Positions 1-64,000 of a stretch of DNA of 64,000 nucleotides are shown here, one piece after another (position 1 is the stretch's first letter; every line of letters starts with the position of its first letter). The notes beneath the pieces were generated by a model. It ran no database searches. It was not told where the DNA came from and was given only the letters and a program-made list of their open reading frames with translations. A program made the translations under genes and the position numbers. The DNA lies in NCBI GenBank assembly GCA_963575745.1, contig CAUYUJ010003914.1, positions 1 through 64,000 on the forward strand, in the 5' to 3' direction. Origin of the DNA: Prorocentrum cordatum (lineage: Eukaryota; Sar; Dinophyceae; Prorocentrales; Prorocentraceae).

Positions 1-1140
1 GATCGTGCAAGCTAAGAGGTAGGGGATATGTGGTGTTAGCCATGTGGTGAAACAGATATGGTGCAGTGTATGGGGTGCGAGCTGCCTGGTGCAAGCTAAG
101 GGTGCAAGCTGTACGGTGTAAGGAGGAGGATCGGAGGAGGAAGGGACGAGGAAGGAGGAAGATGGGCAGGGAGAGGATAGGAACGAAGGTGACTCTTGGG
201 GGCCTCCCGAAGTCTCTTGGGATCTCCTTAGGATCTCTTGTTGAGGTCCTTGGGAACCGCATCTTGGGTGGACCATTTTGGGGGGTCAGGTTCCGAGAGG
301 CAATTCAAGCTTCTGTTCTGAGACCTCTGTCAAGACATTCGTAGGGGCCTACTGGGCCATCCTGGAACTTCTTGCGCCGATTCTGGGCTCTCCGGGAAGC
401 CTTTTGGGCCTCCGTGGAGCGATCCTGGGGGCAGCTTGGGCCGTCGTGGGCGGTCTGAAGTCCAGACAGGTGAGACACAGTGCACCTACTCAAACGCCAA
501 AAGGAAAATCAACGATGTTTGATGATCGAGGCGCTAGTTGAAATGTTCATGGAACCCTGTCGGGGCGTCGTGGGGGCCTCTTGGCCCGTCTCGGAATCTT
601 TTTGAGTCGTCTTGGGAAGATCTTGGGCCCGCTCGGGGCTTTGCTTGGCCGTCCTGGAGCCAGCTGGGGCCATTTGGGCGCACTCTCGGGCCGTACTGGG
701 CAATGGGGGCCATCGAAAGCGACCAATACCATCAACACGCAGCGATGGCGGCGCATAACTGCTGAGCCTTCATTGGCGCGTAGCGTGAAACATCATGCGG
801 CCCGCTGGTAACCCCCTTTGTTGTTCACTTCGCTCTCAGGGGACCCCATCGTCTCTTTGTACTCCGCCTCCTCCTCCTCGTCCCATTCCCTCTCCTCCCT
901 TCTCATCTTGGGAAAGGGCCCAACCTGCGAGGTCTGGTACAAAGGATATCTTTGAGCGGTGCTTCTGAGTGTTTGCGCGCCTTGTCTCCGTCGTCGTCGC
1001 CGTCAACGGCTGCGTCGTGTTCGTAGGGACTGTTGCCCTTGTCGGGACTTATTTTCCTGATGCAGTCACAACCACTACCAACCCTTCATCGTCGTCGTCC
1101 TCCTATTCTCCCCACTCCTCCAGGTCCAACCTCCTTCCCC
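1..1140. other. Spacer with decayed G-rich minisatellite
   Basis: No convincing gene. From about 180 to 700 the plus strand repeats short phrases built around CTTGGG, GGGCC and TCCTGG at irregular 24-30 base spacing, which looks like a decayed minisatellite. Open frames here are on both strands, overlap one another and have biased composition, so I do not call them. Confidence 0.5.
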
Positions 1141-1149
1141 ATCCTACAC

Positions 1150-1405
1150 GTCGTCCCCTTCCTTATCATCCTCCTCCTCCTCCTGCTCCTGCTACCCCTC
1201 CTACCCGCCTTCCCCTCCTCCTCCCTCCTCCTTCCTCCTCCTCCCCTCCGCCTCCTCCTCCTCCCTCCACCGCCTCCCCCTCGACCCCCTCCCACCCCTA
1301 CTCCTCCGCCCCTCCTCCTCCTCCTCCTCCTCCTCCTCCTTCTCCCTCCTCCTCCTCCTCCTCCCCCTCACCCTCCTCCTCCTCCTCCTCCTCCTCTGTC
1401 TTCCC
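1150..1405. repeat. TCC/GGA microsatellite
   Basis: Pyrimidine-only plus strand built of TCC triplets with C-rich interruptions. The serine, proline and leucine open frames across it are by-products of the repeat. Confidence 0.9.
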
Positions 1406-1419
1406 CTTCCCCCCATATC

Positions 1420-1835
1420 TCAGAGTCCTCCTGCATGCTCGCGCTCTGCCCCCTGGTTCGCCGACAGGGGCCACGTCCGAGCGCATCTCCTACCCGCCGG
1501 GACGGCGTGCAGCCGCCGTGCTGCCCTTTTTTTCAGCGTGGACGCGCTGCCTCGGCGCCAACGCCGCGGCGAAGTAAGTGGGTGGCCGAGAGAGCACGGG
1601 GCGCACATCGCGCGCGCGGGGGGGGCGACCTGCCGCCCTCGCCTGCGCGCCGCGCGCCTGCCTCCCCCCCCCGGACGGAGAGCTGCGCTCCCCGCCGTGT
1701 GCGCAGCGCGTACGCTTCGCTCGCGGAGCAGCCGTCCGCGGCGAGACCGCGCGCGAGCGGGCGAGCTGTGTGCTGCCGCCTGGGCGCGGCACGCAGCCTG
1801 CGCTCGCGGACGCACGCGGCAGCTGTTCCTTCCTC
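1420..1835. other. GC-rich spacer block
   Basis: Very GC-rich and CpG-rich sequence between two TCC tracts. It is open on several frames of both strands because stop codons are rare at this composition. No domain or motif is recognisable. Confidence 0.4.
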
Positions 1836-2010
1836 TCCATCCTCTCTCCTCCTCTCTCCTCCTCTCTCCTCCTCCTCCTCCTCCTCCTCCTCCTCCTCCT
1901 CCTCCTCCTCCTCATCATCATCTGCCTCCTAATCGTCCTCCCAATTCTCCTCCTCCTCATCATCCTCCTCCTGCTCCATCCTCCCTCCTCTCCCTGCCCG
2001 CTCCTGCTCG
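1836..2010. repeat. TCC/GGA microsatellite
   Basis: Near-perfect TCC run from about 1868 to 1912, continuing as TCC/TCA/TCG variants to about 2010. Confidence 0.9.
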
Positions 2011-2520
2011 CTCCCCTGGAGCACCCCTCGCATGGTCAAAATGCCGCAGTCGCCCCAGCGCCAAGCAAAACGCTCGCCCGAAAGCGGCACTCCGCCTGGG
2101 CCTTTGGGGCGCGGCGCATAAGCTGAGGGGCCGCACGCGAGGGGGCGGAGCGTCGCTCCCGCACGAGCAGCGCACAACTCTCGCCTGGGCGTGGCGCGCC
2201 TTCTCCGTTCGCCCAGTCGTCGGGAGCAGGAGCGGTGCCGCACGCGAGCGGCGGACGTGCTGCCGCGCAGCAGGAGGGCCGCAGACGAGCGGTCGAGACG
2301 CCGCTCCCGCGCAGGCGCCAAGCCGATTCCGCTCGACAGCGGCGCTCACGCCCGGGCGCGGCGCACACTCTCTGGCCCGCGCGCGAGCGGGCGAAGTGGT
2401 CGCTCCCTCGCGCACGCGCCGCGCAGGGCTTCGCCGGAGGGCGGCGCTCCCGCTTCCGCAGAGACTTCGTAGGAGAGCGGCGCTCGAGCCCTGCCTGGAG
2501 GCCTCCCAGATGGGGCCGGA
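2011..2520. other. GC-rich spacer, no gene seen
   Basis: CpG-rich sequence, open in several frames on both strands without any recognisable domain. Confidence 0.4.
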
Positions 2521-2526
2521 AGATCA

Positions 2527-2650
2527 CGCCGCATCGGCAACGCATCGGCGACGTCGGCGATGCACTCTTGCGCCATCGGCGTGGCGAAAGTCGGGATCTG
2601 CATCGAGCCGCATCGGCGACGCATCGGCGATGCGGCGCGATCCTCCGACC
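2527..2650 (+). repeat. GCATCGGCGACG short tandem motif
   Basis: Several copies of GCATCGGCGACG-like dodecamers. The same motif returns at about 63260-63360 and in weaker form at about 25490-25560, in each case close to the CTTCTGAGAAGG repeat family or GC-rich spacer. Confidence 0.6.
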
Positions 2651-2696
2651 GCATCTGCTCGGACTCGTCTGGGATGACTGGAGCGCAGACTTCGCT

Positions 2697-2890
2697 CGGC
2701 GGCGAGCGAGGGGGGGAAGTGAGACGGGGCGAGCCTTCTCCGTAGGCTCGGGAGTCCCCAGGCCTCGTGAGGAGGCTTCTGAGCTCTCCCCGAAGGCACA
2801 ACAAACTTCTCAGAAGGCGCCAGGGCTTCTGAGAAGCCCCGCAGCCTCCCGAGAAGGCCTTCCGCTCCTCTCAAGTCGGGCGTGTCCCCC
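2697..2890 (+). repeat. CTTCTGAGAAGG repeat family, copy 1
   Basis: Opens with a GGCGAGCGAGGGGGG block, then has repeated palindromic CTTCTGAGAAG words. The same order is found at 25213-25400 and 60655-60860 in the same orientation, with looser versions near 3700-3850 and 6640-6810. The function is unknown. Confidence 0.65.
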
Positions 2891-2990
2891 GACAGGGGGA
2901 TCCTGGGCGAAAAGTGACAAACCACATAATATGCTCCCCACGTGGGAAAACACAGTCCAGACATCGCCCCAAGACTTTTTGCTTGACCAT

Positions 2991-3700
2991 CTTCGAAGCT
3001 TCCCCCTCTAGAGGGACAGGCCCGACTTACCACTTCTCCCTCCCCCCCCCCTCGCTCGCCGCCCCCACTCGCACCCCAGCGGCGCTCCGAGCCTCGCCGC
3101 AACGCGCACGCTCCGCCTCCGCCCGCCCCCGCTCGCAAATTCTTCCCGGCACGGCGCGCGCGGCGTGGCCCCGCAAGGGGGGTGCTCTCTCGCCGGGGCG
3201 CCGCGGGGAGGGGGAACGGCACCCCCTTGAGGGCTCGGAGCCCGCGAGGCCAAGGGCCCCCTGGGAGGGGGCACTCGGCTGCAGTGGCACGCGCGACGGA
3301 GCAAGGGGCCCGCGCGGTGCTCGCGCGCAGGAGCGCTCGCGTCGGGCCAGCGCGAGGGGCAGCGACAGAGGGGGGGGGGCGGAAGCGGGCGGGGAGCATC
3401 GACCGGGGCTCGGCGACACATCGCCGGCAGACCGGCGAGCGTTCCTGGGCGGGGTGGGCTATGGCGCCCCGAGGGGCGATCAGTGGGCGATTGAGAGGCG
3501 ATGCGCCCCAGAGCCTACCCCCCCCCCCATTATCCTTGCCTCGTTGCCCCTGAGGACGACTCGGGTTGGCCCCACGGGGCCATCAAGACAATGACGAAAC
3601 CCAGCCTGAGATCTGATGCGAGCTTCGGCTGCAACCGTTCCACGAAAACGGGAGCGTGAAAATTCAGGACGGGGCCGTCAAACGGCGTGGGCTCGCCCCG
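2991..3700. other. GC-rich spacer with one short dispersed motif
   Basis: AGGGACAGGCCCGACTTA at about 3013-3031 is repeated at about 62463-62480. The rest is GC-rich with no convincing gene. Confidence 0.4.
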
Positions 3701-3850
3701 AATGTGGCGGCGCGCGCGAGGGGGTGGAAGAAGGGAGGAGGCCTTCTTAGACGGAGGCCGCTTCTCAGAAGGCGCTGGCCTTACATCGATAGGTAAGGCC
3801 CGCGCCGTCTGAGAAGCAGAGGTGCTTTTAAGAAGTCCTCCCCCCGCCCC
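3700..3850 (+). repeat. CTTCTGAGAAGG repeat family, partial copy
   Basis: Contains GGAGGCCTTCTTAGACGG, CTTCTCAGAAGGC and CTGAGAAGC words like those of copy 1, without the full order. Confidence 0.45.
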
Positions 3851-4196
3851 CTCTGCGAGTGGCTGCCAGGCCCTGATTCCAGCCAACCCGAGTCTTGCGT
3901 TTCCCCGGCGCGCAGAGGTCGGCGAAGACTCGGCGCCGCGCGTGCGCGCAGAGAGCGCCCTCCGCTCGGCAGGTGGCGCCGCGCGCGCGTCCCGATGTCC
4001 AGGAGCGCCGGCGTGGATTCTGTGCTATGGCGAAGGAGGGTGGGAGCGGGCGAAGCCCTCCGACTCGTTCGAGCTTGCCAGCCACCCCTCACTCTCTCCT
4101 CGCTCTCTCCTTCTCCTCCGCCTCCTCTTCCTCACTGGAATCCTTCTCCTTGTCATCCAGTTCCAACATTCCCTCGGAACCATTATCTTGCTGCCC
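3851..4196. other. GC-rich spacer, no gene seen
   Basis: GC-rich sequence running into pyrimidine-rich sequence ahead of the TCC tract. Nothing else is recognisable. Confidence 0.4.
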
Positions 4197-4308
4197 CGCC
4201 TCCTCCTCCTCCTCCTCCCCCTCCTCCTCCTCCTCCTCCTCCTCCTCCTCCTCCTCCTCCTCCTCCTCCTCCTCTTTCTCCTCCTCCTCCTGCTGCTCCT
4301 CCATTCCT
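4197..4308. repeat. TCC/GGA microsatellite (composite repeat, left tract)
   Basis: Near-perfect TCC run. It is followed by a ~70-bp segment (about 4340-4405) that recurs after TCC tracts at about 11235-11300 and 12590-12660, so the tract belongs to a larger repeat unit. Confidence 0.9.
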
Positions 4309-4433
4309 TCTCCTTGTGATTAACTCCTCCCTGTCGCACTCCGAGGCCGGTCGGAAGGGCGTGCCAGACGTTTCGCCGGACACTTCCTTACCACTTACGA
4401 CCCTGAAGGTTAGAATATGCCAACAATTTCACA

Positions 4434-5030
4434 CATGGAGGGCGGGTCGCTTCCAAAAGGTGGCTCTCGCGTTAGCGCCGCGCACATTCGTTTTAAATCA
4501 TTGCAGGAATGTTGCGGATTGAGGGCGGGTGGCTTTCCAAATGTGACGAGTCGTACTCAAAATGTGGCACCCGCCTGAGCGCCGCGCACATTCTCTGAAA
4601 CGATTACAGAGCTTCACGGATTGAGGGCGGGTCGTTTTCAAAATGTGGCACCCACCTGAGCGCCGCGCACATTGTTCTGACAGATTACAAAGCTTCACGG
4701 ATTGATGGCAGGGTCGTTTTCAAAATGTGGCTCTCGCCTTAGCGCCGCGCGCATTCGTACTTATTGGAAAATTGCACAGGTTTCACGGATTGAGGGCGAG
4801 CCGTTTTCAAAATGTGGCTCTCGCCTCGGCGCCGCGCACACTCGTCTCAAACATTTGCAGGGGCTTCACGGATTCAAGGGGGCCGTGAAAAAAATGTGGC
4901 TCTCGCCTTGGCGCCGCGCACATGACTCTGAACATGGTCAAACATGTTGTGCGGATTGAGGGCGGGTCGTTGTCAAAATATGGTTCTCGCCGTAGCGCCG
5001 CGCACATTCGATTCAAACAATTGCAGCAGT
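4434..5030 (+). repeat. ~85-bp tandem repeat array A (7 units)
   Basis: GCGCCGCGCAC recurs at about 4475, 4579, 4660, 4742, 4829, 4911 and 4995, spaced 81-104 bp. Each unit also carries GGATTGAGGGCGGGTCG, TTTTCAAAATGTGGCTCTCG and GCAGAGCTTCACG-like phrases. Related arrays lie at 11893-12150 and 12660-13060, and inverted at about 23400-23690. Confidence 0.9.
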
Positions 5031-5160
5031 TACGTTGACTCGCGGTGCTGAAGTCCCAGGAGTGGTGTTCTGGCACCATTCAGGACCGACAAGACGCAAC
5101 AGTCAGGTTGACTCGTGGCGTTGAAGTCCTGAGAATGGTGTTTTGGCACGCTCCATGACT
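5031..5160 (+). repeat. ~73-bp tandem repeat (composite repeat)
   Basis: GTTGACTCG at about 5034 and 5107 opens two ~73-bp units with GGCGTTGAAGTCC and TGGTGTT phrases. The same units follow array B (12150-12320), recur at 13330-13470, and are inverted at about 23210-23270. Confidence 0.8.
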
Positions 5161-5279
5161 TTCACACGGTTGTCCTCCAACGGGACACTTCCCAATGTGG
5201 AAGTGAATCATTGTATGAAGCCTATGAAGAGGGAGCTTGGAGGGAGGGTATATCAACCGTTGGTGAGTCTTGTGTGTTG

Positions 5280-5372
5280 CACTTGTCCTTCTCCTCCTCC
5301 TGCTCCTCATTCTCTTCCTCCTCCTCCTCCTCCTCCTCCTCCTCCTCCTCCTCCTACTCCTCTTCCTCCTCC
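5280..5372. repeat. TCC/GGA microsatellite (composite repeat, right tract)
   Basis: TCC run that closes the composite repeat: ~85-bp array, ~73-bp units, a ~100-bp linking segment, then TCC. Confidence 0.9.
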
Positions 5373-5652
5373 TCACCCTGATCCTAACCCATTCCCGCTC
5401 GTGCCACTTCCCATGCACATCGATGCCTCTGCACGCCCGGCCGAGCTGGCGGACCACTGGCCTAGCTGGTCCACCCTCGTCGACTGCCAGGCCAGCCGTG
5501 TCCCCGAGGAAGAGAGATCGAAGGGAAAGGACTACTCATGAATATGCGCCGATCCTCCCCAGGCTCGTTCTGGGCCAAGGAGCGGTGCATACGCCCTCAC
5601 GGCTAGGCCAGGGAAGCCTACCCAGACCCCCGACGCTACGATTTTTCCATAA

Positions 5653-5726
5653 GCTCGACCCACTCCCTGGGACTGGACTTTGATCCCGAGCTCGACCCAC
5701 TCCCTGGGACTGGACTTTGATCCCGA
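5653..5726 (+). repeat. 37-bp perfect tandem duplication
   Basis: A 37-bp unit beginning GCTCGACCCACTCCCTGG occurs twice head to tail (5653-5689 and 5690-5726) without a mismatch. Confidence 0.9.
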
Positions 5727-5875
5727 GCTGTATCTTGACCCTCCCGAGGCCGGTCGAACGGCCAGTGCCGAAAACAGCGAAGACCTCCCGCCGTGAGGTT
5801 GGCTCATGACTCGTGTGGCACCGGGACTGGCGTGGCCCAGACCGATGCCTGTGCACAGCCCCTGCCGCCCGAAGA

Positions 5876-6042
5876 TAGGGCGACGAGATCTATGCATATC
5901 CACTGCTCCTGGCCAGGCCCATCCTGGGCCCAGGAGCGGTGTATATGCCTCCCTGGCCAAGCCAGGAGGGCGTATACACAGCTCTTGGGCCCAGGATTGG
6001 CCTGGCCGGGAGCAGTGGATATGTATAGACATCGTCGCCCTA
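5876..6042. mobile_element. Foldback element with 6-bp TSD
   Basis: Two ~82-bp arms (5876-5957 and 5961-6042) are near-complete inverted repeats around a 3-bp centre. The arms begin TAGGGCGACGA and carry ATATCCACTGCTCC. CGAAGA stands directly outside both ends (5870-5875 and 6043-6048) as a perfect direct repeat, as expected for a target-site duplication. There is no coding capacity, so it would be non-autonomous. Partial relatives of the arm occur just upstream at about 5550-5620. Confidence 0.85.
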
Positions 6043-6288
6043 CGAAGAGAGAGAGAGAGAGGAGCACCCGCGGGAGCGAGCGGGGCCTGCTCCGGGGCCT
6101 TGCGCCGCGGCGGGACCGCTGCCAGGCCGAGGTCCTTCGCCGAGAGGCCGGCGCGCCGAAGGTCGCGCGCGCGCGCTGCGGTGCGCGAGGCGCATCGGGG
6201 CGGATCGGAGGCGCTTCGAGGCAGCCGCAGGCGAACCCGATGCCCCTGCAGGTCAGATTTCTGCAAAGGCTGGCGGGTGGTCAAGCAG

Positions 6289-6460
6289 TCGGGGATGGAC
6301 AGACCCCCCTTTAGTGAAACGTGGTTTAGTGAAAACGACCTGAAGCCCAAACCTGGCGGGCGCAAGCCTGGAAAATAACGGCCACGGCGCCCTCTCGAGA
6401 ACCGAAAACGGACAATTCACTAATCGACGTGTCACTGTTGGGGGTTCTGTCCACCCCCGA
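6289..6460. mobile_element. 172-bp MITE, copy 1
   Basis: Near-identical to 27806-27977 over its whole length. Its termini are imperfect inverted repeats: the left begins TCGGGGATGGACAGA and the right, read inverted, TCGGGGGTGGACAGA. The 5-bp AGCAG flanks both sides (6284-6288 and 6461-6465). Non-coding and non-autonomous. The short frames through it on the two copies look alike only because the DNA is alike. Confidence 0.92.
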
Positions 6461-6535
6461 AGCAGGGGAACCCCAGCGGGGGTGTCCGGTACCCCAACGT
6501 CGAGTGGACCCGCGGGTGGGGGGTTCGCAAGCGGC
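6461..6535 (+). repeat. Dispersed ~70-bp repeat next to the MITE
   Basis: AGCAGGGGAACCCCAGCG... to ...GGGTTCGC closely matches about 24838-24915, with shared TACCCCAACGTCGAGTGGAC-like wording. The element is unknown. Confidence 0.6.
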
Positions 6536-6639
6536 CGCAGAGCTCTGCCTCTAACAGCCCCAACCTGCCGGGTGGGGAGAACGGATCTGGGCTTGGGGTG
6601 AGGGGCGACAGAGCCAGCCAAAGAAGCGGCCGTGGGCTG

Positions 6640-6810
6640 GGGTGGCGCTCGAGAAGTGGCAGCGGTTCCAATGGAGGGGGGGGGGGGCGAAGGGGGCGGT
6701 CTTCTCGGCAGGGCCGGGGGGCCTCTTGAGAAGGCTCGGAGGCTTGCCAGCTGCGGTTTCGGAGAGGCCAGGAGGGCTTCTGAGCAGCTCTCCTGGCTAC
6801 CGCGTGGAAG
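6640..6810 (+). repeat. CTTCTGAGAAGG repeat family, diverged copy
   Basis: G-run followed by GGTCTTCTCGGC, CTCTTGAGAAGG and GGGCTTCTGAGCAG words in the order seen in the better-kept copies. Confidence 0.45.
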
Positions 6811-8499
6811 CTTGCCCTCCCTCCCCCCGTCTCCGCCGACCCCACGAGGGGAACGTCGGGGGGCGGGCTGAATAGGGGGGAGGGGGGCGCATCGACCAAG
6901 AAATGGCGACACGCATCTCGCCACGACATGCGCCGAGCTGGAATCCGGACGCCTCGGCGACGGGCCCCGGGCCGCGAGACCGTGCGCTCCAGGGCGGGGC
7001 GGACCATCGGGCCCCTGTTGGCGACGATCGGTGCGCCGCCCACCGGGAGACCACCTCCCCGTGGCCAAAGCCCCGGTCGGAGAGGAGGGGGTGGGAGTCA
7101 GCGCCCCTCTACCGGGGACTCCACCAACGGGTACTTTGGACAGTGGCCCGGCGAACCCGATCCTCCCCGATGTGGGCAACGCTGCCATGCCAGAAAGAGG
7201 CGCTGAAGCGGCAACTTGCGGCAAGGTTCCAAAGTATCCATTAGTGAGTACCCGCTACGGTGCCGCTGAGGGAGAGGAGAGAAGGACAAGCTAGGTGCGC
7301 TCGCGCCATACATACCATCCTATCCCCACCTCCAAATCCCTTACCACTGCGCTGATCTGTTACTACATCTGCGGACGCATATCATAGCCGACATGGAGCT
7401 CTAAAGAAGACCCCTGATCATGTTATGCGCAATCGAAAAAAGGAAAGCTGCGTACATATGAGGAGGAAGAGAAGGAGGATCATGAGGAGGAGTTGGCGGG
7501 TGAGAAAGAGGACGAGCAGGAGAGACCCACGGAGGACGAGGAAGCACAAGGACGATGACGAATAGCAGCATCAGGAACTGGAGTGGAAGGAGGGGGAAGA
7601 GCAGGATGACCAGGGGAAGGCGGAGGAGGGGAAATGAGGGTGCGACAACGATGAAAAAGGACTCGGATCCAACAAAGTGGCCCACGTTGGGGCGGGATCG
7701 CCATCCTCAACGACGGGAGCAAAGCGCCGATCCGGGACAGAGGGAAGGGAGCTCGCCACGGGGACCCACCCCTCCCGCAGCCCTGGAGGTCGGAAATGGC
7801 GCCTCCTTGCCTCCTGGGCGCCGCTCGCCAAGAGGTACCCCCCTGCCCCCGTGGCCCTGGCCCGAGGATCCCGGGCGCTCCTCGCCGGGGGGGCCCGCCC
7901 GCCCCAGGCGGCCTCGACCTGGCCTCTCCCCGCGGCACTCCCGGAAGAGAGGCAGCTGCCCCCCTGGCAGTGTGTCCGGCAACGCGTGGCACGCGCCAGC
8001 CCGAGACCTGTCGGGATGCAGCCAGCTGTTTCCCTCCGACTCTGGGCGGCAGCGTGGGGCCACACGGTTCGAAACACACAGTGTTCACATGTGCCGTGGC
8101 CGCCGGCCTGGGACCGATACGCTGTGGAGCAACACAGGGGTGACACGTGTCACCCCGAAAGCAGTGGGAATTAACAATCTCACCTTTCCTGGGCGTCAGC
8201 ACAGGATCACACGGCGTAAAACGACACAAGGCTGACCCATGCCACCATGGTCCGTAGCAGAGCGAGTACAAATAGTTTGGCGGTGGCCTGCGAGAGGGGG
8301 GGGCGAGCAACACAGCTGAAATGGTTGACCGGTCAGCAACAAGCATTCACTACTGATTCAAGGAAACAGAGCCTGCTCATGGACCGCCCATGGCTTACCC
8401 GTGGCCTGCTCCTTGCGGCCCTATGGCCTGCCAATGATTTGCCTACGGCCTTCCCATGGCCTGCTGATGCAGTACCCATGGCCTACACCTGGCCCCAGC
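6811..8499. other. Spacer, no gene recognised
   Basis: GC-rich sequence with open frames on both strands and no domain. At 7450-7660 the plus strand becomes purine-rich. CTCCTGGGCGCCGCTCGCCA at about 7810 is an outlying copy of the repeat phrase found at 8517-8725. Confidence 0.4.
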
Positions 8500-8725
8500 C
8501 CGAAGACGGCGTTCCTTGACTCCTGGGTGCCGCTGGCCGCGGACCCACCCGCCCCCACGGCCCCAGCCTGGAGATGGCGACCCTTGCTTCCTGGGTGCCG
8601 CTGGCCACGGGGCCCGCGAGACGGCGATTCCTGGGCGCCGCTCGCCACAGGGACCCCCCTGCCTGCCCACGGGAGCCCAGCCAGAAGAGGGCGTCACTTG
8701 TTTCGTGGGCGCCGCTCACCATCAG
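8500..8725 (+). repeat. ~65-bp degenerate tandem repeat
   Basis: CTGGGTGCCGCTGGCCACGG-type phrases recur at about 8521, 8599, 8630 and 8706. Confidence 0.55.
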
Positions 8726-10670
8726 GACCCAACCCTTCGGCATATCACAGGGCAGGCGATTCTTGATGTCTGGCCCGTGGATCACTCGTGATCCTGATAT
8801 TGGCTTGAGACGAGGGGGGGTGAACGCTACAGCAATTCGGGCAATATGTTTGAGGGTTGAACATGGTGCCACAGAACTCCTGACATCAACCCTGCGACGA
8901 TGCAGCCGCCAAATCTCGGAGCCCACGGCCCCAATTCTGCCAGAATCGTCCCTCCCATCGCTTTCCCGCGCGATGCTGCACAGGCAGCAGCAGAGGACCT
9001 GTGGTAGGGTTATTTGGAGGATTGGAGGCTGCACGCGCTGAGCGGGAGAAGGCTGCATCCACAACGTGCTGCAATGATTCGAATCAGCTTGCCGAGGCGC
9101 CGAGAAAAGCCAGTGCTGTCGAAGTTCGGTTGGGCTTCCATCGGCAGCGGAAATATCTGCTGGTATATGGCATATCCATTGTCTGATCTTCCGGGTTGAT
9201 GTTCAGGGGCTCCTCTGGCCTCCGTTTCCTTGAACTGGCAGAGATCCATTCTCGAAGGCATGCAGGCAGCTGGCTTGCAACCTACAGCGCGGAGCCATCC
9301 TTATGCTACCATGCCCCATGTGTCACGCTGTGGTTCGTCGCTGCGGCATTCCCAACCGACGACCCCCGACCTGGCGGTCCCCTGCCAAACGCGGGCGCCC
9401 TCCAAGACGCCGCGCCGCTCGTGCTGCTCAGCAGAGTGTGCACGCAGGCTGCGTGGATCCCAGTGCCCATGTTTTTCTTTGCTTCCCTCCCTGGCCTTCA
9501 TCTGTTTCCCCGCCCAAGCGCTACACACCCACACGCAGGTTGCGCGGCTTAGGCCCGCCACGTCCGCCAGAGCGGTCCCTGACGGCAGCTGGGGCGAAGG
9601 CCCGCGCCAGTGCGCATGCACGCTGCGTGGTCTCGTTCAGCATGGTGTCGAGCAGGGGCAAACTGATTGACCCAAACAGGAACCCAAACCCTTTGGGAGG
9701 GGATCCAAGTTAGGAGGGCCAGGAACATTAGGGACAGGGGGTCTTTTCTGCAGGCGTATCGAACCAAACCGCCCAGAACTATGATCTCTAATGCGAGGAC
9801 GAGGGCCTCAATGTGGCTGCGCCGTCACCGTGTTATTCGGACTAGGGTTTCTTCTATCCTCGGTGGCAAACGTTGGGCCTGGGGGCGCGCAAACGGGGCG
9901 CGCACCTGGGGCGCCGTGGCGCGGCCCACCACAGCGGCGAGGAAGATGCAGCGGTAGGTCGGGCAGCTCCTCCTGCACGCGGAGATTGTATGACATACTT
10001 TTTTCTTGTTGCAGCATCAAAACATGATCTTAAACTGATTCAACATGGTCGCGGGGACTCGTCCCCAAACGATCTCCTAACTACTATTGAACATTCCTCC
10101 TCGGGAGGGACGTGCCCGATTCCAAGGTAGTGGTTTGTGTCCGAGGCGGCAGAGGAGAACACGAGGAGTGGGGCGGGGAGTTGCCAAGCCAGAAATGGAT
10201 ACAAGAAGAGACCGGGTACAATGCCCAACCAACAGCGCGGGCTGTCCGAAAATAACAACGGTCGCTGCTGGGCAAACAACCTCTTGACCTTAGGCGGACA
10301 CCGCCCGCGGCGAAGCCGACCGCGCATCCGGTTCAAAATGGAGTCAAAATTTTGCTGACCCGGATCAATCCACAACCGGGCCAGTCGGGCTTTGCAAGAT
10401 CCTGCACGCAGGCCCGGGTCAATGCACCCCTGGCTCCGCAGGATCCTGCAAGATCCGCCTGCATTGACCCCCGCCTCCTGGGCCCAAATGCACAAGGTCT
10501 GTGGTCGGTCTTCGCGCCCGCTGCTTCCGTACCCATGCCGCCCCCCCGACGGGAGGACGCGGAGGGTCGGCGGCGGTGGCCGCGCGGGCCCGCGGGGCAG
10601 CCCCTCCCGGGCGCGGCCTCGAAGGTCTTCACCTCCCTCTCGAAGCGGCCAAGGACCGCGTCCTGGCGCA
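8726..10670. other. Spacer, no gene recognised
   Basis: Mixed-composition sequence. Short frames on both strands give no coherent protein. CTTTTTTCTTGTTGCAG at about 10001 resembles a 3' splice site, but I cannot pair it with coding sequence. Confidence 0.4.
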
Positions 10671-10679
10671 TCTTGGGTG

Positions 10680-10885
10680 TGATCTGGTCCTCCTCCTCCC
10701 CTCTCCTCCCCCGTCTCATCCCCCCTCCTCCCCCTCCTTCTTGTCCTCCTTATCCTCCTTCCTGTTTCCTTCTGACATCGTCCTGGTTCCTCCTTCCTAG
10801 TGCCTCCTTCCTCCTCCCCCTCCTCCCCCTCCTCCCCCTCCTCCTCCTCCTCCTCCCCTCCTCCTCCTCCTCCTCCTCGACTGTG
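10680..10885. repeat. TCC/GGA microsatellite
   Basis: Pyrimidine plus strand; best-kept TCC from about 10800 to 10880. Confidence 0.85.
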
Positions 10886-11034
10886 GACTCTGATGACATC
10901 GGGGTTCGGTGACGCACGCTGCCATACCCCCCCGCCACACAGCTGGAGTTCGCTATTTGGGTGGGGTGGGGTGGGGGGGGGCGGATCAAAGTACGTAGCT
11001 GTAGCAAGCAGTGCTTCAAGCGAACAGGGAAGGG

Positions 11035-11205
11035 ACCCTCCTCCCTCCTCTTCCCCTCCCTGTTCCCTCCCTCTCCTCTCCTCCCCTGCTTCTTCTCCCC
11101 CTCCTCCTCCTCCCCTCCTCCTCCTCCTCCTCCTCCTCCTCCGTTCCCTCATCCTCCCTCCCTTCCCTCTGCTTCTCCTCCTCCTCCTCCTCCCCCCATG
11201 CCTTC
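11035..11205. repeat. TCC/GGA microsatellite (start of second composite repeat)
   Basis: TCC-rich from about 11035, best kept at 11100-11145 and 11178-11192, followed by the GGGCGTCTCGCCAGAGAC linking segment that also follows the tracts at 4308 and 12590. Confidence 0.85.
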
Positions 11206-11299
11206 TCCTTGCACATCACTCCTCCCTGCCGCGCCCCCAGACGCGTCGGCAGGGCGGGCCGGGCGTCTCGCCAGAGACCTCCTCGCCACTTGCAGCGCC

Positions 11300-11890
11300 C
11301 AGGCGCCCGCCGGCGGGCAGCGGCGCCCGCAGCGAGGGGCGCGCACGGGCGCCACCCTCGGCGCGCGCACGGGCGCGGGGCCCCGCCGAGTGGGCCGCCG
11401 CCCTTTCGCAGCGCGGGCGCGACGGCGCCGCCCGGGCGCCAACCCCCACGGGCAGGGTGGGCGGGGGAAAAGCCGGCGACGGCGCGGCGGGCGCGCAGGC
11501 CGCGAGGCGCGCTCGGTGCGAGCCGCGCCGTCGCCGAAAGGATGGCCTGGCGAGCCTGCGCCGCGCGCTCGCGCCGCGACGCGAGGCGGCGCGCCCTTGC
11601 CCCCCCCCGAATTGCGCGGCTCCGATGACCGCGCGCTTCCGCGCAGTGCGCCGCGCCTGGCCGGAATGACAGGCCTGCGCCGCGCGCGCGCTCGCGTGGC
11701 GACGCAAGGCGGCGCGCCCTTGCCGCCGCGCATCGCGCGACTCCCGATGGCCGCGCGGCGCCGCGCGCAAAAAGACTTGCAAGACGCTCGGCGTCGCGCA
11801 TTTGCGCGCAAGGCGAGGCAGCCCGCGCGACGGGGAATCGGCTGCAGCATCGCCCGCGGCGCGGACGAGACCCCCGCGACGCGACGCAAG
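11300..11890. other. GC-rich block inside the second composite repeat
   Basis: About 600 bp of very GC-rich, CpG-rich sequence separates the post-TCC segment from array B. It has no counterpart in the first composite repeat. Either it is inserted material or that interval is missing from the other copies. No gene is recognised. Confidence 0.45.
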
Positions 11891-11892
11891 GA

Positions 11893-12150
11893 TAGAAGGC
11901 GGACCGTTTTCAAAATGTGGCCCTCGTCGTAGCGCCGCGCGCATTGATCGTAGTAGAAGTTTGCAGCAGCTTCACGGATAGAGGCTGGTGGTTTTCAACA
12001 TGTGTATCTCGCCTAAGCGCAGCGCATACTTTTTTATGGACAAATGTCCACCAGCTCCACTGATGGAAGGCCATATGTTCAATCGGTGGCTCTCGCCTGA
12101 GCGCCGCGCACGTTCGTGTTCAAAGTTTGCAGCAGCTTCAATCATCCACA
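11893..12150 (+). repeat. ~85-bp tandem repeat array B (3 units)
   Basis: GCGCCGCGC words at about 11932, 12015 (variant GCGCAGCGC) and 12099, with TTTTCAAAATGTGGC and GCAGCAGCTTCACGGAT phrases matching array A. Confidence 0.85.
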
Positions 12151-12325
12151 TGGTTGACATTGAAGTCCCAGGAGGTCAGGAATGACACTATTTCGAAATG
12201 ACGTGACGCAGCAGTCGCGTTCATCCGCGGCGTTGAAGTCCCAAGAACTGTTGTTACATGATTGAGGACTGTCGAGACGCAACAATCACGCTGATTCGCG
12301 GCGCTGAAGTCCTCGAACTGTGTGT
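12151..12325 (+). repeat. ~73-bp tandem repeat, second copy
   Basis: GTTGACATTGAAGTCCC, GGCGTTGAAGTCCC and GGCGCTGAAGTCC recur about 73 bp apart with GACGCAAC/GACGCAGC between, as at 5031-5160. Confidence 0.75.
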
Positions 12326-12439
12326 CGGCTCGCTTCTGGATGCTCGAACAGTTGCCGTCCAATGGGCCTCTCCCCACAGTGAAAACAAATTCGCGGAGGG
12401 AGGGTTCAATGCAACATCGTTGGTGCGCCTTGGATTCAC

Positions 12440-12590
12440 ACTGGTCCTCCTCCTCCTCCTCCTCCTCCTCCTCCTCCTCCTCCTCCTCCTCCTCCTCCCT
12501 CTCCTCCTCCTCCCTCTCCCTCCTCTACCTCCTCCTCCTCCTCCTCCTCCTCCTCCTCCTCCTCCTCCTCCTCCTCCTCCTCCTCCCCGC
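12440..12590. repeat. TCC/GGA microsatellite
   Basis: Long TCC run that ends one composite repeat and begins the next. Confidence 0.9.
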
Positions 12591-12659
12591 GGCCGGTAAC
12601 GAAAGGCCAGCCGGGCGTTTCGCATGAGACTTCCGCACCATTCATCACACCGAACCTCA

Positions 12660-13060
12660 GGCATCTGCAAAGAGCGTCACGGATCGAGGGCGAGTCGCTT
12701 TCAGATTGTGGCTCCCGCCTGAGCGCCGCGCACACTCGTCTCAAACATGTGCAAGAGCTTCACGGGGTTGAGGCGGATCGTCTTCAAAAAATGTGGCTCT
12801 CGCCTTCGCGCCGCGCGCCTGCGCGTCAAACGTGGCGCCAGACCCTCGCGTATGGAGAGCGGGACGTTCTCAAAATGTGGCTCTCGCCTCTGCGCCGCGC
12901 ACATTCGTCGTATGAGAATTCTAAGAGTCCTGCGGATGGAAAGCGGGCCGCGTTCAAAGCGCGGCCCTGGCCGGAGCGCCGCGCACGCTCGTCCTGGCCA
13001 TCTGCAGGAGCTTCGCGGATCGAGGGCGGCTCTGTTTCAAGATGTGGCTCCCGCCTTAGC
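12660..13060 (+). repeat. ~85-bp tandem repeat array C (5 units)
   Basis: GCGCCGCGC words at about 12723, 12806, 12892 and 12977, and a truncated last unit at about 13045. It is followed by an unrelated ~190-bp segment (13060-13255) and a fragment of the same unit at 13257-13310. Confidence 0.85.
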
Positions 13061-13315
13061 TCGGGAGCGGCCAGGAGGGGGGTGTCCAAGCGGGGGGGGT
13101 GCACATCATGGCCGGCGGCATGTGCGCGGCCCAGGCTGGGAGCCAGGGACGAAATCCAATAAGAAGAGGCGCCATGACGTCTGGGGAAAGATCATGCTCC
13201 CCGCCATGATATCCACCCCCCCTAGTCATCACCCCCCTCTTTTCCGCCCCCGATCAACGCCGCGCACATTCCTTCTGGGAAAGTGCAAGGCCTTCACGGG
13301 TTCGCATGGTTAACG

Positions 13316-13480
13316 TACCAGAAGTGGTGTTAGGGAGCGATGAAGGATTGTCAAGGCGCCACAATTACGTTGATTCGCGGTGTTGAAATCCTAGGAACGG
13401 TGTTCTGACACGGTTCAGGTTCGTCGAGACACGAAATTCAGATTGATTCGTGGCGTTGGACTCCCAGAAGTGGTGTTTTG
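13316..13480 (+). repeat. ~73-bp tandem repeat, third copy
   Basis: GTTGATTCGCGGTGTTGAAATCC and a second unit ~73 bp later match the earlier copies. The linking segment and TCC tract follow. Confidence 0.7.
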
Positions 13481-13577
13481 GTGCGCTTCAGTATCTTCAA
13501 ACGGTTGTCTCCCAACTGGGCACCTGCCTCAGCAGAACTGAATCCTTGTAGAGGCCTATGGAGAGAGGGAGCTGGTC

Positions 13578-13690
13578 ATCCTCCGCCTCCTCCTCCTCCT
13601 CCTCCTCCTCCTCCCTCCTCCTCCTCCTCCTCCTCCTCCTCCCTCCTCCTCCTCCTCCTCCTCCCTCCTCCCTTGCATCTCCTCCCACCT
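13578..13690. repeat. TCC/GGA microsatellite
   Basis: TCC run closing the third composite repeat. Confidence 0.9.
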
Positions 13691-14111
13691 CCCTCCTCCC
13701 CCCCCCGGGCGCAACTTGAAGGCCCTGCCCCCTGGGACGGCGCCGCGCCCAGTCCTCCCCCGCCTCGCGCAGCGACTGGCCCCTGTACGTCTTCACGGCC
13801 ACCCGCGCGCCCGACCTCGGCGTCCGCGGGCGCGGGGGGCCCCCGAGGCGCGGCGGCGCAGAACGGTAGACCGTGCACACTGTTCCGCGGTTTGGGGGAC
13901 GCCCGCCCCTCGGGGGGCTGCAAAGCTTAGGCCCCCACGGTGCCACTTGGGGGGCAGGCGTCCTCGACGGCGGAAAAGTTTGTGTGGGGCGACACGTCGC
14001 GGGGCCCGGGGCCCGGGGATGGAGAGAGAGAGAGAGAGAGCAGGGCGGAGGCGGAGGACACGGGGAGGGAGGGAGGCGGAGGAGGGAGGGGGAGGACGGC
14101 AAGGAGGGCGA

Positions 14112-14161
<50 letters not shown>

Positions 14162-14383
14162 GAGGGCGCGAGGGCGGAGTGGGCGCAGCGGAGAGGTAAG
14201 GGGGCCGACGAGGAGGCGAGGCACAGTCGGACTTGATCGGACAGGACGCGCGAGAGGACACCAGACGACGCTCCCGAGGGCCACGTCGCCACAGGAATGC
14301 GGGAGGCATGGGCCGCGAGACACGGCACGCAAGGGTACCCTTTTTAACTACTGGGGAGGGTCGACCTACTGGTCTGGGCCGAC
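13691..14383. other. Spacer with GA and AGC microsatellites
   Basis: GC-rich spacer with a GA dinucleotide run at about 14022-14040 and an AGC trinucleotide run at about 14114-14157. No gene is recognised. Confidence 0.6.
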
Positions 14384-14510
14384 TGTCGACGCCGCGGCGT
14401 GGCGCTACCTCCCCCAAAGTGAAGGGGAACTGGGACACACAAGTAAATACACACAAATAACCAGATTCCCCATATGTTCCCATGTTCTCTGGGTTTCTGT
14501 CTTCCCCCCC
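14384..14510 (+). repeat. Left part of the repeat split by the copia element
   Basis: Runs from GACTGTCGACGCC through GGGACACACAAATAAATAC and CCCATATGTTCCC to GTCTTCCCCCCC, then stops at the LTR. The missing second half resumes after the other LTR at 21786. Uninterrupted relatives lie at 58840-58995 and 59130-59285. The GACTGTCGAYGCC segment itself recurs at 21862-21901, so units were already tandem before the insertion. Confidence 0.85.
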
Positions 14511-14593
14511 TGATGAGATAATATGCCGATGTACTGCAATATCTCTTTTCATCTTGAGCCAAAATAGGCGCACAGAGGAGGGTGTCAGAATCA
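14511..14593 (-). repeat. 3' LTR (83 bp)
   Basis: Identical to 21703-21785. It begins TGATGAGATA and ends AGAATCA on the plus strand. It contains, on the element's sense strand, ATTTTGGCTCAAG (14553-14565), matching the 3' end of the dinoflagellate spliced leader. LTRs are usually a few hundred bases, so this is unusually short. Confidence 0.95.
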
Positions 14594-14602
14594 CTCCTCC
14601 TC
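14594..14602 (-). promoter_or_regulatory. Putative polypurine tract
   Basis: On the element's sense strand GAGGAGGAG directly abuts the 3' LTR, the position where plus-strand DNA priming takes place in LTR retrotransposons. Confidence 0.7.
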
Positions 14603-14791
14603 GGGCCTGGCCGCAAACTGGCCAGGCACGACTTAAGTCGTACGCGGGCGCGCCCGAGCCGACGCGCCCAGCTCATCTGCTAGGCTGCGGCCATGCCGCG
14701 AGCCCCTCACTCCGCCCGGCGCGATCATACCGCCGCCGGCGGAACCTCATCCAGCCCCACAGGTAGCGGAGCATGGATTCGATCCACTCCA

Positions 14792-17700
14792 TCACTTGAT
14801 GTCCTTCTGATTCGAACTCGGTGCCCGATCCCAGATGTTCAGCGTAGCCATGTGTCTCCTCAAAAGGGAGCCACCCACGCTCTTGGTCAGCACGTCCGCG
14901 ACATTGTTCTTGCCAGGAACTGCGGCGATCGAGAGATCGCCCTTGCCAACACGCTCCTGGATCCACAAGTATCGTGATTGAACATGCCGCATCTTCCCGA
15001 GACCTCGCCGTTGGACGTGGCCCCGGGCCGCCGATGAATCCGAGGCAAGCTCCACCTTCAGGTCCAGCCCCCAATCCGCGAAGAGGCTGTGAAGGCCTAG
15101 GCCCACGCTCCCGCCCTTCACCAGGGCGTAGTACTCGCTCTCCCCGCTGCTCAATGAAACCGTCGACTGCAGGTTACTGCCGTGCTTGACTACATGATGC
15201 CCCAGCATCGCCACGAAGCCTCCGGTGCTTTTCCGCGTGACTGCACAGCCTGCATGATCGGAGTCCACGTACACCCGGATCTTGTCGAACGTCTTCTGCT
15301 CCGTGAAAACCGTGACCGTGCTAGGATGCCGCTTGAGGTAGCGGCCAACCCTCTTGAGCATGAGCCAGCTCGCCTCCGTTGGCGTCTGCATGGACCTGGC
15401 GAGCGTCTTCGATGCCTCAGCCAAGTCCAGCCTGTCCTGAGACAGGTAGGCCACCCTCATGGTGAGGGATCGGAAGCGCGAAGCTTCCGCTGCTCCCAAC
15501 GCCGCCGACTTCGCATCCATCATCTGCTTGTCGGCGCTGCGCTTCTCCGTCGGCGCGTCCACGCCGTTGGCCTTGCTGAGACCCAACTCGTCGATCACGA
15601 TCTCCGCGTGCCGCTTGTCCGGCTCGATCATCGCATGCCGGCAGGGCCGGCCACCGCCAGGCGGAACTCCCGCACTGACCTCGATGACCCGATTCAGGAA
15701 GACCGCCTGCTTGTCATCGCCCTCGTCGAAGCCTAGGTTCGCAGTCTTCTTGAACTCGTACTTCTTGCCCAGCGTGGCCTCGAAGCTGTCGATGTCCTGC
15801 TGCTGAGCCAGCACCGCGAAGTCGTCGCCGTGCCCCAGCAGCCTCGTCTCGTCCACCTCCTTGTAGAAGACCGCTGGGCACGACACGCCCGCCTTGTAGC
15901 CGTGTTCCTCCAGCAGCTCCGTGTAGTCGCCCTGCCAGATCTTGCTGGCGTCCTGCGTGCCGTACCAGGACTTGAGGAGTAGGCCGCACTTGTCCTCGCC
16001 GTACTCCTTGCGACTCTCCTCCTCCAGCTCCACGAAGATCCTCCGCTGCGCCTTCCCGTAGAAGTGCGCCCTGCTGATGTCGAAGAAGCCGATCTTGAAG
16101 TTGCCCGGCTTCCTGCCCTTCTTGCGAAGCGACTCCTGAATGTGGAGCGGTGGTTCCCGCGTCCACGTGACCATCAGCGAGACCAGCGACCGCATGGCCT
16201 CCAGAGGAGGCATGGCCGAGAAGACCTCGGACGCCTCCAGCTGCTCGTCAGGGCGCTTCTTCGCCTTGATCTCCTTCACGACGAGCCTGCTCCTGTAGTT
16301 GGGCCTCTCCGCGTCACCCTTGTTCGTGTCGACCCACTTGAGTGGGATGGGCGGACGCCCAGTCTCGGCGAAAGCCTGAGACCTCGGGACGATCTCGATC
16401 AGCTCCTGCTTCTTGACCCACTCGCGCTCGACCGTGCGAGCCTGGGCCACAAGGCCCGCCTCCAGGTAGCCGCCATTGACGTCGTCCCAGTAACTCGTCC
16501 AGTCCCCGGGCGGCACTGCCGCGTCCACAGGGACTGGGCCCGACTGCTGCACCTGGGCGGTGCTGAGCTCTCCCACGTCATTCAGCGTGTCCTTGAGCTC
16601 CTCCAGCACCGCCTCCACCAACTTCGGTGGATAGACCTTCGCGAACCGCGCGATGCCGCCCACGAGCGTGATGTGGCGATGCCATTCCGCGCGGCCGTCC
16701 ACATTGCTGCAAGTGCCCTGCAGCCTCCGGGCTAGGCCTGGATGGTTGGTGACCCATCCGGTCTCCTTGCGCACGAACTCCTCCTGGCCATTGCGGGGGT
16801 TCGTGAGCTTCATGCCCCACCGACACATGGGGCCTTTGACCGTGAAGACTCCTGGATGCGCGACCAGCTCCTTGACGATGTCCTCATTCCACGATCGCGC
16901 GCTCCAGGGATGCTCATGCAAGAAGTACCTGCCTGGCTTCCTGAGCTGACGCCAGTAGGCGTCGACTGCCACCTTCAGGTGGTGTCTGGCCTCCTCCATC
17001 TCAGCCGCCTCCTGCTCATCGGTCCTGAACTTGGCGCTCAGGCCCCTCAGCAAGCTGAACTTCTCGCATGGAGGGGACCCCGTGAGCAGGATGGGATCCA
17101 TCCGCTCCTGCTGCTTCTCGAGCTCCTTGACATCTTCGGGGCGCCGCAAGTCCCACGGCGTCCCGTCCTCCTTGAGTTCCTCCAGGTCCGCCGCGAAGCC
17201 CGGGCGCAGCTGAAATTCCGCTGCCCGAGCCGAGAACCGATGTGGCGAGTACACCTCGGCCACGTCCACGGCGCCCAGCTGCAACGCCGATAGGGCGATG
17301 CTGTCCACCTCCTCGTCGGCGATGTCCACGCCGGCGCTGGCCCAATGGCCACTGACCTGTTCGCGAACGAGCGGGAGCAACTCCGCCTTCGCTCTCGTCA
17401 GCACTCCGAGCTCAACCAGCTCGATCGACGCCACATCGAGGGCGAGCACCCGCATGTGCCTCCCCTCACTGGCGTTCCACACGACTGCCACTCCAGCTGG
17501 CAGCTGAGGTCCTTCCGCCGGCGCCGGCTGCGCCGCGAGATCCTCCATGTCCACCGGTACCGGCACGTCTGCCGGCTGTGGATCACCGCGCTCGAGGGCC
17601 TCCGGCACATCATCCGGGGCCACCTCTGCCGAGCGCTTCAGCCGCGACCTAGCCGCGGTCATGTCGACATCCGCGGCGGCCTCTGCCGCTCGCGCCGCTC

Positions 17701-19639
17701 CCGAACTGGAGCTCGCTCCTCCTGAAGGAGCCGCCACGCCGAAGCCCGGTGCTACCGGCTGGCTCTCTCGCCGGCGCGCCGCCGTGGCTGCCACGGCTGG
17801 CGCTGCTGCCGAGCGGGTCGCGGCCGGCGCGGCCGATGCCGCTGCCGCCGCTGCCACCGGCTCGGGGATCCTCCGAGCCGTCTTCGGCGGAGGGGTCCCT
17901 GCCGCGGCCGATGCCGCCGGTCGGACTCTGGCCTCTTGGCCCTGCCTCCGCTCTCGATACTGGCCGGTCCTCTCCCGGCCTGCCTCCTCCGCGTCCAGCG
18001 CTTCGAAGATCCTCTTGCTGCACACCGCGTTGTGCGCGTGGCCAGCCAGCACCCGGCCGTGCTTAGCGATCGAGACGCACCCTGGGCATCCCGGCGTTGC
18101 GCCCAGCCGCTCGACGTCCGCCTTGAGGACGTGCATCCTCCTCGGCGCCTGCGGCTGCGGCGACACCACCACAATTGGTGACGGACCGACCTCTCCAGGT
18201 CCGACGATGGCCCGCGGCGCGCTTGCCGCACGCGGAGCCACGTCCCACGGCAGGCCCTTCAGGCCATCCCAGCCCGCCGTGATCCACTTCTCGCTCTGCG
18301 GCAGGCTGCGGAAGCCGACCGCCTTCTTCACGCCGTCGCTCGTGATGACCATCATCGAGCCGTCGCGCGGGTGGTGGCCGATGTAGCGAGCCTCCACCAT
18401 CTGCTCCTCCAGCGCGTTCTTCCTCACGCGTTCCCCGGCGAACCGCGCCATCAAGCGTTCGCCGAAGAGCGGGACCGGCTTCCTCCACTGCCGTCCCGTG
18501 AGCCGCTGAAGAGCGGTCTTGCCGTCCTGGCCGCGCCGGTATCGGTTGATTACCGATGCGGCGTGCTCCGGCAGGTGCGCTAGCACCGGGTGCTTGTCCT
18601 CCACCTTGACGCCCAGCTTGGACTCCAGGTCCATCTTGAGCGCCCGCACCTGCTTCTTGATCTCGCGCACCGTGACCTCAATCTCCCCATTGGCCTGATG
18701 ATCGGCCGGCGCCGACTCCTGGGGAATGGCCTCGAGGCCAGGAACCTCCTCCACCGCGCGCCTCTTGACCAGCAGGATCGCTGGCTCGCCGTCGGACTTG
18801 TTGACGATCTTCCTGTAGCCCAGGATCCGCAAGAAGCGTGCGAAGAACTTGATGGCGTAGGCGTCGTCGCCCTTCTTCTCCACGAATGTCGCCGCCATCA
18901 TCTTCGAGCGCCGATCCCTAAGGACCAGCATCGGCATGGTGTCCGCGTCGTCCTGGCCCATGAAGGCGTAGTCGGACGAGACCACCGGCACCGCTGTCTC
19001 GTCGTCCTCCGGTGCGCGGAGATGCGGCTGGCCTTGGCCCTTTGCCGCAATACACACGCGACACCAGCTGCGATAAGTCGCGTGTCCCATCGCCTCGTGT
19101 TCGGCGATCTCCCTCTGAGAGGGCTCATGAGGTGCCTTCAGCACTCTCGGGCGAGCCTCCTCCTCGCCCTCGTCGGCCTGCTGTCCGTCAGGAGCAGCTG
19201 GCAAAGCGTCGGCCGCAGCAGCTGCCGCTGGCTGAAAACCCGGCGGTCTCACGTCGGAAGGTCCCGACCCCGCCGCTGCCGCCCCCGCAGCCGATGCCGC
19301 CGGGGGCCGTGGTATTAAGTCCTCCAGTGGGCTTACGCCGAGGGCTGCCTCCTGGGGACTGTCTTCTCGAGGATCTCCAGCAGCTCCTCCTTCGACTTGC
19401 CGCTGAGGAGCTCCACCAGCTCGGACTTCGACTTCGCCGAAAGTCCCTCCTCGAGAGGAGCAACCGAGCCATGTTGGCCCTTCTTGAGGTAGAAGTTGTA
19501 GACGCCCTGCTCGCGATAGACCGGCAGCATCTGGTGCTTCGCCGCCTTCGCCTCCTTCTCGAGCATGCCTACCACGCGCTTGCCGATTGGGCTCTTCTCG
19601 TGGAATATCCAGCCGCCATTGCGGCCCAGGAATGAACAC
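14792..19639 (-). CDS. pol: Copia Pol polyprotein: integrase, methyltransferase-like domain, RT, RNase H
   Basis: 1,615-aa frame. Residues 181-196 hold an HHCC zinc site (H181, H186, C193, C196). The integrase triad is D223 (SSDYAFMG), D283 (KSDGEP) and E319 (ANGEI), an exact DD35E spacing. Residues ~560-700 are Ala/Pro-rich linker. Residues ~790-945 resemble a cytosine methyltransferase, with TGSPPCEKFS at 853-862. Reverse transcriptase spans about 1095-1320: FFDISRAHFYG (D1187) and GHGDDF (DD at 1272-1273) replace the usual copia YVDD. RNase H follows at ~1450-1600 (D1459, E1500, D1534; DSDHAGC and SLSSGESEYYAL). The frame overlaps gag by 307 bases in the -1 frame, so Pol probably needs frameshifting or internal initiation. 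The Met at 19639 is only the first ATG, not a proven start. Confidence 0.95.
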   Translation of the reverse strand: MFIPGPQWRLDIPREEPNRQARGRHAREGGEGGEAPDAAGLSRAGRLQLLPQEGPTWLGCSSRGGTFGEVEVRAGGAPQRQVEGGAAGDPREDSPQEAALGVSPLEDLIPRPPAASAAGAAAAGSGPSDVRPPGFQPAAAAAADALPAAPDGQQADEGEEEARPRVLKAPHEPSQREIAEHEAMGHATYRSWCRVCIAAKGQGQPHLRAPEDDETAVPVVSSDYAFMGQDDADTMPMLVLRDRRSKMMAATFVEKKGDDAYAIKFFARFLRILGYRKIVNKSDGEPAILLVKRRAVEEVPGLEAIPQESAPADHQANGEIEVTVREIKKQVRALKMDLESKLGVKVEDKHPVLAHLPEHAASVINRYRRGQDGKTALQRLTGRQWRKPVPLFGERLMARFAGERVRKNALEEQMVEARYIGHHPRDGSMMVITSDGVKKAVGFRSLPQSEKWITAGWDGLKGLPWDVAPRAASAPRAIVGPGEVGPSPIVVVSPQPQAPRRMHVLKADVERLGATPGCPGCVSIAKHGRVLAGHAHNAVCSKRIFEALDAEEAGRERTGQYRERRQGQEARVRPAASAAAGTPPPKTARRIPEPVAAAAAASAAPAATRSAAAPAVAATAARRRESQPVAPGFGVAAPSGGASSSSGAARAAEAAADVDMTAARSRLKRSAEVAPDDVPEALERGDPQPADVPVPVDMEDLAAQPAPAEGPQLPAGVAVVWNASEGRHMRVLALDVASIELVELGVLTRAKAELLPLVREQVSGHWASAGVDIADEEVDSIALSALQLGAVDVAEVYSPHRFSARAAEFQLRPGFAADLEELKEDGTPWDLRRPEDVKELEKQQERMDPILLTGSPPCEKFSLLRGLSAKFRTDEQEAAEMEEARHHLKVAVDAYWRQLRKPGRYFLHEHPWSARSWNEDIVKELVAHPGVFTVKGPMCRWGMKLTNPRNGQEEFVRKETGWVTNHPGLARRLQGTCSNVDGRAEWHRHITLVGGIARFAKVYPPKLVEAVLEELKDTLNDVGELSTAQVQQSGPVPVDAAVPPGDWTSYWDDVNGGYLEAGLVAQARTVEREWVKKQELIEIVPRSQAFAETGRPPIPLKWVDTNKGDAERPNYRSRLVVKEIKAKKRPDEQLEASEVFSAMPPLEAMRSLVSLMVTWTREPPLHIQESLRKKGRKPGNFKIGFFDISRAHFYGKAQRRIFVELEEESRKEYGEDKCGLLLKSWYGTQDASKIWQGDYTELLEEHGYKAGVSCPAVFYKEVDETRLLGHGDDFAVLAQQQDIDSFEATLGKKYEFKKTANLGFDEGDDKQAVFLNRVIEVSAGVPPGGGRPCRHAMIEPDKRHAEIVIDELGLSKANGVDAPTEKRSADKQMMDAKSAALGAAEASRFRSLTMRVAYLSQDRLDLAEASKTLARSMQTPTEASWLMLKRVGRYLKRHPSTVTVFTEQKTFDKIRVYVDSDHAGCAVTRKSTGGFVAMLGHHVVKHGSNLQSTVSLSSGESEYYALVKGGSVGLGLHSLFADWGLDLKVELASDSSAARGHVQRRGLGKMRHVQSRYLWIQERVGKGDLSIAAVPGKNNVADVLTKSVGGSLLRRHMATLNIWDRAPSSNQKDIK

Positions 19640-21279
19640 TGTCCAGCTCCTGCTGCCTGCCCCACCGAGATCAACGGCTTGTGCACGTTCGTCACGCGTC
19701 CCTTGAGCGCTCGTAGCACTCCGTACTCGTCCTCCGCCTTGAGCTGCAAGCTGCCCTCGTCCGGGACGAGCTCACCACTGGCCGTGCGATACGTGCTGCC
19801 GTTGCCCTTCGTTCCCGTCGGCGGCGCGAAGCTCCGAGGGAATGCTGAGATAGCTGCGCCGCTGTCCCAGTTGAACTTCATCCAGTCATCCTGCGCGAAG
19901 GGAGAGAGATCGACCGCCGCTACGCCGCGGCCGCTGCCGCTGGCGAGCTCCAGGCAGTCCAGGCTGCCCATGTCCAGAGCGGCGACCTCCGCCTCAGGCT
20001 CCTCCTCCAGGCTGCCTGCAGCCTTGCCGCCGGCCTTGCCGCCGCGGCTACCGGCTTTACCACCAGCGCTTGCCCCCGTTGCGGATCCAGTTCCAGCCCT
20101 CGAACTCGATCCCTGCTCTTTCTTCCAGCAGTCGGATGCCTTGTGGCCCCATCTCTCGCAGTTCCGACAGTAGCCGTCGAAGCGCCCGCTGGTGTATCGA
20201 GGTGCCGTGTGCCCTGAACTACGGCCCGAACCCGTCGGGGATGTGCGGGAGCCTGAGTATGATCCGTTCGTCGATTTGCTCTTCCCCTTCGGCTCCTGAG
20301 TATTGCCTTTCCCTTTGCTCTTGCCGTCCTTGCCTTTGCCTTTGCCTTTGCCCTTCGGGGCTCCGAATGACCCGACGTCCATGTCGTCCGGATGATGCGC
20401 CCGCACACGGATCGATGGCTCCTTGATCTTCACGCCGGTCCGAGCCTCCACGATCGTCATCACCTCGTTCAGACTGTCCTGGAACGTTTCGAGCCGATGC
20501 TTGTTGAGGACGAGGTGGTTCTCGATGTCCTGAGGCACGAGCATCTCGAGAGCCGCCATCTTGATATCCTCCGGCAGCTCGGCTAGACCATCTTCTCCTT
20601 GGCGGCGTTCGTACCTGCCTATCTGCTGGATCCACTTCTCTAAGGCGGACCCCAGCTCGTCCGCGCTGCACTTCGGAGGCGAGATGATCGACCTCAGGAT
20701 CAGCCTCTTCCTCGGACCTGTCGTCGGATCCCACCTGCGGTGGAGCTTCCGCCAGGCTTCGAGACCGTTCCCATCGGGAGCGCCCGTCACGAGGTCGTTG
20801 CTCTCGCTCCCGTCCGCCGTCGTGCTGATCAGCGCCGCGTACAGCTGGTTGACCTTTGTCTCCAGCTCTGGTACTCCGTCGTGCGCCGCCTGAGCCCCTG
20901 CGATCGTCACGGGGCGTTCGGCTTCTGCCGCCCACCGAAGAACGGGACGAAAGCTCTCTCCGTACACGCCGATCACGTAGTTCTCCATCTTGCGATTCCA
21001 AGCGCCGAACTTCTCTTGATCGTCGCCCATCGTCGTGGGCTTGCCGATCCCCTTCGTGTCGACGAGACCGTGAGCGGCTGGGCCCATACTCGACGCGCCC
21101 CGGATCTGCTCGCCCATCCGCTCGATCGCCTGCGGGATTGCCGCGAGGCCTCCTGCCACCTGCTGCTGAAGACGCTGATTCTCGTTCTCCAGCCTCCTCA
21201 TCTCGTCGGCGGCCTGGCCTATTTGAGCCGCGAACTCCTGCCTCAGCAGTTCGAACTGCTGCCGAACCTGCTCGTCCAT
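19333..21279 (-). CDS. gag: Copia Gag with aspartic protease
   Basis: 648 aa. The N-terminal ~45 residues form a likely coiled coil (LENENQRLQQQ). Residues ~85-290 form the Gag core. A Gly/Lys-rich basic stretch (KGKGKGKDGKSKGKG, ~309-325) precedes a CCHC zinc knuckle (C371, C374, H379, C384), expected to bind element RNA. The aspartic protease active site is DSGA at 472-475, so the protease is encoded in the gag frame and not with integrase. The frame ends inside pol. It is intact, with a Met start preceded by other open sequence in a different frame. Confidence 0.93.
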   Translation of the reverse strand: MDEQVRQQFELLRQEFAAQIGQAADEMRRLENENQRLQQQVAGGLAAIPQAIERMGEQIRGASSMGPAAHGLVDTKGIGKPTTMGDDQEKFGAWNRKMENYVIGVYGESFRPVLRWAAEAERPVTIAGAQAAHDGVPELETKVNQLYAALISTTADGSESNDLVTGAPDGNGLEAWRKLHRRWDPTTGPRKRLILRSIISPPKCSADELGSALEKWIQQIGRYERRQGEDGLAELPEDIKMAALEMLVPQDIENHLVLNKHRLETFQDSLNEVMTIVEARTGVKIKEPSIRVRAHHPDDMDVGSFGAPKGKGKGKGKDGKSKGKGNTQEPKGKSKSTNGSYSGSRTSPTGSGRSSGHTAPRYTSGRFDGYCRNCERWGHKASDCWKKEQGSSSRAGTGSATGASAGGKAGSRGGKAGGKAAGSLEEEPEAEVAALDMGSLDCLELASGSGRGVAAVDLSPFAQDDWMKFNWDSGAAISAFPRSFAPPTGTKGNGSTYRTASGELVPDEGSLQLKAEDEYGVLRALKGRVTNVHKPLISVGQAAGAGQCSFLGRNGGWIFHEKSPIGKRVVGMLEKEAKAAKHQMLPVYREQGVYNFYLKKGQHGSVAPLEEGLSAKSKSELVELLSGKSKEELLEILEKTVPRRQPSA

Positions 21280-21285
21280 GCTTGA

Positions 21286-21463
21286 CAGCGTGTCTCTCGG
21301 CGAGCTCCTCCCGGCTCTCTGCTATCTCCTGCCTCGTGCGCTCAAGGTCCGTGATCCTGCCTAGGACCTCCTTCTGCGCCTCCTCAATGGCGTCCGATGA
21401 GTTCTCCGAGGGATGGTCCTCGATATGTGCGAGGTCTCGGAGCTGGTTGCCAGTCTCCCTCAA
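21286..21463 (-). CDS. Short coiled-coil frame upstream of gag (uncertain)
   Basis: A frame opening with Met at 21463 encodes a hydrophilic helical segment (EEAQKEVLGRITDLER and QEIAESREELAERH) up to the gag start, in a different frame from gag. It reads like protein, unlike the rest of its frame, which merely shadows gag. It could be an upstream ORF, or the original N-terminus of Gag separated by a frameshift. Confidence 0.4.
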
Positions 21464-21689
21464 GTCGTGCTTGAACTGGAGGGCCTTGCGCCTGGTCTCG
21501 ATCGCCGCCTCACTCCGCTTGCCGCGCCTGCAGCCGCCTTTCCCGGCCCCTGCCGGTCGCTCGGACGCTGCCGAGCTTGCCGCGGTCGATGCCGCCCTCT
21601 TCCAGCCTCGAGCCTCCTGCTGGCTCGCCGTGGCGCCCGCGGCCGCGGCGCGCCAAGGCCTGGGTGGGGTCGGCAGCAGTGAGTGGCCA

Positions 21690-21702
21690 GCTCACGCTAC
21701 CA
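21690..21702 (-). promoter_or_regulatory. Primer binding site, initiator Met tRNA type
   Basis: Immediately after the 5' LTR the sense strand reads TGGTAGCGTGAGC. TGGTAGC complements the GCTACCA 3' end of eukaryotic initiator methionine tRNA, the usual primer for copia elements. The match weakens after seven bases. Confidence 0.65.
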
Positions 21703-21785
21703 TGATGAGATAATATGCCGATGTACTGCAATATCTCTTTTCATCTTGAGCCAAAATAGGCGCACAGAGGAGGGTGTCAGAATCA
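21703..21785 (-). repeat. 5' LTR (83 bp)
   Basis: Identical to 14511-14593. The spliced-leader-like ATTTTGGCTCAAG lies at 21745-21757 on the sense strand, directly followed by ATG. Confidence 0.95.
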
Positions 21786-21901
21786 CCCCCACTTCCCATA
21801 TTTTCCCATATTCTCTGGGGAATCGACGATTCATTGTGCCCATGTGCTTTTGTCCCTCCTGACGACTGTCGATGCCCCGGCGTGGCGCCACCTCCCCCAA
21901 A
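21786..21901 (+). repeat. Right part of the repeat split by the copia element
   Basis: Resumes at CCCCCACTTCCCATATTTTC and continues through CGACGATTCATTGTG to CTCCTGACGACTGTCGATGCC and ACCTCCCCCAAAG, the last ~40 bases repeating 14384-14423. Confidence 0.85.
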
Positions 21902-21937
21902 GGAGGAACAGCAGCATCAGCAGCAGCAGCAGCTGCA

Positions 21938-22023
21938 GGAGGAGGAGGAGGAAAAGGATGAGGAGAGGGCGGAGGAGGAGGACGACGACGAGGAGGACGA
22001 CGACGAGGAGGACGAGGAGGACA

Positions 22024-22063
<40 letters not shown>

Positions 22064-22140
22064 AGAGGAGGAGGAGGAGGAGGAGGAGGAGGAGGAGGAG
22101 GAGGAGGAGGAGGAGGAGGAGGAGGGAGGAGGAGGAGGCA
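21938..22140. repeat. GAG/CTC purine tract
   Basis: Plus strand is almost pure GAG, GAC and GAG-variant triplets. Frames give runs of Glu, Arg or Asp; none is a real protein. Confidence 0.9.
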
Positions 22141-22280
22141 GCAGCAGGAGGAGCCCGTGGGAGGCGGGCGGGGCACGCCTGGTGTCCAGCGCGGCGTCCG
22201 CCGGGGCCCCCCCGGGGGGGGGGGGCTACACCGGAGCGTGTCGGCGGGTCCAGGCCGCGGAAGGCCTGGTCGTCGTCGCC

Positions 22281-22625
22281 TGCTTGCTCCTCCTCCTCCT
22301 CCTCCTCCGCCTCCTCCTCCTCCTCCTCCTCCTCCGCCTCCTCCTCCTCCTCCCTCCTCCTCCTCCTCCTCCTCTTCCTCCTCCTCCTCCTCCTCCTCCT
22401 CCTCCTCCTCCTCCTCCTCCTCCTCCTCCTCCTCTCCTCCCCCTCGTCCTCCTCCTCGCTCTCCTCCTCATCCTCCTCCGCCTCCTCGCTCCTTCTCATC
22501 CCCCTCCGCTTTGCTATTCGCTCCTCCTCCTCCTCCCTCCTCCTCCTCCTCCTTGCTCCTCCTCCTCCTCCTCCTCCTCCTCCTCCTTGCTCCTCCTCCT
22601 CCTCCTCGCGCCGCGCTCCTCCTCG
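22281..22625. repeat. TCC pyrimidine tract opposite to 21938-22140
   Basis: TCC tract on the plus strand only ~140 bp after a GAG tract, so the two are inverted relative to each other and could form a long purine-pyrimidine hairpin. Confidence 0.9.
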
Positions 22626-22649
22626 CTGGACAGGGTGCCTGAGAAGAGG

Positions 22650-23010
22650 CAGGAGTACAAGCAGGAGGAGATTGAGGAGGAGGAGGACGAGGAGGGAGAG
22701 GGAGAGGGAGAGGAGGAGGAGGAGGAGGAGGAGGAGGAGGAGGACGAGGAGGAGGAGGAGGAGGAGGAGGAGCAACAACACCAGAAAAAAAAGAGGATAG
22801 AGAAGGGTTGGAACAATATGGGGAGGAGGGGGAGGAGAAGGCAAGAGGGAGAACAGCAGCGCAGTAGGGCGAAGAGGATGATGAGGATAAGCAGACGAGA
22901 AAGACGGACAAGGTGGATGAGGATGGAGAGGAGGAAGAGGAGGAGGAGGAGGAGGAGGAGGAGGAGGAGGAGGAGGAGGAGAGGAGGAGGAGGAGGAGGC
23001 GGCGGTGGAT
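22650..23010. repeat. GAG/GGA purine tracts
   Basis: Purine plus strand returns at 22666-22775 and 22918-23006, separated by less regular purine-rich sequence. Confidence 0.85.
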
Positions 23011-23094
23011 GAGGACGAGATGCAGGAGATATGGAATGATGGTGCGGATGAGCAGGAGAGACAAAACCCGAAAACGCATCAACAATGCTGCATC

Positions 23095-23700
23095 ACACTC
23101 TACCATTCCAAGACCCCTCTCACAGGCCTCGAAGACAATGCATTATCATTGTTGCAAGTGCCCCATTGGAAGGCAACCGTTTGAGTTTCCAAATCGCTCG
23201 ATACTCCCAGTCCTGGGACTTCAGCCCCACGAATAATTCTGACTGTTGCGTCTTGGCGACTCTACATCGGTCTAGCAGTCTATTCCTGCAACTTGCTCCC
23301 CGCGACTCCCCGTGACGAGAACGTATGGTCAACGCGAAATCACGTCAGAACTTGATGATCGGAGTTCAGCCAACGACCCCATACGATTGCTGGAACTGCT
23401 TACTGTCAGCCAAGGCGCGCGGCTCTACAGCGAGGGCTCAGTGTGACAAAGGAACCGCCCGCCCTCTGCACGTGGTTGGAAACATTGAATTCGAGCGTGC
23501 GCGGCGACAGGGCGAGCACACCATGGTCAAAACCACACGCTCTCCAGCCGCATCACTGTTGGAAATGGTCTTCGACGAATGTGCGTCGCGCCAGGGCGAC
23601 AAAATCACGTTCAAGAACAGATGTGCTGCATCCGTGAAGCCGCCCAGATTCATGCGCACACGAGGCGAGGAAGTCTCAGGCGAAATGCACGGCGCGCCCT
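23095..23700 (-). repeat. Inverted copy of the composite repeat
   Basis: On the minus strand the sequence carries the linking segment (AACGGTTGCCTTCCAATGGG), the ~73-bp unit (GGGGCTGAAGTCCCAGG; GACGCAACAGTC) and ~85-bp units with CGCCGCGCACGCTCG wording, as in the plus-strand copies at 4.4-5.3 and 11.9-13.6 kb. It is preceded by purine tracts, the complement of TCC. Confidence 0.75.
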
Positions 23701-24255
23701 ACCAACCAGCCTGGGGGCGCGACAGGTTGGAGCTACCTACAAGGAGCAGACATGGACGGGGGCCATGCGTAGCAGCAGCAACTGCACGGAGGGGGGATGG
23801 GGATGAGGAGAAGCAGACTGGAGGATAGGAAGGGGCTGGAGCGGGAGAGGGCAGGGACGCAGGATGAGGCTGCCATCTCCATCTGAAATGGGGAAGGGGC
23901 GAGAGGAGACCCAGTAATTCCAACCTGACGGCGGCAGTCCTTCGGCGGGGTGCCTCCAGCGTCGGCGATGTGGCGAGGCCTCTTTGGATACACGACGCAC
24001 CAGCCGCCCTCGCCGAGAGGATCCCCCTGTATCCGGTACCTGGACATGACCAGGTATCCGTCCTTGGGAGGCCGCAAGCGCGAACAGCGACCACGAATGG
24101 TGTCGAGGACCCGCGCAGCGCCGAGACGCTACTACAGTACAAATATACCGATGGCAATTCTGTAGGACATGTGCATAGGATGGTGCTGGACATCCCGGCG
24201 ATTTGAGAGCCGCGACCGGCCTGATTCGAGCCCTCAGGGAAGTGCGTGAGCCTCT
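23701..24255. other. Spacer, no gene recognised
   Basis: Open frames exist on both strands across 23940-24200 but neither gives a known domain. I leave it unassigned. Confidence 0.35.
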
Positions 24256-24257
24256 TC

Positions 24258-24418
24258 CTCTCTCCTCCTCCTCCTCCTCCTCCTCCTCCTCCTCCTCCTC
24301 CTCCTCCTCCTCCTCCTCCTCCTCCTCCTCCGCCTCCGCCTCCGCCTCCGCCTCCGCCTCCGCCTCCACCTCCGCCTCCGCCTCCTCCTCCGCCTCCTCC
24401 TCCTCCTCCTCCGCCGGA
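24258..24418. repeat. TCC/CCG microsatellite
   Basis: Perfect TCC run to about 24331, then CCTCCG hexamers, then TCC again. Confidence 0.92.
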
Positions 24419-24837
24419 AAGCTGCGTCTCTGCCTCCCCTCCTCCGAAGACTCCCACCTTTCCTTGCCTCATCCGAGAGCCTTTGGAGCCCTGCCTGCAA
24501 ACCTGCACACGCCTCTCCGAACACCGAAAGACCACCAAACTCGGGGCTCCCGCACTCGGGTCCTCCAAGGTCACCCCTCCGCCAACGGCACGTCTGGCCA
24601 GCGGCACTTTCTGATGAGGGCCTTTCACAAATGACCGACGAGCGGTCGAGGGTCGAGGATCGAGAGCGGAGGATCGAGGGAGGACGTTTTGCGCGATGTG
24701 GGGGGTTCTGGGGGCCTTCTCGTGACCACAGCTGGACCCTTCCTGAAATTTTTGTAGGCAGCCTCATGCTAGCCCTGCACCTGCAGGCGCGATGTGGGAC
24801 AAACTGGCTGGGGCTCAGAACTCGGAGGATGCCCGCA
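24419..24837. other. Spacer, no gene seen
   Basis: Mixed-composition sequence. Frames here continue from the neighbouring TCC tract and show no domain. Confidence 0.35.
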
Positions 24838-24915
24838 GCCACAGGGGAACCCCGGCAAGGGCGTCCGATACCCCAGCGTCGACTGGACCCGCAGGGGCCG
24901 GGTTCGCCAGTGCAG
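24838..24915 (+). repeat. Dispersed ~70-bp repeat, second copy
   Basis: Matches 6461-6535 closely (CCACAGGGGAACCCCGGCAA to GGGTTCGCC). Confidence 0.6.
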
Positions 24916-25212
24916 CCATCGTGTTACCACACAAGAGACGCTGAATCGGAAAGGAGTGGGGCTTCTCCCGCCGCGCCGATCCTCGGCGAAGCTCCAGGGG
25001 ACCCCTGCGCACCTCGCGCGCTGCGACGCTGCCGCCCCGCGCGATGGCCCGCGCGGACCGCCAGCGCGGCGCAGCGCGTGACAACGACCTCGCGCGGGCA
25101 GCTTGCGCTCGAAGGTCGGCGCAGTGGACGCCGCGCCTCCACGCGGAGGCCTCCGGCGACCTTCGTGGACTCCTGGAGGCCTCCCGAGACCTCGAGGGTC
25201 CTCCAACGACCT

Positions 25213-25405
25213 CAAGATCGGCGGCGAGCGAGGGGGGGGAGTGAGAGGGAGGAGGCCTTCGCAGAGGGCGGTGGGGCTTCTCGGATTGCCTTCCAGCCTT
25301 CTGAGAAGCTGCCTGCGTCGCCGGGAAAAGCCCATGGACCCTCTCAGAAGGCCAGCGGGCTTCCGAGCCTTCTGAGCAGGCCCGTCCCTTCTGACTTCCC
25401 CCCCA
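25213..25405 (+). repeat. CTTCTGAGAAGG repeat family, copy 2
   Basis: GGCGGCGAGCGAGGGGGG then AGGAGGCCTTCGCAGAGG, CCTTCTGAGAAGC, CTCTCAGAAGGCC in the same order as at 2697 and 60655. Confidence 0.65.
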
Positions 25406-25809
25406 GCGCGCCGCCGACAAGAGGCAAGAACGCCCAAGCGGGGCCCGAGCAGGTGGGGTCAGGAGCATCGCGCCGGACCCCCGACGACTCATCGCCGATG
25501 CACCGACGACGTCGAGGATGAAGAAAGGATCGCACCGCACCGCTGGTGCCTCGGCGACGCGGCGCGACGTCTGTCGACCCTGGCTCGAAACGGCTCCAAA
25601 ACCTAAGGCCAGTATGACGACCCCAATCCCAGACTTTATGGGGTTTCGATCGGGCGCAAGATCTGGGGCACAACTCGTGGACTCGATACGGGGTGCTTCC
25701 GAATAGCGACCTGGAGGTGTATCCCAGAGGTCCCCTTCTTCTGAGCGGCCTAACCTTTCGGTTGAGCAGGGTTGGGCGGAGGCGCGCGTGCGAGCGTGCC
25801 CGCTGCAGC
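25406..25809. other. GC-rich spacer, no gene seen
   Basis: Includes weak GCATCGGCGACG-like wording at about 25490-25560. No gene is recognised. Confidence 0.35.
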
Positions 25810-26205
25810 CGCGGCCGGAGCTTCGTGCGCGTGAAGGGTTTGTGCCGCACTGGGCGCAGGCCTGCACGCGAACGCGCCTACCGAGGCCATCGTGGGAGCT
25901 CCGTGCAGGGCACGATCCAAGCAAGGGATGCGCTGCAGTGGGAGGGGGACACCATGCCGACTCCCCCTCTGGGGTCGCAGGCGGAACTCCACGCAGGGCA
26001 CAATCCGTGCGAAGGGTGCGCCGCAATGGGCGCGAAACACCATGCCGGCCCACCCTCTGCGGCCGATGGTGGAACTTCCTGTAAGCTGCGATCCAGGTGA
26101 GGCGTGTGACGACGTTGGGAGGGGGAGCGCCGTGCGAGCTCTCCCTCTAGGGCAACAGGGGGGCGGAACTTGTGTGGGGCACGATCCGTGTGAGGCGTAT
26201 CGGAG
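25810..26205 (+). repeat. ~80-bp degenerate tandem repeat
   Basis: GGAACT..GCAGGGCACAATCC phrases recur at about 25900, 25980, 26070 and 26165, with GGGCGCGAAACACCATGCC-like partners. Confidence 0.6.
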
Positions 26206-26639
26206 CTGGGATCTTCTGGCAGAGGAGGGCTGGGAAACAACAGGGGGAGGGGGACGAGGAGGAGAGGGGGAACTCGGAATTCGGGACTGCTCATTCTGGT
26301 CGCAAGGCGATCGAAGCGAGAACACACAACCCGCAATAGAGCCAGTGGATACCCCGACGTGGAGGGGAGGAGAAGGAGCAGGCGTGCGCCTGGCGCTGCG
26401 GAGAGAGAGGGAGAGAGAGAGAGAGCGAGAGAGGCCGCGAGGAGCCAGCAACGCTGGGCATCGTTTACACGATCCCTATCCCCACTGGCGCGGCCGTGGC
26501 TCCACTGGCCGACTTACCCCCCCCCCCTCCCACAGGTGAGGACATCCCCCAAAGGGGGGGCTGGGACGGTTGGACCGAGGTGCCCTGGCCGAGCAGAGAC
26601 GGGGATCGGCCGAGCAAGATCCGCCCCTTCGCGCGATTC

Positions 26640-27540
26640 AAGAGCGCTGAGGAATCGACTCGTGAATAAAAAAAAGGGAGCCGCAGGCGAGAGCGCGATG
26701 CCTGCATAAAGTGCCTGGAAGTCTCAAGCGATATCGCGAAGATTCAATGAACTTGTCATGGATTATCAGGCGGGAGCCATTGTTATTGTAGTTCGGAAGC
26801 CCTGGGCACAGTCTGAGGCTCAAAACTTCCCTATATAAAAAGCAAGGTGCGGGCCACGGGAGGGGCACTTCAATTGAAAAGTATCCATGCTACCGAAGGG
26901 AGATCAACAATGACTGTTCTGAATTATTCTCCAGAGATGAGAAACTACAGACGTTTTAGAAGAATTCGTTCAACACGTATACCCTCCTGGGGGCATATCT
27001 GCCTTGCCTGCCGCGTGCAATGGTGCAGCCCCTAAACACTGGACGAGAGGACGGATGCAAGGTGGAGGGAGAAGGATGGAGCACGGAATTAGCAGGAGGT
27101 GGGCTAGGAACAGAAATCACGTGCCAGAACCAGACGGGCTTATCGGGCGGGTAGACCCTAATGGCAGGTCGGGAAGGCGGGCCCAAGCGGCCAGGTCGAG
27201 CAGGCGGCTTGCTGAAGCGTGAGTACTGCATGAATCGCGAGGAAGACCAGAGCGAGAGCGCGATTCCTGAGCGTCGGGGGCGCGGCATCTCAAGAAATTG
27301 TAAGGAAAACCAGCGCGAGAGCGCGATTGCTGTATACCTTGTGAGGAAGTCCCGCGCGAGAGCGCGATTTCGACCACATTGTGAAGAGATGACAAGCGGG
27401 AGCCGTTGTTGTCGTAGTTCGGGGGCCAGGGGGGGGGGTGGGGCAATATGAGCCTGAAGACTTTCCCTCGTCAGAGAACTACGTGCGAGGGCCAGGAAGG
27501 CCACTTCAATAGAAAAACACAATGGGCACCGGAGAGGGGG
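26640..27540 (+). repeat. Dispersed ~0.7-1 kb repeat family, copies 1-2
   Basis: Shared landmarks are GCGAGAGCGCGATT words, CGGGAGCCATTGTTATTGTA-like phrases, GGCACAGTCTGAGG-like phrases and ATGGTGCAGCCCCTAA (27023). The same landmarks recur in order at 27360-27745 and 29440-30130. No protein is recognisable; it may be a non-autonomous element or a tandem array. Confidence 0.55.
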
Positions 27541-27805
27541 GGAGGCAACAAGAAGTGTTTCTTTGAAATAGCAGCAACAATCATCATTTTAAGACTGTTC
27601 GCACTTATATGCTCGCGTGTCGCTCAACATGCACTTCACTACCCACCTTCTTCGTCTTTGATCGCACCACCCTTGAGAGTATATCTGCCTCACCTGCCAC
27701 GAGCAGATGGTACAGCCCCTAACACAGGGGAGGGGAGGGAGAGGGGAAGGAGCACGGGAGAGGGAGAAGGATGAAGCACGAAAGAGACTAGCAGAAGGTG
27801 TGGTT
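27541..27805 (+). repeat. Continuation of the same repeat family
   Basis: Carries CTGCCTCACCTGCCACGAGC and ATGGTACAGCCCCTAACACA (27707 onward), matching 27000-27050 and 29680-29735. Confidence 0.5.
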
Positions 27806-27977
27806 TCGGGGATGGACAGACCCCCCTTTAGTAAAACGTGGTTTAGTGAAAACGACCCGAGGCCCAAACCTGGCGGGCGCGAGCCTGGAAAATAGCGGCC
27901 ACGGCGCCCTCTCGAGAACGGAAAACGGACAATTCACTAATCGACGTGTCACTGCTGGGGGTTCTGTCCACCCCCGA
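27806..27977. mobile_element. 172-bp MITE, copy 2
   Basis: Same length as and near-identical to 6289-6460. It has its own perfect 5-bp flanking duplication TGGTT (27801-27805 and 27978-27982). Different duplications around two equal-length copies confirm the element ends. Confidence 0.93.
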
Positions 27978-28249
27978 TGGTTAGGAGCAAGAAACAAGCT
28001 GCAGAGCCACATGGGCGGATCGGGGGGGGCGGACCCCGACGGGCGGATCGGGCGGGTGGGCCCTGACGACGTCGCTGAAGCGTCAGTCCATCATGAATCG
28101 CGGGGAGGTCTCGAGCGATACCACGATTCTCAAGTTGATCGTGAGGGTGTCCAGGGCGTGAGCGTGATTCCTGAGTGTCGAGGGCACGGCGTCTCAAGAA
28201 GTGAGAGAGCGTGATCCACCGCCGCTTTACTGTGGAAAATTGCCAACCT

Positions 28250-28560
28250 TTTCCTCCGGAACCCGGGGGTCGCCCCCCCCCCCCCTCCGAAAATCCCCCC
28301 CCCCCTGCTGGAACCCCTCCCCCCCACCCCCCCCCCCCCCCCCCTCCCCCGGCAAACCCCCCCCCCTCCCCTAACCCCTCCCCCCCCCCCCCCCCCCCTC
28401 CCGCTCGAAAACCGGGGGGGGTCACTACCGGTTTCGAACCCCTCCCCCCCCCCCCACCCCCGGATCCGGAAACCGGGGGGGTCACTACCGGTTCGAACCC
28501 CTCCCACCCCCCCGGATCCCGCTTCCGGATCCGGAAAACCGGGGGTCACTACCGGGTTCG

Positions 28561-28591
<31 letters not shown>

Positions 28592-28600
28592 TACTCAGAA
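28250..28600 (+). repeat. C-rich left arm of an inverted repeat structure
   Basis: Long C runs with three copies of GGGGTCACTACCGGTTTCGAA-type wording at about 28419, 28479 and 28543, spaced ~60 bp. The right arm at 29270-29435 carries the complement. Confidence 0.8.
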
Positions 28601-29260
28601 ACGACTCCCGGTCCCCACCACCGTCCGCATCACATCCCCCACTGGTGTTCCCAGCACCACTGTCCTCACCACCGCTGTCCCCACTGGTTCCACCACCGCC
28701 CCTACTGTCCCCACCAGTGGCCCCACCACTGTCGCACTGTCCCCGCTGTCCCCAGAACTGTTCCCACCACGGTTCCACTCTCCCCACTGTCTCCACGGCC
28801 CCAACCACTGCCCGACTATCCCCACTGTCCCCACTGTCCCACTGACTCCTCCGCTGTCCCACTGAGCTGTCCCACTGTTCCCACCACTGTCCCCACTTTC
28901 CCCACCACTGTCCCCACTGTACCTCTGTCCCATTGTCCCACCGCCGTCCTCGCCACCGCCTTCACTGTCACTTGTACCCTCCACCCCACTGTTTCCACCT
29001 CATGTACACCTCCACTGTCCCACTTGTTGTCCACCTCATGTCCCACTGTGTCCCCACACTGTCACCCACCACTGTCCCCACCACCACCGTCACCACCACT
29101 GTCCACTGTCCCCCCCTGTTCCCACCATTGTCCCCACCACTGTCCCCACCACTACCGTCCCCACCACTGTCCCACTGTCCCACTGTCCCCACCACTGTCC
29201 CGCTATCCCCTCACCACTGTCCCACCAACACCGTCCCCACCTCTGTCCGCACCCCCGGGT
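28600..29260 (+). repeat. CCACTGTCCC minisatellite
   Basis: Irregular tandem repetition of CCACTGTCCC and CACCACTGTCCCC across ~650 bp. Depleted of G on the plus strand. Frames give His/Pro/Thr repeats and are not genes. Confidence 0.85.
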
Positions 29261-29264
29261 TTTC

Positions 29265-29435
29265 GAGAGGGGGGGGGGGGTTCGAACCGGTAGTGACCCC
29301 CCCCCTTTTCATGATGAGCAGGGGGGGGGGGGGGGGGGGGGTTCGAACCGGTAGTGACCCCCCCCGGTTTTCCGGAGGGGGGGGGGGGGGGGGAGGGGTT
29401 CGAACCGGTAGTGACCCCCCCCGGTTTTCCGCCAG
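29265..29435 (-). repeat. G-rich right arm of the inverted repeat structure
   Basis: Three copies of TTCGAACCGGTAGTGACCCC (about 29281, 29342 and 29400), the complement of the left-arm unit. Confidence 0.8.
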
Positions 29436-29439
29436 CAGC

Positions 29440-30130
29440 GGTAGAACACGCTCTTTCCAAGAAGTTGTGACGAGATCCCGCGTGGCAAGGCGATCTTGAA
29501 CAAGTTGTGAAACAGTGTCAGGAGGGAGCCGATGTTGTTGTAAACCAGGGGCCGGGGGCACAGTCTGAGGAGCAGGACTTTCCTCTGTACAACAACAGCA
29601 ACAACAATCATTTCAAGACTGATCACTCTTATCTGCTCGATACCTGCCCTCTTCGTCTTCGATCGTACCCCCCTTGGGGTACGTCTCCCATAATTGCCAC
29701 ATGTAGATGGCGCAGCCCCTAACACAGAGGAGCGGACATGGGGGAGGGATAATAATGATGTGCGAGAGAGATTAGCAGGCGAAGGGTTAGGAGCAGGAAG
29801 ACAAGCTGCGGAACCAAACGAGGGGCTCGGGCGGGCGGATCCCGAAGAGCGGGTCGGGCGGGCGGACACAAACGGCCGGGTCGGGCGGTCGGGCTGCTGA
29901 AGCGTCAGTCCTGCATGGATAAGTAGCGAAGAAATCTCGAGCGAGAGAGCGATTCACAAGTAAACCGTTAGAAAGCCCAGAGCGAGAACGTTATTCCTGA
30001 GTGTCGGGGGCGCGGAGTCTCAATTCATACATTGCAAGGGGGTTCCACGCGAGAGAACGAGTCTTGCATACATTGTGAGGAAATCCCGCGCGAGAGCGCG
30101 ATGTTAAACTGGGGGCCAACAACCCGTTCT
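29440..30130 (+). repeat. Dispersed ~0.7-1 kb repeat family, copy 3
   Basis: GGAGCCGATGTTGTTGTA, GGCACAGTCTGAGG, ATGGCGCAGCCCCTAACACA and GCGCGAGAGCGCGATG appear in the same order as at 26.6-27.7 kb. Confidence 0.55.
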
Positions 30131-30331
30131 GAGGCGCAATGCATTTCCATGGAAACCAGGAGATCCCCAGGACGTCCAAATCAATTGAAAGAACACACTG
30201 GGCACCAGGGGGGGATACATCAGCATCTCTTCCTTGGAACTGAAAGATCAACAACAAACAACAACAGCAACCAACAAACAACATCTGAGCCACGTAATCC
30301 GACGTCACCCACGCACCCACGGAGGGTGTAC

Positions 30332-30551
30332 GTTCGGAAATTGTTGCATATAGATTGTCCCCCACGCGGCCCGGCGGAGCGACACGGCATGCCTTGCGAG
30401 TGGATGGCGTGTCGCTCCGCTCCGCGGGACCGGAAGCCCAGCGAAGCTCGGCACGTGGACGCCTCGGGACCGCGAAGTGGGCAGCGTGCCGCGCCGCGGC
30501 GCGGTGGGCCAGAACTGGCGGAGCGACACGATCTGCAAAAGCTCCCAACTC
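30332..30551. mobile_element. ~215-bp inverted-repeat element, copy 1
   Basis: Internal sequence has GCGACACGGCATGCC, GTGTCGCTCCG, GGTGGGCCAGAACTGGCGG and ends CTGCAAAAGCTCCCAACTC. The ends are imperfect inverted repeats (GTTCGGAAATTGTTGCAT against GAGTTGGGAGCTTTTGCAG). Related to 32266-32479. No clear target duplication. Confidence 0.6.
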
Positions 30552-30685
30552 GATGGCTCCATGATGTGGTCCTGAGAGCTGGGGTCCTAAGGACGAGGTG
30601 CCTCGAACATGTAAATTCACCCTTGGATCCCTTCTTGTCCTTAGAACCCCATGCCTCAGGACCCCATTTTTGGGCAAGGACCGAC

Positions 30686-30877
30686 CGTCCCGGCATTCCT
30701 ATAGGCCTACCACGAAATGTTCTACAATGTTCTAAAAACAAAAACAATGTTCTTAGAGCATACACCCGACGTATAAAAACAAGACAGTCCCGGCCAGCAA
30801 TGTTCTAAGCACATTCCGTGGAAACCACCAAAGCTTCTTAGAACATGTGTTGGTGGGCCTATAAGCAAGCCGGGACG
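30686..30877. mobile_element. Foldback element, ~192 bp
   Basis: Left end CGTCCCGGCATTCCTATAGG and the inverted right end CGTCCCGGCTTGCTTATAGG match over ~38 bp, both leading into repeated ATGTTCT words. AT-rich interior, no coding capacity, no obvious target duplication. Confidence 0.6.
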
Positions 30878-31124
30878 CTTCGCCACTGCATAACATATTT
30901 GAACCACCGGCCGACCGTCAGACCGCTCGGCCCCCCCCACCTCGATGCGTGCGTGCGGCTCCCACGACACTCCCCGGCGGGCGCCAGCGGGAGCCCCCCA
31001 AAAGGGGGCGGAGAGCCAGCGGCGCGAGCGGCGAGGCGGGCGCGCGGCCCCGCGGGCACGCCTGCAGCGAGGACGCGGAGCAGCTTCCCGTCACGTCGTC
31101 CTCGGGACCAGCCCTTCCTGTACT

Positions 31125-31560
31125 TACTCCTCCACCTCCTCCACCTCCTCCTCCTCCTCCTCCACCTCCTTCACCTCCTCCTCCTCTCCTCCTCCTCCTC
31201 CACCTCCTCCTCCTCCTCCTCCTCCTCCTCCTCCTCCTCCTCCTCCAGCCTCCGCCTCAACTTGCTCCTCCTCGCCGCCCCCCCATCCCCCCACACAAGC
31301 ACCCACGTCCGCAGCATCCACATCCAAATCTACACCTGCGCGATCCTTCCTAATCGTCCTCCGTCGTCCTGTCCATCCGAATGCCCCGTTCCTTCTTCTT
31401 CCTCCTCCTCCTCCTCCTCCTCTTCCTCATCCTCCTCCTATTCCTTCTGCTCCTCCTCCTCCTCCTCCTTCTCCTCCTCCTGCTCCTCCTCCTCCTCCTC
31501 CTCCTCCTCCTCCTCCTCCTCCTCCTCCCCCTCCTCCCCCTCCACCTCCCTGATCCCCCC
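31125..31560. repeat. TCC/GGA microsatellites
   Basis: TCC and CCACCT runs at 31125-31250, and TCC at 31395-31545. Confidence 0.9.
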
Positions 31561-31975
31561 CCTGCCTCGTCCTCCCCTCTACTCCGTTTCCCTCTTCACT
31601 ATCTACCCACTCCTCCCTCCTCCCCCGCCATCGTCTTGAGACTCCACTCTGTCTACTCCACTCCACTCCTCCACCTCTTTACCCAGCCGTACTCCCACTC
31701 CTCCCTCTTCCCCGCTTCCTCCCTTCTCATCCCCAGGTTCCCTCCAACTCATCCCTCCGCTTCACCTGTCCCTTCCGCTCCCCGTCTACCCCCCTATCCA
31801 TCCTACCGTTTCTCCTCATGTTTCGCTCCATTGGGCTCACCCTACCCGTATTCCATTCTTCCCCTCCTTTGTCCCAATCCTTCCTCATTCTCCCTCTTCC
31901 CCGTTCCTCCCTGATCATCCTCCTTAGAATGTCATCCTCCTTTACCCCTCCTACTGGTCATCTCCCTCCCGGTCC
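31561..31975. other. Pyrimidine-rich spacer, no gene seen
   Basis: Plus strand is C/T-rich between two TCC tracts. Frames are Ser/Pro/Leu-biased and show no domain. Confidence 0.45.
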
Positions 31976-32045
31976 TTCGCTCTCCTCGCTCCTCCTCCCT
32001 CCTCCTCCTCCTCCTCCTCCTCCTCCTCCTCCCTTCCTCCAGCCC
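31976..32045. repeat. TCC/GGA microsatellite
   Basis: TCC run, best kept at 31996-32032. It lies upstream of the giant element and is the last substantial tract before its left end. Confidence 0.85.
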
Positions 32046-32265
32046 CCACTGTCGAGCCCATACGGTCAGGGTATTGGATAAGGAACCGTTGGTCAAGGAA
32101 TCCAGTGTCTGGAAGCCCATGGAATAGCGATTGAGGCTTGGCCATGGATATCACGGCCGCCCTCATCAGATAAGGAATCCTCCAGGGCCTGAAGCCTCGT
32201 GGGAACATTCTTTACTGAACGCCCCCGCCGTACCGGCGATGAACGGGAGATTCGGGGCCGATTCG

Positions 32266-32479
32266 GTCGGGAACTGTTGCTTAGCGTGTTGCCGTGGCGG
32301 CCCTGGCGACACGCTATGCGCTGCGAGCGGACAGCGTGTCGCAAAGCTCTGCAGGGAGGGAGGCTCGGAAACGCTAGGGGCGTTGTCGCCAGGGTTTCGT
32401 CGTGACGTGGATAGCGTGTCGCTCCGAAGCGTGGTGGGCCAGAACCGGCGGAGCGACACGCTATGCAAAAGTTGCCGAC
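32266..32479. mobile_element. ~215-bp inverted-repeat element, copy 2
   Basis: Starts GTCGGGAACTGTTGCTTAGC and, read inverted from the other end, GTCGGCAACTTTTGCATAGC, giving TIRs of ~28 bp. The interior matches copy 1 (GGTGGGCCAGAACCGGCGG). A 3' half-copy is at about 58572-58640. Confidence 0.7.
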
Positions 32480-32802
32480 TACAGGCCTGGGACAAAAGTA
32501 GCGAACACTCATGCCACATCCAGCGGTCAACGCCTCCCCCCCAGGTTCAATGTTCAAAGCTGGCAGTGGGTCTGATGAATTGCACTTCGACTGCAGTCTC
32601 GCCCGCGCGCGCCAACTTTGAATCCGGAGGGAGAGGTGACCGTTTTATGATTCGGCGTTTCGTCGACATTGGGCGCAACGGGGTGGGAGGGGGAGGGTCT
32701 GGCTCCGGACCTCTGCTTGATGCCACTGTTTGCAGCCCCGCGTCCTAGGGGGGACAGCCTTCACCTGCTCAAAACAGGCGCCCAAAAACAGCCAAGATCT
32801 AC

Positions 32803-32808
32803 TCCAGG
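32803..32808 (+). other. Target-site duplication, left
   Basis: TCCAGG, repeated exactly at 54785-54790. Confidence 0.85.
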
Positions 32809-32852
32809 GTTGTGAGGGCGAGCGCCTCAGAGAGGAGGGGTTCGTATGGAAA
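32809..32852 (+). repeat. Left terminal inverted repeat
   Basis: Begins GTTGTGAGGGCGAGCGCCTC and ends TTCGTATGGAAA. Matches the complement of 54741-54784. Confidence 0.9.
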
Positions 32853-32937
32853 TCGTCGAATTATGAAAAAATTATGAAATAATTATGAAAAAATTATGAA
32901 AACGCTGAAACATGGAATTGTACAAAAATTGTCGACG
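32853..32937 (+). promoter_or_regulatory. AT-rich subterminal region, left
   Basis: Four AATTATGAAA-type repeats, then AATTGTACAAAAATTGTCG. The AAAAATTGTAC/G word recurs inside the right end and at 43790-43890. It may be a transposase or host-factor binding region; this is inference. Confidence 0.5.
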
Positions 32938-34551
32938 CCATTTCTGAAATTGCGAGAGCCGAGATTGCTCTGTCCGCAAGACCGCCGCATGAATGCGAGG
33001 AGGTAAGACCTCCTTTGGGATGATCCGCTAAAACATCGTTCGCCGATGATGGTCACCCGCGGAAGCGCGTTGGCGTTTCGTAGGTTCGTTTTACACAAAT
33101 GAACGAAATGCTTGGACGGGTTGAACAGGGGCTGGGCGATTTCGACGCGAGGTCGCAGCGCCCATCATGGAGGGAAGCGCTTAACGTTGCATTATTAGTG
33201 TATGACGCGTATTGAACCATCAGCGTTTCGCGTTTGATGCCAGAGGTCGCGCTTGAGATCGGCCAACATCGGATATTTAGACGCTACGTAACGTTAGCTT
33301 GTCATTATAAATGACTAGCGGGTTCGCGTTGCGCGGGGCCGACGCTCCGCGTAATGGGCGCGCGCCGCGGCACAGCAAGTTGGGCGTCGTTTGATCAGGG
33401 TGGGTGGGGTTTCTGAGTAGAGGAAAGCATCCTTTGCAGTGGGGTGTGTGTCGGGGGGGCGGGGTGGATGGGGCGCGAGTAGTGCGCGTTGGTTGTGCGG
33501 GGTGGCGCGCGTCTTTGGGTGGCGGGGGGATCGTTGTGGCGGCCGTGGGGGTGCTCGCGTGGTTGTGGTGTGTGGTATAGGCGTTGTTATGCATGGCGGT
33601 TGCGTGCATGCGCGCGTTTGCGCGTGCGTGCGCGCGTGGGGTCGCGCGTGCGTGTAAGCGTCAGGGGGCGTATGTCTGTCGGTGGGAAGTCTGCGGGAAG
33701 GACAAGGTGGTCGGGCTGGGCGGGCGCGCGGCAGGGTCAGTTTATTGTGGTCGCGGTGGGCGCGGGGTGGAAGAGGATGGGCCGTGACCATTATGCGGCG
33801 CGCCTGTCTCCTCAACACGTAACAAAATGCGCGGCCACAACGGCAAGGACGCGGATTCTGGTTTGCCCAGGGAAGTACTCTTTTTGTGTTTTGTCTTTTT
33901 TTTCTTTTGGCGAGGAGGAGGGGGAGGAGAGGGGGGGGGAGGGAGAGGAGGGGGAAGCTAACGTAGCATAACCACTGTGATCTAGGTCCACTAGCACGGG
34001 GCAGGGCCTGTCAAATGTTTTCCATGTGTACAAAAACAAAGGCTGGGGCTGCGGTCGTCTTGGCGCGTCTAGGTTCCCCAAGAGCAACGCCAAACGTTCC
34101 CGCCCCCCCTCCGCTAGAAAGCAATCGGGCGTCCCTGGTGTTTGGCGTTCCTGGTCCAATTGTGTCCGTGGCGGTCCTGCTAAAGCGTCGGCCCTCAGAG
34201 AGGGAACCGCGCTGTCAGGGCTGCCACGGGCGCAAGGGCGACTGGGGGCGCCTCGCCAAGGTTCGTTCGCCAAGTAGTGTTAAATTGTCACGGAGTCATT
34301 GTGTTATTGTTCGCTTCGCAGTCGTCTCTGCTCCTGTGTCCTGAAATCACTTGTCCTTCGAATGCAGCTTAGGCACCGTTCAGATGTCGATTTGTTCACG
34401 TTGATGTGTTTCAAGGATATGTTGTAAGAACCTGGTGAGGGGAATAACGCTTAATATCATGACGTCCCGTGTTCGAGTGGCAATTTGTTTGTGATCGTTT
34501 TGGCATTGTGGCTCAAAGCGGCCTTCGAGTTGCGACTCCAATGATGTTTCG
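32938..34551. other. Left flank of the transposase-like gene
   Basis: No convincing gene. 33430-33770 is GT/GC-biased with alternating purine-pyrimidine GTGCGTGCGCGCG stretches. A short frame near 34015-34344 ends with CQGCHGRKGDW and could be an upstream exon, but I cannot connect it. Confidence 0.4.
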
Positions 34552-35868
34552 GTGATCCCGATTCCAGCGATTTCCATATCTTCGCGCTGCGGCGCTTTCC
34601 ATGTACACCAGTGGATGATCATGTTCAATGTGTTTCTCCACTTTGCGACGCTGATTCCGCTCAGTGCCGCGCTCCGTCTTCCATGTGAGACATTCTATTC
34701 CCCGTGCTGTGCAACCTCCTTGATGAGAAAGTCTTGGGGCCACAAGCCGGATGGCGCTCACTGCGAGAGTGACGCTCGGAGGCGATCTTGGGGCACGGCC
34801 GTTTCATCCTGGCAACATCGCAGGACTACGTGGGCTTCCTCGGAGCTGGCCAAAGCTCGACGGTCTTGGTCTAGTCACGCGTCTCTCGGCGATGCTGATG
34901 GTGACGGCCCCGATCCCGACGAGGTCACGGCTTCTCTCGGCGATGTTGATGGTGACGGCCTCGATCCTCATGGCCTAATCGATTATGGTGGCGGCCTGTT
35001 TGGGCTCCCGACGCCAGAACCAGAAGACGCAGATCTGGATCGCGATGGCGACGTCCGTGCAGGTGCCGATAGTGTTGCTCACGGTATTGTTGCTCACGAT
35101 GGTGTTGGTAGTTCTAGCGTTGCTCACGATGATGTTGCAGTCGCCATTGCAGGACCAATTTGCAATTTGACTCATCAGATCAGTGTTGGTTTGGCTGCGA
35201 TTCGTAATCCTAAGAAGCTTGTCAGTGACATTGTTGATCATGGCAATGACATATTATATGGTGAACAGTTTCTCATGAGCTCAGTTGCGCTCGCGAGTAG
35301 GATGGGCGTGTACAAGCAGCTGCCGTCTGTTCGACGTATCCAACTGGCAGCCGCTGGTCTCGCTTTGCAGGCATATATGCACAAATCCCTTCTCGAACAT
35401 ATGATAAGAACTGTGACTCGAGATGGAGGTCAGCCCGTTATTCTTGTGAAGCAGGTTCGTTACGACGAGACCCCGATGAGAATCAATGTGAAGGATTCGA
35501 ACACGTCATCAAAGTCTGGGGCACTTGTAGATGCTGCTGCGACTTCCACCGACATCCCCAAGTTCTTGGCAGATTTCTTGAAGATGGAGTCGTACGATGC
35601 GGTGCCTGCGAAATTGCTTCAATCCGAGTGGCGAGTCTCAGCGTTATTCCGCATGCATTCTGGTGAGTATGTGTTGGTGAGTTTCGATGTTTTCACCCCA
35701 GTGCAGGCCTTGGCGTCGACGTCGGCAGAAGCTTATGTGGAGGCACTTTCTCGAACTGAGCCTGACTTGGGACCGTGCGAAAAATTATATCATTGCCTTC
35801 GGCCGAGTCCGCTACCGTGCCAGCGCGGAAGGGTCGTGATTTCGGGTGTTCTCTGGCATGTCCCCTGA
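34552..35868 (+). CDS. DDE-transposase-like gene, exon 1 (approximate ends)
   Basis: Open frame of 438 codons. The N-terminal part (to ~190) is low-complexity and acidic with DADGDGPDPDE repetitions, so the true start is uncertain. From ~205 it is globular: a helical region, then VKQVRYDETPMRINVK at ~299-314, whose aspartate (codon at 35464) fits the first catalytic acid of an RNase H-like transposase. The frame stops at 35868, but the natural exon probably ends earlier, near 35,800 after ...GPCEKLY, because the protein resumes with RALRLSCTDGD at 36290. The family assignment rests on motif pattern, not on a database match. Confidence 0.6.
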   Translation: MIPIPAISISSRCGAFHVHQWMIMFNVFLHFATLIPLSAALRLPCETFYSPCCATSLMRKSWGHKPDGAHCESDARRRSWGTAVSSWQHRRTTWASSELAKARRSWSSHASLGDADGDGPDPDEVTASLGDVDGDGLDPHGLIDYGGGLFGLPTPEPEDADLDRDGDVRAGADSVAHGIVAHDGVGSSSVAHDDVAVAIAGPICNLTHQISVGLAAIRNPKKLVSDIVDHGNDILYGEQFLMSSVALASRMGVYKQLPSVRRIQLAAAGLALQAYMHKSLLEHMIRTVTRDGGQPVILVKQVRYDETPMRINVKDSNTSSKSGALVDAAATSTDIPKFLADFLKMESYDAVPAKLLQSEWRVSALFRMHSGEYVLVSFDVFTPVQALASTSAEAYVEALSRTEPDLGPCEKLYHCLRPSPLPCQRGRVVISGVLWHVP

Positions 35869-36289
35869 GTTCTCTGGGGGTGCTCCTGAAGCTAGGGCTG
35901 ATGTCTCCTGGTACTGTTTGGGGGTATCTTGGATTCTTCTAGGGTCAGCCTGATGGTTGCTGAGGGCGTTTGGGAGCTCCCTGGGAATGTCGCGGGGCCT
36001 CTTCAGGTTTCTCAGCGCTGGGGGCGTGTTAGGGTGGGGACTCTGGGAGCGGGTGGTTTCGCGCGCTCCTTTCTTGGGCCAAACGCTGTCTCAAGGTTGG
36101 TTAAAGGCTTCTAGGCACCGAACACTCATTCGGGGAGTAGCGGTAAGATACGGAGCGCTCACATGGGCCTGCTGGGGTTCCCGAAGGGCTCCTGGGGATC
36201 CAGTTGGGTCAGCCCTTGGCTTGAGAGGGGAAGCCAGATGACCAGACAGTAGCCGAATCAATGCCAAAAGTCTTTGCTGCGGATTTCAG
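35869..36289 (+). other. Intron 1 of the transposase-like gene (approximate)
   Basis: Non-coding G-rich sequence with repeated CTGGG and GGGGC words resembling a decayed minisatellite. The likely acceptor is TTTCAG ending at 36289. I could not place the donor exactly; it lies at or before 35,868. Confidence 0.5.
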
Positions 36290-37537
36290 AGGGCTCTTCG
36301 ATTATCTTGCACTGATGGTGATAGTGCCGTGAGAAAAGCTGAAGAATGCACTGCGATACTCAATGGGTACCCTACGTTGCATACCACATGCCATTCTCAT
36401 AGGTGGGCTAATGGTAATAAAAACGTTGCTAAGCTTCATGATGCTGATGTGTCTGCCATCGTCAACTGGAGTCTTGCTCTCAACCAGCCTGGTGCAATGA
36501 GGATTTTTCGGCAGGTCGTCCGAGACATCATTGATGAGAAGTTGCGTATCATAGATGGTGTACCTCCTCCGTGGTATCGCGTCCATCAGCGTGCTGTCCT
36601 TGAGTGTTTCTGCAGTGGTAAGCACAACCTCGGGCGCAGGGCAGTGCTGTCTTTTCTTGCTAATGGTAACTGGGAGAATACGGATGTTGTTGAACACTGG
36701 ACCATGGGAGATCCCAGAGAGGAGAAGGACGTGCGACATTGGTTTCTTTCATATCTCGTGAAAGCTCTATGTGGCTCTGCTCCCAAAATATTTCCGAGAT
36801 CCAGGTGGACTGGCGCTGATTTGACTCTTGATTCTCTCGGTATCCTGGATGGCGTACATGGGCTTGGCATGCCCGCTTTCCTCAGATTTACCATCATCAT
36901 GAACAGAGGTGCTGTCCCGAAATCGTTGCTGCCTGCTGCTGGAGGAGGTGCGGTCGCGGCCCCAGCCATCCTGGACGCACGGCCTGTCGTCGACGATGCG
37001 GGCAAGCCTGAGGATGAGAAGGACGAGGGGCATGACCAATCGCACGCCGCCAACGGCATTCAAAACCATGAGAAGGAGAACAACCACCAGAGGGAGTTTG
37101 CTGCGAGATGGTTGTTATACGAATCACCTCATGCCGTTGTCATCGCGCTGCGGGTCACGATGGAGCCACTTCGCGTGCTTCTGAAAGATCTTTTGACGTT
37201 GTCGGGGTCAGCTTGGGAATTCCTGGAGCGAGAGAAACACTTCGACAAATCCAAGTCAGATGGTTTCGGTGACCTTCGTCAAAGAGGCTACCGCATGCTC
37301 ATTGCAGCTCAGAACGTGTATGAGGACCGCTGCATAGTTTCACTTTCGAATTTGTTCTTCTCCAAGGATGTTTGGGAGGCAGTGCCGAACGGATATCGCA
37401 GAGCAGACGTTCAACAGGATTGTTTCAGACTTCTGTCTCGTGCCGCTGCTGAGGCGCAGCACTACATGGTTGACCACCACCAGGGGTACCCCTACAAGAT
37501 GGCCAGGCTGTTCGAGGACCTTTCGTTGGCAGAAGAG
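36290..37537 (+). CDS. DDE-transposase-like gene, exon 2
   Basis: 416 codons open from the likely acceptor. It starts RALRLSCTDGDSAVRKAEE, where the aspartate of TDG (codon at 36314) is a candidate second catalytic acid. TTCHSHRW at about residue 38-45 contributes a Cys/His cluster. A helical region with conserved-looking RRAVLSFLANGNW follows, then a charged, Ala-rich insert (around 36950-37080) and a second helical region. It ends LSLAEE at a GAG/GTC junction. It has no start codon of its own and reads naturally only as an internal exon. Confidence 0.65.
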
Positions 37538-37806
37538 GTCCGAGGGAAGTAACATGCCTTTGATAAGGTAGCTTGAAGGATAGGAGCGTTGGAGGAGATA
37601 GGAAAAACGGAGGCTGGATGAAAGGGGAGGTGGATGAGGTCTGAGAGGATGAAGGCGAGAAGGATGGAGGAGGGCTTCTGGAAGAAAAGAGGCAAGATGC
37701 GGGGGGGTCTTCCGTTTACTCCTTCCCTGCATCATCCTAAGCATCACCCTCTCTCACACCTCGAACCCAGTCAACCATTTTTGTGCGTACGTTTGCGCAC
37801 CCTGAG
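37538..37806 (+). other. Intron 2 of the transposase-like gene
   Basis: 269 nt. Donor GAG|GTCCGA and acceptor CCTGAG|GTCAAG give a GT-AG intron in phase 0. Removing it joins two open frames. Both junctions read GAG|GTC, so a short direct repeat flanks the intron. The interior is purine-rich then mixed. Confidence 0.65.
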
Positions 37807-40131
37807 GTCAAGTCCGACTGCCGTGGCATGAAGGACTCTTGGAGTGCAGATTTCTTTGATCGCCATGCGGGTAACTTAACCTCGAATGACATGGCAGTCG
37901 AGATGTTAACTGTTCTTCTCTTGACGATATGCGATCAAGCACCAGTTGAGGCAACTCACGCATCGCTTCGCCGATGGCTCCACGGTCTGTCTGTGCAGAC
38001 GCACGTCCCGCGACATGAGTTTATCAGTGCTTGTCGCCTTATCCAAGGCTTCCGCAGGCGATTGAAGGTGACTCGGCCAGGCGGTTCACGAGGGCTTTTT
38101 CCCAAGAAGGGTCGTGAGTCTGGCAGGGCAGCACCGCCGCGGAAGGTGCGCAAGCCTGGTGGCGTCCAGAGGGCTTTTTTCAGCGAGCAGCTTTCGCTTC
38201 CTGGCCCTGCAAAGACGATGGGCGAGCTGCACGCCGAACTCAAGCGCATTCGAACTGAGGAGCCTGAGCGGTTCGCAGATCTCCTGGAGAAGGGGCAGGA
38301 CGCAACCGCTCGTCATCGCCTGCACGGCGTTGACCAGCCCTTTGGGCCAACTAAGAGGCAGCGGCAGCGCGCTGAACGCCAGGACGCTGCGCGAGCTGCA
38401 TCACTCCTCGGAGACAGCGGTGGCGCAGGAGCATCTGGGGCTCTCGTCAGGTTTGCGCCAGGGTCGGAGCTCGAACTATCATCTTGGAATGCTGTTACAG
38501 ATGTGATGGCAACTGCCAGGGCTGCTAGGAAGTCAGAGAAGGCAGCGAGCGCTGCCCGCACCAAGCGGCTCGAGGAGTATATGAACAGCCAACTGGACGT
38601 CATCAGCTCGAGGTTTCCTGGCCTTGCAGACCTCGACGTGCCCGCGACAGACTTTGTACCAACGCCTCCATTATCAGAGCTCTTCACGCACTGGGAGTTC
38701 AGCCCAATTGAGTTGCTAGAGAAGGCGAAGGAGATTACTGCCCTTAGCAGGCACACGCCCCTCGGCCAGGGCGTGCATGATGCCATCCTGCGTGATTGGG
38801 TACGAGCGCACGAAGTGGTGCAGCGCGGTGCAGCTAGCGAGCCTCTGCCAGATCGCGACAAGAAGCCCGTTTGTTCTATCTATGGCACGTGCCTATGCCA
38901 CGGTGACGGCTTGGCGAGGTGGACAATGCGGGAGAACTATCGCAAGAAGGCTTGGGGCAGAGAGTTCAGTCCATCGCTTCGCCCTGGCGCTCGTGAGATG
39001 GTGACCGACGCCAAAGTATTCGCAGTGTTCGTTGCCACTTCGCGAGTGGCAGACCCCGCCGATGGGCCTCCGAAAGTTGTCAGCCATTGGTGGTGTCACA
39101 TTGCCAAGCAACAGATCTCGCCTCACAAAGCAATTTTTCATATCATGGACGGTCCATGTGTGGCCTTTGATGCAGACTGCGTTGTTGCTCCTGGGCAGGA
39201 GATCACGCTTCGCCCTCGCGCGGAGTTCGAGAACGATGTCGTTGCCATGAATCGTGTGGATCGTTCTTTCAAATGGATGGTGACTTATTTCGTCCTGATG
39301 TCCGACATGCGCCCAGTTGCCTCCGTCACTCCTAGCTGCATCACAGTGGTTCCGCTGTCTGGCGCGCTGCTGCGCACGATCTGGCCGCCGCGGTCGGGTT
39401 GCGCCTCTAATCGGGCATCGTGGGGGCAGCGCCCGCCCGACGACGGCTCTGACCCTTCCGATGGAGACTTGCCTGCTGCTGAGCTAGACAGCGAACCCGA
39501 CCGCGAGCCTGATCTGGTGCCCGACGGCGACGGCGCAGCATCGCCGCATCGGTCGGAGTCGGAGTCCGAGGACAGCCCGACCAGCGACGACGGCGACCCT
39601 GCTGCCATGCTCGATGGTGAGGGCGGAGGCGGTGACGAGAGCAAGGGCGATGATCCTGAGCCTCCGCCGCCGCCGCCGCCGCCGCCTCCTGCTCCACCGC
39701 CGGAGGAGGGCCCTCCGCCCGCTGGCCTTGGCGGCGGCGGCGAAGGCCCCAGCGGGGGGCCTGCTGGGCCGAAGAATATGTTGAATCCAACGGTGCATGT
39801 GCCTGGCGGCTACATCGTGTATTATCATGCGAGTGGAGATTTCTATGGTTACTGTAGCAACCGCGAAGAGCACGGCAGATGCCAGATCACGCGGACTGCG
39901 CGCCCTGGGCGCAGAGCGGCCCAGGGTAGGCCATTGGGTTTCATTGCGGCGTGGCTTGCCCAGTGCAGGTGCGCAGCTTTCCCAACGAAGTTTTTACACT
40001 TGCGCGCCTGCCAGCCTGCCTTTGCGGACCGCGCGGCGGCGCGCCAGGCATTAGAGCAGCTGCCTGACGCGGAGACCCTGCTCAGGCACGAGCGGGCGCT
40101 GCGCGACGGAGAGGGCCCAGAGCCCGCTTGA
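37807..40131 (+). CDS. DDE-transposase-like gene, exon 3 and C-terminus
   Basis: 775 codons to the TGA at 40129. Early in the exon, CDQAPVEATHASLRRWL carries a glutamate (codon at 37948) in the position expected for the third catalytic acid, followed by VQTHVPRHEF. Next come a basic Arg/Lys-rich region (~38090-38170), a Glu/Arg-rich helical part, and a second globular domain at ~38870-39390 with several Cys/His (CSIYGTCLCHGDG, HWWCH). A long acidic, Ser-rich disordered linker (39420-39650), a proline run (39661-39690) and a final Cys-containing domain follow. Lower GC than the flanking spacer. Confidence 0.7.
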   Translation, partial: VKSDCRGMKDSWSADFFDRHAGNLTSNDMAVEMLTVLLLTICDQAPVEATHASLRRWLHGLSVQTHVPRHEFISACRLIQGFRRRLKVTRPGGSRGLFPKKGRESGRAAPPRKVRKPGGVQRAFFSEQLSLPGPAKTMGELHAELKRIRTEEPERFADLLEKGQDATARHRLHGVDQPFGPTKRQRQRAERQDAARAASLLGDSGGAGASGALVRFAPGSELELSSWNAVTDVMATARAARKSEKAASAARTKRLEEYMNSQLDVISSRFPGLADLDVPATDFVPTPPLSELFTHWEFSPIELLEKAKEITALSRHTPLGQGVHDAILRDWVRAHEVVQRGAASEPLPDRDKKPVCSIYGTCLCHGDGLARWTMRENYRKKAWGREFSPSLRPGAREMVTDAKVFAVFVATSRVADPADGPPKVVSHWWCHIAKQQISPHKAIFHIMDGPCVAFDADCVVAPGQEITLRPRAEFENDVVAMNRVDRSFKWMVTYFVLMSDMRPVASVTPSCITVVPLSGALLRTIWPPRSGCASNRASWGQRPPDDGSDPSDGDLPAAELDSEPDREPDLVPDGDGAASPHRSESESEDSPTSDDGDPAAMLDGEGGGGDESKGDDPEPPPPPPPPPPAPPPEEGPPPAGLGGGGEGPSGGPAGPKNMLNPTVHVPGGYIVYYHASGDFYGYCSNREEHGRCQITRTARPGRRAAQGRPLGFIAAWLAQCRCAAFPTKFLHLRACQPAFADRAAARQALEQLPDAETLLRHERALRDGEGPEPA

Positions 40132-43100
40132 GTACTGTAAATCAGCGAAGTTACCACCACCATCATCATCACCACCATTCAAAATCAAAACACCATCATT
40201 TCCTCCGTCATGCACCTCCTCTTCTTCATATTCCTCCTTATGTTATCCTGTGCTTGCGCTCTCCGACAGCCTTCCTCAGTCGGGCACAGGGCGCCCTACT
40301 CAAATAATACATGCGGCACGTTCCGCCGCCCGCTCGGGTCGTGTTTAAAACATGCCTGCGGCAATTTCCGCCATCCCCATCGGTGTTGTTGCGGCCAATT
40401 ATGAGCTGCGCTGAATACTTGGTCTGGCCAGCCCCGTTCCTGATATGCGCGGTGGCGTTGCTACAACATCATGTGTTGTGTTTCTCCTTCCTCCTCCCTC
40501 TCCCTTTCCCCCTCCATCTTCGATTCCCGATTGGCGTGTCCTCCTCGTGTTCCTCGTTGCCGTCCTCCTCCGCATACCGCCCCCCCGCCCTGTCTCCATT
40601 CCCTGCCAACGTGTTGTTCTTTCGTTGTGCCTCGAGGGGCGCGGGCTACATGTTTGGAAACCCTGCAGGCCTTTCGCACGGGCCAAGCCGAGCCCCTTTC
40701 GGACTGTTTCTCTTTCTCCACGCGCGGCCTCAGTGAGTCAAAATGTTAGTTACATGGTTTGCTCTCGGTTTCTTGCTGCGTAGCTCCAAACGCAAACCCG
40801 CTGGAGGGCCGTCGGTGTTTGGAGGTCCCTGATTGGTTTGTGGGCAAGTTAAATGTTGGCGCATCGGAGGTCGCAGGGTTAACCTTGCGGTCCCTGGGCG
40901 CCAACAGGGCACGTCGCTTGGCGATGTGGGCGCCTGTGGAAGGCCACTCCCTTTTGTTTTTTTTTAATGGCGGGGCGGTGCGCCTGGCCACAGCGCGACG
41001 CTGACGTTGCCACGGTCACAACAATGGTTGTTGTCATGCGCGTAAGCTACATCAGCGCGTGACAGCGACAGTTGTTGTAATCGTTAGGACCATGCCGCGC
41101 GCAGGGATCGTGACAGGTGCGGGGACGCCGTTGCAGAGGACAGCAGAGGTACCTGCAATGACACATATGCTCGTGAGGGGACGGCAAGGCGCACAATCGC
41201 ACAGGCGAGGTGCTAACCCGAAGCAAACGCCATGCCAGCGTCCCCCATCCAAGTGCCCCCACAGCGTTGCAACGGGAGTGGGGGTGTTGAGCAGCCCGCC
41301 GCGGGCCACGAGTTGGACGCCGACGCAGCGCGCATGCAGCGCTACAGCAATGTCACTGGGCGCTGCTAAATAAAAGTTCACTGTTTCGCGGTAGGCGTGG
41401 GAAGACCCGTGCGAGTGTTTATGGTTTGCGCCCGTTCGGCTACCAATGCGTAGAAGCATTGGTGCATGGCAGTAGGCAGTCGAATAGCATAGCTAAGGGA
41501 AACGGCGGTACCGATCGATGCAACGAGCGCACCGTGGACGACCAACATTGTTGGTATTTGCATGGTTCGGATGGCGCTGGAGCGGAATACAAGTCGCGGA
41601 ATGCCTTTGGCGCGACCGCAACAAGTTATACGCGATGGGCGGACGTTCTTTCGCGCGCGCCCAACGCAAGTCTACCACTGCCGCGGACATCGCTGGTTTC
41701 CGTTCAGATTGGACAAGGAGCGCTGGCCATGACATCGAGGCATTTGCAGCTAACCTGGCACTCAGCTCCGCCATTCCTGCGCGTTCGCGCGACCTCGTCA
41801 AGCGATCGGCCACGATGCGGTTGTCCAGCGCAGACAGCACAGGGCCGACGCACGCGCGGTGATCAAGCATTTCGGCGCAAACCACCCAGCCGCGACAGCT
41901 TTCGCAACGCTAGCAGCCCGCGGCACCGTAAGGGGTTCACGCCAATCAACGCGAGATGGAGGAACGGACACCAATGGCTGCAACCTTGGACATGCATTAC
42001 AAACGGACGATGCTCGCGCGTTACGTGGGGTACTAGGGTGCATCGCCGTCGCTGGCGTTCGAGTCGTCACGATTGCATCGGCGCGCAGTCGGCATGTCGC
42101 TTGTACATAGGCAGCCGCGTGGGTGGTCACGCATTTCGAACCAGCGTCGCACGATTTAGTGTACTTTGATATGTACATCCATTGCGATACGCGCCTTTGT
42201 TGCGTGAAACGCATATCGCGCGCTTCGGCGGCCTGTTCGGGTCAATCCGAATCGCCGACAGGGGCGCGCGAACTGATGCATTCATTCGCGGCGCGGCGTG
42301 GCTGGTCGCAGCGCTGGCGCCCTCGTCCGCGGCGATCGTTTCATCTCGCGTGGCGCCAAGAACCAGACCGCTGACTGGGGCGATCGCTTGCGGCAGCGTC
42401 AAGGCACTGCGCGTCTGCCGCGCTCGGCGCGCCCATGGCGGGCGCGTCGCGATTTGCTGGCGCGATGGCAAAGGCATGTTGTTCGGGCGCCATTGGCCGC
42501 GTCGTGGGACCAGAGCTGTTGTTGCCCGCGCGGCGGGGGCGCGGCGTCGTCGCGAATCAGGCAACGCTGGCGAATTCAAGTGCAATGAAGACGCCCTGCT
42601 CGCGCGATGGGCCTTGCAGGAACGCAGGCGTCTTGGGGGGGGGGGGGTCTGGCGCTCGTAGACATGCGATGCGCTAGATGCGTCACCCGCGTCAGCGGCT
42701 TGTGCTGGCCGCTGGCAGCGGTTATCGGCAGCGCGCGATGCGGCATCTTCTCTGTCGCGATGCGCAAAGGCGCGGCGCTGCTCGGTCGTGAAAGGCGCTG
42801 GGGAAGGGGCCTGGGGAATGGCGGGCAAGTCTGCCTGGGCGCCGTCGCGCGGTCCAGCAGGCGACAGGGCGCACGCGTCTTCTGCATCGGGCAGGCGGGC
42901 GGTTGTCTGTCAGACCGAGCGCGCGCGTTCGGCTCCGCAATTTGCTCGCCCAGGCCACCGCGCCGCGCGCGGTTCGATTGGTTTCGCAATGTTGCGGGCT
43001 GCGTTCTCCCCCGACCCACTTCTGCGCAACGTCTCTGACATGCAGACGTACCCCGCCATTGGCGGCCAGTCCTCCTGCACCGACGCACGCGCGGGCGACG

Positions 43101-45045
43101 CACTTGCCAGGTCCAATGCGCGCGCGACACGGGGCCGTCGGAATCGCGCTTACAAGGGCGGCGAGATTCGCTGCGCGTTCAGGAGCTCCGCACTGCGGCG
43201 TTCTCGATGCCCCCTTGCCCGCGACCCGCGCTACCCATTGTGCAATGCCACTCCGCGGCGTAGAGTGAAGGAGCCTTTGCGCGGCGTTTGTGTCGCGCCC
43301 GATCCAACGTTGGTCGCCGCAGCCAAAGCGGCGCGCACGCGCCGCAGGGCGCGCCGTCTACGCGAAATGGTTGCAGCCGCGTTCGCGCTCTTATAGATGA
43401 CGCGTTCTCGGGTGGTAGATTGGCGGGCGGGTGCCCGCTTCAGCGCGCGGCTGTGCCGTGCGCTTGCGTTCGAGTGTTGGCGGGCCCGCCGCCATTTGCT
43501 ATGTGTAAGTGTAATGTCATTCGTTGAGCCAGTGGGCTCCTGCACCAGCTGCGCGCTGCTATCAACGCGGCGCCATGCAGGGGATTGCACAATATTGAGC
43601 TGAACGCGCCAACTCACGCCATTCGACGTCACGTGCATGCGACGCGGTCGCGACACCGAGCATTCAGGACGCAAACCGACGCACGGACACAATCCACCTC
43701 CGTAATTCGAATCGTATCCGTATGCGGAGGCTTATTCAAGGAGGTAATTCAAACGTAATTTAAACGTAATTTAACCGTAATTCAAACGTAAATTGTACAA
43801 AAATTGTACGACCAATTGTACAAAAATTGTCTGAGGAAAATAAGGCATTTAAGCCCACGGAAAAGAATTGTACAAAAATTGTACAGCCAATTGTGCTACG
43901 TACGTTTGGTGCAAATTCCATTGTGTACCTATATTCATAACACAACTAAAAAAATGTCCTGAAATTTTGCAATCTACCCCAGGGGGTCGAAATTCCCTCC
44001 TCACCCGTTGGATTTTTGCTTCAGTTCTAAAAGGACGCGCGCGTCGCGTCTACTCCGCAGCGCCGCCTGCCCGTCGCTGCCCTGCCGTAAATTCGCGTTG
44101 AGCTTCCCAGGAGCACGGTTTGCTTCCGCGTCACATGCGCCAATGCGTCCAGCGCTTTTGCGTGCAGCGCCACGCATCCACGCCAATGTCATCTACCCTC
44201 GTGGCCTGCGCCAGTGCCGCAATGGCCGCTGGGGTCCGCGCGCTGGCGTTTTGCGACGTACCGCGTCGATTCGCACGCCCCCTATGTGCGAATGCCTCGC
44301 TGCGCCCCTCCCCCCCAGCTCTCGCCGCGTCCATCCGCTGCGCCGCGCCCGCTCGCGCGGCGCGATAGAGCCGACGGGTCGGGTCTGAACGGGGCCCGCT
44401 CCCCACCCCCAAAGCACATGGCCATTTGCGCGAAGTCGAAGCGTCGCGCGCGCTGGCGCCTTCGGCGATGGGCACTAACTCCGCTGCCAAGCCGAAACCG
44501 GAAGACGCGCGGGCATCGATTGAACGGGGCAGCTTCATTGCCGATTGCGCTCCGTGCGAATTGCGCAAGGCAAGCAGATTTCTGTCGGGGGCGCGCTCCC
44601 TCGCCCGCGCGACGGCCCGCCCCACTTCCATCTCGCCACCGTCGCCCCCCCCCAACGAACCTGCACCGCGCCAGTGCCGCCGTCCCCGTCGCCCTGCGAA
44701 CCGCTGTGCCGCGCCGTCTCTAGCCCGCCCGCCGCGCGCAGTCCGACCTCTGCCACGCGCCCCCCGCGCGCCTGCCTCTCCGCGGCTCGCGCGCCACGCG
44801 CCCGCGCGGGCAGTCGCTGCCGCGCGCCCCCCCACGGCGTGGCGCGCGCGTGGCGCGCGGAGGTGCGGGTCGGGCGGGGGGTTTGGGTTGTCGTGGGCTT
44901 GGGTGCATGGAGAGGGCTCGGGTTGGACCATCGCGGCAAAGTGGCGCGCGCGCGCGGCGGCGGCCGCCGGTTGGCGCGGCGGCGAGGGCGCGCGAAGCGG
45001 CGGCGGGGGTGCGTCGTCGAGGCGCAGGGTGTTCGAGCCCCATAT
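40132..45045. other. Spacer inside the giant element
   Basis: About 4.9 kb without a convincing gene. A CAC/CAT microsatellite follows the transposase stop (40153-40185). 41.4-45.0 kb is CpG-rich with frames on both strands that shadow each other. 43735-43890 is AT-rich and carries the AATTGTACAAAAATTGTAC word three times. Confidence 0.5.
43735..43895. repeat. AT-rich block with AATTGTACAAAAATTGTAC motifs
   Basis: ACGTAATTTAA-type repeats are followed by three copies of ATTGTACAAAAATTGT at about 43793, 43818 and 43868. The word is nearly self-complementary and is shared with the subterminal regions at 32916 and 54705-54735. Confidence 0.7.
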
Positions 45046-46420
45046 GAGTTCCACCGCTGAGTGTTGGAGGTCTGTGTAGTTCTAACATTCTACGTTGGAG
45101 CTCAAGTTGAGCTCGAACGTTGCATTCTGGAACTCACGTCAAATCAAATTTTCGATGGGGCCCAATTCGGGTTCCAACATCGCATGGTAGAGCTTATTGT
45201 AGTTCGAGCAGTCAATGTTGGAGCTCAAATTGAGGTCTAACGTTCAAAATTAGAATTCAAATTCAGCCTGAACCTTGTATGTTAGAACCCATTTCGACTA
45301 TAACATCATATGTTAGAGCTCAGTCTGAGTTCTTACATTGAACGGTATAGCTCGCTATATTTCTAACATTGAATGTCAGAACTCAAAATGGCATCCAACC
45401 TTGAGTGTAGAACTCAGTATCAATGCAACGTTGAATGTTCGAGCTCAATCTGGGTTTGAACATTGCATGTGGGGGGCGCACTCTAAATCCAACGTTTACT
45501 GGTAGAGCTCAAGTTGGGCTCGAACATTGCATTTTGGCATTCATTTCGGATCTAACACTGGCAGCTAGAGCTCGTTTTGAGTTCTAACATTGAATGTGAA
45601 AGCTCACTGTAGTTCGACCATGCAATGTTAGAACTAAACCAGAGCTCTTACACTGGATGGTAGAATGCAAGTCAAACCGAACATTTGATGTTACGGCTCA
45701 ACTTGAGTTCTAACATTGAATGTTAAAGCTCATTGTAATTCCAACATTCAATGTTTGAGTAGAAGTTGAGCTCCAACACCCAATGTTAGGACTCATCGTA
45801 AATCTAGTTTTGTACGTTAAAGCTCAATTTGAGGTCTAACATTGAATGCAAAGGCTCAGTGAAATTCGAACAGTCAATGCTAGGACTCAAGGTGAGCTCT
45901 AGCACTGAAGGTTAGAACACATTTCAAATCTAACATTGGATGTACCAGGTCAACATGAGTTTAAAGCACTATTGGCACATCACAATTTAGTTCGAACCTT
46001 CAATGTTCGCACTCAGAATCAGCTCTAACGCTGAACGTTGGAACTCGTTTCAAATCGAACAGTGGATAGTGAAGGTCAATGTGGGTTCTAACGCTGAATG
46101 GTAGAGCTCATTTTAGTTCTAACACTTACCCCTATAACTCAAGTTGAGCTCTACCTTTGGATGTTAGGACTCGTTTCATATTTAACGTTGGGTGAGATAG
46201 CCCAATCTGAGTTCTAACATTGAATGGTAGAGCGGGCTCATTTCTGTTACAACGTTCAGTGTTAGACGTTAAACAAACCTCTGACATTGAATGGCAGAAT
46301 CCATGTCGAATCTAACATTGGATGTTAGAGATCAATTTGGGTTCTAGCAATACATGTTAGAACTCATTTTCGTTCTAACATTCAACGATATCTCGTTGAG
46401 TTCTAACATTGAATGTCGTG
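45046..46420. repeat. ~32-bp palindromic minisatellite array (~43 units)
   Basis: Degenerate units combine CTAACATT-g-AATGTTAG with GAGCTCAA/TTGAGCTC. Spacing between well-kept units is a multiple of ~32 bp, for example 45364, 45585 and 45711. Each unit is itself an imperfect palindrome, so the array is a row of potential hairpins. Copies are strongly diverged. No long open frame crosses it. Confidence 0.9.
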
Positions 46421-47117
46421 GCGGAAACAGATCACCCCCATTCAGTGGGCTGCCGAACCACGGCAGGCGCGCGACGAGCATAGATGGGTGTAGCATTGAC
46501 AAGAGCTCACCCTTGATTGCACACGCGTCCGTCAATGCGCCTTGTGCCTCCTATGCGGGGCAGGACGAGTTGGCTCATGCGCGGTATGTTCACGCGCTCA
46601 TGCTGCGGCAACCCAAGCGTAAGGTAATGTTTGGGTGCCGTTGGCGGCATTGGGTGTCTTGGGGTCCTCGGCGTTTCTGGCTGTTCTTGGGCAGTGTAGG
46701 CGTCTGGGCATGATGTAGGAGGCCTTCGCCGTTTCTGGGTGCTCTGAGTGTTTGGGCAGTCTTCGGCATTTGGGACCTGAGGTTTTCTTGGTGAGTGTCT
46801 ACGGGCCTTAGTTGTCTTTGGCTGGTTTAGGGTCTTGGGGTATTGAGTATAGAGGGTGTCTAGGCTGCTTTAAAAGTGTTTGGGTGTTTTGGCCTTGTGG
46901 TCATCTACTAGTTGTTGGTTTTTGGCGTCGGGTGCTCTAGGGTTTCGGGCACTTGAAGGTTCGAGGGCTTCGGCGTGTGAGTCTTTGTCGTTGTTCATTC
47001 GCACGTGTGGTTCAGAACCACACTGGCACAACACGTTGTGTTCCGTGGTATTGCCATTTTTCTCAAAGATGTGCACAGATTTTTCCGTTCTTGTACAGCA
47101 TCCCCAAGGTTGATTCC
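46421..47117 (+). other. G-rich minisatellite spacer upstream of the 291-aa gene
   Basis: 46620-46960 repeats GTCTTGGG, GTTTTGGG and TTTCTGGGTG words like other decayed minisatellites in this window. TTCTTGTACAG at 47090-47100 could be an acceptor for an upstream leader intron. Confidence 0.45.
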
Positions 47118-47993
47118 ATGTCTGAATCCCTTGATGCGAAAGTCCATGGTCGGATTGATATCATCATTCGAGATCCCGACGTGTCAGTTTCCGTTCATAA
47201 GATTCTCAAAACATCGATGCCGCTTACCATTCACTTCTTCGGCAGTAAGATAGACTTCACAGAGGAGGACGCTCGCAAGGTCCGCGATGTCTCCGAGCGC
47301 ATTGCTGCTGAGATCGACGCCGCTGCGTCGAAGGAGGGCACTGGTACGGGACAGCAGTTCCCACCTGCAGCGCCCGAGCAGGAGGTGATCATGAGCCAGT
47401 GGAAGATGTCTATCGTCGAGGACCTGGCGCCTCCTCAGGCTGTGGTTCCTGCCGGAGCACCTGGCGAGCCCCAGCCACCCGAGCCCGCCGCCGAGGCCAT
47501 GGCGGCGCAGCCCAGCGCCGTCCCAGAGCAAGGTCCGCAGCCGAAGACGCCGTGGCTTCAGAAGCTGCGTTCGAAGCCTGCGCAGGTGTTTGGGCTTGGG
47601 TTATTGCCTTCTGCGTCGGGCACGATTGACATCAGCGGCGATAGTCAAGATGATTACGCATCTAGCACAGGCGCTGGGACAGCTGATCCTGGCAAAGGAT
47701 CTGGGGCAGGTGACGCTAGCAACCTTCCTCAGCAAGAGCCTCCAGCACCTCCCGAGCTGCAGGAGCAGTTGTTGAAGGTCGCTGAGAGGAAGAGGACCCA
47801 GCCACAGCAGCACAGTAGCAAGCGATCTCGGTCATCCAAGTCAGCCTTGCCACCTGATCTCCCTGACGAACTGCCGCCCCACGCGGATGAGAACACCCAG
47901 CTCTTCCAGAACCAGGTGGAGCCTTTCGCTGGCCAGCGTCTCGTGACTCCGTCTCAGGTCTTGGGGGAGCTCTCAACGGGAGCTCCATCCTAA
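47118..47993 (+). CDS. Hypothetical protein, 291 aa, in the giant element
   Basis: Not recognised. I chose the ATG at 47118 (MSESLDAKVHG) because protein-like sequence starts there; the open frame extends upstream into minisatellite. Residues 1-70 look folded, with alternating beta-type stretches (IDIIIRDPDVSVSV, PLTIHFFG) and a helix (EEDARKVRDVSERI). The rest is Pro/Ala/Gln-rich and probably disordered, with a basic KRSRSSK patch that may direct nuclear import. It is colinear with the other genes of the element, so an accessory role in transposition is possible but not shown. The frame may continue through an unseen downstream intron. Confidence 0.6.
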   Translation: MSESLDAKVHGRIDIIIRDPDVSVSVHKILKTSMPLTIHFFGSKIDFTEEDARKVRDVSERIAAEIDAAASKEGTGTGQQFPPAAPEQEVIMSQWKMSIVEDLAPPQAVVPAGAPGEPQPPEPAAEAMAAQPSAVPEQGPQPKTPWLQKLRSKPAQVFGLGLLPSASGTIDISGDSQDDYASSTGAGTADPGKGSGAGDASNLPQQEPPAPPELQEQLLKVAERKRTQPQQHSSKRSRSSKSALPPDLPDELPPHADENTQLFQNQVEPFAGQRLVTPSQVLGELSTGAPS

Positions 47994-49754
47994 GCCCGCG
48001 TACTTGACTTGGCATCGATTCGGGGATGGGGAGCTCAGACTGGGAGATGGTTGAACATGGATTGGTGATTGTGGCCCAGTTCCGAGGGCATGCGACGGAG
48101 CAGAGAGTTCGCTCAGAGAGGTGGCAACTTTTTTACACTGCGCCACCGCCGAAATATACAACATACAGCGCTGAGCGCAACAGCATTTGAAGCTCGCAAA
48201 CGCCTCTCGCAAAATAAGGCCAGAGAGGGACTGTCGTGTTGTTGCTAGCCTCGGGAGCCGTGACTGCTCGAAGCTGAGGAAGCTACGGGCAGTGCAGGTT
48301 CCCGAGGCTAGCAGCAATACTCTGCCCTCCCCGCCTTGATCATCAGGATCATCCAGCCTCTGTGCCTCCCCATCTTGGCCATCATGATTATAATAAGTCG
48401 TTGGAGCCTTAAGCGTCTGTAGGTGCTCTGGGCCTTTGGGTTTCCTGGGGTGTCTGGGCGTTTGGAGATATGTGGGTTCTTAGGGCTCTTAGGTGTAGGC
48501 TCTTTAATGACTTAGTTGTCTGTGGGTGTCTGTAGGTGTCTGTAGGTGTCAGTAGGTGTCTGTAGGTAGTAGGTGTCTGGAGGCACTTCAAGGGTTTTAG
48601 GTATCTATAGGTGCTTGTAGGTATTAGGGGTCTTTGGGCTATTTGTCGAGCATCAGGCCACGAGCGCTAGACGCTTGGATGACACGATGTCACATCTCAA
48701 TTCAGGTTCGCTGATCGTGAGGGTAAGTTAGTCTTGGGACCTTAAGTGTATATTTGTGTCAAGGGCCGACGGGCTCAAGCGTTGTTGGGTGTCTAGGGGC
48801 CTTGCGCGTCTATGGGTTGTTTGGGGCCTGAGCCTATGGGGTCTTGTGATTTCCCTGTCGGGCCTAAGCCTAAGGACTCTTGGAGCCTAAGCCTTAGGAG
48901 TCTCAGGAGCCTTCCGTGGTTGAGAATATGTGGCGATACGTCTGGTTTGACAGTGAGGCGATTAAGAATCTATGAGGTGATGCGTCCAGCTTGACAGTGA
49001 GGTGATGCGTACAGCTTGATCGTGAGGGATGCGCGTCCAGTTTGACAGAGAGGCAGTTCTTCACAAGATGATGGGGTTCCATTGCCATCCTGCTTGGAAC
49101 ATTTCCATCCACCTCCTTACCCGCATTTCTGGTATGACCACTTTCATTATTGAGCCAGTTCTTCTTCTCATTCGCCCTCCTGGGGTTGCGAGCGGACATG
49201 CCAGCGGTTTCATTCGAATGTGATGGAGTGGGGCTCCCATTGCTGATGAAGTCTAAGTGGCTTGAGGAGGGCGATGCACGATGCACGAGCAAGCACGGAC
49301 AAACACATGTACATACATCAGCACTTCATGACATCACGAGCGCATCACTGCAACAAAACATGACAACCTAAAAAAAACAAGCATGCAATTGCAGCCGTAC
49401 GCACGCATGACACGCGACCTTGCTAATGAGAGCGTTCACCCCGTTGTCCCCTGGTTGGTGTTCGGAAGGGTCCGATGTGTTGAAACTGACCTTGGTAAAC
49501 CTGCCTAGGGTCACATATTTCTGTCGGAGAGAAGTGCGTGCGAGGAGGAGGAGGATGAGAGGAAGGGGGATGGGAAGCAGGAGGAGGGGGAGGAAGACGA
49601 GCGTAAGCGGACCTCACGTTCTCTTGACTGACTGACTGACTGACTCGAAAGCTTACTGTGTTCAGACTTGTATCCACAGCGTGTTTGTGCTGCAAGTTTT
49701 TGACCCAAGGTCTCTGATATTTACCAGTTCTGCGTCCCGCGCCTGTTTGTCTCT
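47994..49754 (+). other. Spacer with short repeats and a hairpin
   Basis: 48241-48315 is a stem-loop with 15-nt arms (GTTGCTAGCCTCGGG, 14 of 15 paired). 48520-48580 repeats GTAGGTGTCT. 49625-49645 is a GACT tetranucleotide run. 48.4-48.9 kb is otherwise decayed G-rich minisatellite. Confidence 0.55.
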
Positions 49755-51996
49755 ATGGCAAAGAAGGGCTCTGGCAATGCCGCAGCGTCAGAGGGTCGCC
49801 CTGCGAAGAGGTCGAAGGGCAGCGCCTCACAGGAGATGCCTCACTCTTGCATCGGTGGTCAAGGGACCTGTGACAAGCCAGTTGCAGGGAACACTGATCT
49901 GTGCCAGAACCACCTCAACGTTCATGCCCTTGCCTTCGGATGGTTGACGCTGGACGAGTTCAAGCAACAGCTGCGGATCGATTCCGCCTTCAGCAAGCAG
50001 GTCGAGGCTGCCTTGCGCGTGAAGCTGGGCCTCGAGGAGAAGAATTTTTTCGCCGAGGATGTGACCATCGATTGCATCCAGGGCGTGCGGGCTTTCAAGC
50101 GTCTCAAGGGTTTCACCGTCAAGCGCTTCACTGAGGTGTTCGGCAAAACTCCTCAGCAGTGCGGCAAAATGATCAGGGACCTCGACGACGGGAAGGGCGG
50201 GAAATTCAAGGGCGCGTGCTTGGAGGACGAGTCGGAGCCCGACGTGATCTACGAGCTCTTCACGACTACGTTCAAGCATCGTCAGCAGTACAAGCAAATG
50301 GCTGACAATCAGTTGCACGCGACTCAGGCCCAGTCCATTTTCACGAAGGTCAAGCTTGACGAGTTCATAGATAGCAGCCCCTACCACAACGCGGCTTCCA
50401 TGGGCGACATCCGTCATAAAGCATCCCTGAAGGCTGACCGTGAGGAATCTGATGATGATAATGCCAGTGGTGATGACGGACAGAAGTCTCTTGATGGAGG
50501 CGCGCGGACTGCAGTGCCGCTCTTGACAGCAACTCCACCTACAGCAGCACCGAGGCGAGCTTCCAAGGGCGGTGGCAAGGGGCGACGTGGTGCACCCACG
50601 GCGCGCGGCGCTTCAGTGCGAACAGGTCCGAGGGGGCATCCTGGAACGACTTCCGATGCGGGCAGTGCGAATCAGCCGTCTTCTTCTCCAGTGGCATCTG
50701 AGGCCATGGCGCTCGTCCAGGCGAAGATGCATACCACCCAGATCGCCGACTGCTTGCGGAGCAACACTGGTCGTTCGATGGGCGGGGCGGACGTGCTCAA
50801 GGAGAAGCTTCGCAAGATGGGAGCTGTCGTCGAGCTGAAGATCTGGGAGGACCATGAGGATCAGTACGTGGCAGCCCAGAAACTCAAGTGCATGGAGATC
50901 GCGACGGTCAATCGCTCGGACCTGGACGAATGTCTTGCGAAGATTCGCGAAGTTGAGTTCCCAGAGAAGTTTCAGAGAGCCATCCTCGAGCGCTCGGTCT
51001 CCGACCTCGTGGAGGAGCCTGTCCTGGATATCGAGAAGTTCTTCTCCATCATGAATCCGCTGAGCTCGACTGAGCTGACCTTCGACCCCGTGCTCCCGAC
51101 GCTCAGCGCCATCGCCATCAGCCAGGAGGAGAAGGCCAGACTTTTCTCCGACAGGCTGATCGTTCGCTACCTTTTGAAGCTGATCGAGAAGGGTGAGGAT
51201 AAGAAATCTGATGCCGAGAGGTTCGCGCTGTACGCCATCGAGTGGCTCGATACGAAGATTGACGATCAGGATGTGCATATCAGCCCAGAGGTGGACGAGA
51301 TGTTCAGTACTTCCCTCACGATCTGCAAAGCTTTGTGCTGCATCATAGATCACATCAAGGTCGCTGGGAAGTCCGCCGTTTCTCGTTTGGTTGATGCTGC
51401 CAAGAAGCGAGGCGCAAAACATTCCATGGCTGGACTCGTCTTCAACGCGATGAAGAGCAACCAGTGGTATGCCGCACAGTATAAAAAAGTTCATGGACAA
51501 CATCGTAGGCCTCGAGAAGTGGGGCGATGTGATTCACAAGCGCACGATGGAGATCGTGCAGAGCAACTCGATGGATGTGGACCCGTATGTCGTCTTGAGG
51601 GAGCTTGGTGAGATGAAGCGGGATCTTGATGCCAGTGTTTGGCGCCCATACGCTGACTCCATCGAGAACTGGTTGCTCCACAGGTTTAATTTCTGTGACA
51701 TGCGATCGACGGTCAGCGAGGTAACGTCCCCTGCCAAGCAGAAGGAGCTCGCTGACATCATCCTCGACCAGCTTCGCTTGATGAAAGGCTTCTTCCCTGG
51801 CAGGAAGGCCGAGCTCGAGGCTCACGAGGCGACGGGCCTTGACTTGAGGGACTCCTTCGCCAACGGTGAGCTGCTGGTCCAGGCGGTGGAGCTGCTCAAG
51901 CAGTTCACGGTCCAGGACCCCAAGATCGTGCTGTCCCAGAGCCAGTGGGACGAGGTCGCGAAGGTGGTGGCGCTCGTGCCCCAGGCTTTCGCTAAG
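49755..51996 (+). CDS. Hypothetical protein of the giant element, exon 1 (one frameshift)
   Basis: Not recognised. Starts MAKKGSGNAAASEGRPAKRS at a clear ATG. A possible zinc site lies at C32, C39, C50 and H53, then a mostly helical domain to ~215, an acidic and Gly/Arg-rich linker to ~310 and a long helical region. At the A-run 51484-51489 the protein-like reading moves to the +1 frame: the first frame degenerates into QHRRPREVGRCDSQ, while the other continues FMDNIVGLEKWGD to 51996. Reading one A fewer would restore a single frame, so it is a one-base insertion, a sequencing error or programmed slippage. At AAG/GCTTGA (51996/51997) the frame is about to stop, and it joins in phase to 53066. 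Confidence 0.6.
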
Positions 51997-53065
51997 GCTT
52001 GACAGGGCGAGGAGGAAGACGAGGGAGGAGGAGAACACGGGAGGAGGAGGGCGACACTGAGGAGGAGGAGGGGCAGGAGGAAGGAGGAGGAGGAGGAGCC
52101 TGCGGGGAAGGAAACGGGAAAGGCGATGAGAAGGTGAGGGGGGGAGGGGGAGAGGACGCGCGTGAGCAGCAACCGTGGGTATAAAATGCCGGAGGAGGAG
52201 GGAGGAGGAAGAAAGGAGGACGAGGGACGAGGAGGAGGAAGACGAGGAGGAGGAGGGGGAGGAGGAAAAGGAGTAGGAGAAGGAGAAGGAGGAGGGGGAG
52301 GAGGAGGAGGGAGAGGAGGAGGAGGCCGCCTTCGCCTCCCTCCTTCTTTCTTCCTCTTTTCTTCCGCTGATGCTGTTGCTGCTCCTCCTCCTTCTCCTCC
52401 TCCTTCTCCTCCTCGTCTTCCTCCTCCTCCTCCTCCTCCTCCTCCTCCTCCTCCTCCTCCCCCGCCTCCTCCTCCATCCTGCTCCTGCTCCTCCTCCTCC
52501 TCCTCTCTTTGTTTTTCACTTCCCGTCTAGTCGCCCTGCTCTTCCTCATCCGCCTCCACCTCCTCCTCCTCCCCCTCCTCCTCCTCCTCTTCCTCGTCCT
52601 CCTCCTCATCTTCCTCCTCCACGTCCTCCTACTCTTTTTCCTTCCGTCGTCATTCTCGTCGTACTCGTCGTCGTGATCCTCCAGGTGTTCGCTGCCTCCT
52701 CTTCGTTATCCTCGTCCTCGTCTCTATTCCCACTCCCTCCTTCTGCCCCTTCCCCTCCTCCTCCTCCCAACTTGTTTTTCCTCCTCTTCCTTCCATTATC
52801 CTGTATCCACCTCCTTGTTCTCCAATCCTCCTCCTCCCTATTCCTTCAACCTCCTTCTTTTTCTCTCTGTCCTTCTCGTCGTCGTCGTCGTCCCCCCCTC
52901 CTCCTCATCCTCCGTCTTTCTCCTTCCTCCTTCCCTCTTGTCCACCGCCCTCCTCTTTTTCCTCCTCCTCCTCCTCCTCCTCCTCGTCCCCCTCCTCCCC
53001 CTCCTCCTCCTTTTCCTCCTCCTCCTCCTCCTCCTCCTCCTCCGCCTCGCGCCCCTTCCGCCCAG
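51997..53065 (+). other. Putative purine/pyrimidine foldback intron
   Basis: 1,069 nt. Removing it joins ...AFAK to ARATDEFRDEM in frame. The donor is AAG|GCTT (GC type) and the acceptor CCCAG|GCG, so AGGC-type repeats flank it. The first third (52005-52330) is GGA-rich on the plus strand and the rest (52375-53050) TCC-rich, so the two parts are inverted and can pair. The TCC part would serve as polypyrimidine tract. No other ORF in it looks real. Confidence 0.6.
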
Positions 53066-53968
53066 GCGCGGGCTACCGACGAGTTCCGCGATGAGATGCA
53101 GCAGGTGTTCACTGCGTCGCTGGAGCAGCTGACGCTTGCAGAGGATACTGCGTTCGCCGACCTGTGCTCCACGGCGCAGAGGTTGTGGACCAGCATCGGC
53201 CAGTGGGGGGTCAGCCTGGACAGGCTCAGTGCGACGGTGCGCATCCTGGGCTTGACCTCGCGGATGCTTGTGGACCAGAAGGCGTTCCTCGCCACGGGCA
53301 GCACGCCCGCCATCCGCGGGAAGCCTGCTAACGACCGTGCGCTTGTGACAGCCTTTATGGTTGCGACGACTGCCTTCGACGGACTCGAGCCTGCTGCAGA
53401 ACCGCTGCAGCAGAAGGTGGACGCGGCCTTGACGAGCGCCAAGGCGTTGCTGCAGGCGCAGCAGGAGCACGACAACACCGAGGCTCTCCACCAGGCGCAG
53501 GCGTGCTACGAGAAGCTGGTGGCTCTGATGGGCAAACCACTTGGCGAGCGCGAGGTCCCGTGGAGGAGGGGCTTGCTCGGCGACGCGTCCTGGAAGGACT
53601 TGCAGAGCCGAGCCGACGACAAGCTCTTCGTCATCGACGGAGGCCACTTCGATCACGCGCTGGAGTCGTTCAAGGCAGGGGTCCAGCTCCTGGAGGACGA
53701 CCACAGCTTCTACAACAAGAAGGTGCCAGATGAGCTTGCGAATGTGTACGCGTACACATCGGCTGTGGCGACGGTGCACCAGGTCGAGGGCTCGATCTTG
53801 CACCACATGGAGGATGAGGAAACGATGAAGAGCGCCGTCCGCATCAGGCGCGTCGTGAACGCAGAGTTCAAGAAGCTCGAGCAGGCGAAGCTCAGCAAGG
53901 ACGCCCTCCACGAGACCATCCTGGTCGTGGCGGAGCATGCGCGCGAGCACGGCGAGTTGCCGCCGTAG
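53066..53968 (+). CDS. Hypothetical protein of the giant element, exon 2
   Basis: 300 codons and a TAG stop at 53966-53968. It starts ARATDEFRDEMQQVF after the acceptor. Almost entirely helical and charged, with repeats of Leu/Ala heptads (LEQLTLAEDTAFADL, ALTSAKALLQAQQEH), suggesting a helical bundle or coiled coil. The upstream part of the open frame is only translated TCC repeat and has no plausible start, so I treat this as a terminal exon of the gene beginning at 49755, giving a ~1,050-aa protein. No known domain is recognised. Confidence 0.6.
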   Translation, partial: ARATDEFRDEMQQVFTASLEQLTLAEDTAFADLCSTAQRLWTSIGQWGVSLDRLSATVRILGLTSRMLVDQKAFLATGSTPAIRGKPANDRALVTAFMVATTAFDGLEPAAEPLQQKVDAALTSAKALLQAQQEHDNTEALHQAQACYEKLVALMGKPLGEREVPWRRGLLGDASWKDLQSRADDKLFVIDGGHFDHALESFKAGVQLLEDDHSFYNKKVPDELANVYAYTSAVATVHQVEGSILHHMEDEETMKSAVRIRRVVNAEFKKLEQAKLSKDALHETILVVAEHAREHGELPP

Positions 53969-54740
53969 ACGCTCGCGGCTGGATCGCCGCAACGACGGCA
54001 ACAAAAAGGGAGAGGATGAAGAAGAGGATCAGAAGGAGGGAGAGGGGGACGGAGGAGAAGAGAGGAGAGTAAAAGGGAGGGGGGAGGAGGACGAGGAGCA
54101 GGGACGGAGGGAAGGAGGGAGGCAGGCAGGAGGAAACCTAACACCACCCAGGGGGAACACACGGAGGAAGCAACTCGACCGAACGGCTGGCATGAGGCGT
54201 CTAAGCCCTCATGTTCCTGGAGCCTCGGAGCGCCTGGCGCCTGGAGGCCGTGACGCACTTTCACCTCCTCCCTCCTTTGTGCTGCTACTGCTGCCTGTCA
54301 GCTGCCTTCCCCTTTTCTGCTCTTGCTGCTGGTTCTGCTCCTGCCACTCTGACTCCCTCTTTACTTCTCTCGTGCTCTCCCTCCTCCTTCCCTTCCCCTG
54401 CTGCCCTCCTGGCCCTCCTCCTCTTCCCCTGCTGCCCTCCTCCTGCCCTTCCCCTGCTGCCCCCCTGGGGGTGGGAGCAGAGCAGAGGACAGCACGGGAA
54501 GGAAAACAGGAAACAACAGCAGCTTGATGAGCATGATGTTTCGTTGCTTGACTCTCTCTCGTCGGCTGGTCTCTCGCGTAACTGTGGGGGGGCAAGTTTC
54601 CTGGATGACATCGGTCCGCACATCGAGTGGGATAGGCCAAATCGCCTGTGTAATTTTGAGGTATCAAAACCATATTCAAAACCTAATTCCTACATTCACA
54701 CAAAACCATAATTTTCGTACAATTTTTAGCTAATTTATGG
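53969..54740. other. Right spacer of the giant element
   Basis: Purine-rich to 54130, pyrimidine-rich at 54260-54470, then AT-rich from about 54650. The AT-rich part contains TTTTCGTACAATTTTTAGC (54712-54730), related to the subterminal motif on the left. No gene is recognised. Confidence 0.5.
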
Positions 54741-54784
54741 TTTTTCATACGAACCCCTCTCTCTGAGGCGCTCGCCCTCACAAC
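54741..54784 (-). repeat. Right terminal inverted repeat
   Basis: Read inverted it begins GTTGTGAGGGCGAGCGCCTC, as the left end. Confidence 0.9.
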
Positions 54785-54790
54785 TCCAGG
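54785..54790 (+). other. Target-site duplication, right
   Basis: TCCAGG, as at 32803-32808. A G run follows. Confidence 0.85.
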
Positions 54791-54989
54791 GGGGGGGGGT
54801 AAGAGGGCCCGCGCCGATGGGCAAAACAATAAGGAAGAGAACGATCACATTCGGGGGGGAGGGGGCGTGCCCACGACTTGTTCCCCTCCACCGTACGTCC
54901 GCCCCGGACGCTGCCCACCCGCCCCATGCGGCGTCCGCGGACGCGGGAGGTTCTGCGGGCGCGGGCGCGGCGGAAGCGCCTGCGGCGCG

Positions 54990-55215
54990 GCCGCCCACAG
55001 GGGGGGAGGGGGGGGAGGGGAGGGGAGGGGAGGAGGGGGGAGGGGGAGGGGGAGGAAGCGGGGGGGGGGTCGGGAGGGACGAGAGACGAGGGAGAGGCGG
55101 GAAGGAGACAGGGGAGGGAGAGAGGAATGAGGAGGAAGAGGAAAAGGAGGATGTAGGAGAGGGAGGGAAAGGGAGGAGGGGGAGGGGGTCGAGGAGGAGG
55201 GGGGAGGATGAGCAA
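54990..55215. repeat. GGA-rich purine tract
   Basis: Plus strand almost entirely G and A; imperfect GGGGA/GGA repeats. Confidence 0.85.
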
Positions 55216-56280
55216 TGGGAACGCGGAGGAGGGAGGGAAGAAACGCAGGCCCGATGCTTTCCGCAGCCACCCGAAACTAAATAGGGAACCACGGGATAAA
55301 AGAGCGGCGAGCCCTAGCTGCTAGGGCTATCACCGTTTACGGGGGGCCCTGTGTGCGGGTGATGACCAGCCTTGATGTCATTCAAAGCATTGATTGCTAC
55401 GCTGACGGCTGATCTGCCAGGTGGCGGGACCATCTCAGCGGTCCATCAGCACAGGGGATGGCCTGGTGCATGCTGACTCACCGCACTTGCACAAAAAGCA
55501 AGGACGCCCGCAATTGAGATAGTAAACAAGAGCGCTTGGGCTGGGTTTCGCCCGCCCGCGGGGCAACGCGACCACAAAGCCAGAGCCCCCACAGGCCCTG
55601 CGCGAGACGAGCCCGAAACGAGCCATGCGAACGCCAACTCCGAACGACTGCTGCCAGGCCCCCGCAAACCGTGCAGCACTGGAGAAGCACCATTGAATAC
55701 GGCCCAACTGCCGAAAAGAGAGACTGGCGGCAATCCAGCCGACTACCCACCCGAGCCTCCCTCCATCCCTCCTGTTCGTCCTCCTGCTCCTCCCCTGTCA
55801 TCCTCCTTGTCCTCCATCTCCACCACCTCCTCGTCCTCCTCCTCCTCCCTTTTCCCCCCCGCGCCCTCCCTCATGCCTCTCTCAGCGCCTAGACGCGCTT
55901 TGCGCCTCGGGAACAAAACAAGTCTAGAGACGCTGTGCGCCACGAAAACAAGCAAATGGCTTTTTTCCCCCAGCGCCCGGCCAACAACAAGCACGACTGG
56001 GATAAGACACTACGTAGACCGACGATGCAGACGTGCAAAGCAGAATGAAAGGGACACGGCTTGAACCACATGGAAGGGAAGGAGCGGGATGAACAACCAC
56101 CCGATATTGATCAGCTGCTCTGGGCACCGCGGTGCGTTGATCTGGCAGCCTCTTCAAGCTGCTACACGCTGCGCCAGAGAGGGGTTCATGATTGAAAGCC
56201 AGCCTGAGGAGCGTCCCTGCGTCCAGGTATCCCTGCGCCTGCGCCCCATGTCCCTGCGCGGGGCCCCCCTTCTTGCGACC
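55216..56280. other. Spacer, no gene recognised
   Basis: Mixed composition with a short TCC stretch at 55765-55850. Frames on both strands show no domain. Confidence 0.4.
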
Positions 56281-56299
56281 CGACACACGTTCTCGCGTC

Positions 56300-56345
56300 C
56301 TCTCTCTATCTCTTTCTCTCTCTCTCTCTCTCTTTTTCTCTCGCA
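56300..56345. repeat. CT dinucleotide repeat
   Basis: TCTCTC run with interruptions. Confidence 0.8.
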
Positions 56346-56922
56346 CCCTCTCCCATCTCCTCCTGCCATTCCCCCACCCCAAAACCATTTCCAGTGGACT
56401 TGGCCAGCGCCACAGCGCGAGAGGTGGAGGAGCGAGGGGGGACTGGAGGATCGAAGTGTGTGAGGGCGCAAGGGTTTGGAACGCAGTCTGCTCCCACATG
56501 CTGCAGTGGGCGCATTCTGCTGCCGCTCTGTGGACAATGGCTGTCGCATTCTGCTTCGATCCCTGCCTCCCAACCCTGATACTGCCCCCCATGACTAGCC
56601 TGCCTGCTAGTGCTGCGCTCTGCACAACACCTCGGACGATCAAATTGTATCCTGCGTGGCCAAGGCATTTTGATGCCGCTATCTCGACAAGTCGCTATGG
56701 CAGTATGCGACAGAGCCCGTGATATGGCCGCGGGAGTGGCGGCTATCTTCCTCAGCCCATTCATCCGCTCATCGTTCACGAAGCCTGTATTCTCCGGGTG
56801 AGGTCGAGAGGCTCATCCAAGATGAGCGCACCCTTTATAAGCGACAGGAAAGCCAATAGTGGGCCAACTTGCACACCAGCACGTGATGGATATCGCACTC
56901 GCGCAGTCGCGGCCCGCATGAA

Positions 56923-58060
56923 CTATCCATGGTATTTTTGGGGTCGGACTTTCTGGTGAACAACTTTGCGAAACCCTCCGGATACCAGAGCTCCACTGCT
57001 CCTTCCTGCGTGTCGCCCTCGGTGGACGCGAAGTCCGCGTTCCTTCAGCACGCTCTCCACGCCTATCTCATGAGCACAAGCGGTTTGAATTAGAAACGCA
57101 CCTGGGCTGTGCTGCGAGTTGAAGTCCGCGGTGTAGCTCTTGTCACGAAGGGGGAATGTGGCGGCGGGGGTCCTCTGCAACAGCTGCAGCTGCCCATCCA
57201 AATTGAGGATATCCCCCTCGAGTGTCCATGACAATGCTTCGATGCCCGTGATAGCCTCCAAGACGAGCTCCTCCACTGCCAGTCACTGCTGAAGGCACCT
57301 GAACCTGGCCGTCGGTGCTTGCCGTGTCCGACCCAATGTCATAAAAACCGTTCAGGACCTTCATGCATGGCCTCTGGCATCTTGGCCTGCATGCCCGAAA
57401 GAAGCTGCCACAGCCGCGTCGACTCGGCGGCTGCCGTGGCCGCTGCAGCCACTCGCTGCCTCTCCTCCGCGACCAGCCTGTCCTGCAACTCTGCGACCTC
57501 TTTCGCGTGCTGCACCGTATGAACGGAGAGCGCCATCTGTGCTGGAGCCTCGAAGTCACCGGGTCCTCGCCGCTCCTCCTCGCCAGTCCTCACGTCAGAG
57601 CCGTCCGAATCGCCCAACTCCTGGAGTGTAGGCTTCGTCGCGCTCTCGTCCTTGACTGCCATCTGTGACTGCTGCACCTGCATTGGCGCTACCACCATCA
57701 GGGCAACTCGGACCTCCTCTGCAATCGACTTGTGTGGGTCGCCATCAGCCGCCTCCCAGCACGGAAGGGCGTCCAGCGCTTGGCAGGACCAAGCGCAAGC
57801 GCACGCAAAGTGCGCCTCACCACTTCGGAGGCCGCCTTCCTGCAGAGGTTCAAGATGTCGCCTGCCTCCTTGAACGCCTCCGCGAACCCCACCAGCAAAT
57901 CGGCGGGCGGGCCCGCGCGAACGCCGCCGCCGAGCTGCTGCATGATCGACCCCGCCTCCTCTGGGGACTCCACGTGCGCCACGCACGTCCCTTGCCGCAC
58001 GGTGATGCCACGGCCCCGAGGCATCGCAAGAGATGAGACTCTCGTGGTGTGCGCGAGCAC
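56923..58060 (-). pseudogene. Degraded gene of unknown family (or multi-exon fragment)
   Basis: Protein-like sequence runs through three reading frames on the minus strand. The first (58030 to ~57770) reads RQGTCVAHVESPEEAG and FAEAFKEAGDILNLCRKAA. The second (~57770 to 57345) reads HKSIAEEVRVALMVVAP and ends in a coiled coil (AKEVAELQDRLVAEERQRV). The third (~57290 to 56960) reads EELVLEAITGIEALSWTLEG and KSYTADFNSQHSPG. No clear splice sites explain the switches, so frameshift decay is the simplest reading. The family is unknown. Confidence 0.4.
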
Positions 58061-58139
58061 AACAGGGAAGTGTGCCGTCAGACGACAGTGAGTGCAGCCT
58101 ACAAAAGATACTATGCAAGTCTTGAGCCCACATAAACAC

Positions 58140-58150
58140 GGATCTCCTCA

Positions 58151-58184
<34 letters not shown>

Positions 58185-58230
58185 CCTCCTCCTCCTCCTC
58201 CTCCTCCTCCTCCTCCTCCTCCTTCCTCTC
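58140..58230. repeat. CTCCTG / TCC microsatellite
   Basis: CTCCTG hexamers to about 58180, then a perfect TCC run. Confidence 0.88.
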
Positions 58231-58571
58231 CGCCTCTCTTGTCACGCTGCTCCCCCCCCCCCCCCCCCTAACGGCGAGCCGCGATCGCCTGCCGCTTCCG
58301 CCTGCCCGGGCGCTGCGGCGTCGTCTGGGCGCGGCGTCAGGAAGGAGACCAGGTGCTCGTGGCCTGGAGGAGGGAGGTTCAGTTAGACAAGCGCATCCAC
58401 TACTCGCAAAGTAATTGCTCGCAAATGGCCTGGACCCGCCACGGGGGATTTACGACCCATTACATCGAGACAAACATATGTGTTTCCGGGCGTGTGCGAG
58501 TAGGCACTTTGCGAGTGTGGGACGCACTCTTTGAAAGGTGGAGGGGGAGCAGGAGACCTGTCTTTATTATT

Positions 58572-58640
58572 CGCGAGGACGCGCCGAAGCATGGTGGGCA
58601 AGAACTGGCGGCGCAAGACGCTAAGCAAACGTTCCTGCCA
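58572..58640. mobile_element. ~215-bp inverted-repeat element, partial copy 3
   Basis: GCCGAAGCATGGTGGGCAAG, AACTGGCGGCGCAAGACGCT and AAGCAAACGTTCCTGCC match the right end of 32266-32479. The left end is not clear. Confidence 0.5.
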
Positions 58641-58839
58641 ACCGCGCGCGAGTAAGAACGAAGAGCTGCGACATCCGCCGATCCGATGTGTTCCATCCGC
58701 GGCCCCAAAACTCTCGCCCCCTCCCGGGGCCAATGTTGCGCCCCGGGTCCGGTTCTGCTCGCCCCCAGGGCCCCACAGCTGGCTCCGGAGCCGAAATCGA
58801 GGAGATACGCTGGGATGGAACAGAACATTGAAGGGGCCC

Positions 58840-58995
58840 TGGGACACACAAATAAATAGACACAAATAAAATTATCCCCCATATTTTCCTATATTTTCTG
58901 GGTTTCTGTCTTCCCCTCCACTTCCCATATTTTCCCATATTTTCTGGGAAATCGAGGATTAATTGTGTCTGTGTGTTTTTTCCTCTCCTGAAACA
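58840..58995 (+). repeat. Uninterrupted relative of the copia target repeat, unit 1
   Basis: GGGACACACAAATAAATAG through CTGTCTTCCCCTCCACTTCCC to GTGTGTTTTTTCCTCTCCTG. Gives the pre-insertion arrangement of the sequence split at 14510/21786. Confidence 0.88.
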
Positions 58996-59129
58996 TGTCA
59001 TTGGACTTCTTGGATCTGGGCGCCTGGATCCCAAGAGTTCGTGGTCTGACGGCCTTTTAGAGCTTCGTGAGGGCCCGCGAAACCGAACACGTCTAAACCT
59101 CGCCACTTTGCAAGATCAACCTAAAGGGA

Positions 59130-59285
59130 AACTGGGACACACAAATAAATACACACAAATAAAAAGATTCCCCATATTTTCCCATATTTTCTATGTTTTT
59201 GTCTTCCCCACCACTTCCCATATTTTCCCATATTTTCCTCGGGATCGACGAATAATTGTGTCTGTGTGTTTTTTCCACTCCTGAC
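59130..59285 (+). repeat. Uninterrupted relative of the copia target repeat, unit 2
   Basis: Second unit of the same repeat, ~290 bp downstream of unit 1, with TTTGTCTTCCCCACCACTTC at the insertion point. Confidence 0.88.
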
Positions 59286-59800
59286 AACCATCGTCGAATC
59301 GGAGATCGGATCGCATCGGAACGTGCGTCGGGTCGGGCTGCACCGGCGCGGAGTCGGAATCGAATCGAATCGGCCGCGCCGGGAGGCAGGACGGAACGAC
59401 AGCGCAAGCATCGGGCAGCACCGGATCGTCGGAAGACCGGGATCGAAGCGGATCGGGCCGGCCAGAGTGGACATCGGATCGGAGATCGATCGGATCGAAA
59501 ATGGGCCCCGCGGCGCGAGATCTGTCATGGCGCGAGGGGGTCTGAGAAATTGGGCCACGTTTACTGGGGGGGGGGAAGGACAAATGGGCGATGTTTATGG
59601 GGGGGCGCGACAGGGCCTTGGGAATCGGGCGATGTTTCTTGGGGGGGAATGATAAAAATGGGGGTGGGATGCAGAGAGGTGCACCTTTTGTCGGGCCCTG
59701 AAAACAAGGCCCCTTTGTGGGGCCCTGCAGAAGGGCCCCATCGAGGGCTCTCCTGCGGCCCGCGCTGCCGTCCCACGTGTCCCCCCCCCCCCCCCCCCTC

Positions 59801-59948
59801 CCCTGACCTTCCAGGAGGGCTAAAAAATAGCACCCGACTTAAAAACCTATCCCAGAGCTATTCTACGTCTTGGTTTTAAGCTGTTTCGCCCAGCTTTTTA
59901 GGCTTTTAGGTCTCCAGTGTTAAAAAATAGCTCTCTGGAAGGTCAGGG
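59801..59948. mobile_element. 148-bp MITE, copy 1
   Basis: Ends CCCTGACCTTCCAG...CTGGAAGGTCAGGG are inverted repeats. The interior has TAAAAAATAG near each end and is partly self-complementary. TC flanks both sides. Copy 2 at 61953-62100 has the same length. Confidence 0.85.
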
Positions 59949-60650
59949 TCCCGCGCCCCCTCTCCCGCGGCATCGCACCGGAGATCGGGCCGGCCGGACT
60001 GGGGAGCGGGTCGCGAGGAGCGGCAAGGGTCGGGAACTCGGGCCCCGCGCGGCGACCATCTGCCGCGGCGCTATAGGGGGCGCCCTCTCCCGGGCCGGGG
60101 CGGAGAGGCGCGCGCGGCCGGCGGGGCCTCGGTGGCGCGCGAAGACGGCCAGCGGGTGCAGGCCGCTGGGCACGGGGAAGGCGCGCCGCAGGTCGCACCC
60201 GGGCCACTGCGCCAGCTCCTGGCGCGGGCTGGCGCGGGCGCGCGGCCGGGGCGACGACGAGCACCGCGAGGGCCCCGCACCCCCCGTGGGGAGGGGGGGG
60301 GCCACGGGAGAGGGGGTGGGGAGGGCCACGCTGGCCATCGCTGCGACGTCGCTGCTCCGTGCTTTTGGTTCTGTTTCGTGCGCGGCTTTTTCGCCAGAGG
60401 ATCCAGGATGCTCCTCGATGGTCCTCGCCAGAGGAAAACTGCAGACGCCCGAGCGATGCCAAGCCACAAGCATCTGGGATACACAGGGGGCCTGCTCTGC
60501 AGACGCACCTCGAGCCAAACCGCGCGCAAGGAAAAGGAGAGCCCTGCAGAATCCCTGATGCAAAGACGGGGGCCTCCGCGAGGCCACGTCCTCATTGCAT
60601 TATCGGGGTTCGGGGTTCTTTGATCCTCGATGATGGGGGGGCTCTGCTCT
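59949..60650. other. GC-rich spacer, no gene seen
   Basis: Open in several frames on both strands with no recognisable domain. Confidence 0.4.
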
Positions 60651-60654
60651 CGGA

Positions 60655-60860
60655 GATTGGCGGCGAGCCCAGGGGGGGGGGGAAGTGAGAAGGGGCGGGC
60701 CTTCTCAGAAGCTTGGGAAGGCCCCGGGCCTTCTGCGAAAGTTCCTAAACGTCTTCCCCGGAGACACGGAAAACGTCTCCGAAGGCCAGCGGGCTTCTGA
60801 GAAGCCCCCGCCACCTTCTTTCTGAGAAGGCCTTCCTCTTCTTTCTTCCCCCCTTCGCTT
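60655..60860 (+). repeat. CTTCTGAGAAGG repeat family, copy 3
   Basis: GGCGGCGAGCCCAGGGGGG, GGGCCTTCTCAGAAGCTTGG, GGGCTTCTGAGAAGCCC and CTGAGAAGGCCTTCC, in the same order as the copies at 2697 and 25213. Confidence 0.65.
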
Positions 60861-61355
60861 GCCGCCGATCAGCGGGCGAAGAGCGGCACGGTCGGTCCTG
60901 GGACAGAAGAACATCCTTCAAGAGCATGAGACCCTCCGCTGGCCCAAACGCCCCATGAACATCCAACGGACACGAAGAACAGTATAGGGCACCCTCCCTG
61001 AACCGATGTGGATCTTATACCTCGGCCCGACCGTATGACACATCCCTGTTTCGCGATCGGGGGCGCCTGTTCCAGGTCATGCTAAACGTTCGGGGAACCT
61101 CGTTTGTTCCATTACGCCAGCCGTCTGTGTCGAATCCGCGCCGAATCCGCATCGGATCCATGTCGACTATGTCGACCATGTCGAGTCCGTGTCGAATCTG
61201 TGTCGAATTCACGTCGCCTCAGCGCCGACCCTGCGTCGGAGGTGCAGACCGCCATCCACAGGGCGGGACAGCTCCCCCGAGATGCCACGGAGCCCACGGC
61301 TGTCGGACAGTTTACACTCCTGTGTGTTTCAATGCCGTCGCGACTTTTACTTCTT
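60861..61355. other. Spacer with TGTCGAATCC-type repeats
   Basis: 61125-61215 repeats TGTCGAATCCGC, ATGTCGACTATG and TGTCGAGTCCG words. No gene is recognised. Confidence 0.5.
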
Positions 61356-61364
61356 TTTTTTTTT

Positions 61365-61475
61365 CTCTCTCTCTCTCTCTCTCTCTGAGGAGGAGGAGGA
61401 GGAGGAGGAGGAGGAGGAGGAGGAGGAGGAGGGAGGAGGAGGAGGAGGAGGAGGAGGAGGAGGAGGAGGAGGATC
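61365..61475. repeat. CT run joined to GGA microsatellite
   Basis: CT dinucleotides (61366-61386) switch abruptly to GAG/GGA triplets (61387-61472). Confidence 0.9.
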
Positions 61476-61641
61476 TCTCTCTTTATATATACAGAGGAGC
61501 ACGTTCGGAGCTCCGCGCGGCTTCTGCACGGCGCAGGACCACCCTCCATGGCGCGCGGAGCGCGCTATAGGGGCGGCGCCGGAGGCGCCCTTCGGGCCGA
61601 TCCCCCAAAGATTGCGCGAAGCGCCGGAAGCATATAAAAGT

Positions 61642-61760
61642 GTCTCTCTCTCTCTCTCTCCCTCTCCCTCTCCCTCTCTCCGGGGTGTGTGTGTGTGTGA
61701 TCTCTCGACCCCTCTCTCTCTCCCTCCCTCTCTCCCTCTCTCCCCCCCCCCTCCGGGACT
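61642..61760. repeat. CT and GT dinucleotide tracts
   Basis: TCTC runs at 61643-61680 and 61712-61745 flank a short GT run at 61684-61700. Confidence 0.85.
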
Positions 61761-61952
61761 TCGGCGAGGCACGGCTGCCGGGAGCAGCGGCGATCGCTCC
61801 GCCGCCGGGCCGCTCGCCGCGGGGAGGCCCGCGCGGGCGCCCTCTCCCGCCGGGCGGGGCTCGCCGGCAGGCGCGCCCGCCCCGCCCCCCGCGGCGGGCA
61901 TGAGCCGTGCCCCGCCGCCCCCCGGTCGGGCGCGCCCCCGCGGGGGCTGCCA

Positions 61953-62100
61953 CCCTGACCTTCCAGGAGGGCTAAAAAATACCACCCGACCTAAAAACCT
62001 ATCCCAGAGCTATTCTACGTCTTGGTGTTAGGCTGTTTCGCCCCGCTTTTTAGGTTTTTAGGTCTCCAGTGCTAAAAAATAGCTCTCTGGAAGGTCAGGG
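61953..62100. mobile_element. 148-bp MITE, copy 2
   Basis: Same length and ends as 59801-59948, with a few substitutions. CA flanks both sides (61951-61952 and 62101-62102). Confidence 0.87.
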
Positions 62101-62126
62101 CAGGAGTGCCCCTGGCCCAAAAGTCA

Positions 62127-62329
62127 GGGGGGCGTAAGACCCGGGCACAGGGGACTCGGAAATCCCCGACGAGGTCGTCGGAAAAATGACGAGGCCGAGC
62201 CTGCTTTTTTTGACGAGGCCTCCCGCTGCAGACATCCCACGAAACTCCTCCTCGCCAAAATCCGAGGCGCGGTCGTCAAAAAACAATCACGAACCCGAGT
62301 CCTGGCAAACCCGGGTCTTACGCTCCCCC
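62127..62329. mobile_element. Foldback element, ~203 bp
   Basis: Left end GGGGGGCGTAAGACCCGGG and inverted right end GGGGGAGCGTAAGACCCGGG match, then GGGACTCGG against GGACTCGGG. The GACGAGG words inside are also partly inverted. No clear target duplication; it lies 26 bp from the MITE at 61953. Confidence 0.6.
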
Positions 62330-62479
62330 GAAAAAGGTACCCCCAGCTTCAGGTCGACGAAGCATGAAGAATCGTTCAGAACTACTCCCAAACGGCAAGA
62401 AATAGTACAAAAGATCGTCCCCGGGCTAGTTTTGGACTATTTTTGAATGTTCCTCCTGTAAAGGGACAGGCCCGACTTA

Positions 62480-63240
62480 ACCCCAGCTTCTGGCTCCAGT
62501 TTGGACCCCCCCTGGGGCCCTCGGGGCCTCGTGGGGGGTGCTCTCGAGGCCGCCTGAGCCGCCCCGAGAACCCTGGGGGCACCGTGGGCCAGGGGTTCTT
62601 CTAGCAACACCCGGCCCCTGATGCGCGGAGGGCGGACAGGACTCGGGAAACCAAGAGGCACCGATGCCGCTACTCCCCGGACCTCTCCCAGGGTGCGGTC
62701 TGACCAGAAGCTCGAGGCGAACACAGCGATGGCGACGAGAAACTCCCAGGAGGCCAAAGGGAGGGAGAAGACGGGCGAAGGGTAGCGGCCCGGGTACCTT
62801 TTCCTCCTCTGAAGCACAAGACGCGACAAAACCAGGTGCGAGTCGGAGGCCAGCTGTCGCCGGCCAGAGGAACTGTGTATCGCTGCTGCGCGCGACGCGC
62901 CCAGCGTCGGTCACCGCTGGAAGGACGGCCCTCTCTGGCCGACCGCGGGGCGGCCCAGGGGGCGAGGAGAACTGGGAGCCCAGACCCCCAGCGCCTCGGA
63001 AAGACGAAAGGCAGAGGATCTGCTCGTGCTTCTCTCTGCCCTGGAGGCCGCTTTCCAGCCACAGCGCCATCTCAGCTGGGACGAGAAGCCGAGCCCAGGG
63101 CAAGGGGCCGCACAGAAACTCGGGACGTCGGAGGCTTGGGACTGCCCTGGGCTCCGGTTCGCCACCCCTGCCCTGTGTGTAGGCCCTGGCTCGCCATCGC
63201 TCGGACGTCCATTCCCCGTGCATTGGGGTTCGAGTCCGAC
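62480..63240. other. GC-rich spacer, no gene seen
   Basis: Open frames on both strands shadow each other and carry no recognisable domain. Confidence 0.4.
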
Positions 63241-63254
63241 AGGGGTCGGAGGAT

Positions 63255-63365
63255 CGCGCAGCAGCGCCGACGCATCGGCGACGCATCGGCGACTGCATCG
63301 GCAACGTCGGCGTAGAGGAAATCGGGCTCCACATCGCGCCGCATCGCAGGGGCAGCGGCGATGGG
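63255..63365 (+). repeat. GCATCGGCGACG short tandem motif, second site
   Basis: GACGCATCGGCGACGCATCG wording as at 2527-2650. Confidence 0.6.
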
Positions 63366-63679
63366 GCGCGATCCAGCGAACCCACTCCTTGCCATCGCTC
63401 GGACGTCCACTCCGTGTGCCTTTTTCGATTCCGCGCGTTTAGCCTTTCGCGAGATGATCCAAGAGAGCAGAATATGCACCCTCATAAAAATCACCCCGAC
63501 ACCATCTGGTAAGCGCACCCAAAGGAGTCGAACAGGGCAGGGTTGCTTGGTAGACGCCCAGGGCTTCGTGCGCTCAGCTGTTCGCAGGGGGATCCGAGGT
63601 GCTCCACGAGGGTCCTCGCCACGTCCGAGCGATGCCGAGCAGGGGCGCGTGGAGGCCCCTTGGGCCGCGGCCTCCGTCG

Positions 63680-63925
63680 GGGAGGAGGAGGAGGAGGAGG
63701 AGGAGGAGGAGGAGGAGGAGGAGGGAGGAGGGAGGAGGAGGAGGAGGAGGGAGGGGAGGAGGGGAGGGGGAAGGGGGAGGAGGGGAAGAAGAAGGAGGGG
63801 ACGGGGAGAACGAGGGAGGAGGAGGAGGAGGAGGAGGAGGAGGAGGAGGAGGGAGGGGGAGGAGGAGGGGGAGGAGGGAGGAGGAGGAGGAGGGAGGAGG
63901 AGGAGGAGGAGGGAGGGCCGCGAGG
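63680..63925. repeat. GGA microsatellite
   Basis: GGA/GAG runs at 63680-63725, 63810-63860 and 63875-63925 with G-rich interruptions. Confidence 0.9.
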
Positions 63926-64000
63926 AGGCTGGGAGGCAGAGTGGGCGGCGGCCGCCCCTCTCGTCGCAGAGCGGGTCTTGCGGGGCACGGGCCCAGGGCC

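Follow-up and report, generated by a model that had tools for sequence, protein, structure and literature searches.

We interpret a 22-kb element within the window (the whole stretch of 64,000 nucleotides of Prorocentrum cordatum DNA analysed here) as a giant cut-and-paste DNA transposon that is autonomous and recently mobile, with a DDE-type transposase of an uncatalogued dinoflagellate family, a reading to which we assign a probability of about 0.88. We call it a giant DDE-type cut-and-paste transposon that is hAT-like in mechanism, a name that leaves membership of the hAT superfamily aside. The element spans positions 32810-54783 (21,974 bp) and has 43-bp inverted ends, the repeat beginning with TTGTGAGG. 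Self-blastn of the window confirmed the inverted termini of the original prediction, pairing 32809-32852 with 54742-54784 (44 alignment columns, 95.5% identity, 1 gap, E 5e-12). A perfect TCCAGG duplication had also been described there; a duplication is indeed present outside both ends, but its length of 6 bp did not hold, as TCCAGG is the core of the 8-bp CTCCAGGG, which is identical on both sides. We read it as 8 bp rather than 6 because other copies of the element settle the length. The boundary features are as follows:

32802..32809, no strand: left target site duplication CTCCAGGG, identical to 54784-54791, its 8-bp length fixed by other loci
32810..32852, + strand: left terminal inverted repeat (TIR), starting TTGTGAGGGCGAGCGCCTC; homology to other copies starts here
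54742..54783, - strand: right TIR, from self-blastn and comparison of copies
54784..54791, no strand: right target site duplication CTCCAGGG, identical to 32802-32809

The window holds 62,364 inverted 14-mer pairs separated by over 500 bp, most of which are presumably TCC/GGA repeats, and identical 8-bp outer flanks were found only at the end pair of the element and in one region, 28563-29341. In 20 Markov shuffles, a mean of 16.85 inverted 14-mer pairs was obtained, 0 of them with identical 8-bp outer flanks. Region 28563-29341 itself sits within an imperfect inverted repeat.

A search for further copies with the same ends, set as the refutation test of the original prediction, returned two more complete copies that share the boundaries exactly. 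The three full copies of this family (family 1) measure 21,974, 21,973, and 21,966 bp, and the other two share 99.79% and 99.50% identity with the window copy. They have different flanks and end on the same bases, the alignment stopping at the TIRs. Two further subfamilies, with ends TTGTGATGG... and TTGTGATGC..., comprise elements of 22.8-55.1 kb. Those of subfamily 2 (22.8-25.9 kb) have the gene order of the window element, and a 27.2-kb element of subfamily 3 has the transposase where it is expected relative to its end, with 71% amino acid identity over the 1.2 kb read. Near-identical copies in different flanks with the same end bases, together with two diverged subfamilies that share the end type, the 8-bp duplications and (where read) the genes, thus bear out the claim that a ~22-kb DNA transposon lies between these TIRs and carries multi-exon genes of its own.

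Copies with differing duplications, which had likewise been anticipated, were found: at the 11 loci with both ends read, the 8-bp duplication is perfect in eight, matches at 7/8 positions in two, and shows no match in one (C13105). The duplications are of fixed length, with sequences that differ between copies. Perfect 8-bp duplications flank elements as large as 55 kb. The 46- and 55-kb elements (C13851 and C3634) were sized from their ends, and their interiors may hold nested insertions. At C13851, which has two left ends, the one with the matching flank was taken, while the ends at C314, C847, C13626, C17544, C18991, and C9657 were left unpaired. The TIR search pattern, which fits subfamilies 2 and 3 and is not matched by family-1 ends, gave 32 rows (12 in the reversed control); 24 agreed in their letters with subfamilies 2 and 3 and eight did not, and three of these eight were read (C892, C15533, and C13667), all without the remainder of the TIR. 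Tandem or segmental duplications surround some copies (C18304 and C18670/C13105).

As predicted, the genes of the element all point in the same direction. The transposase gene has three exons and encodes ~1,600 aa with the motifs YDETP, TD, CxxH, RxRW, and ExxHA, and its frame is open in the window copy. It is followed by two further genes, ORF2 and ORF3:

34615..35835, + strand: transposase exon 1, holding YDETP; supported by a homologue in subfamily 3 that lacks intron 1; the true 3' end could fall as much as 45 bp before 35835
35836..36289, + strand: transposase intron 1, boundaries set by eye, 5' end uncertain by up to 45 bp
36290..37537, + strand: transposase exon 2, holding TD, CxxH, and RSRWTG, from conservation
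37538..37806, + strand: transposase intron 2, GT-AG, with splice sites that are kept in subfamily 2
37807..40131, + strand: transposase exon 3, holding VEATHASLRR and a C-terminal GYC..H..C..R..GRPLG..AAWL stretch, from conservation
47118..47993, + strand: ORF2, 291 aa, fast-evolving, ~30% identity with subfamily 2, from comparison with subfamily 2
49755..51996, + strand: ORF3 exon 1, from conservation
53066..53968, + strand: ORF3 exon 2, putatively joined (from conservation) via a GC-AG intron with TCC/GGA repeats

The D/D/E positions of the transposase are conserved: judged from the motifs, YDETP would supply the first catalytic D and TD in exon 2 the second, and VEATHASLRR holds the putative catalytic E. 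In the five copies compared, which come from two subfamilies, exon 2 always has 416 codons and exon 3 always 774. Intron 1 is missing from the subfamily-3 copy at C14345. Against subfamily 2, dN/dS is 0.14-0.43 across the transposase exons; between subfamilies it is 0.09/0.67 in exon 2 and 0.12/0.38 in exon 3, and the transposase is under purifying selection between subfamilies. Changes within subfamilies are near neutral, as expected of resident copies and no proof of activity. ORF3 (product ~1,050 aa) is also under purifying selection, with dN/dS of 0.37-0.50 against subfamily 2. The window copy of ORF3 is frameshifted by a 1-bp insertion at 51483 that neither of the other two family-1 copies has. 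The gene models and dN/dS values leave out C18670 and C18304. All three genes are present in the same order in subfamily 2, and Pfam found no known domain in ORF2 and ORF3 of the subfamily-2 copy at C3747.

For the transposase, no Pfam match above the cut-off and no PDB sequence match were found; sub-cut-off Pfam rows were disregarded (Peptidase_M50, E 0.089; 6PGD_like, E 0.12; LPD39, E 0.013). The family gave 77 matches at 42 scored loci in the P. cordatum genome and also has relatives in Symbiodinium. With ~8,000 candidates scored per search, the exon-2 protein found a single weak match (P0001, E 0.87), a profile built from two subfamilies found P0002, and a widened profile added P0003-P0007. 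P0007 is an unnamed 1630-aa protein of Symbiodinium sp. CCMP2592 with 26% identity to P0002. Known as a protein alone, it resembles the transposase of the element in its YDETP, TD, CxxH, RSRW, and ExxHA motifs and in its C-terminal GRP(L/I)G..AAWL, which is similar to the stretch in exon 3. Pattern-based scans of IMG/VR and a scan of a prokaryote genome collection found no relative.

Across seven full-length relatives (two from the element's own two subfamilies, with the partial P0001 and P0003 left out), 33 columns are invariant, including YDETP, TD, CxxH, RxRWxG, and ExxHAxxR. The predicted order in P0002 is a strand with the first D, two strands, a helix, a strand followed by the second D, and a helix, after which a long and mostly helical stretch leads to the E within a helix. 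This order may, at low confidence, correspond to that of RNase H-like transposases that bear a helical insertion; the AF2 model of P0002 is poor, with a mean pLDDT of 41 and a pTM of 0.28. Support for the suggestion of an undescribed family comes from these results: neither Pfam nor PDB gave a relative, and none of those found carries a name. In these comparisons the transposase matches no catalogued family, and the element is therefore probably an undescribed, unusually large kind of DNA transposon.

The composition of the element differs from that of its surroundings. TCC microsatellites had been described as largely absent inside; they are rarer there but present. TCC/GGA runs make up 9 bp/kb of the interior, compared with 39 and 29 bp/kb of the two flanks, and 186 of the 198 bp inside fall within two 1-kb bins overlying the large intron of ORF3. 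The AT-rich subterminal regions are as described, with a GC content of 38% in the first and last 150 bp, 57% for the whole element, and 63-64% in the flanks. The window gave neither an Rfam match at gathering score nor a tRNA. The following non-coding parts stand out:

32858..32925, no strand: AT-rich left subterminal stretch that carries AATTATGAA four times and ATTGTAC once, from a motif/composition scan
33439..34326, no strand: block 5' of the transposase gene with 73.7-75.5% DNA identity with subfamily 2, from conservation; presumably a promoter/leader
43671..44002, no strand: interior non-coding block, conserved, in which the window copy has five ATTGTAC motifs, from conservation and motif count; a putative binding or control site
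54662..54741, no strand: AT-rich right subterminal stretch in which ATTGTAC occurs once, on the opposite strand, from a motif/composition scan

The ATTGTAC motif, chosen by eye after inspection of the sequence, occurs once close to each element end and also once in the flanks.

We propose that the transposase would bind the TTGTGAGG ends, and perhaps also the repeated ATTGTAC motifs, excise the element, and reinsert it through an 8-bp staggered cut. The catalytic role of the enzyme is putative, movement would follow a cut-and-paste rather than another DNA route, and the element may be active at present. ORF2 and ORF3 would travel with it and probably help the transposase or counter the host. 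A wider proposal, to which we give an even chance, is that an undescribed superfamily of DDE transposases (the 'YDETP' family) is widespread in dinoflagellates, with one clade of giant elements (22-55 kb) that have two conserved accessory genes and an internal repeat block acting together with the ends during transposition.

Cut-and-paste elements mostly measure a few kilobases. Near-identical 22-kb copies and elements of up to 55 kb mean that this genome hosts unusually large cut-and-paste transposons. The absence of intron 1 from a related element bears on intron gain. A transposase family without a Pfam model may escape current repeat annotation; P. cordatum gene models are reported to have been screened against an existing transposon library (PMC10666404). 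A transposon with large cargo could become a genetic tool.

Could the copies instead be a non-autonomous or composite block, arising by segmental duplication or moved in trans with captured host genes? The duplications near some copies noted above and the absence of known domains in ORF2 and ORF3 would fit, but the copies stop exactly at the TIRs in different flanks with 8-bp duplications, and the order of ORF2, ORF3, and the transposase is kept across subfamilies, unlike random capture. We consider this improbable, and we rejected segmental duplication as the sole cause because the flanks of the copies differ. A Polinton/Maverick or other virus-derived element is more improbable still. Giant size is typical of Polintons, which exceed 15 kb and have TIRs, several genes, a 6-bp duplication, and a viral gene set. 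The element shares the size of >15 kb, the TIRs, and the several genes, but its duplication is 8 bp, and no polymerase B, integrase, protease, ATPase or capsid family exceeded the Pfam cut-off in 16 of the 46 interior ORFs of at least 150 aa or in ORF2 and ORF3 of C3747, in agreement with the initial failure to see polymerase B and capsid proteins. The IMG/VR scans likewise speak against a viral source. We dropped a Polinton or viral origin, given that such genes went undetected in the ORFs scanned and that the duplication is 8 bp.

The preferred reading of a giant DDE-type transposon invites comparison with several known systems. Teratorn is described as a 180-kb piggyBac-like transposon fused with other DNA; it is likewise a giant DNA transposon, but differs from the element in its piggyBac-like rather than YDETP-type transposase, and no viral gene was detected in the element. 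The Kyakuja-Dileera-Zisupton (KDZ) elements are large DNA transposons of fungi and protists whose transposases are also large; KDZ or CxC models of Pfam did not match the window exons or eight relatives. MULEs have a TD and CxxH arrangement, fairly long TIRs, and a duplication of ~9 bp. The element resembles them in the first two and differs in its 8-bp duplication and RW insertion, and no Pfam MULE model matched in the same exons and relatives.

The element could also be a giant member of the hAT superfamily whose transposase has diverged too far for the Pfam hAT models, which is compatible with our best explanation and which we regard as possible, on balance doubtful. It has TIRs of 43 bp, longer than is typical of hAT elements, its E motif is ExxHAxxR, no BED finger is reported, and the Pfam hAT models did not match the window exons or the eight relatives. 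A CxxH after the second D and an RxRW in a helical insertion are, however, hAT-like features, and the element has both, the RxRW being invariant within the predicted long, mostly helical insertion. It thus resembles hAT elements, whose proteins were compared through Pfam only, in its 8-bp duplication, in a putative DDE-like triad with a long, predicted helical insertion between its members, in the CxxH, and in the conserved RW, and it differs from them in its size of 22-55 kb and its two extra conserved genes.

Self-comparison of the window placed inverted ends at 32809-32852 and 54742-54784 (44 columns, 95.5% identity, E 5e-12). Since CTCCAGGG lies directly outside both, the element proper spans 32810-54783 (21,974 bp). 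The giant transposon of the original prediction is upheld by terminal inverted repeat (TIR)-ended copies with 8-bp duplications at several loci; its 6-bp duplication, TCCAGG, had the wrong length, CTCCAGGG being 8 bp on both sides. When the whole window was scanned for 14-mers paired in inverted orientation and bordered on the outside by the same 8 bp, the element and a single region at 28563-29341 were the only results; 20 shuffles of the window gave none.

Features of the window
32810-54783: the element (window copy)
34615-~35835, 36290-37537, 37807-40131 (+): transposase exons 1-3, limits set from sequence conserved in both family 1 and subfamily 2
47118-47993 (+): ORF2, accessory gene
51483: one extra base splitting ORF3 (+), accessory gene
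14792-19639 (-): outside the element, open frame (1,615 aa) in which Pfam finds a reverse transcriptase domain of the Copia type (RVT_2, E 5.7e-12)
28407-29431: outside the element, imperfect inverted repeat (~85% identity, arms ~170 bp), the only other part of the window where 14-mers in inverted orientation have the same 8 bp on their outer sides

The genome searched for copies comprised 4,128,499,153 bases in 21,875 contigs; an excerpt of PMC10666404 describes the published Prorocentrum cordatum assembly as 4.15 Gb in 22,724 scaffolds with 59.7% GC. The left end had 14 matches and the right end 16, both sets including opposite ends of some copies. The search for further copies with the same ends, also proposed originally, yielded two more complete members of family 1, with other duplications, and diverged relatives with the end sequences TTGTGATGGAAGACGCC (subfamily 2) and TTGTGATGCAACGCGCCCC (subfamily 3).

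Copies by contig, with length and flanks
C14749, complete family-1 copy: 21,973 bp, 99.79% identity to the window copy, duplication GGGAAGCA/GGGAAGCA
C14142, complete family-1 copy: 21,966 bp, 99.50% identity to the window copy, duplication CATTTGCA/CATTTGTA
C3747, subfamily 2: 24,969 bp, GGTTAGGG at both flanks
C17248, subfamily 2: 23,386 bp, GCCTAGCC at both flanks
C18670, subfamily 2: 22,759 bp, GTCCGGAC/GTCCAGAC
C18304, subfamily 2: 46385 to 20513, 25.9 kb, ACGTAACA at both flanks
C14345, subfamily 3: 27,225 bp, CACAAGGC at both flanks
C13851, subfamily 3: 61050-107250, 46,201 bp, CCTTGAGG at both flanks
C3634, subfamily 3: 9648-64737, 55,090 bp, ATTCTGCC at both flanks

Across 21,976 aligned columns (11 with gaps), private changes numbered 16 in the window copy, 26 in C14749 and 85 in C14142; the three insertions are therefore recent, that of C14142 probably being the oldest. 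An additional 1.5 kb is present in C3747 but not in the other three subfamily-2 copies tabulated. Among further subfamily-2 loci, contig C13105 has both ends with unrelated flanks, and in C18991 and C9657 the stretch read showed a left end but no right end. At the 11 loci with both ends read, the duplications matched at 8/8 positions in eight, at 7/8 in two and not at all in one.

Left ends with identical flanks also occur in pairs (C18304:46385 and 60813, 14.4 kb apart; C18670/C13105; C3634/C314), which suggests duplication, either tandem or segmental, or else separate assembly of alleles. An inner left end at C13851:90031 is flanked by GCCGAGTC, and the same 8 bases lie outside a right end at C17502:25988, as if these were halves of one insertion split over contigs.

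Exons 2 and 3 of the transposase have 416 and 774 codons in all three family-1 copies, C3747 and C17248; the codon comparison covers these copies and leaves out C18304 and C18670, in the latter of which the exon-2 end pattern was not found. Between the window copy and C3747, dN/dS was 0.257/0.654, 0.093/0.671 and 0.118/0.376 for exons 1 to 3, with similar values when C17248 was substituted; C3747 against C17248 gave small values and no clear constraint. At the expected distance from the left end of C14345, a 1.2-kb segment (141900-143100) encodes a transposase of 71% identity. Its frame is uninterrupted across the place of intron 1, which is absent from this subfamily-3 element; this supports the intron and shows that exon 1 may terminate as much as 45 bp before its modelled end. 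Judged from these sequences, intron 1 appears to have been gained or lost within the transposon family, perhaps by an introner. The transposase model opens with a hydrophobic stretch resembling a signal peptide or membrane helix (34615-34680), as it does in subfamily 2; such a feature is unexpected in a nuclear enzyme, and the start of the model may be wrong.

ORF2 shares ~30-32% identity with subfamily 2 over 95-179 residues, and 46% over 41 residues with C13105. The extra base in ORF3 is missing from C14749 and C14142, where the frame is uninterrupted; it may reflect either a genuine mutation or a fault in the assembly. A GC-AG intron precedes the second ORF3 exon, and dN/dS for the two exons between C14749 and C3747 was 0.185/0.495 and 0.275/0.557, with C17248 again close to these values.

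A two-row profile found a related protein, P0002 (1,093 aa, E 7e-32), and a wider profile added P0003-P0007, the last from Symbiodinium. P0002 has at least 77 genomic matches at at least 42 loci, lying within open frames of 756-1,598 codons and with an internal stop in three matches (C16959, C2192, C17433); these are lower bounds, because scoring covered 42 of 3,201 candidates and did not include the window copy's own transposase. Across seven full-length sequences 33 alignment columns do not vary, among them those of YDETP, TD, H..C..H, RxRWxG and ExxHAxxR. No Pfam family scored above cut-off for the transposase, ORF2, ORF3 or the transposase relatives, and a PDB sequence search with the transposase family returned no relative, its single match (E 1.2) being named Cage-t32-Zn1-HEHE-34. 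AlphaFold2 on six sequences gave a mean pLDDT of 41, so that only strand and helix order was used, as weak support.

Because copies end exactly at their TIRs with 8-bp duplications, insertion by staggered cutting is indicated. The enzyme is most likely the YDETP protein, a putative DDE transposase. Five ATTGTAC motifs in a conserved non-coding interior block of the window copy, and one near each element end in opposite orientations, are putative binding sites. ORF2 and ORF3 are retained alongside the transposase from one subfamily to another and therefore probably belong to the transposition machinery.

Literature on giant, dinoflagellate, Prorocentrum and Symbiodinium transposons, hAT, KDZ/Zisupton and introners contained no description of the element in the titles and abstract openings among the matches listed, a corpus outside Repbase and subscription papers into which PMC11071213, PMC10666404, PMC9860276 and PMC11453091 entered through term searches of their text. 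The element is a new variant of a kind already known, the TIR DNA transposon, and possibly represents a new superfamily.
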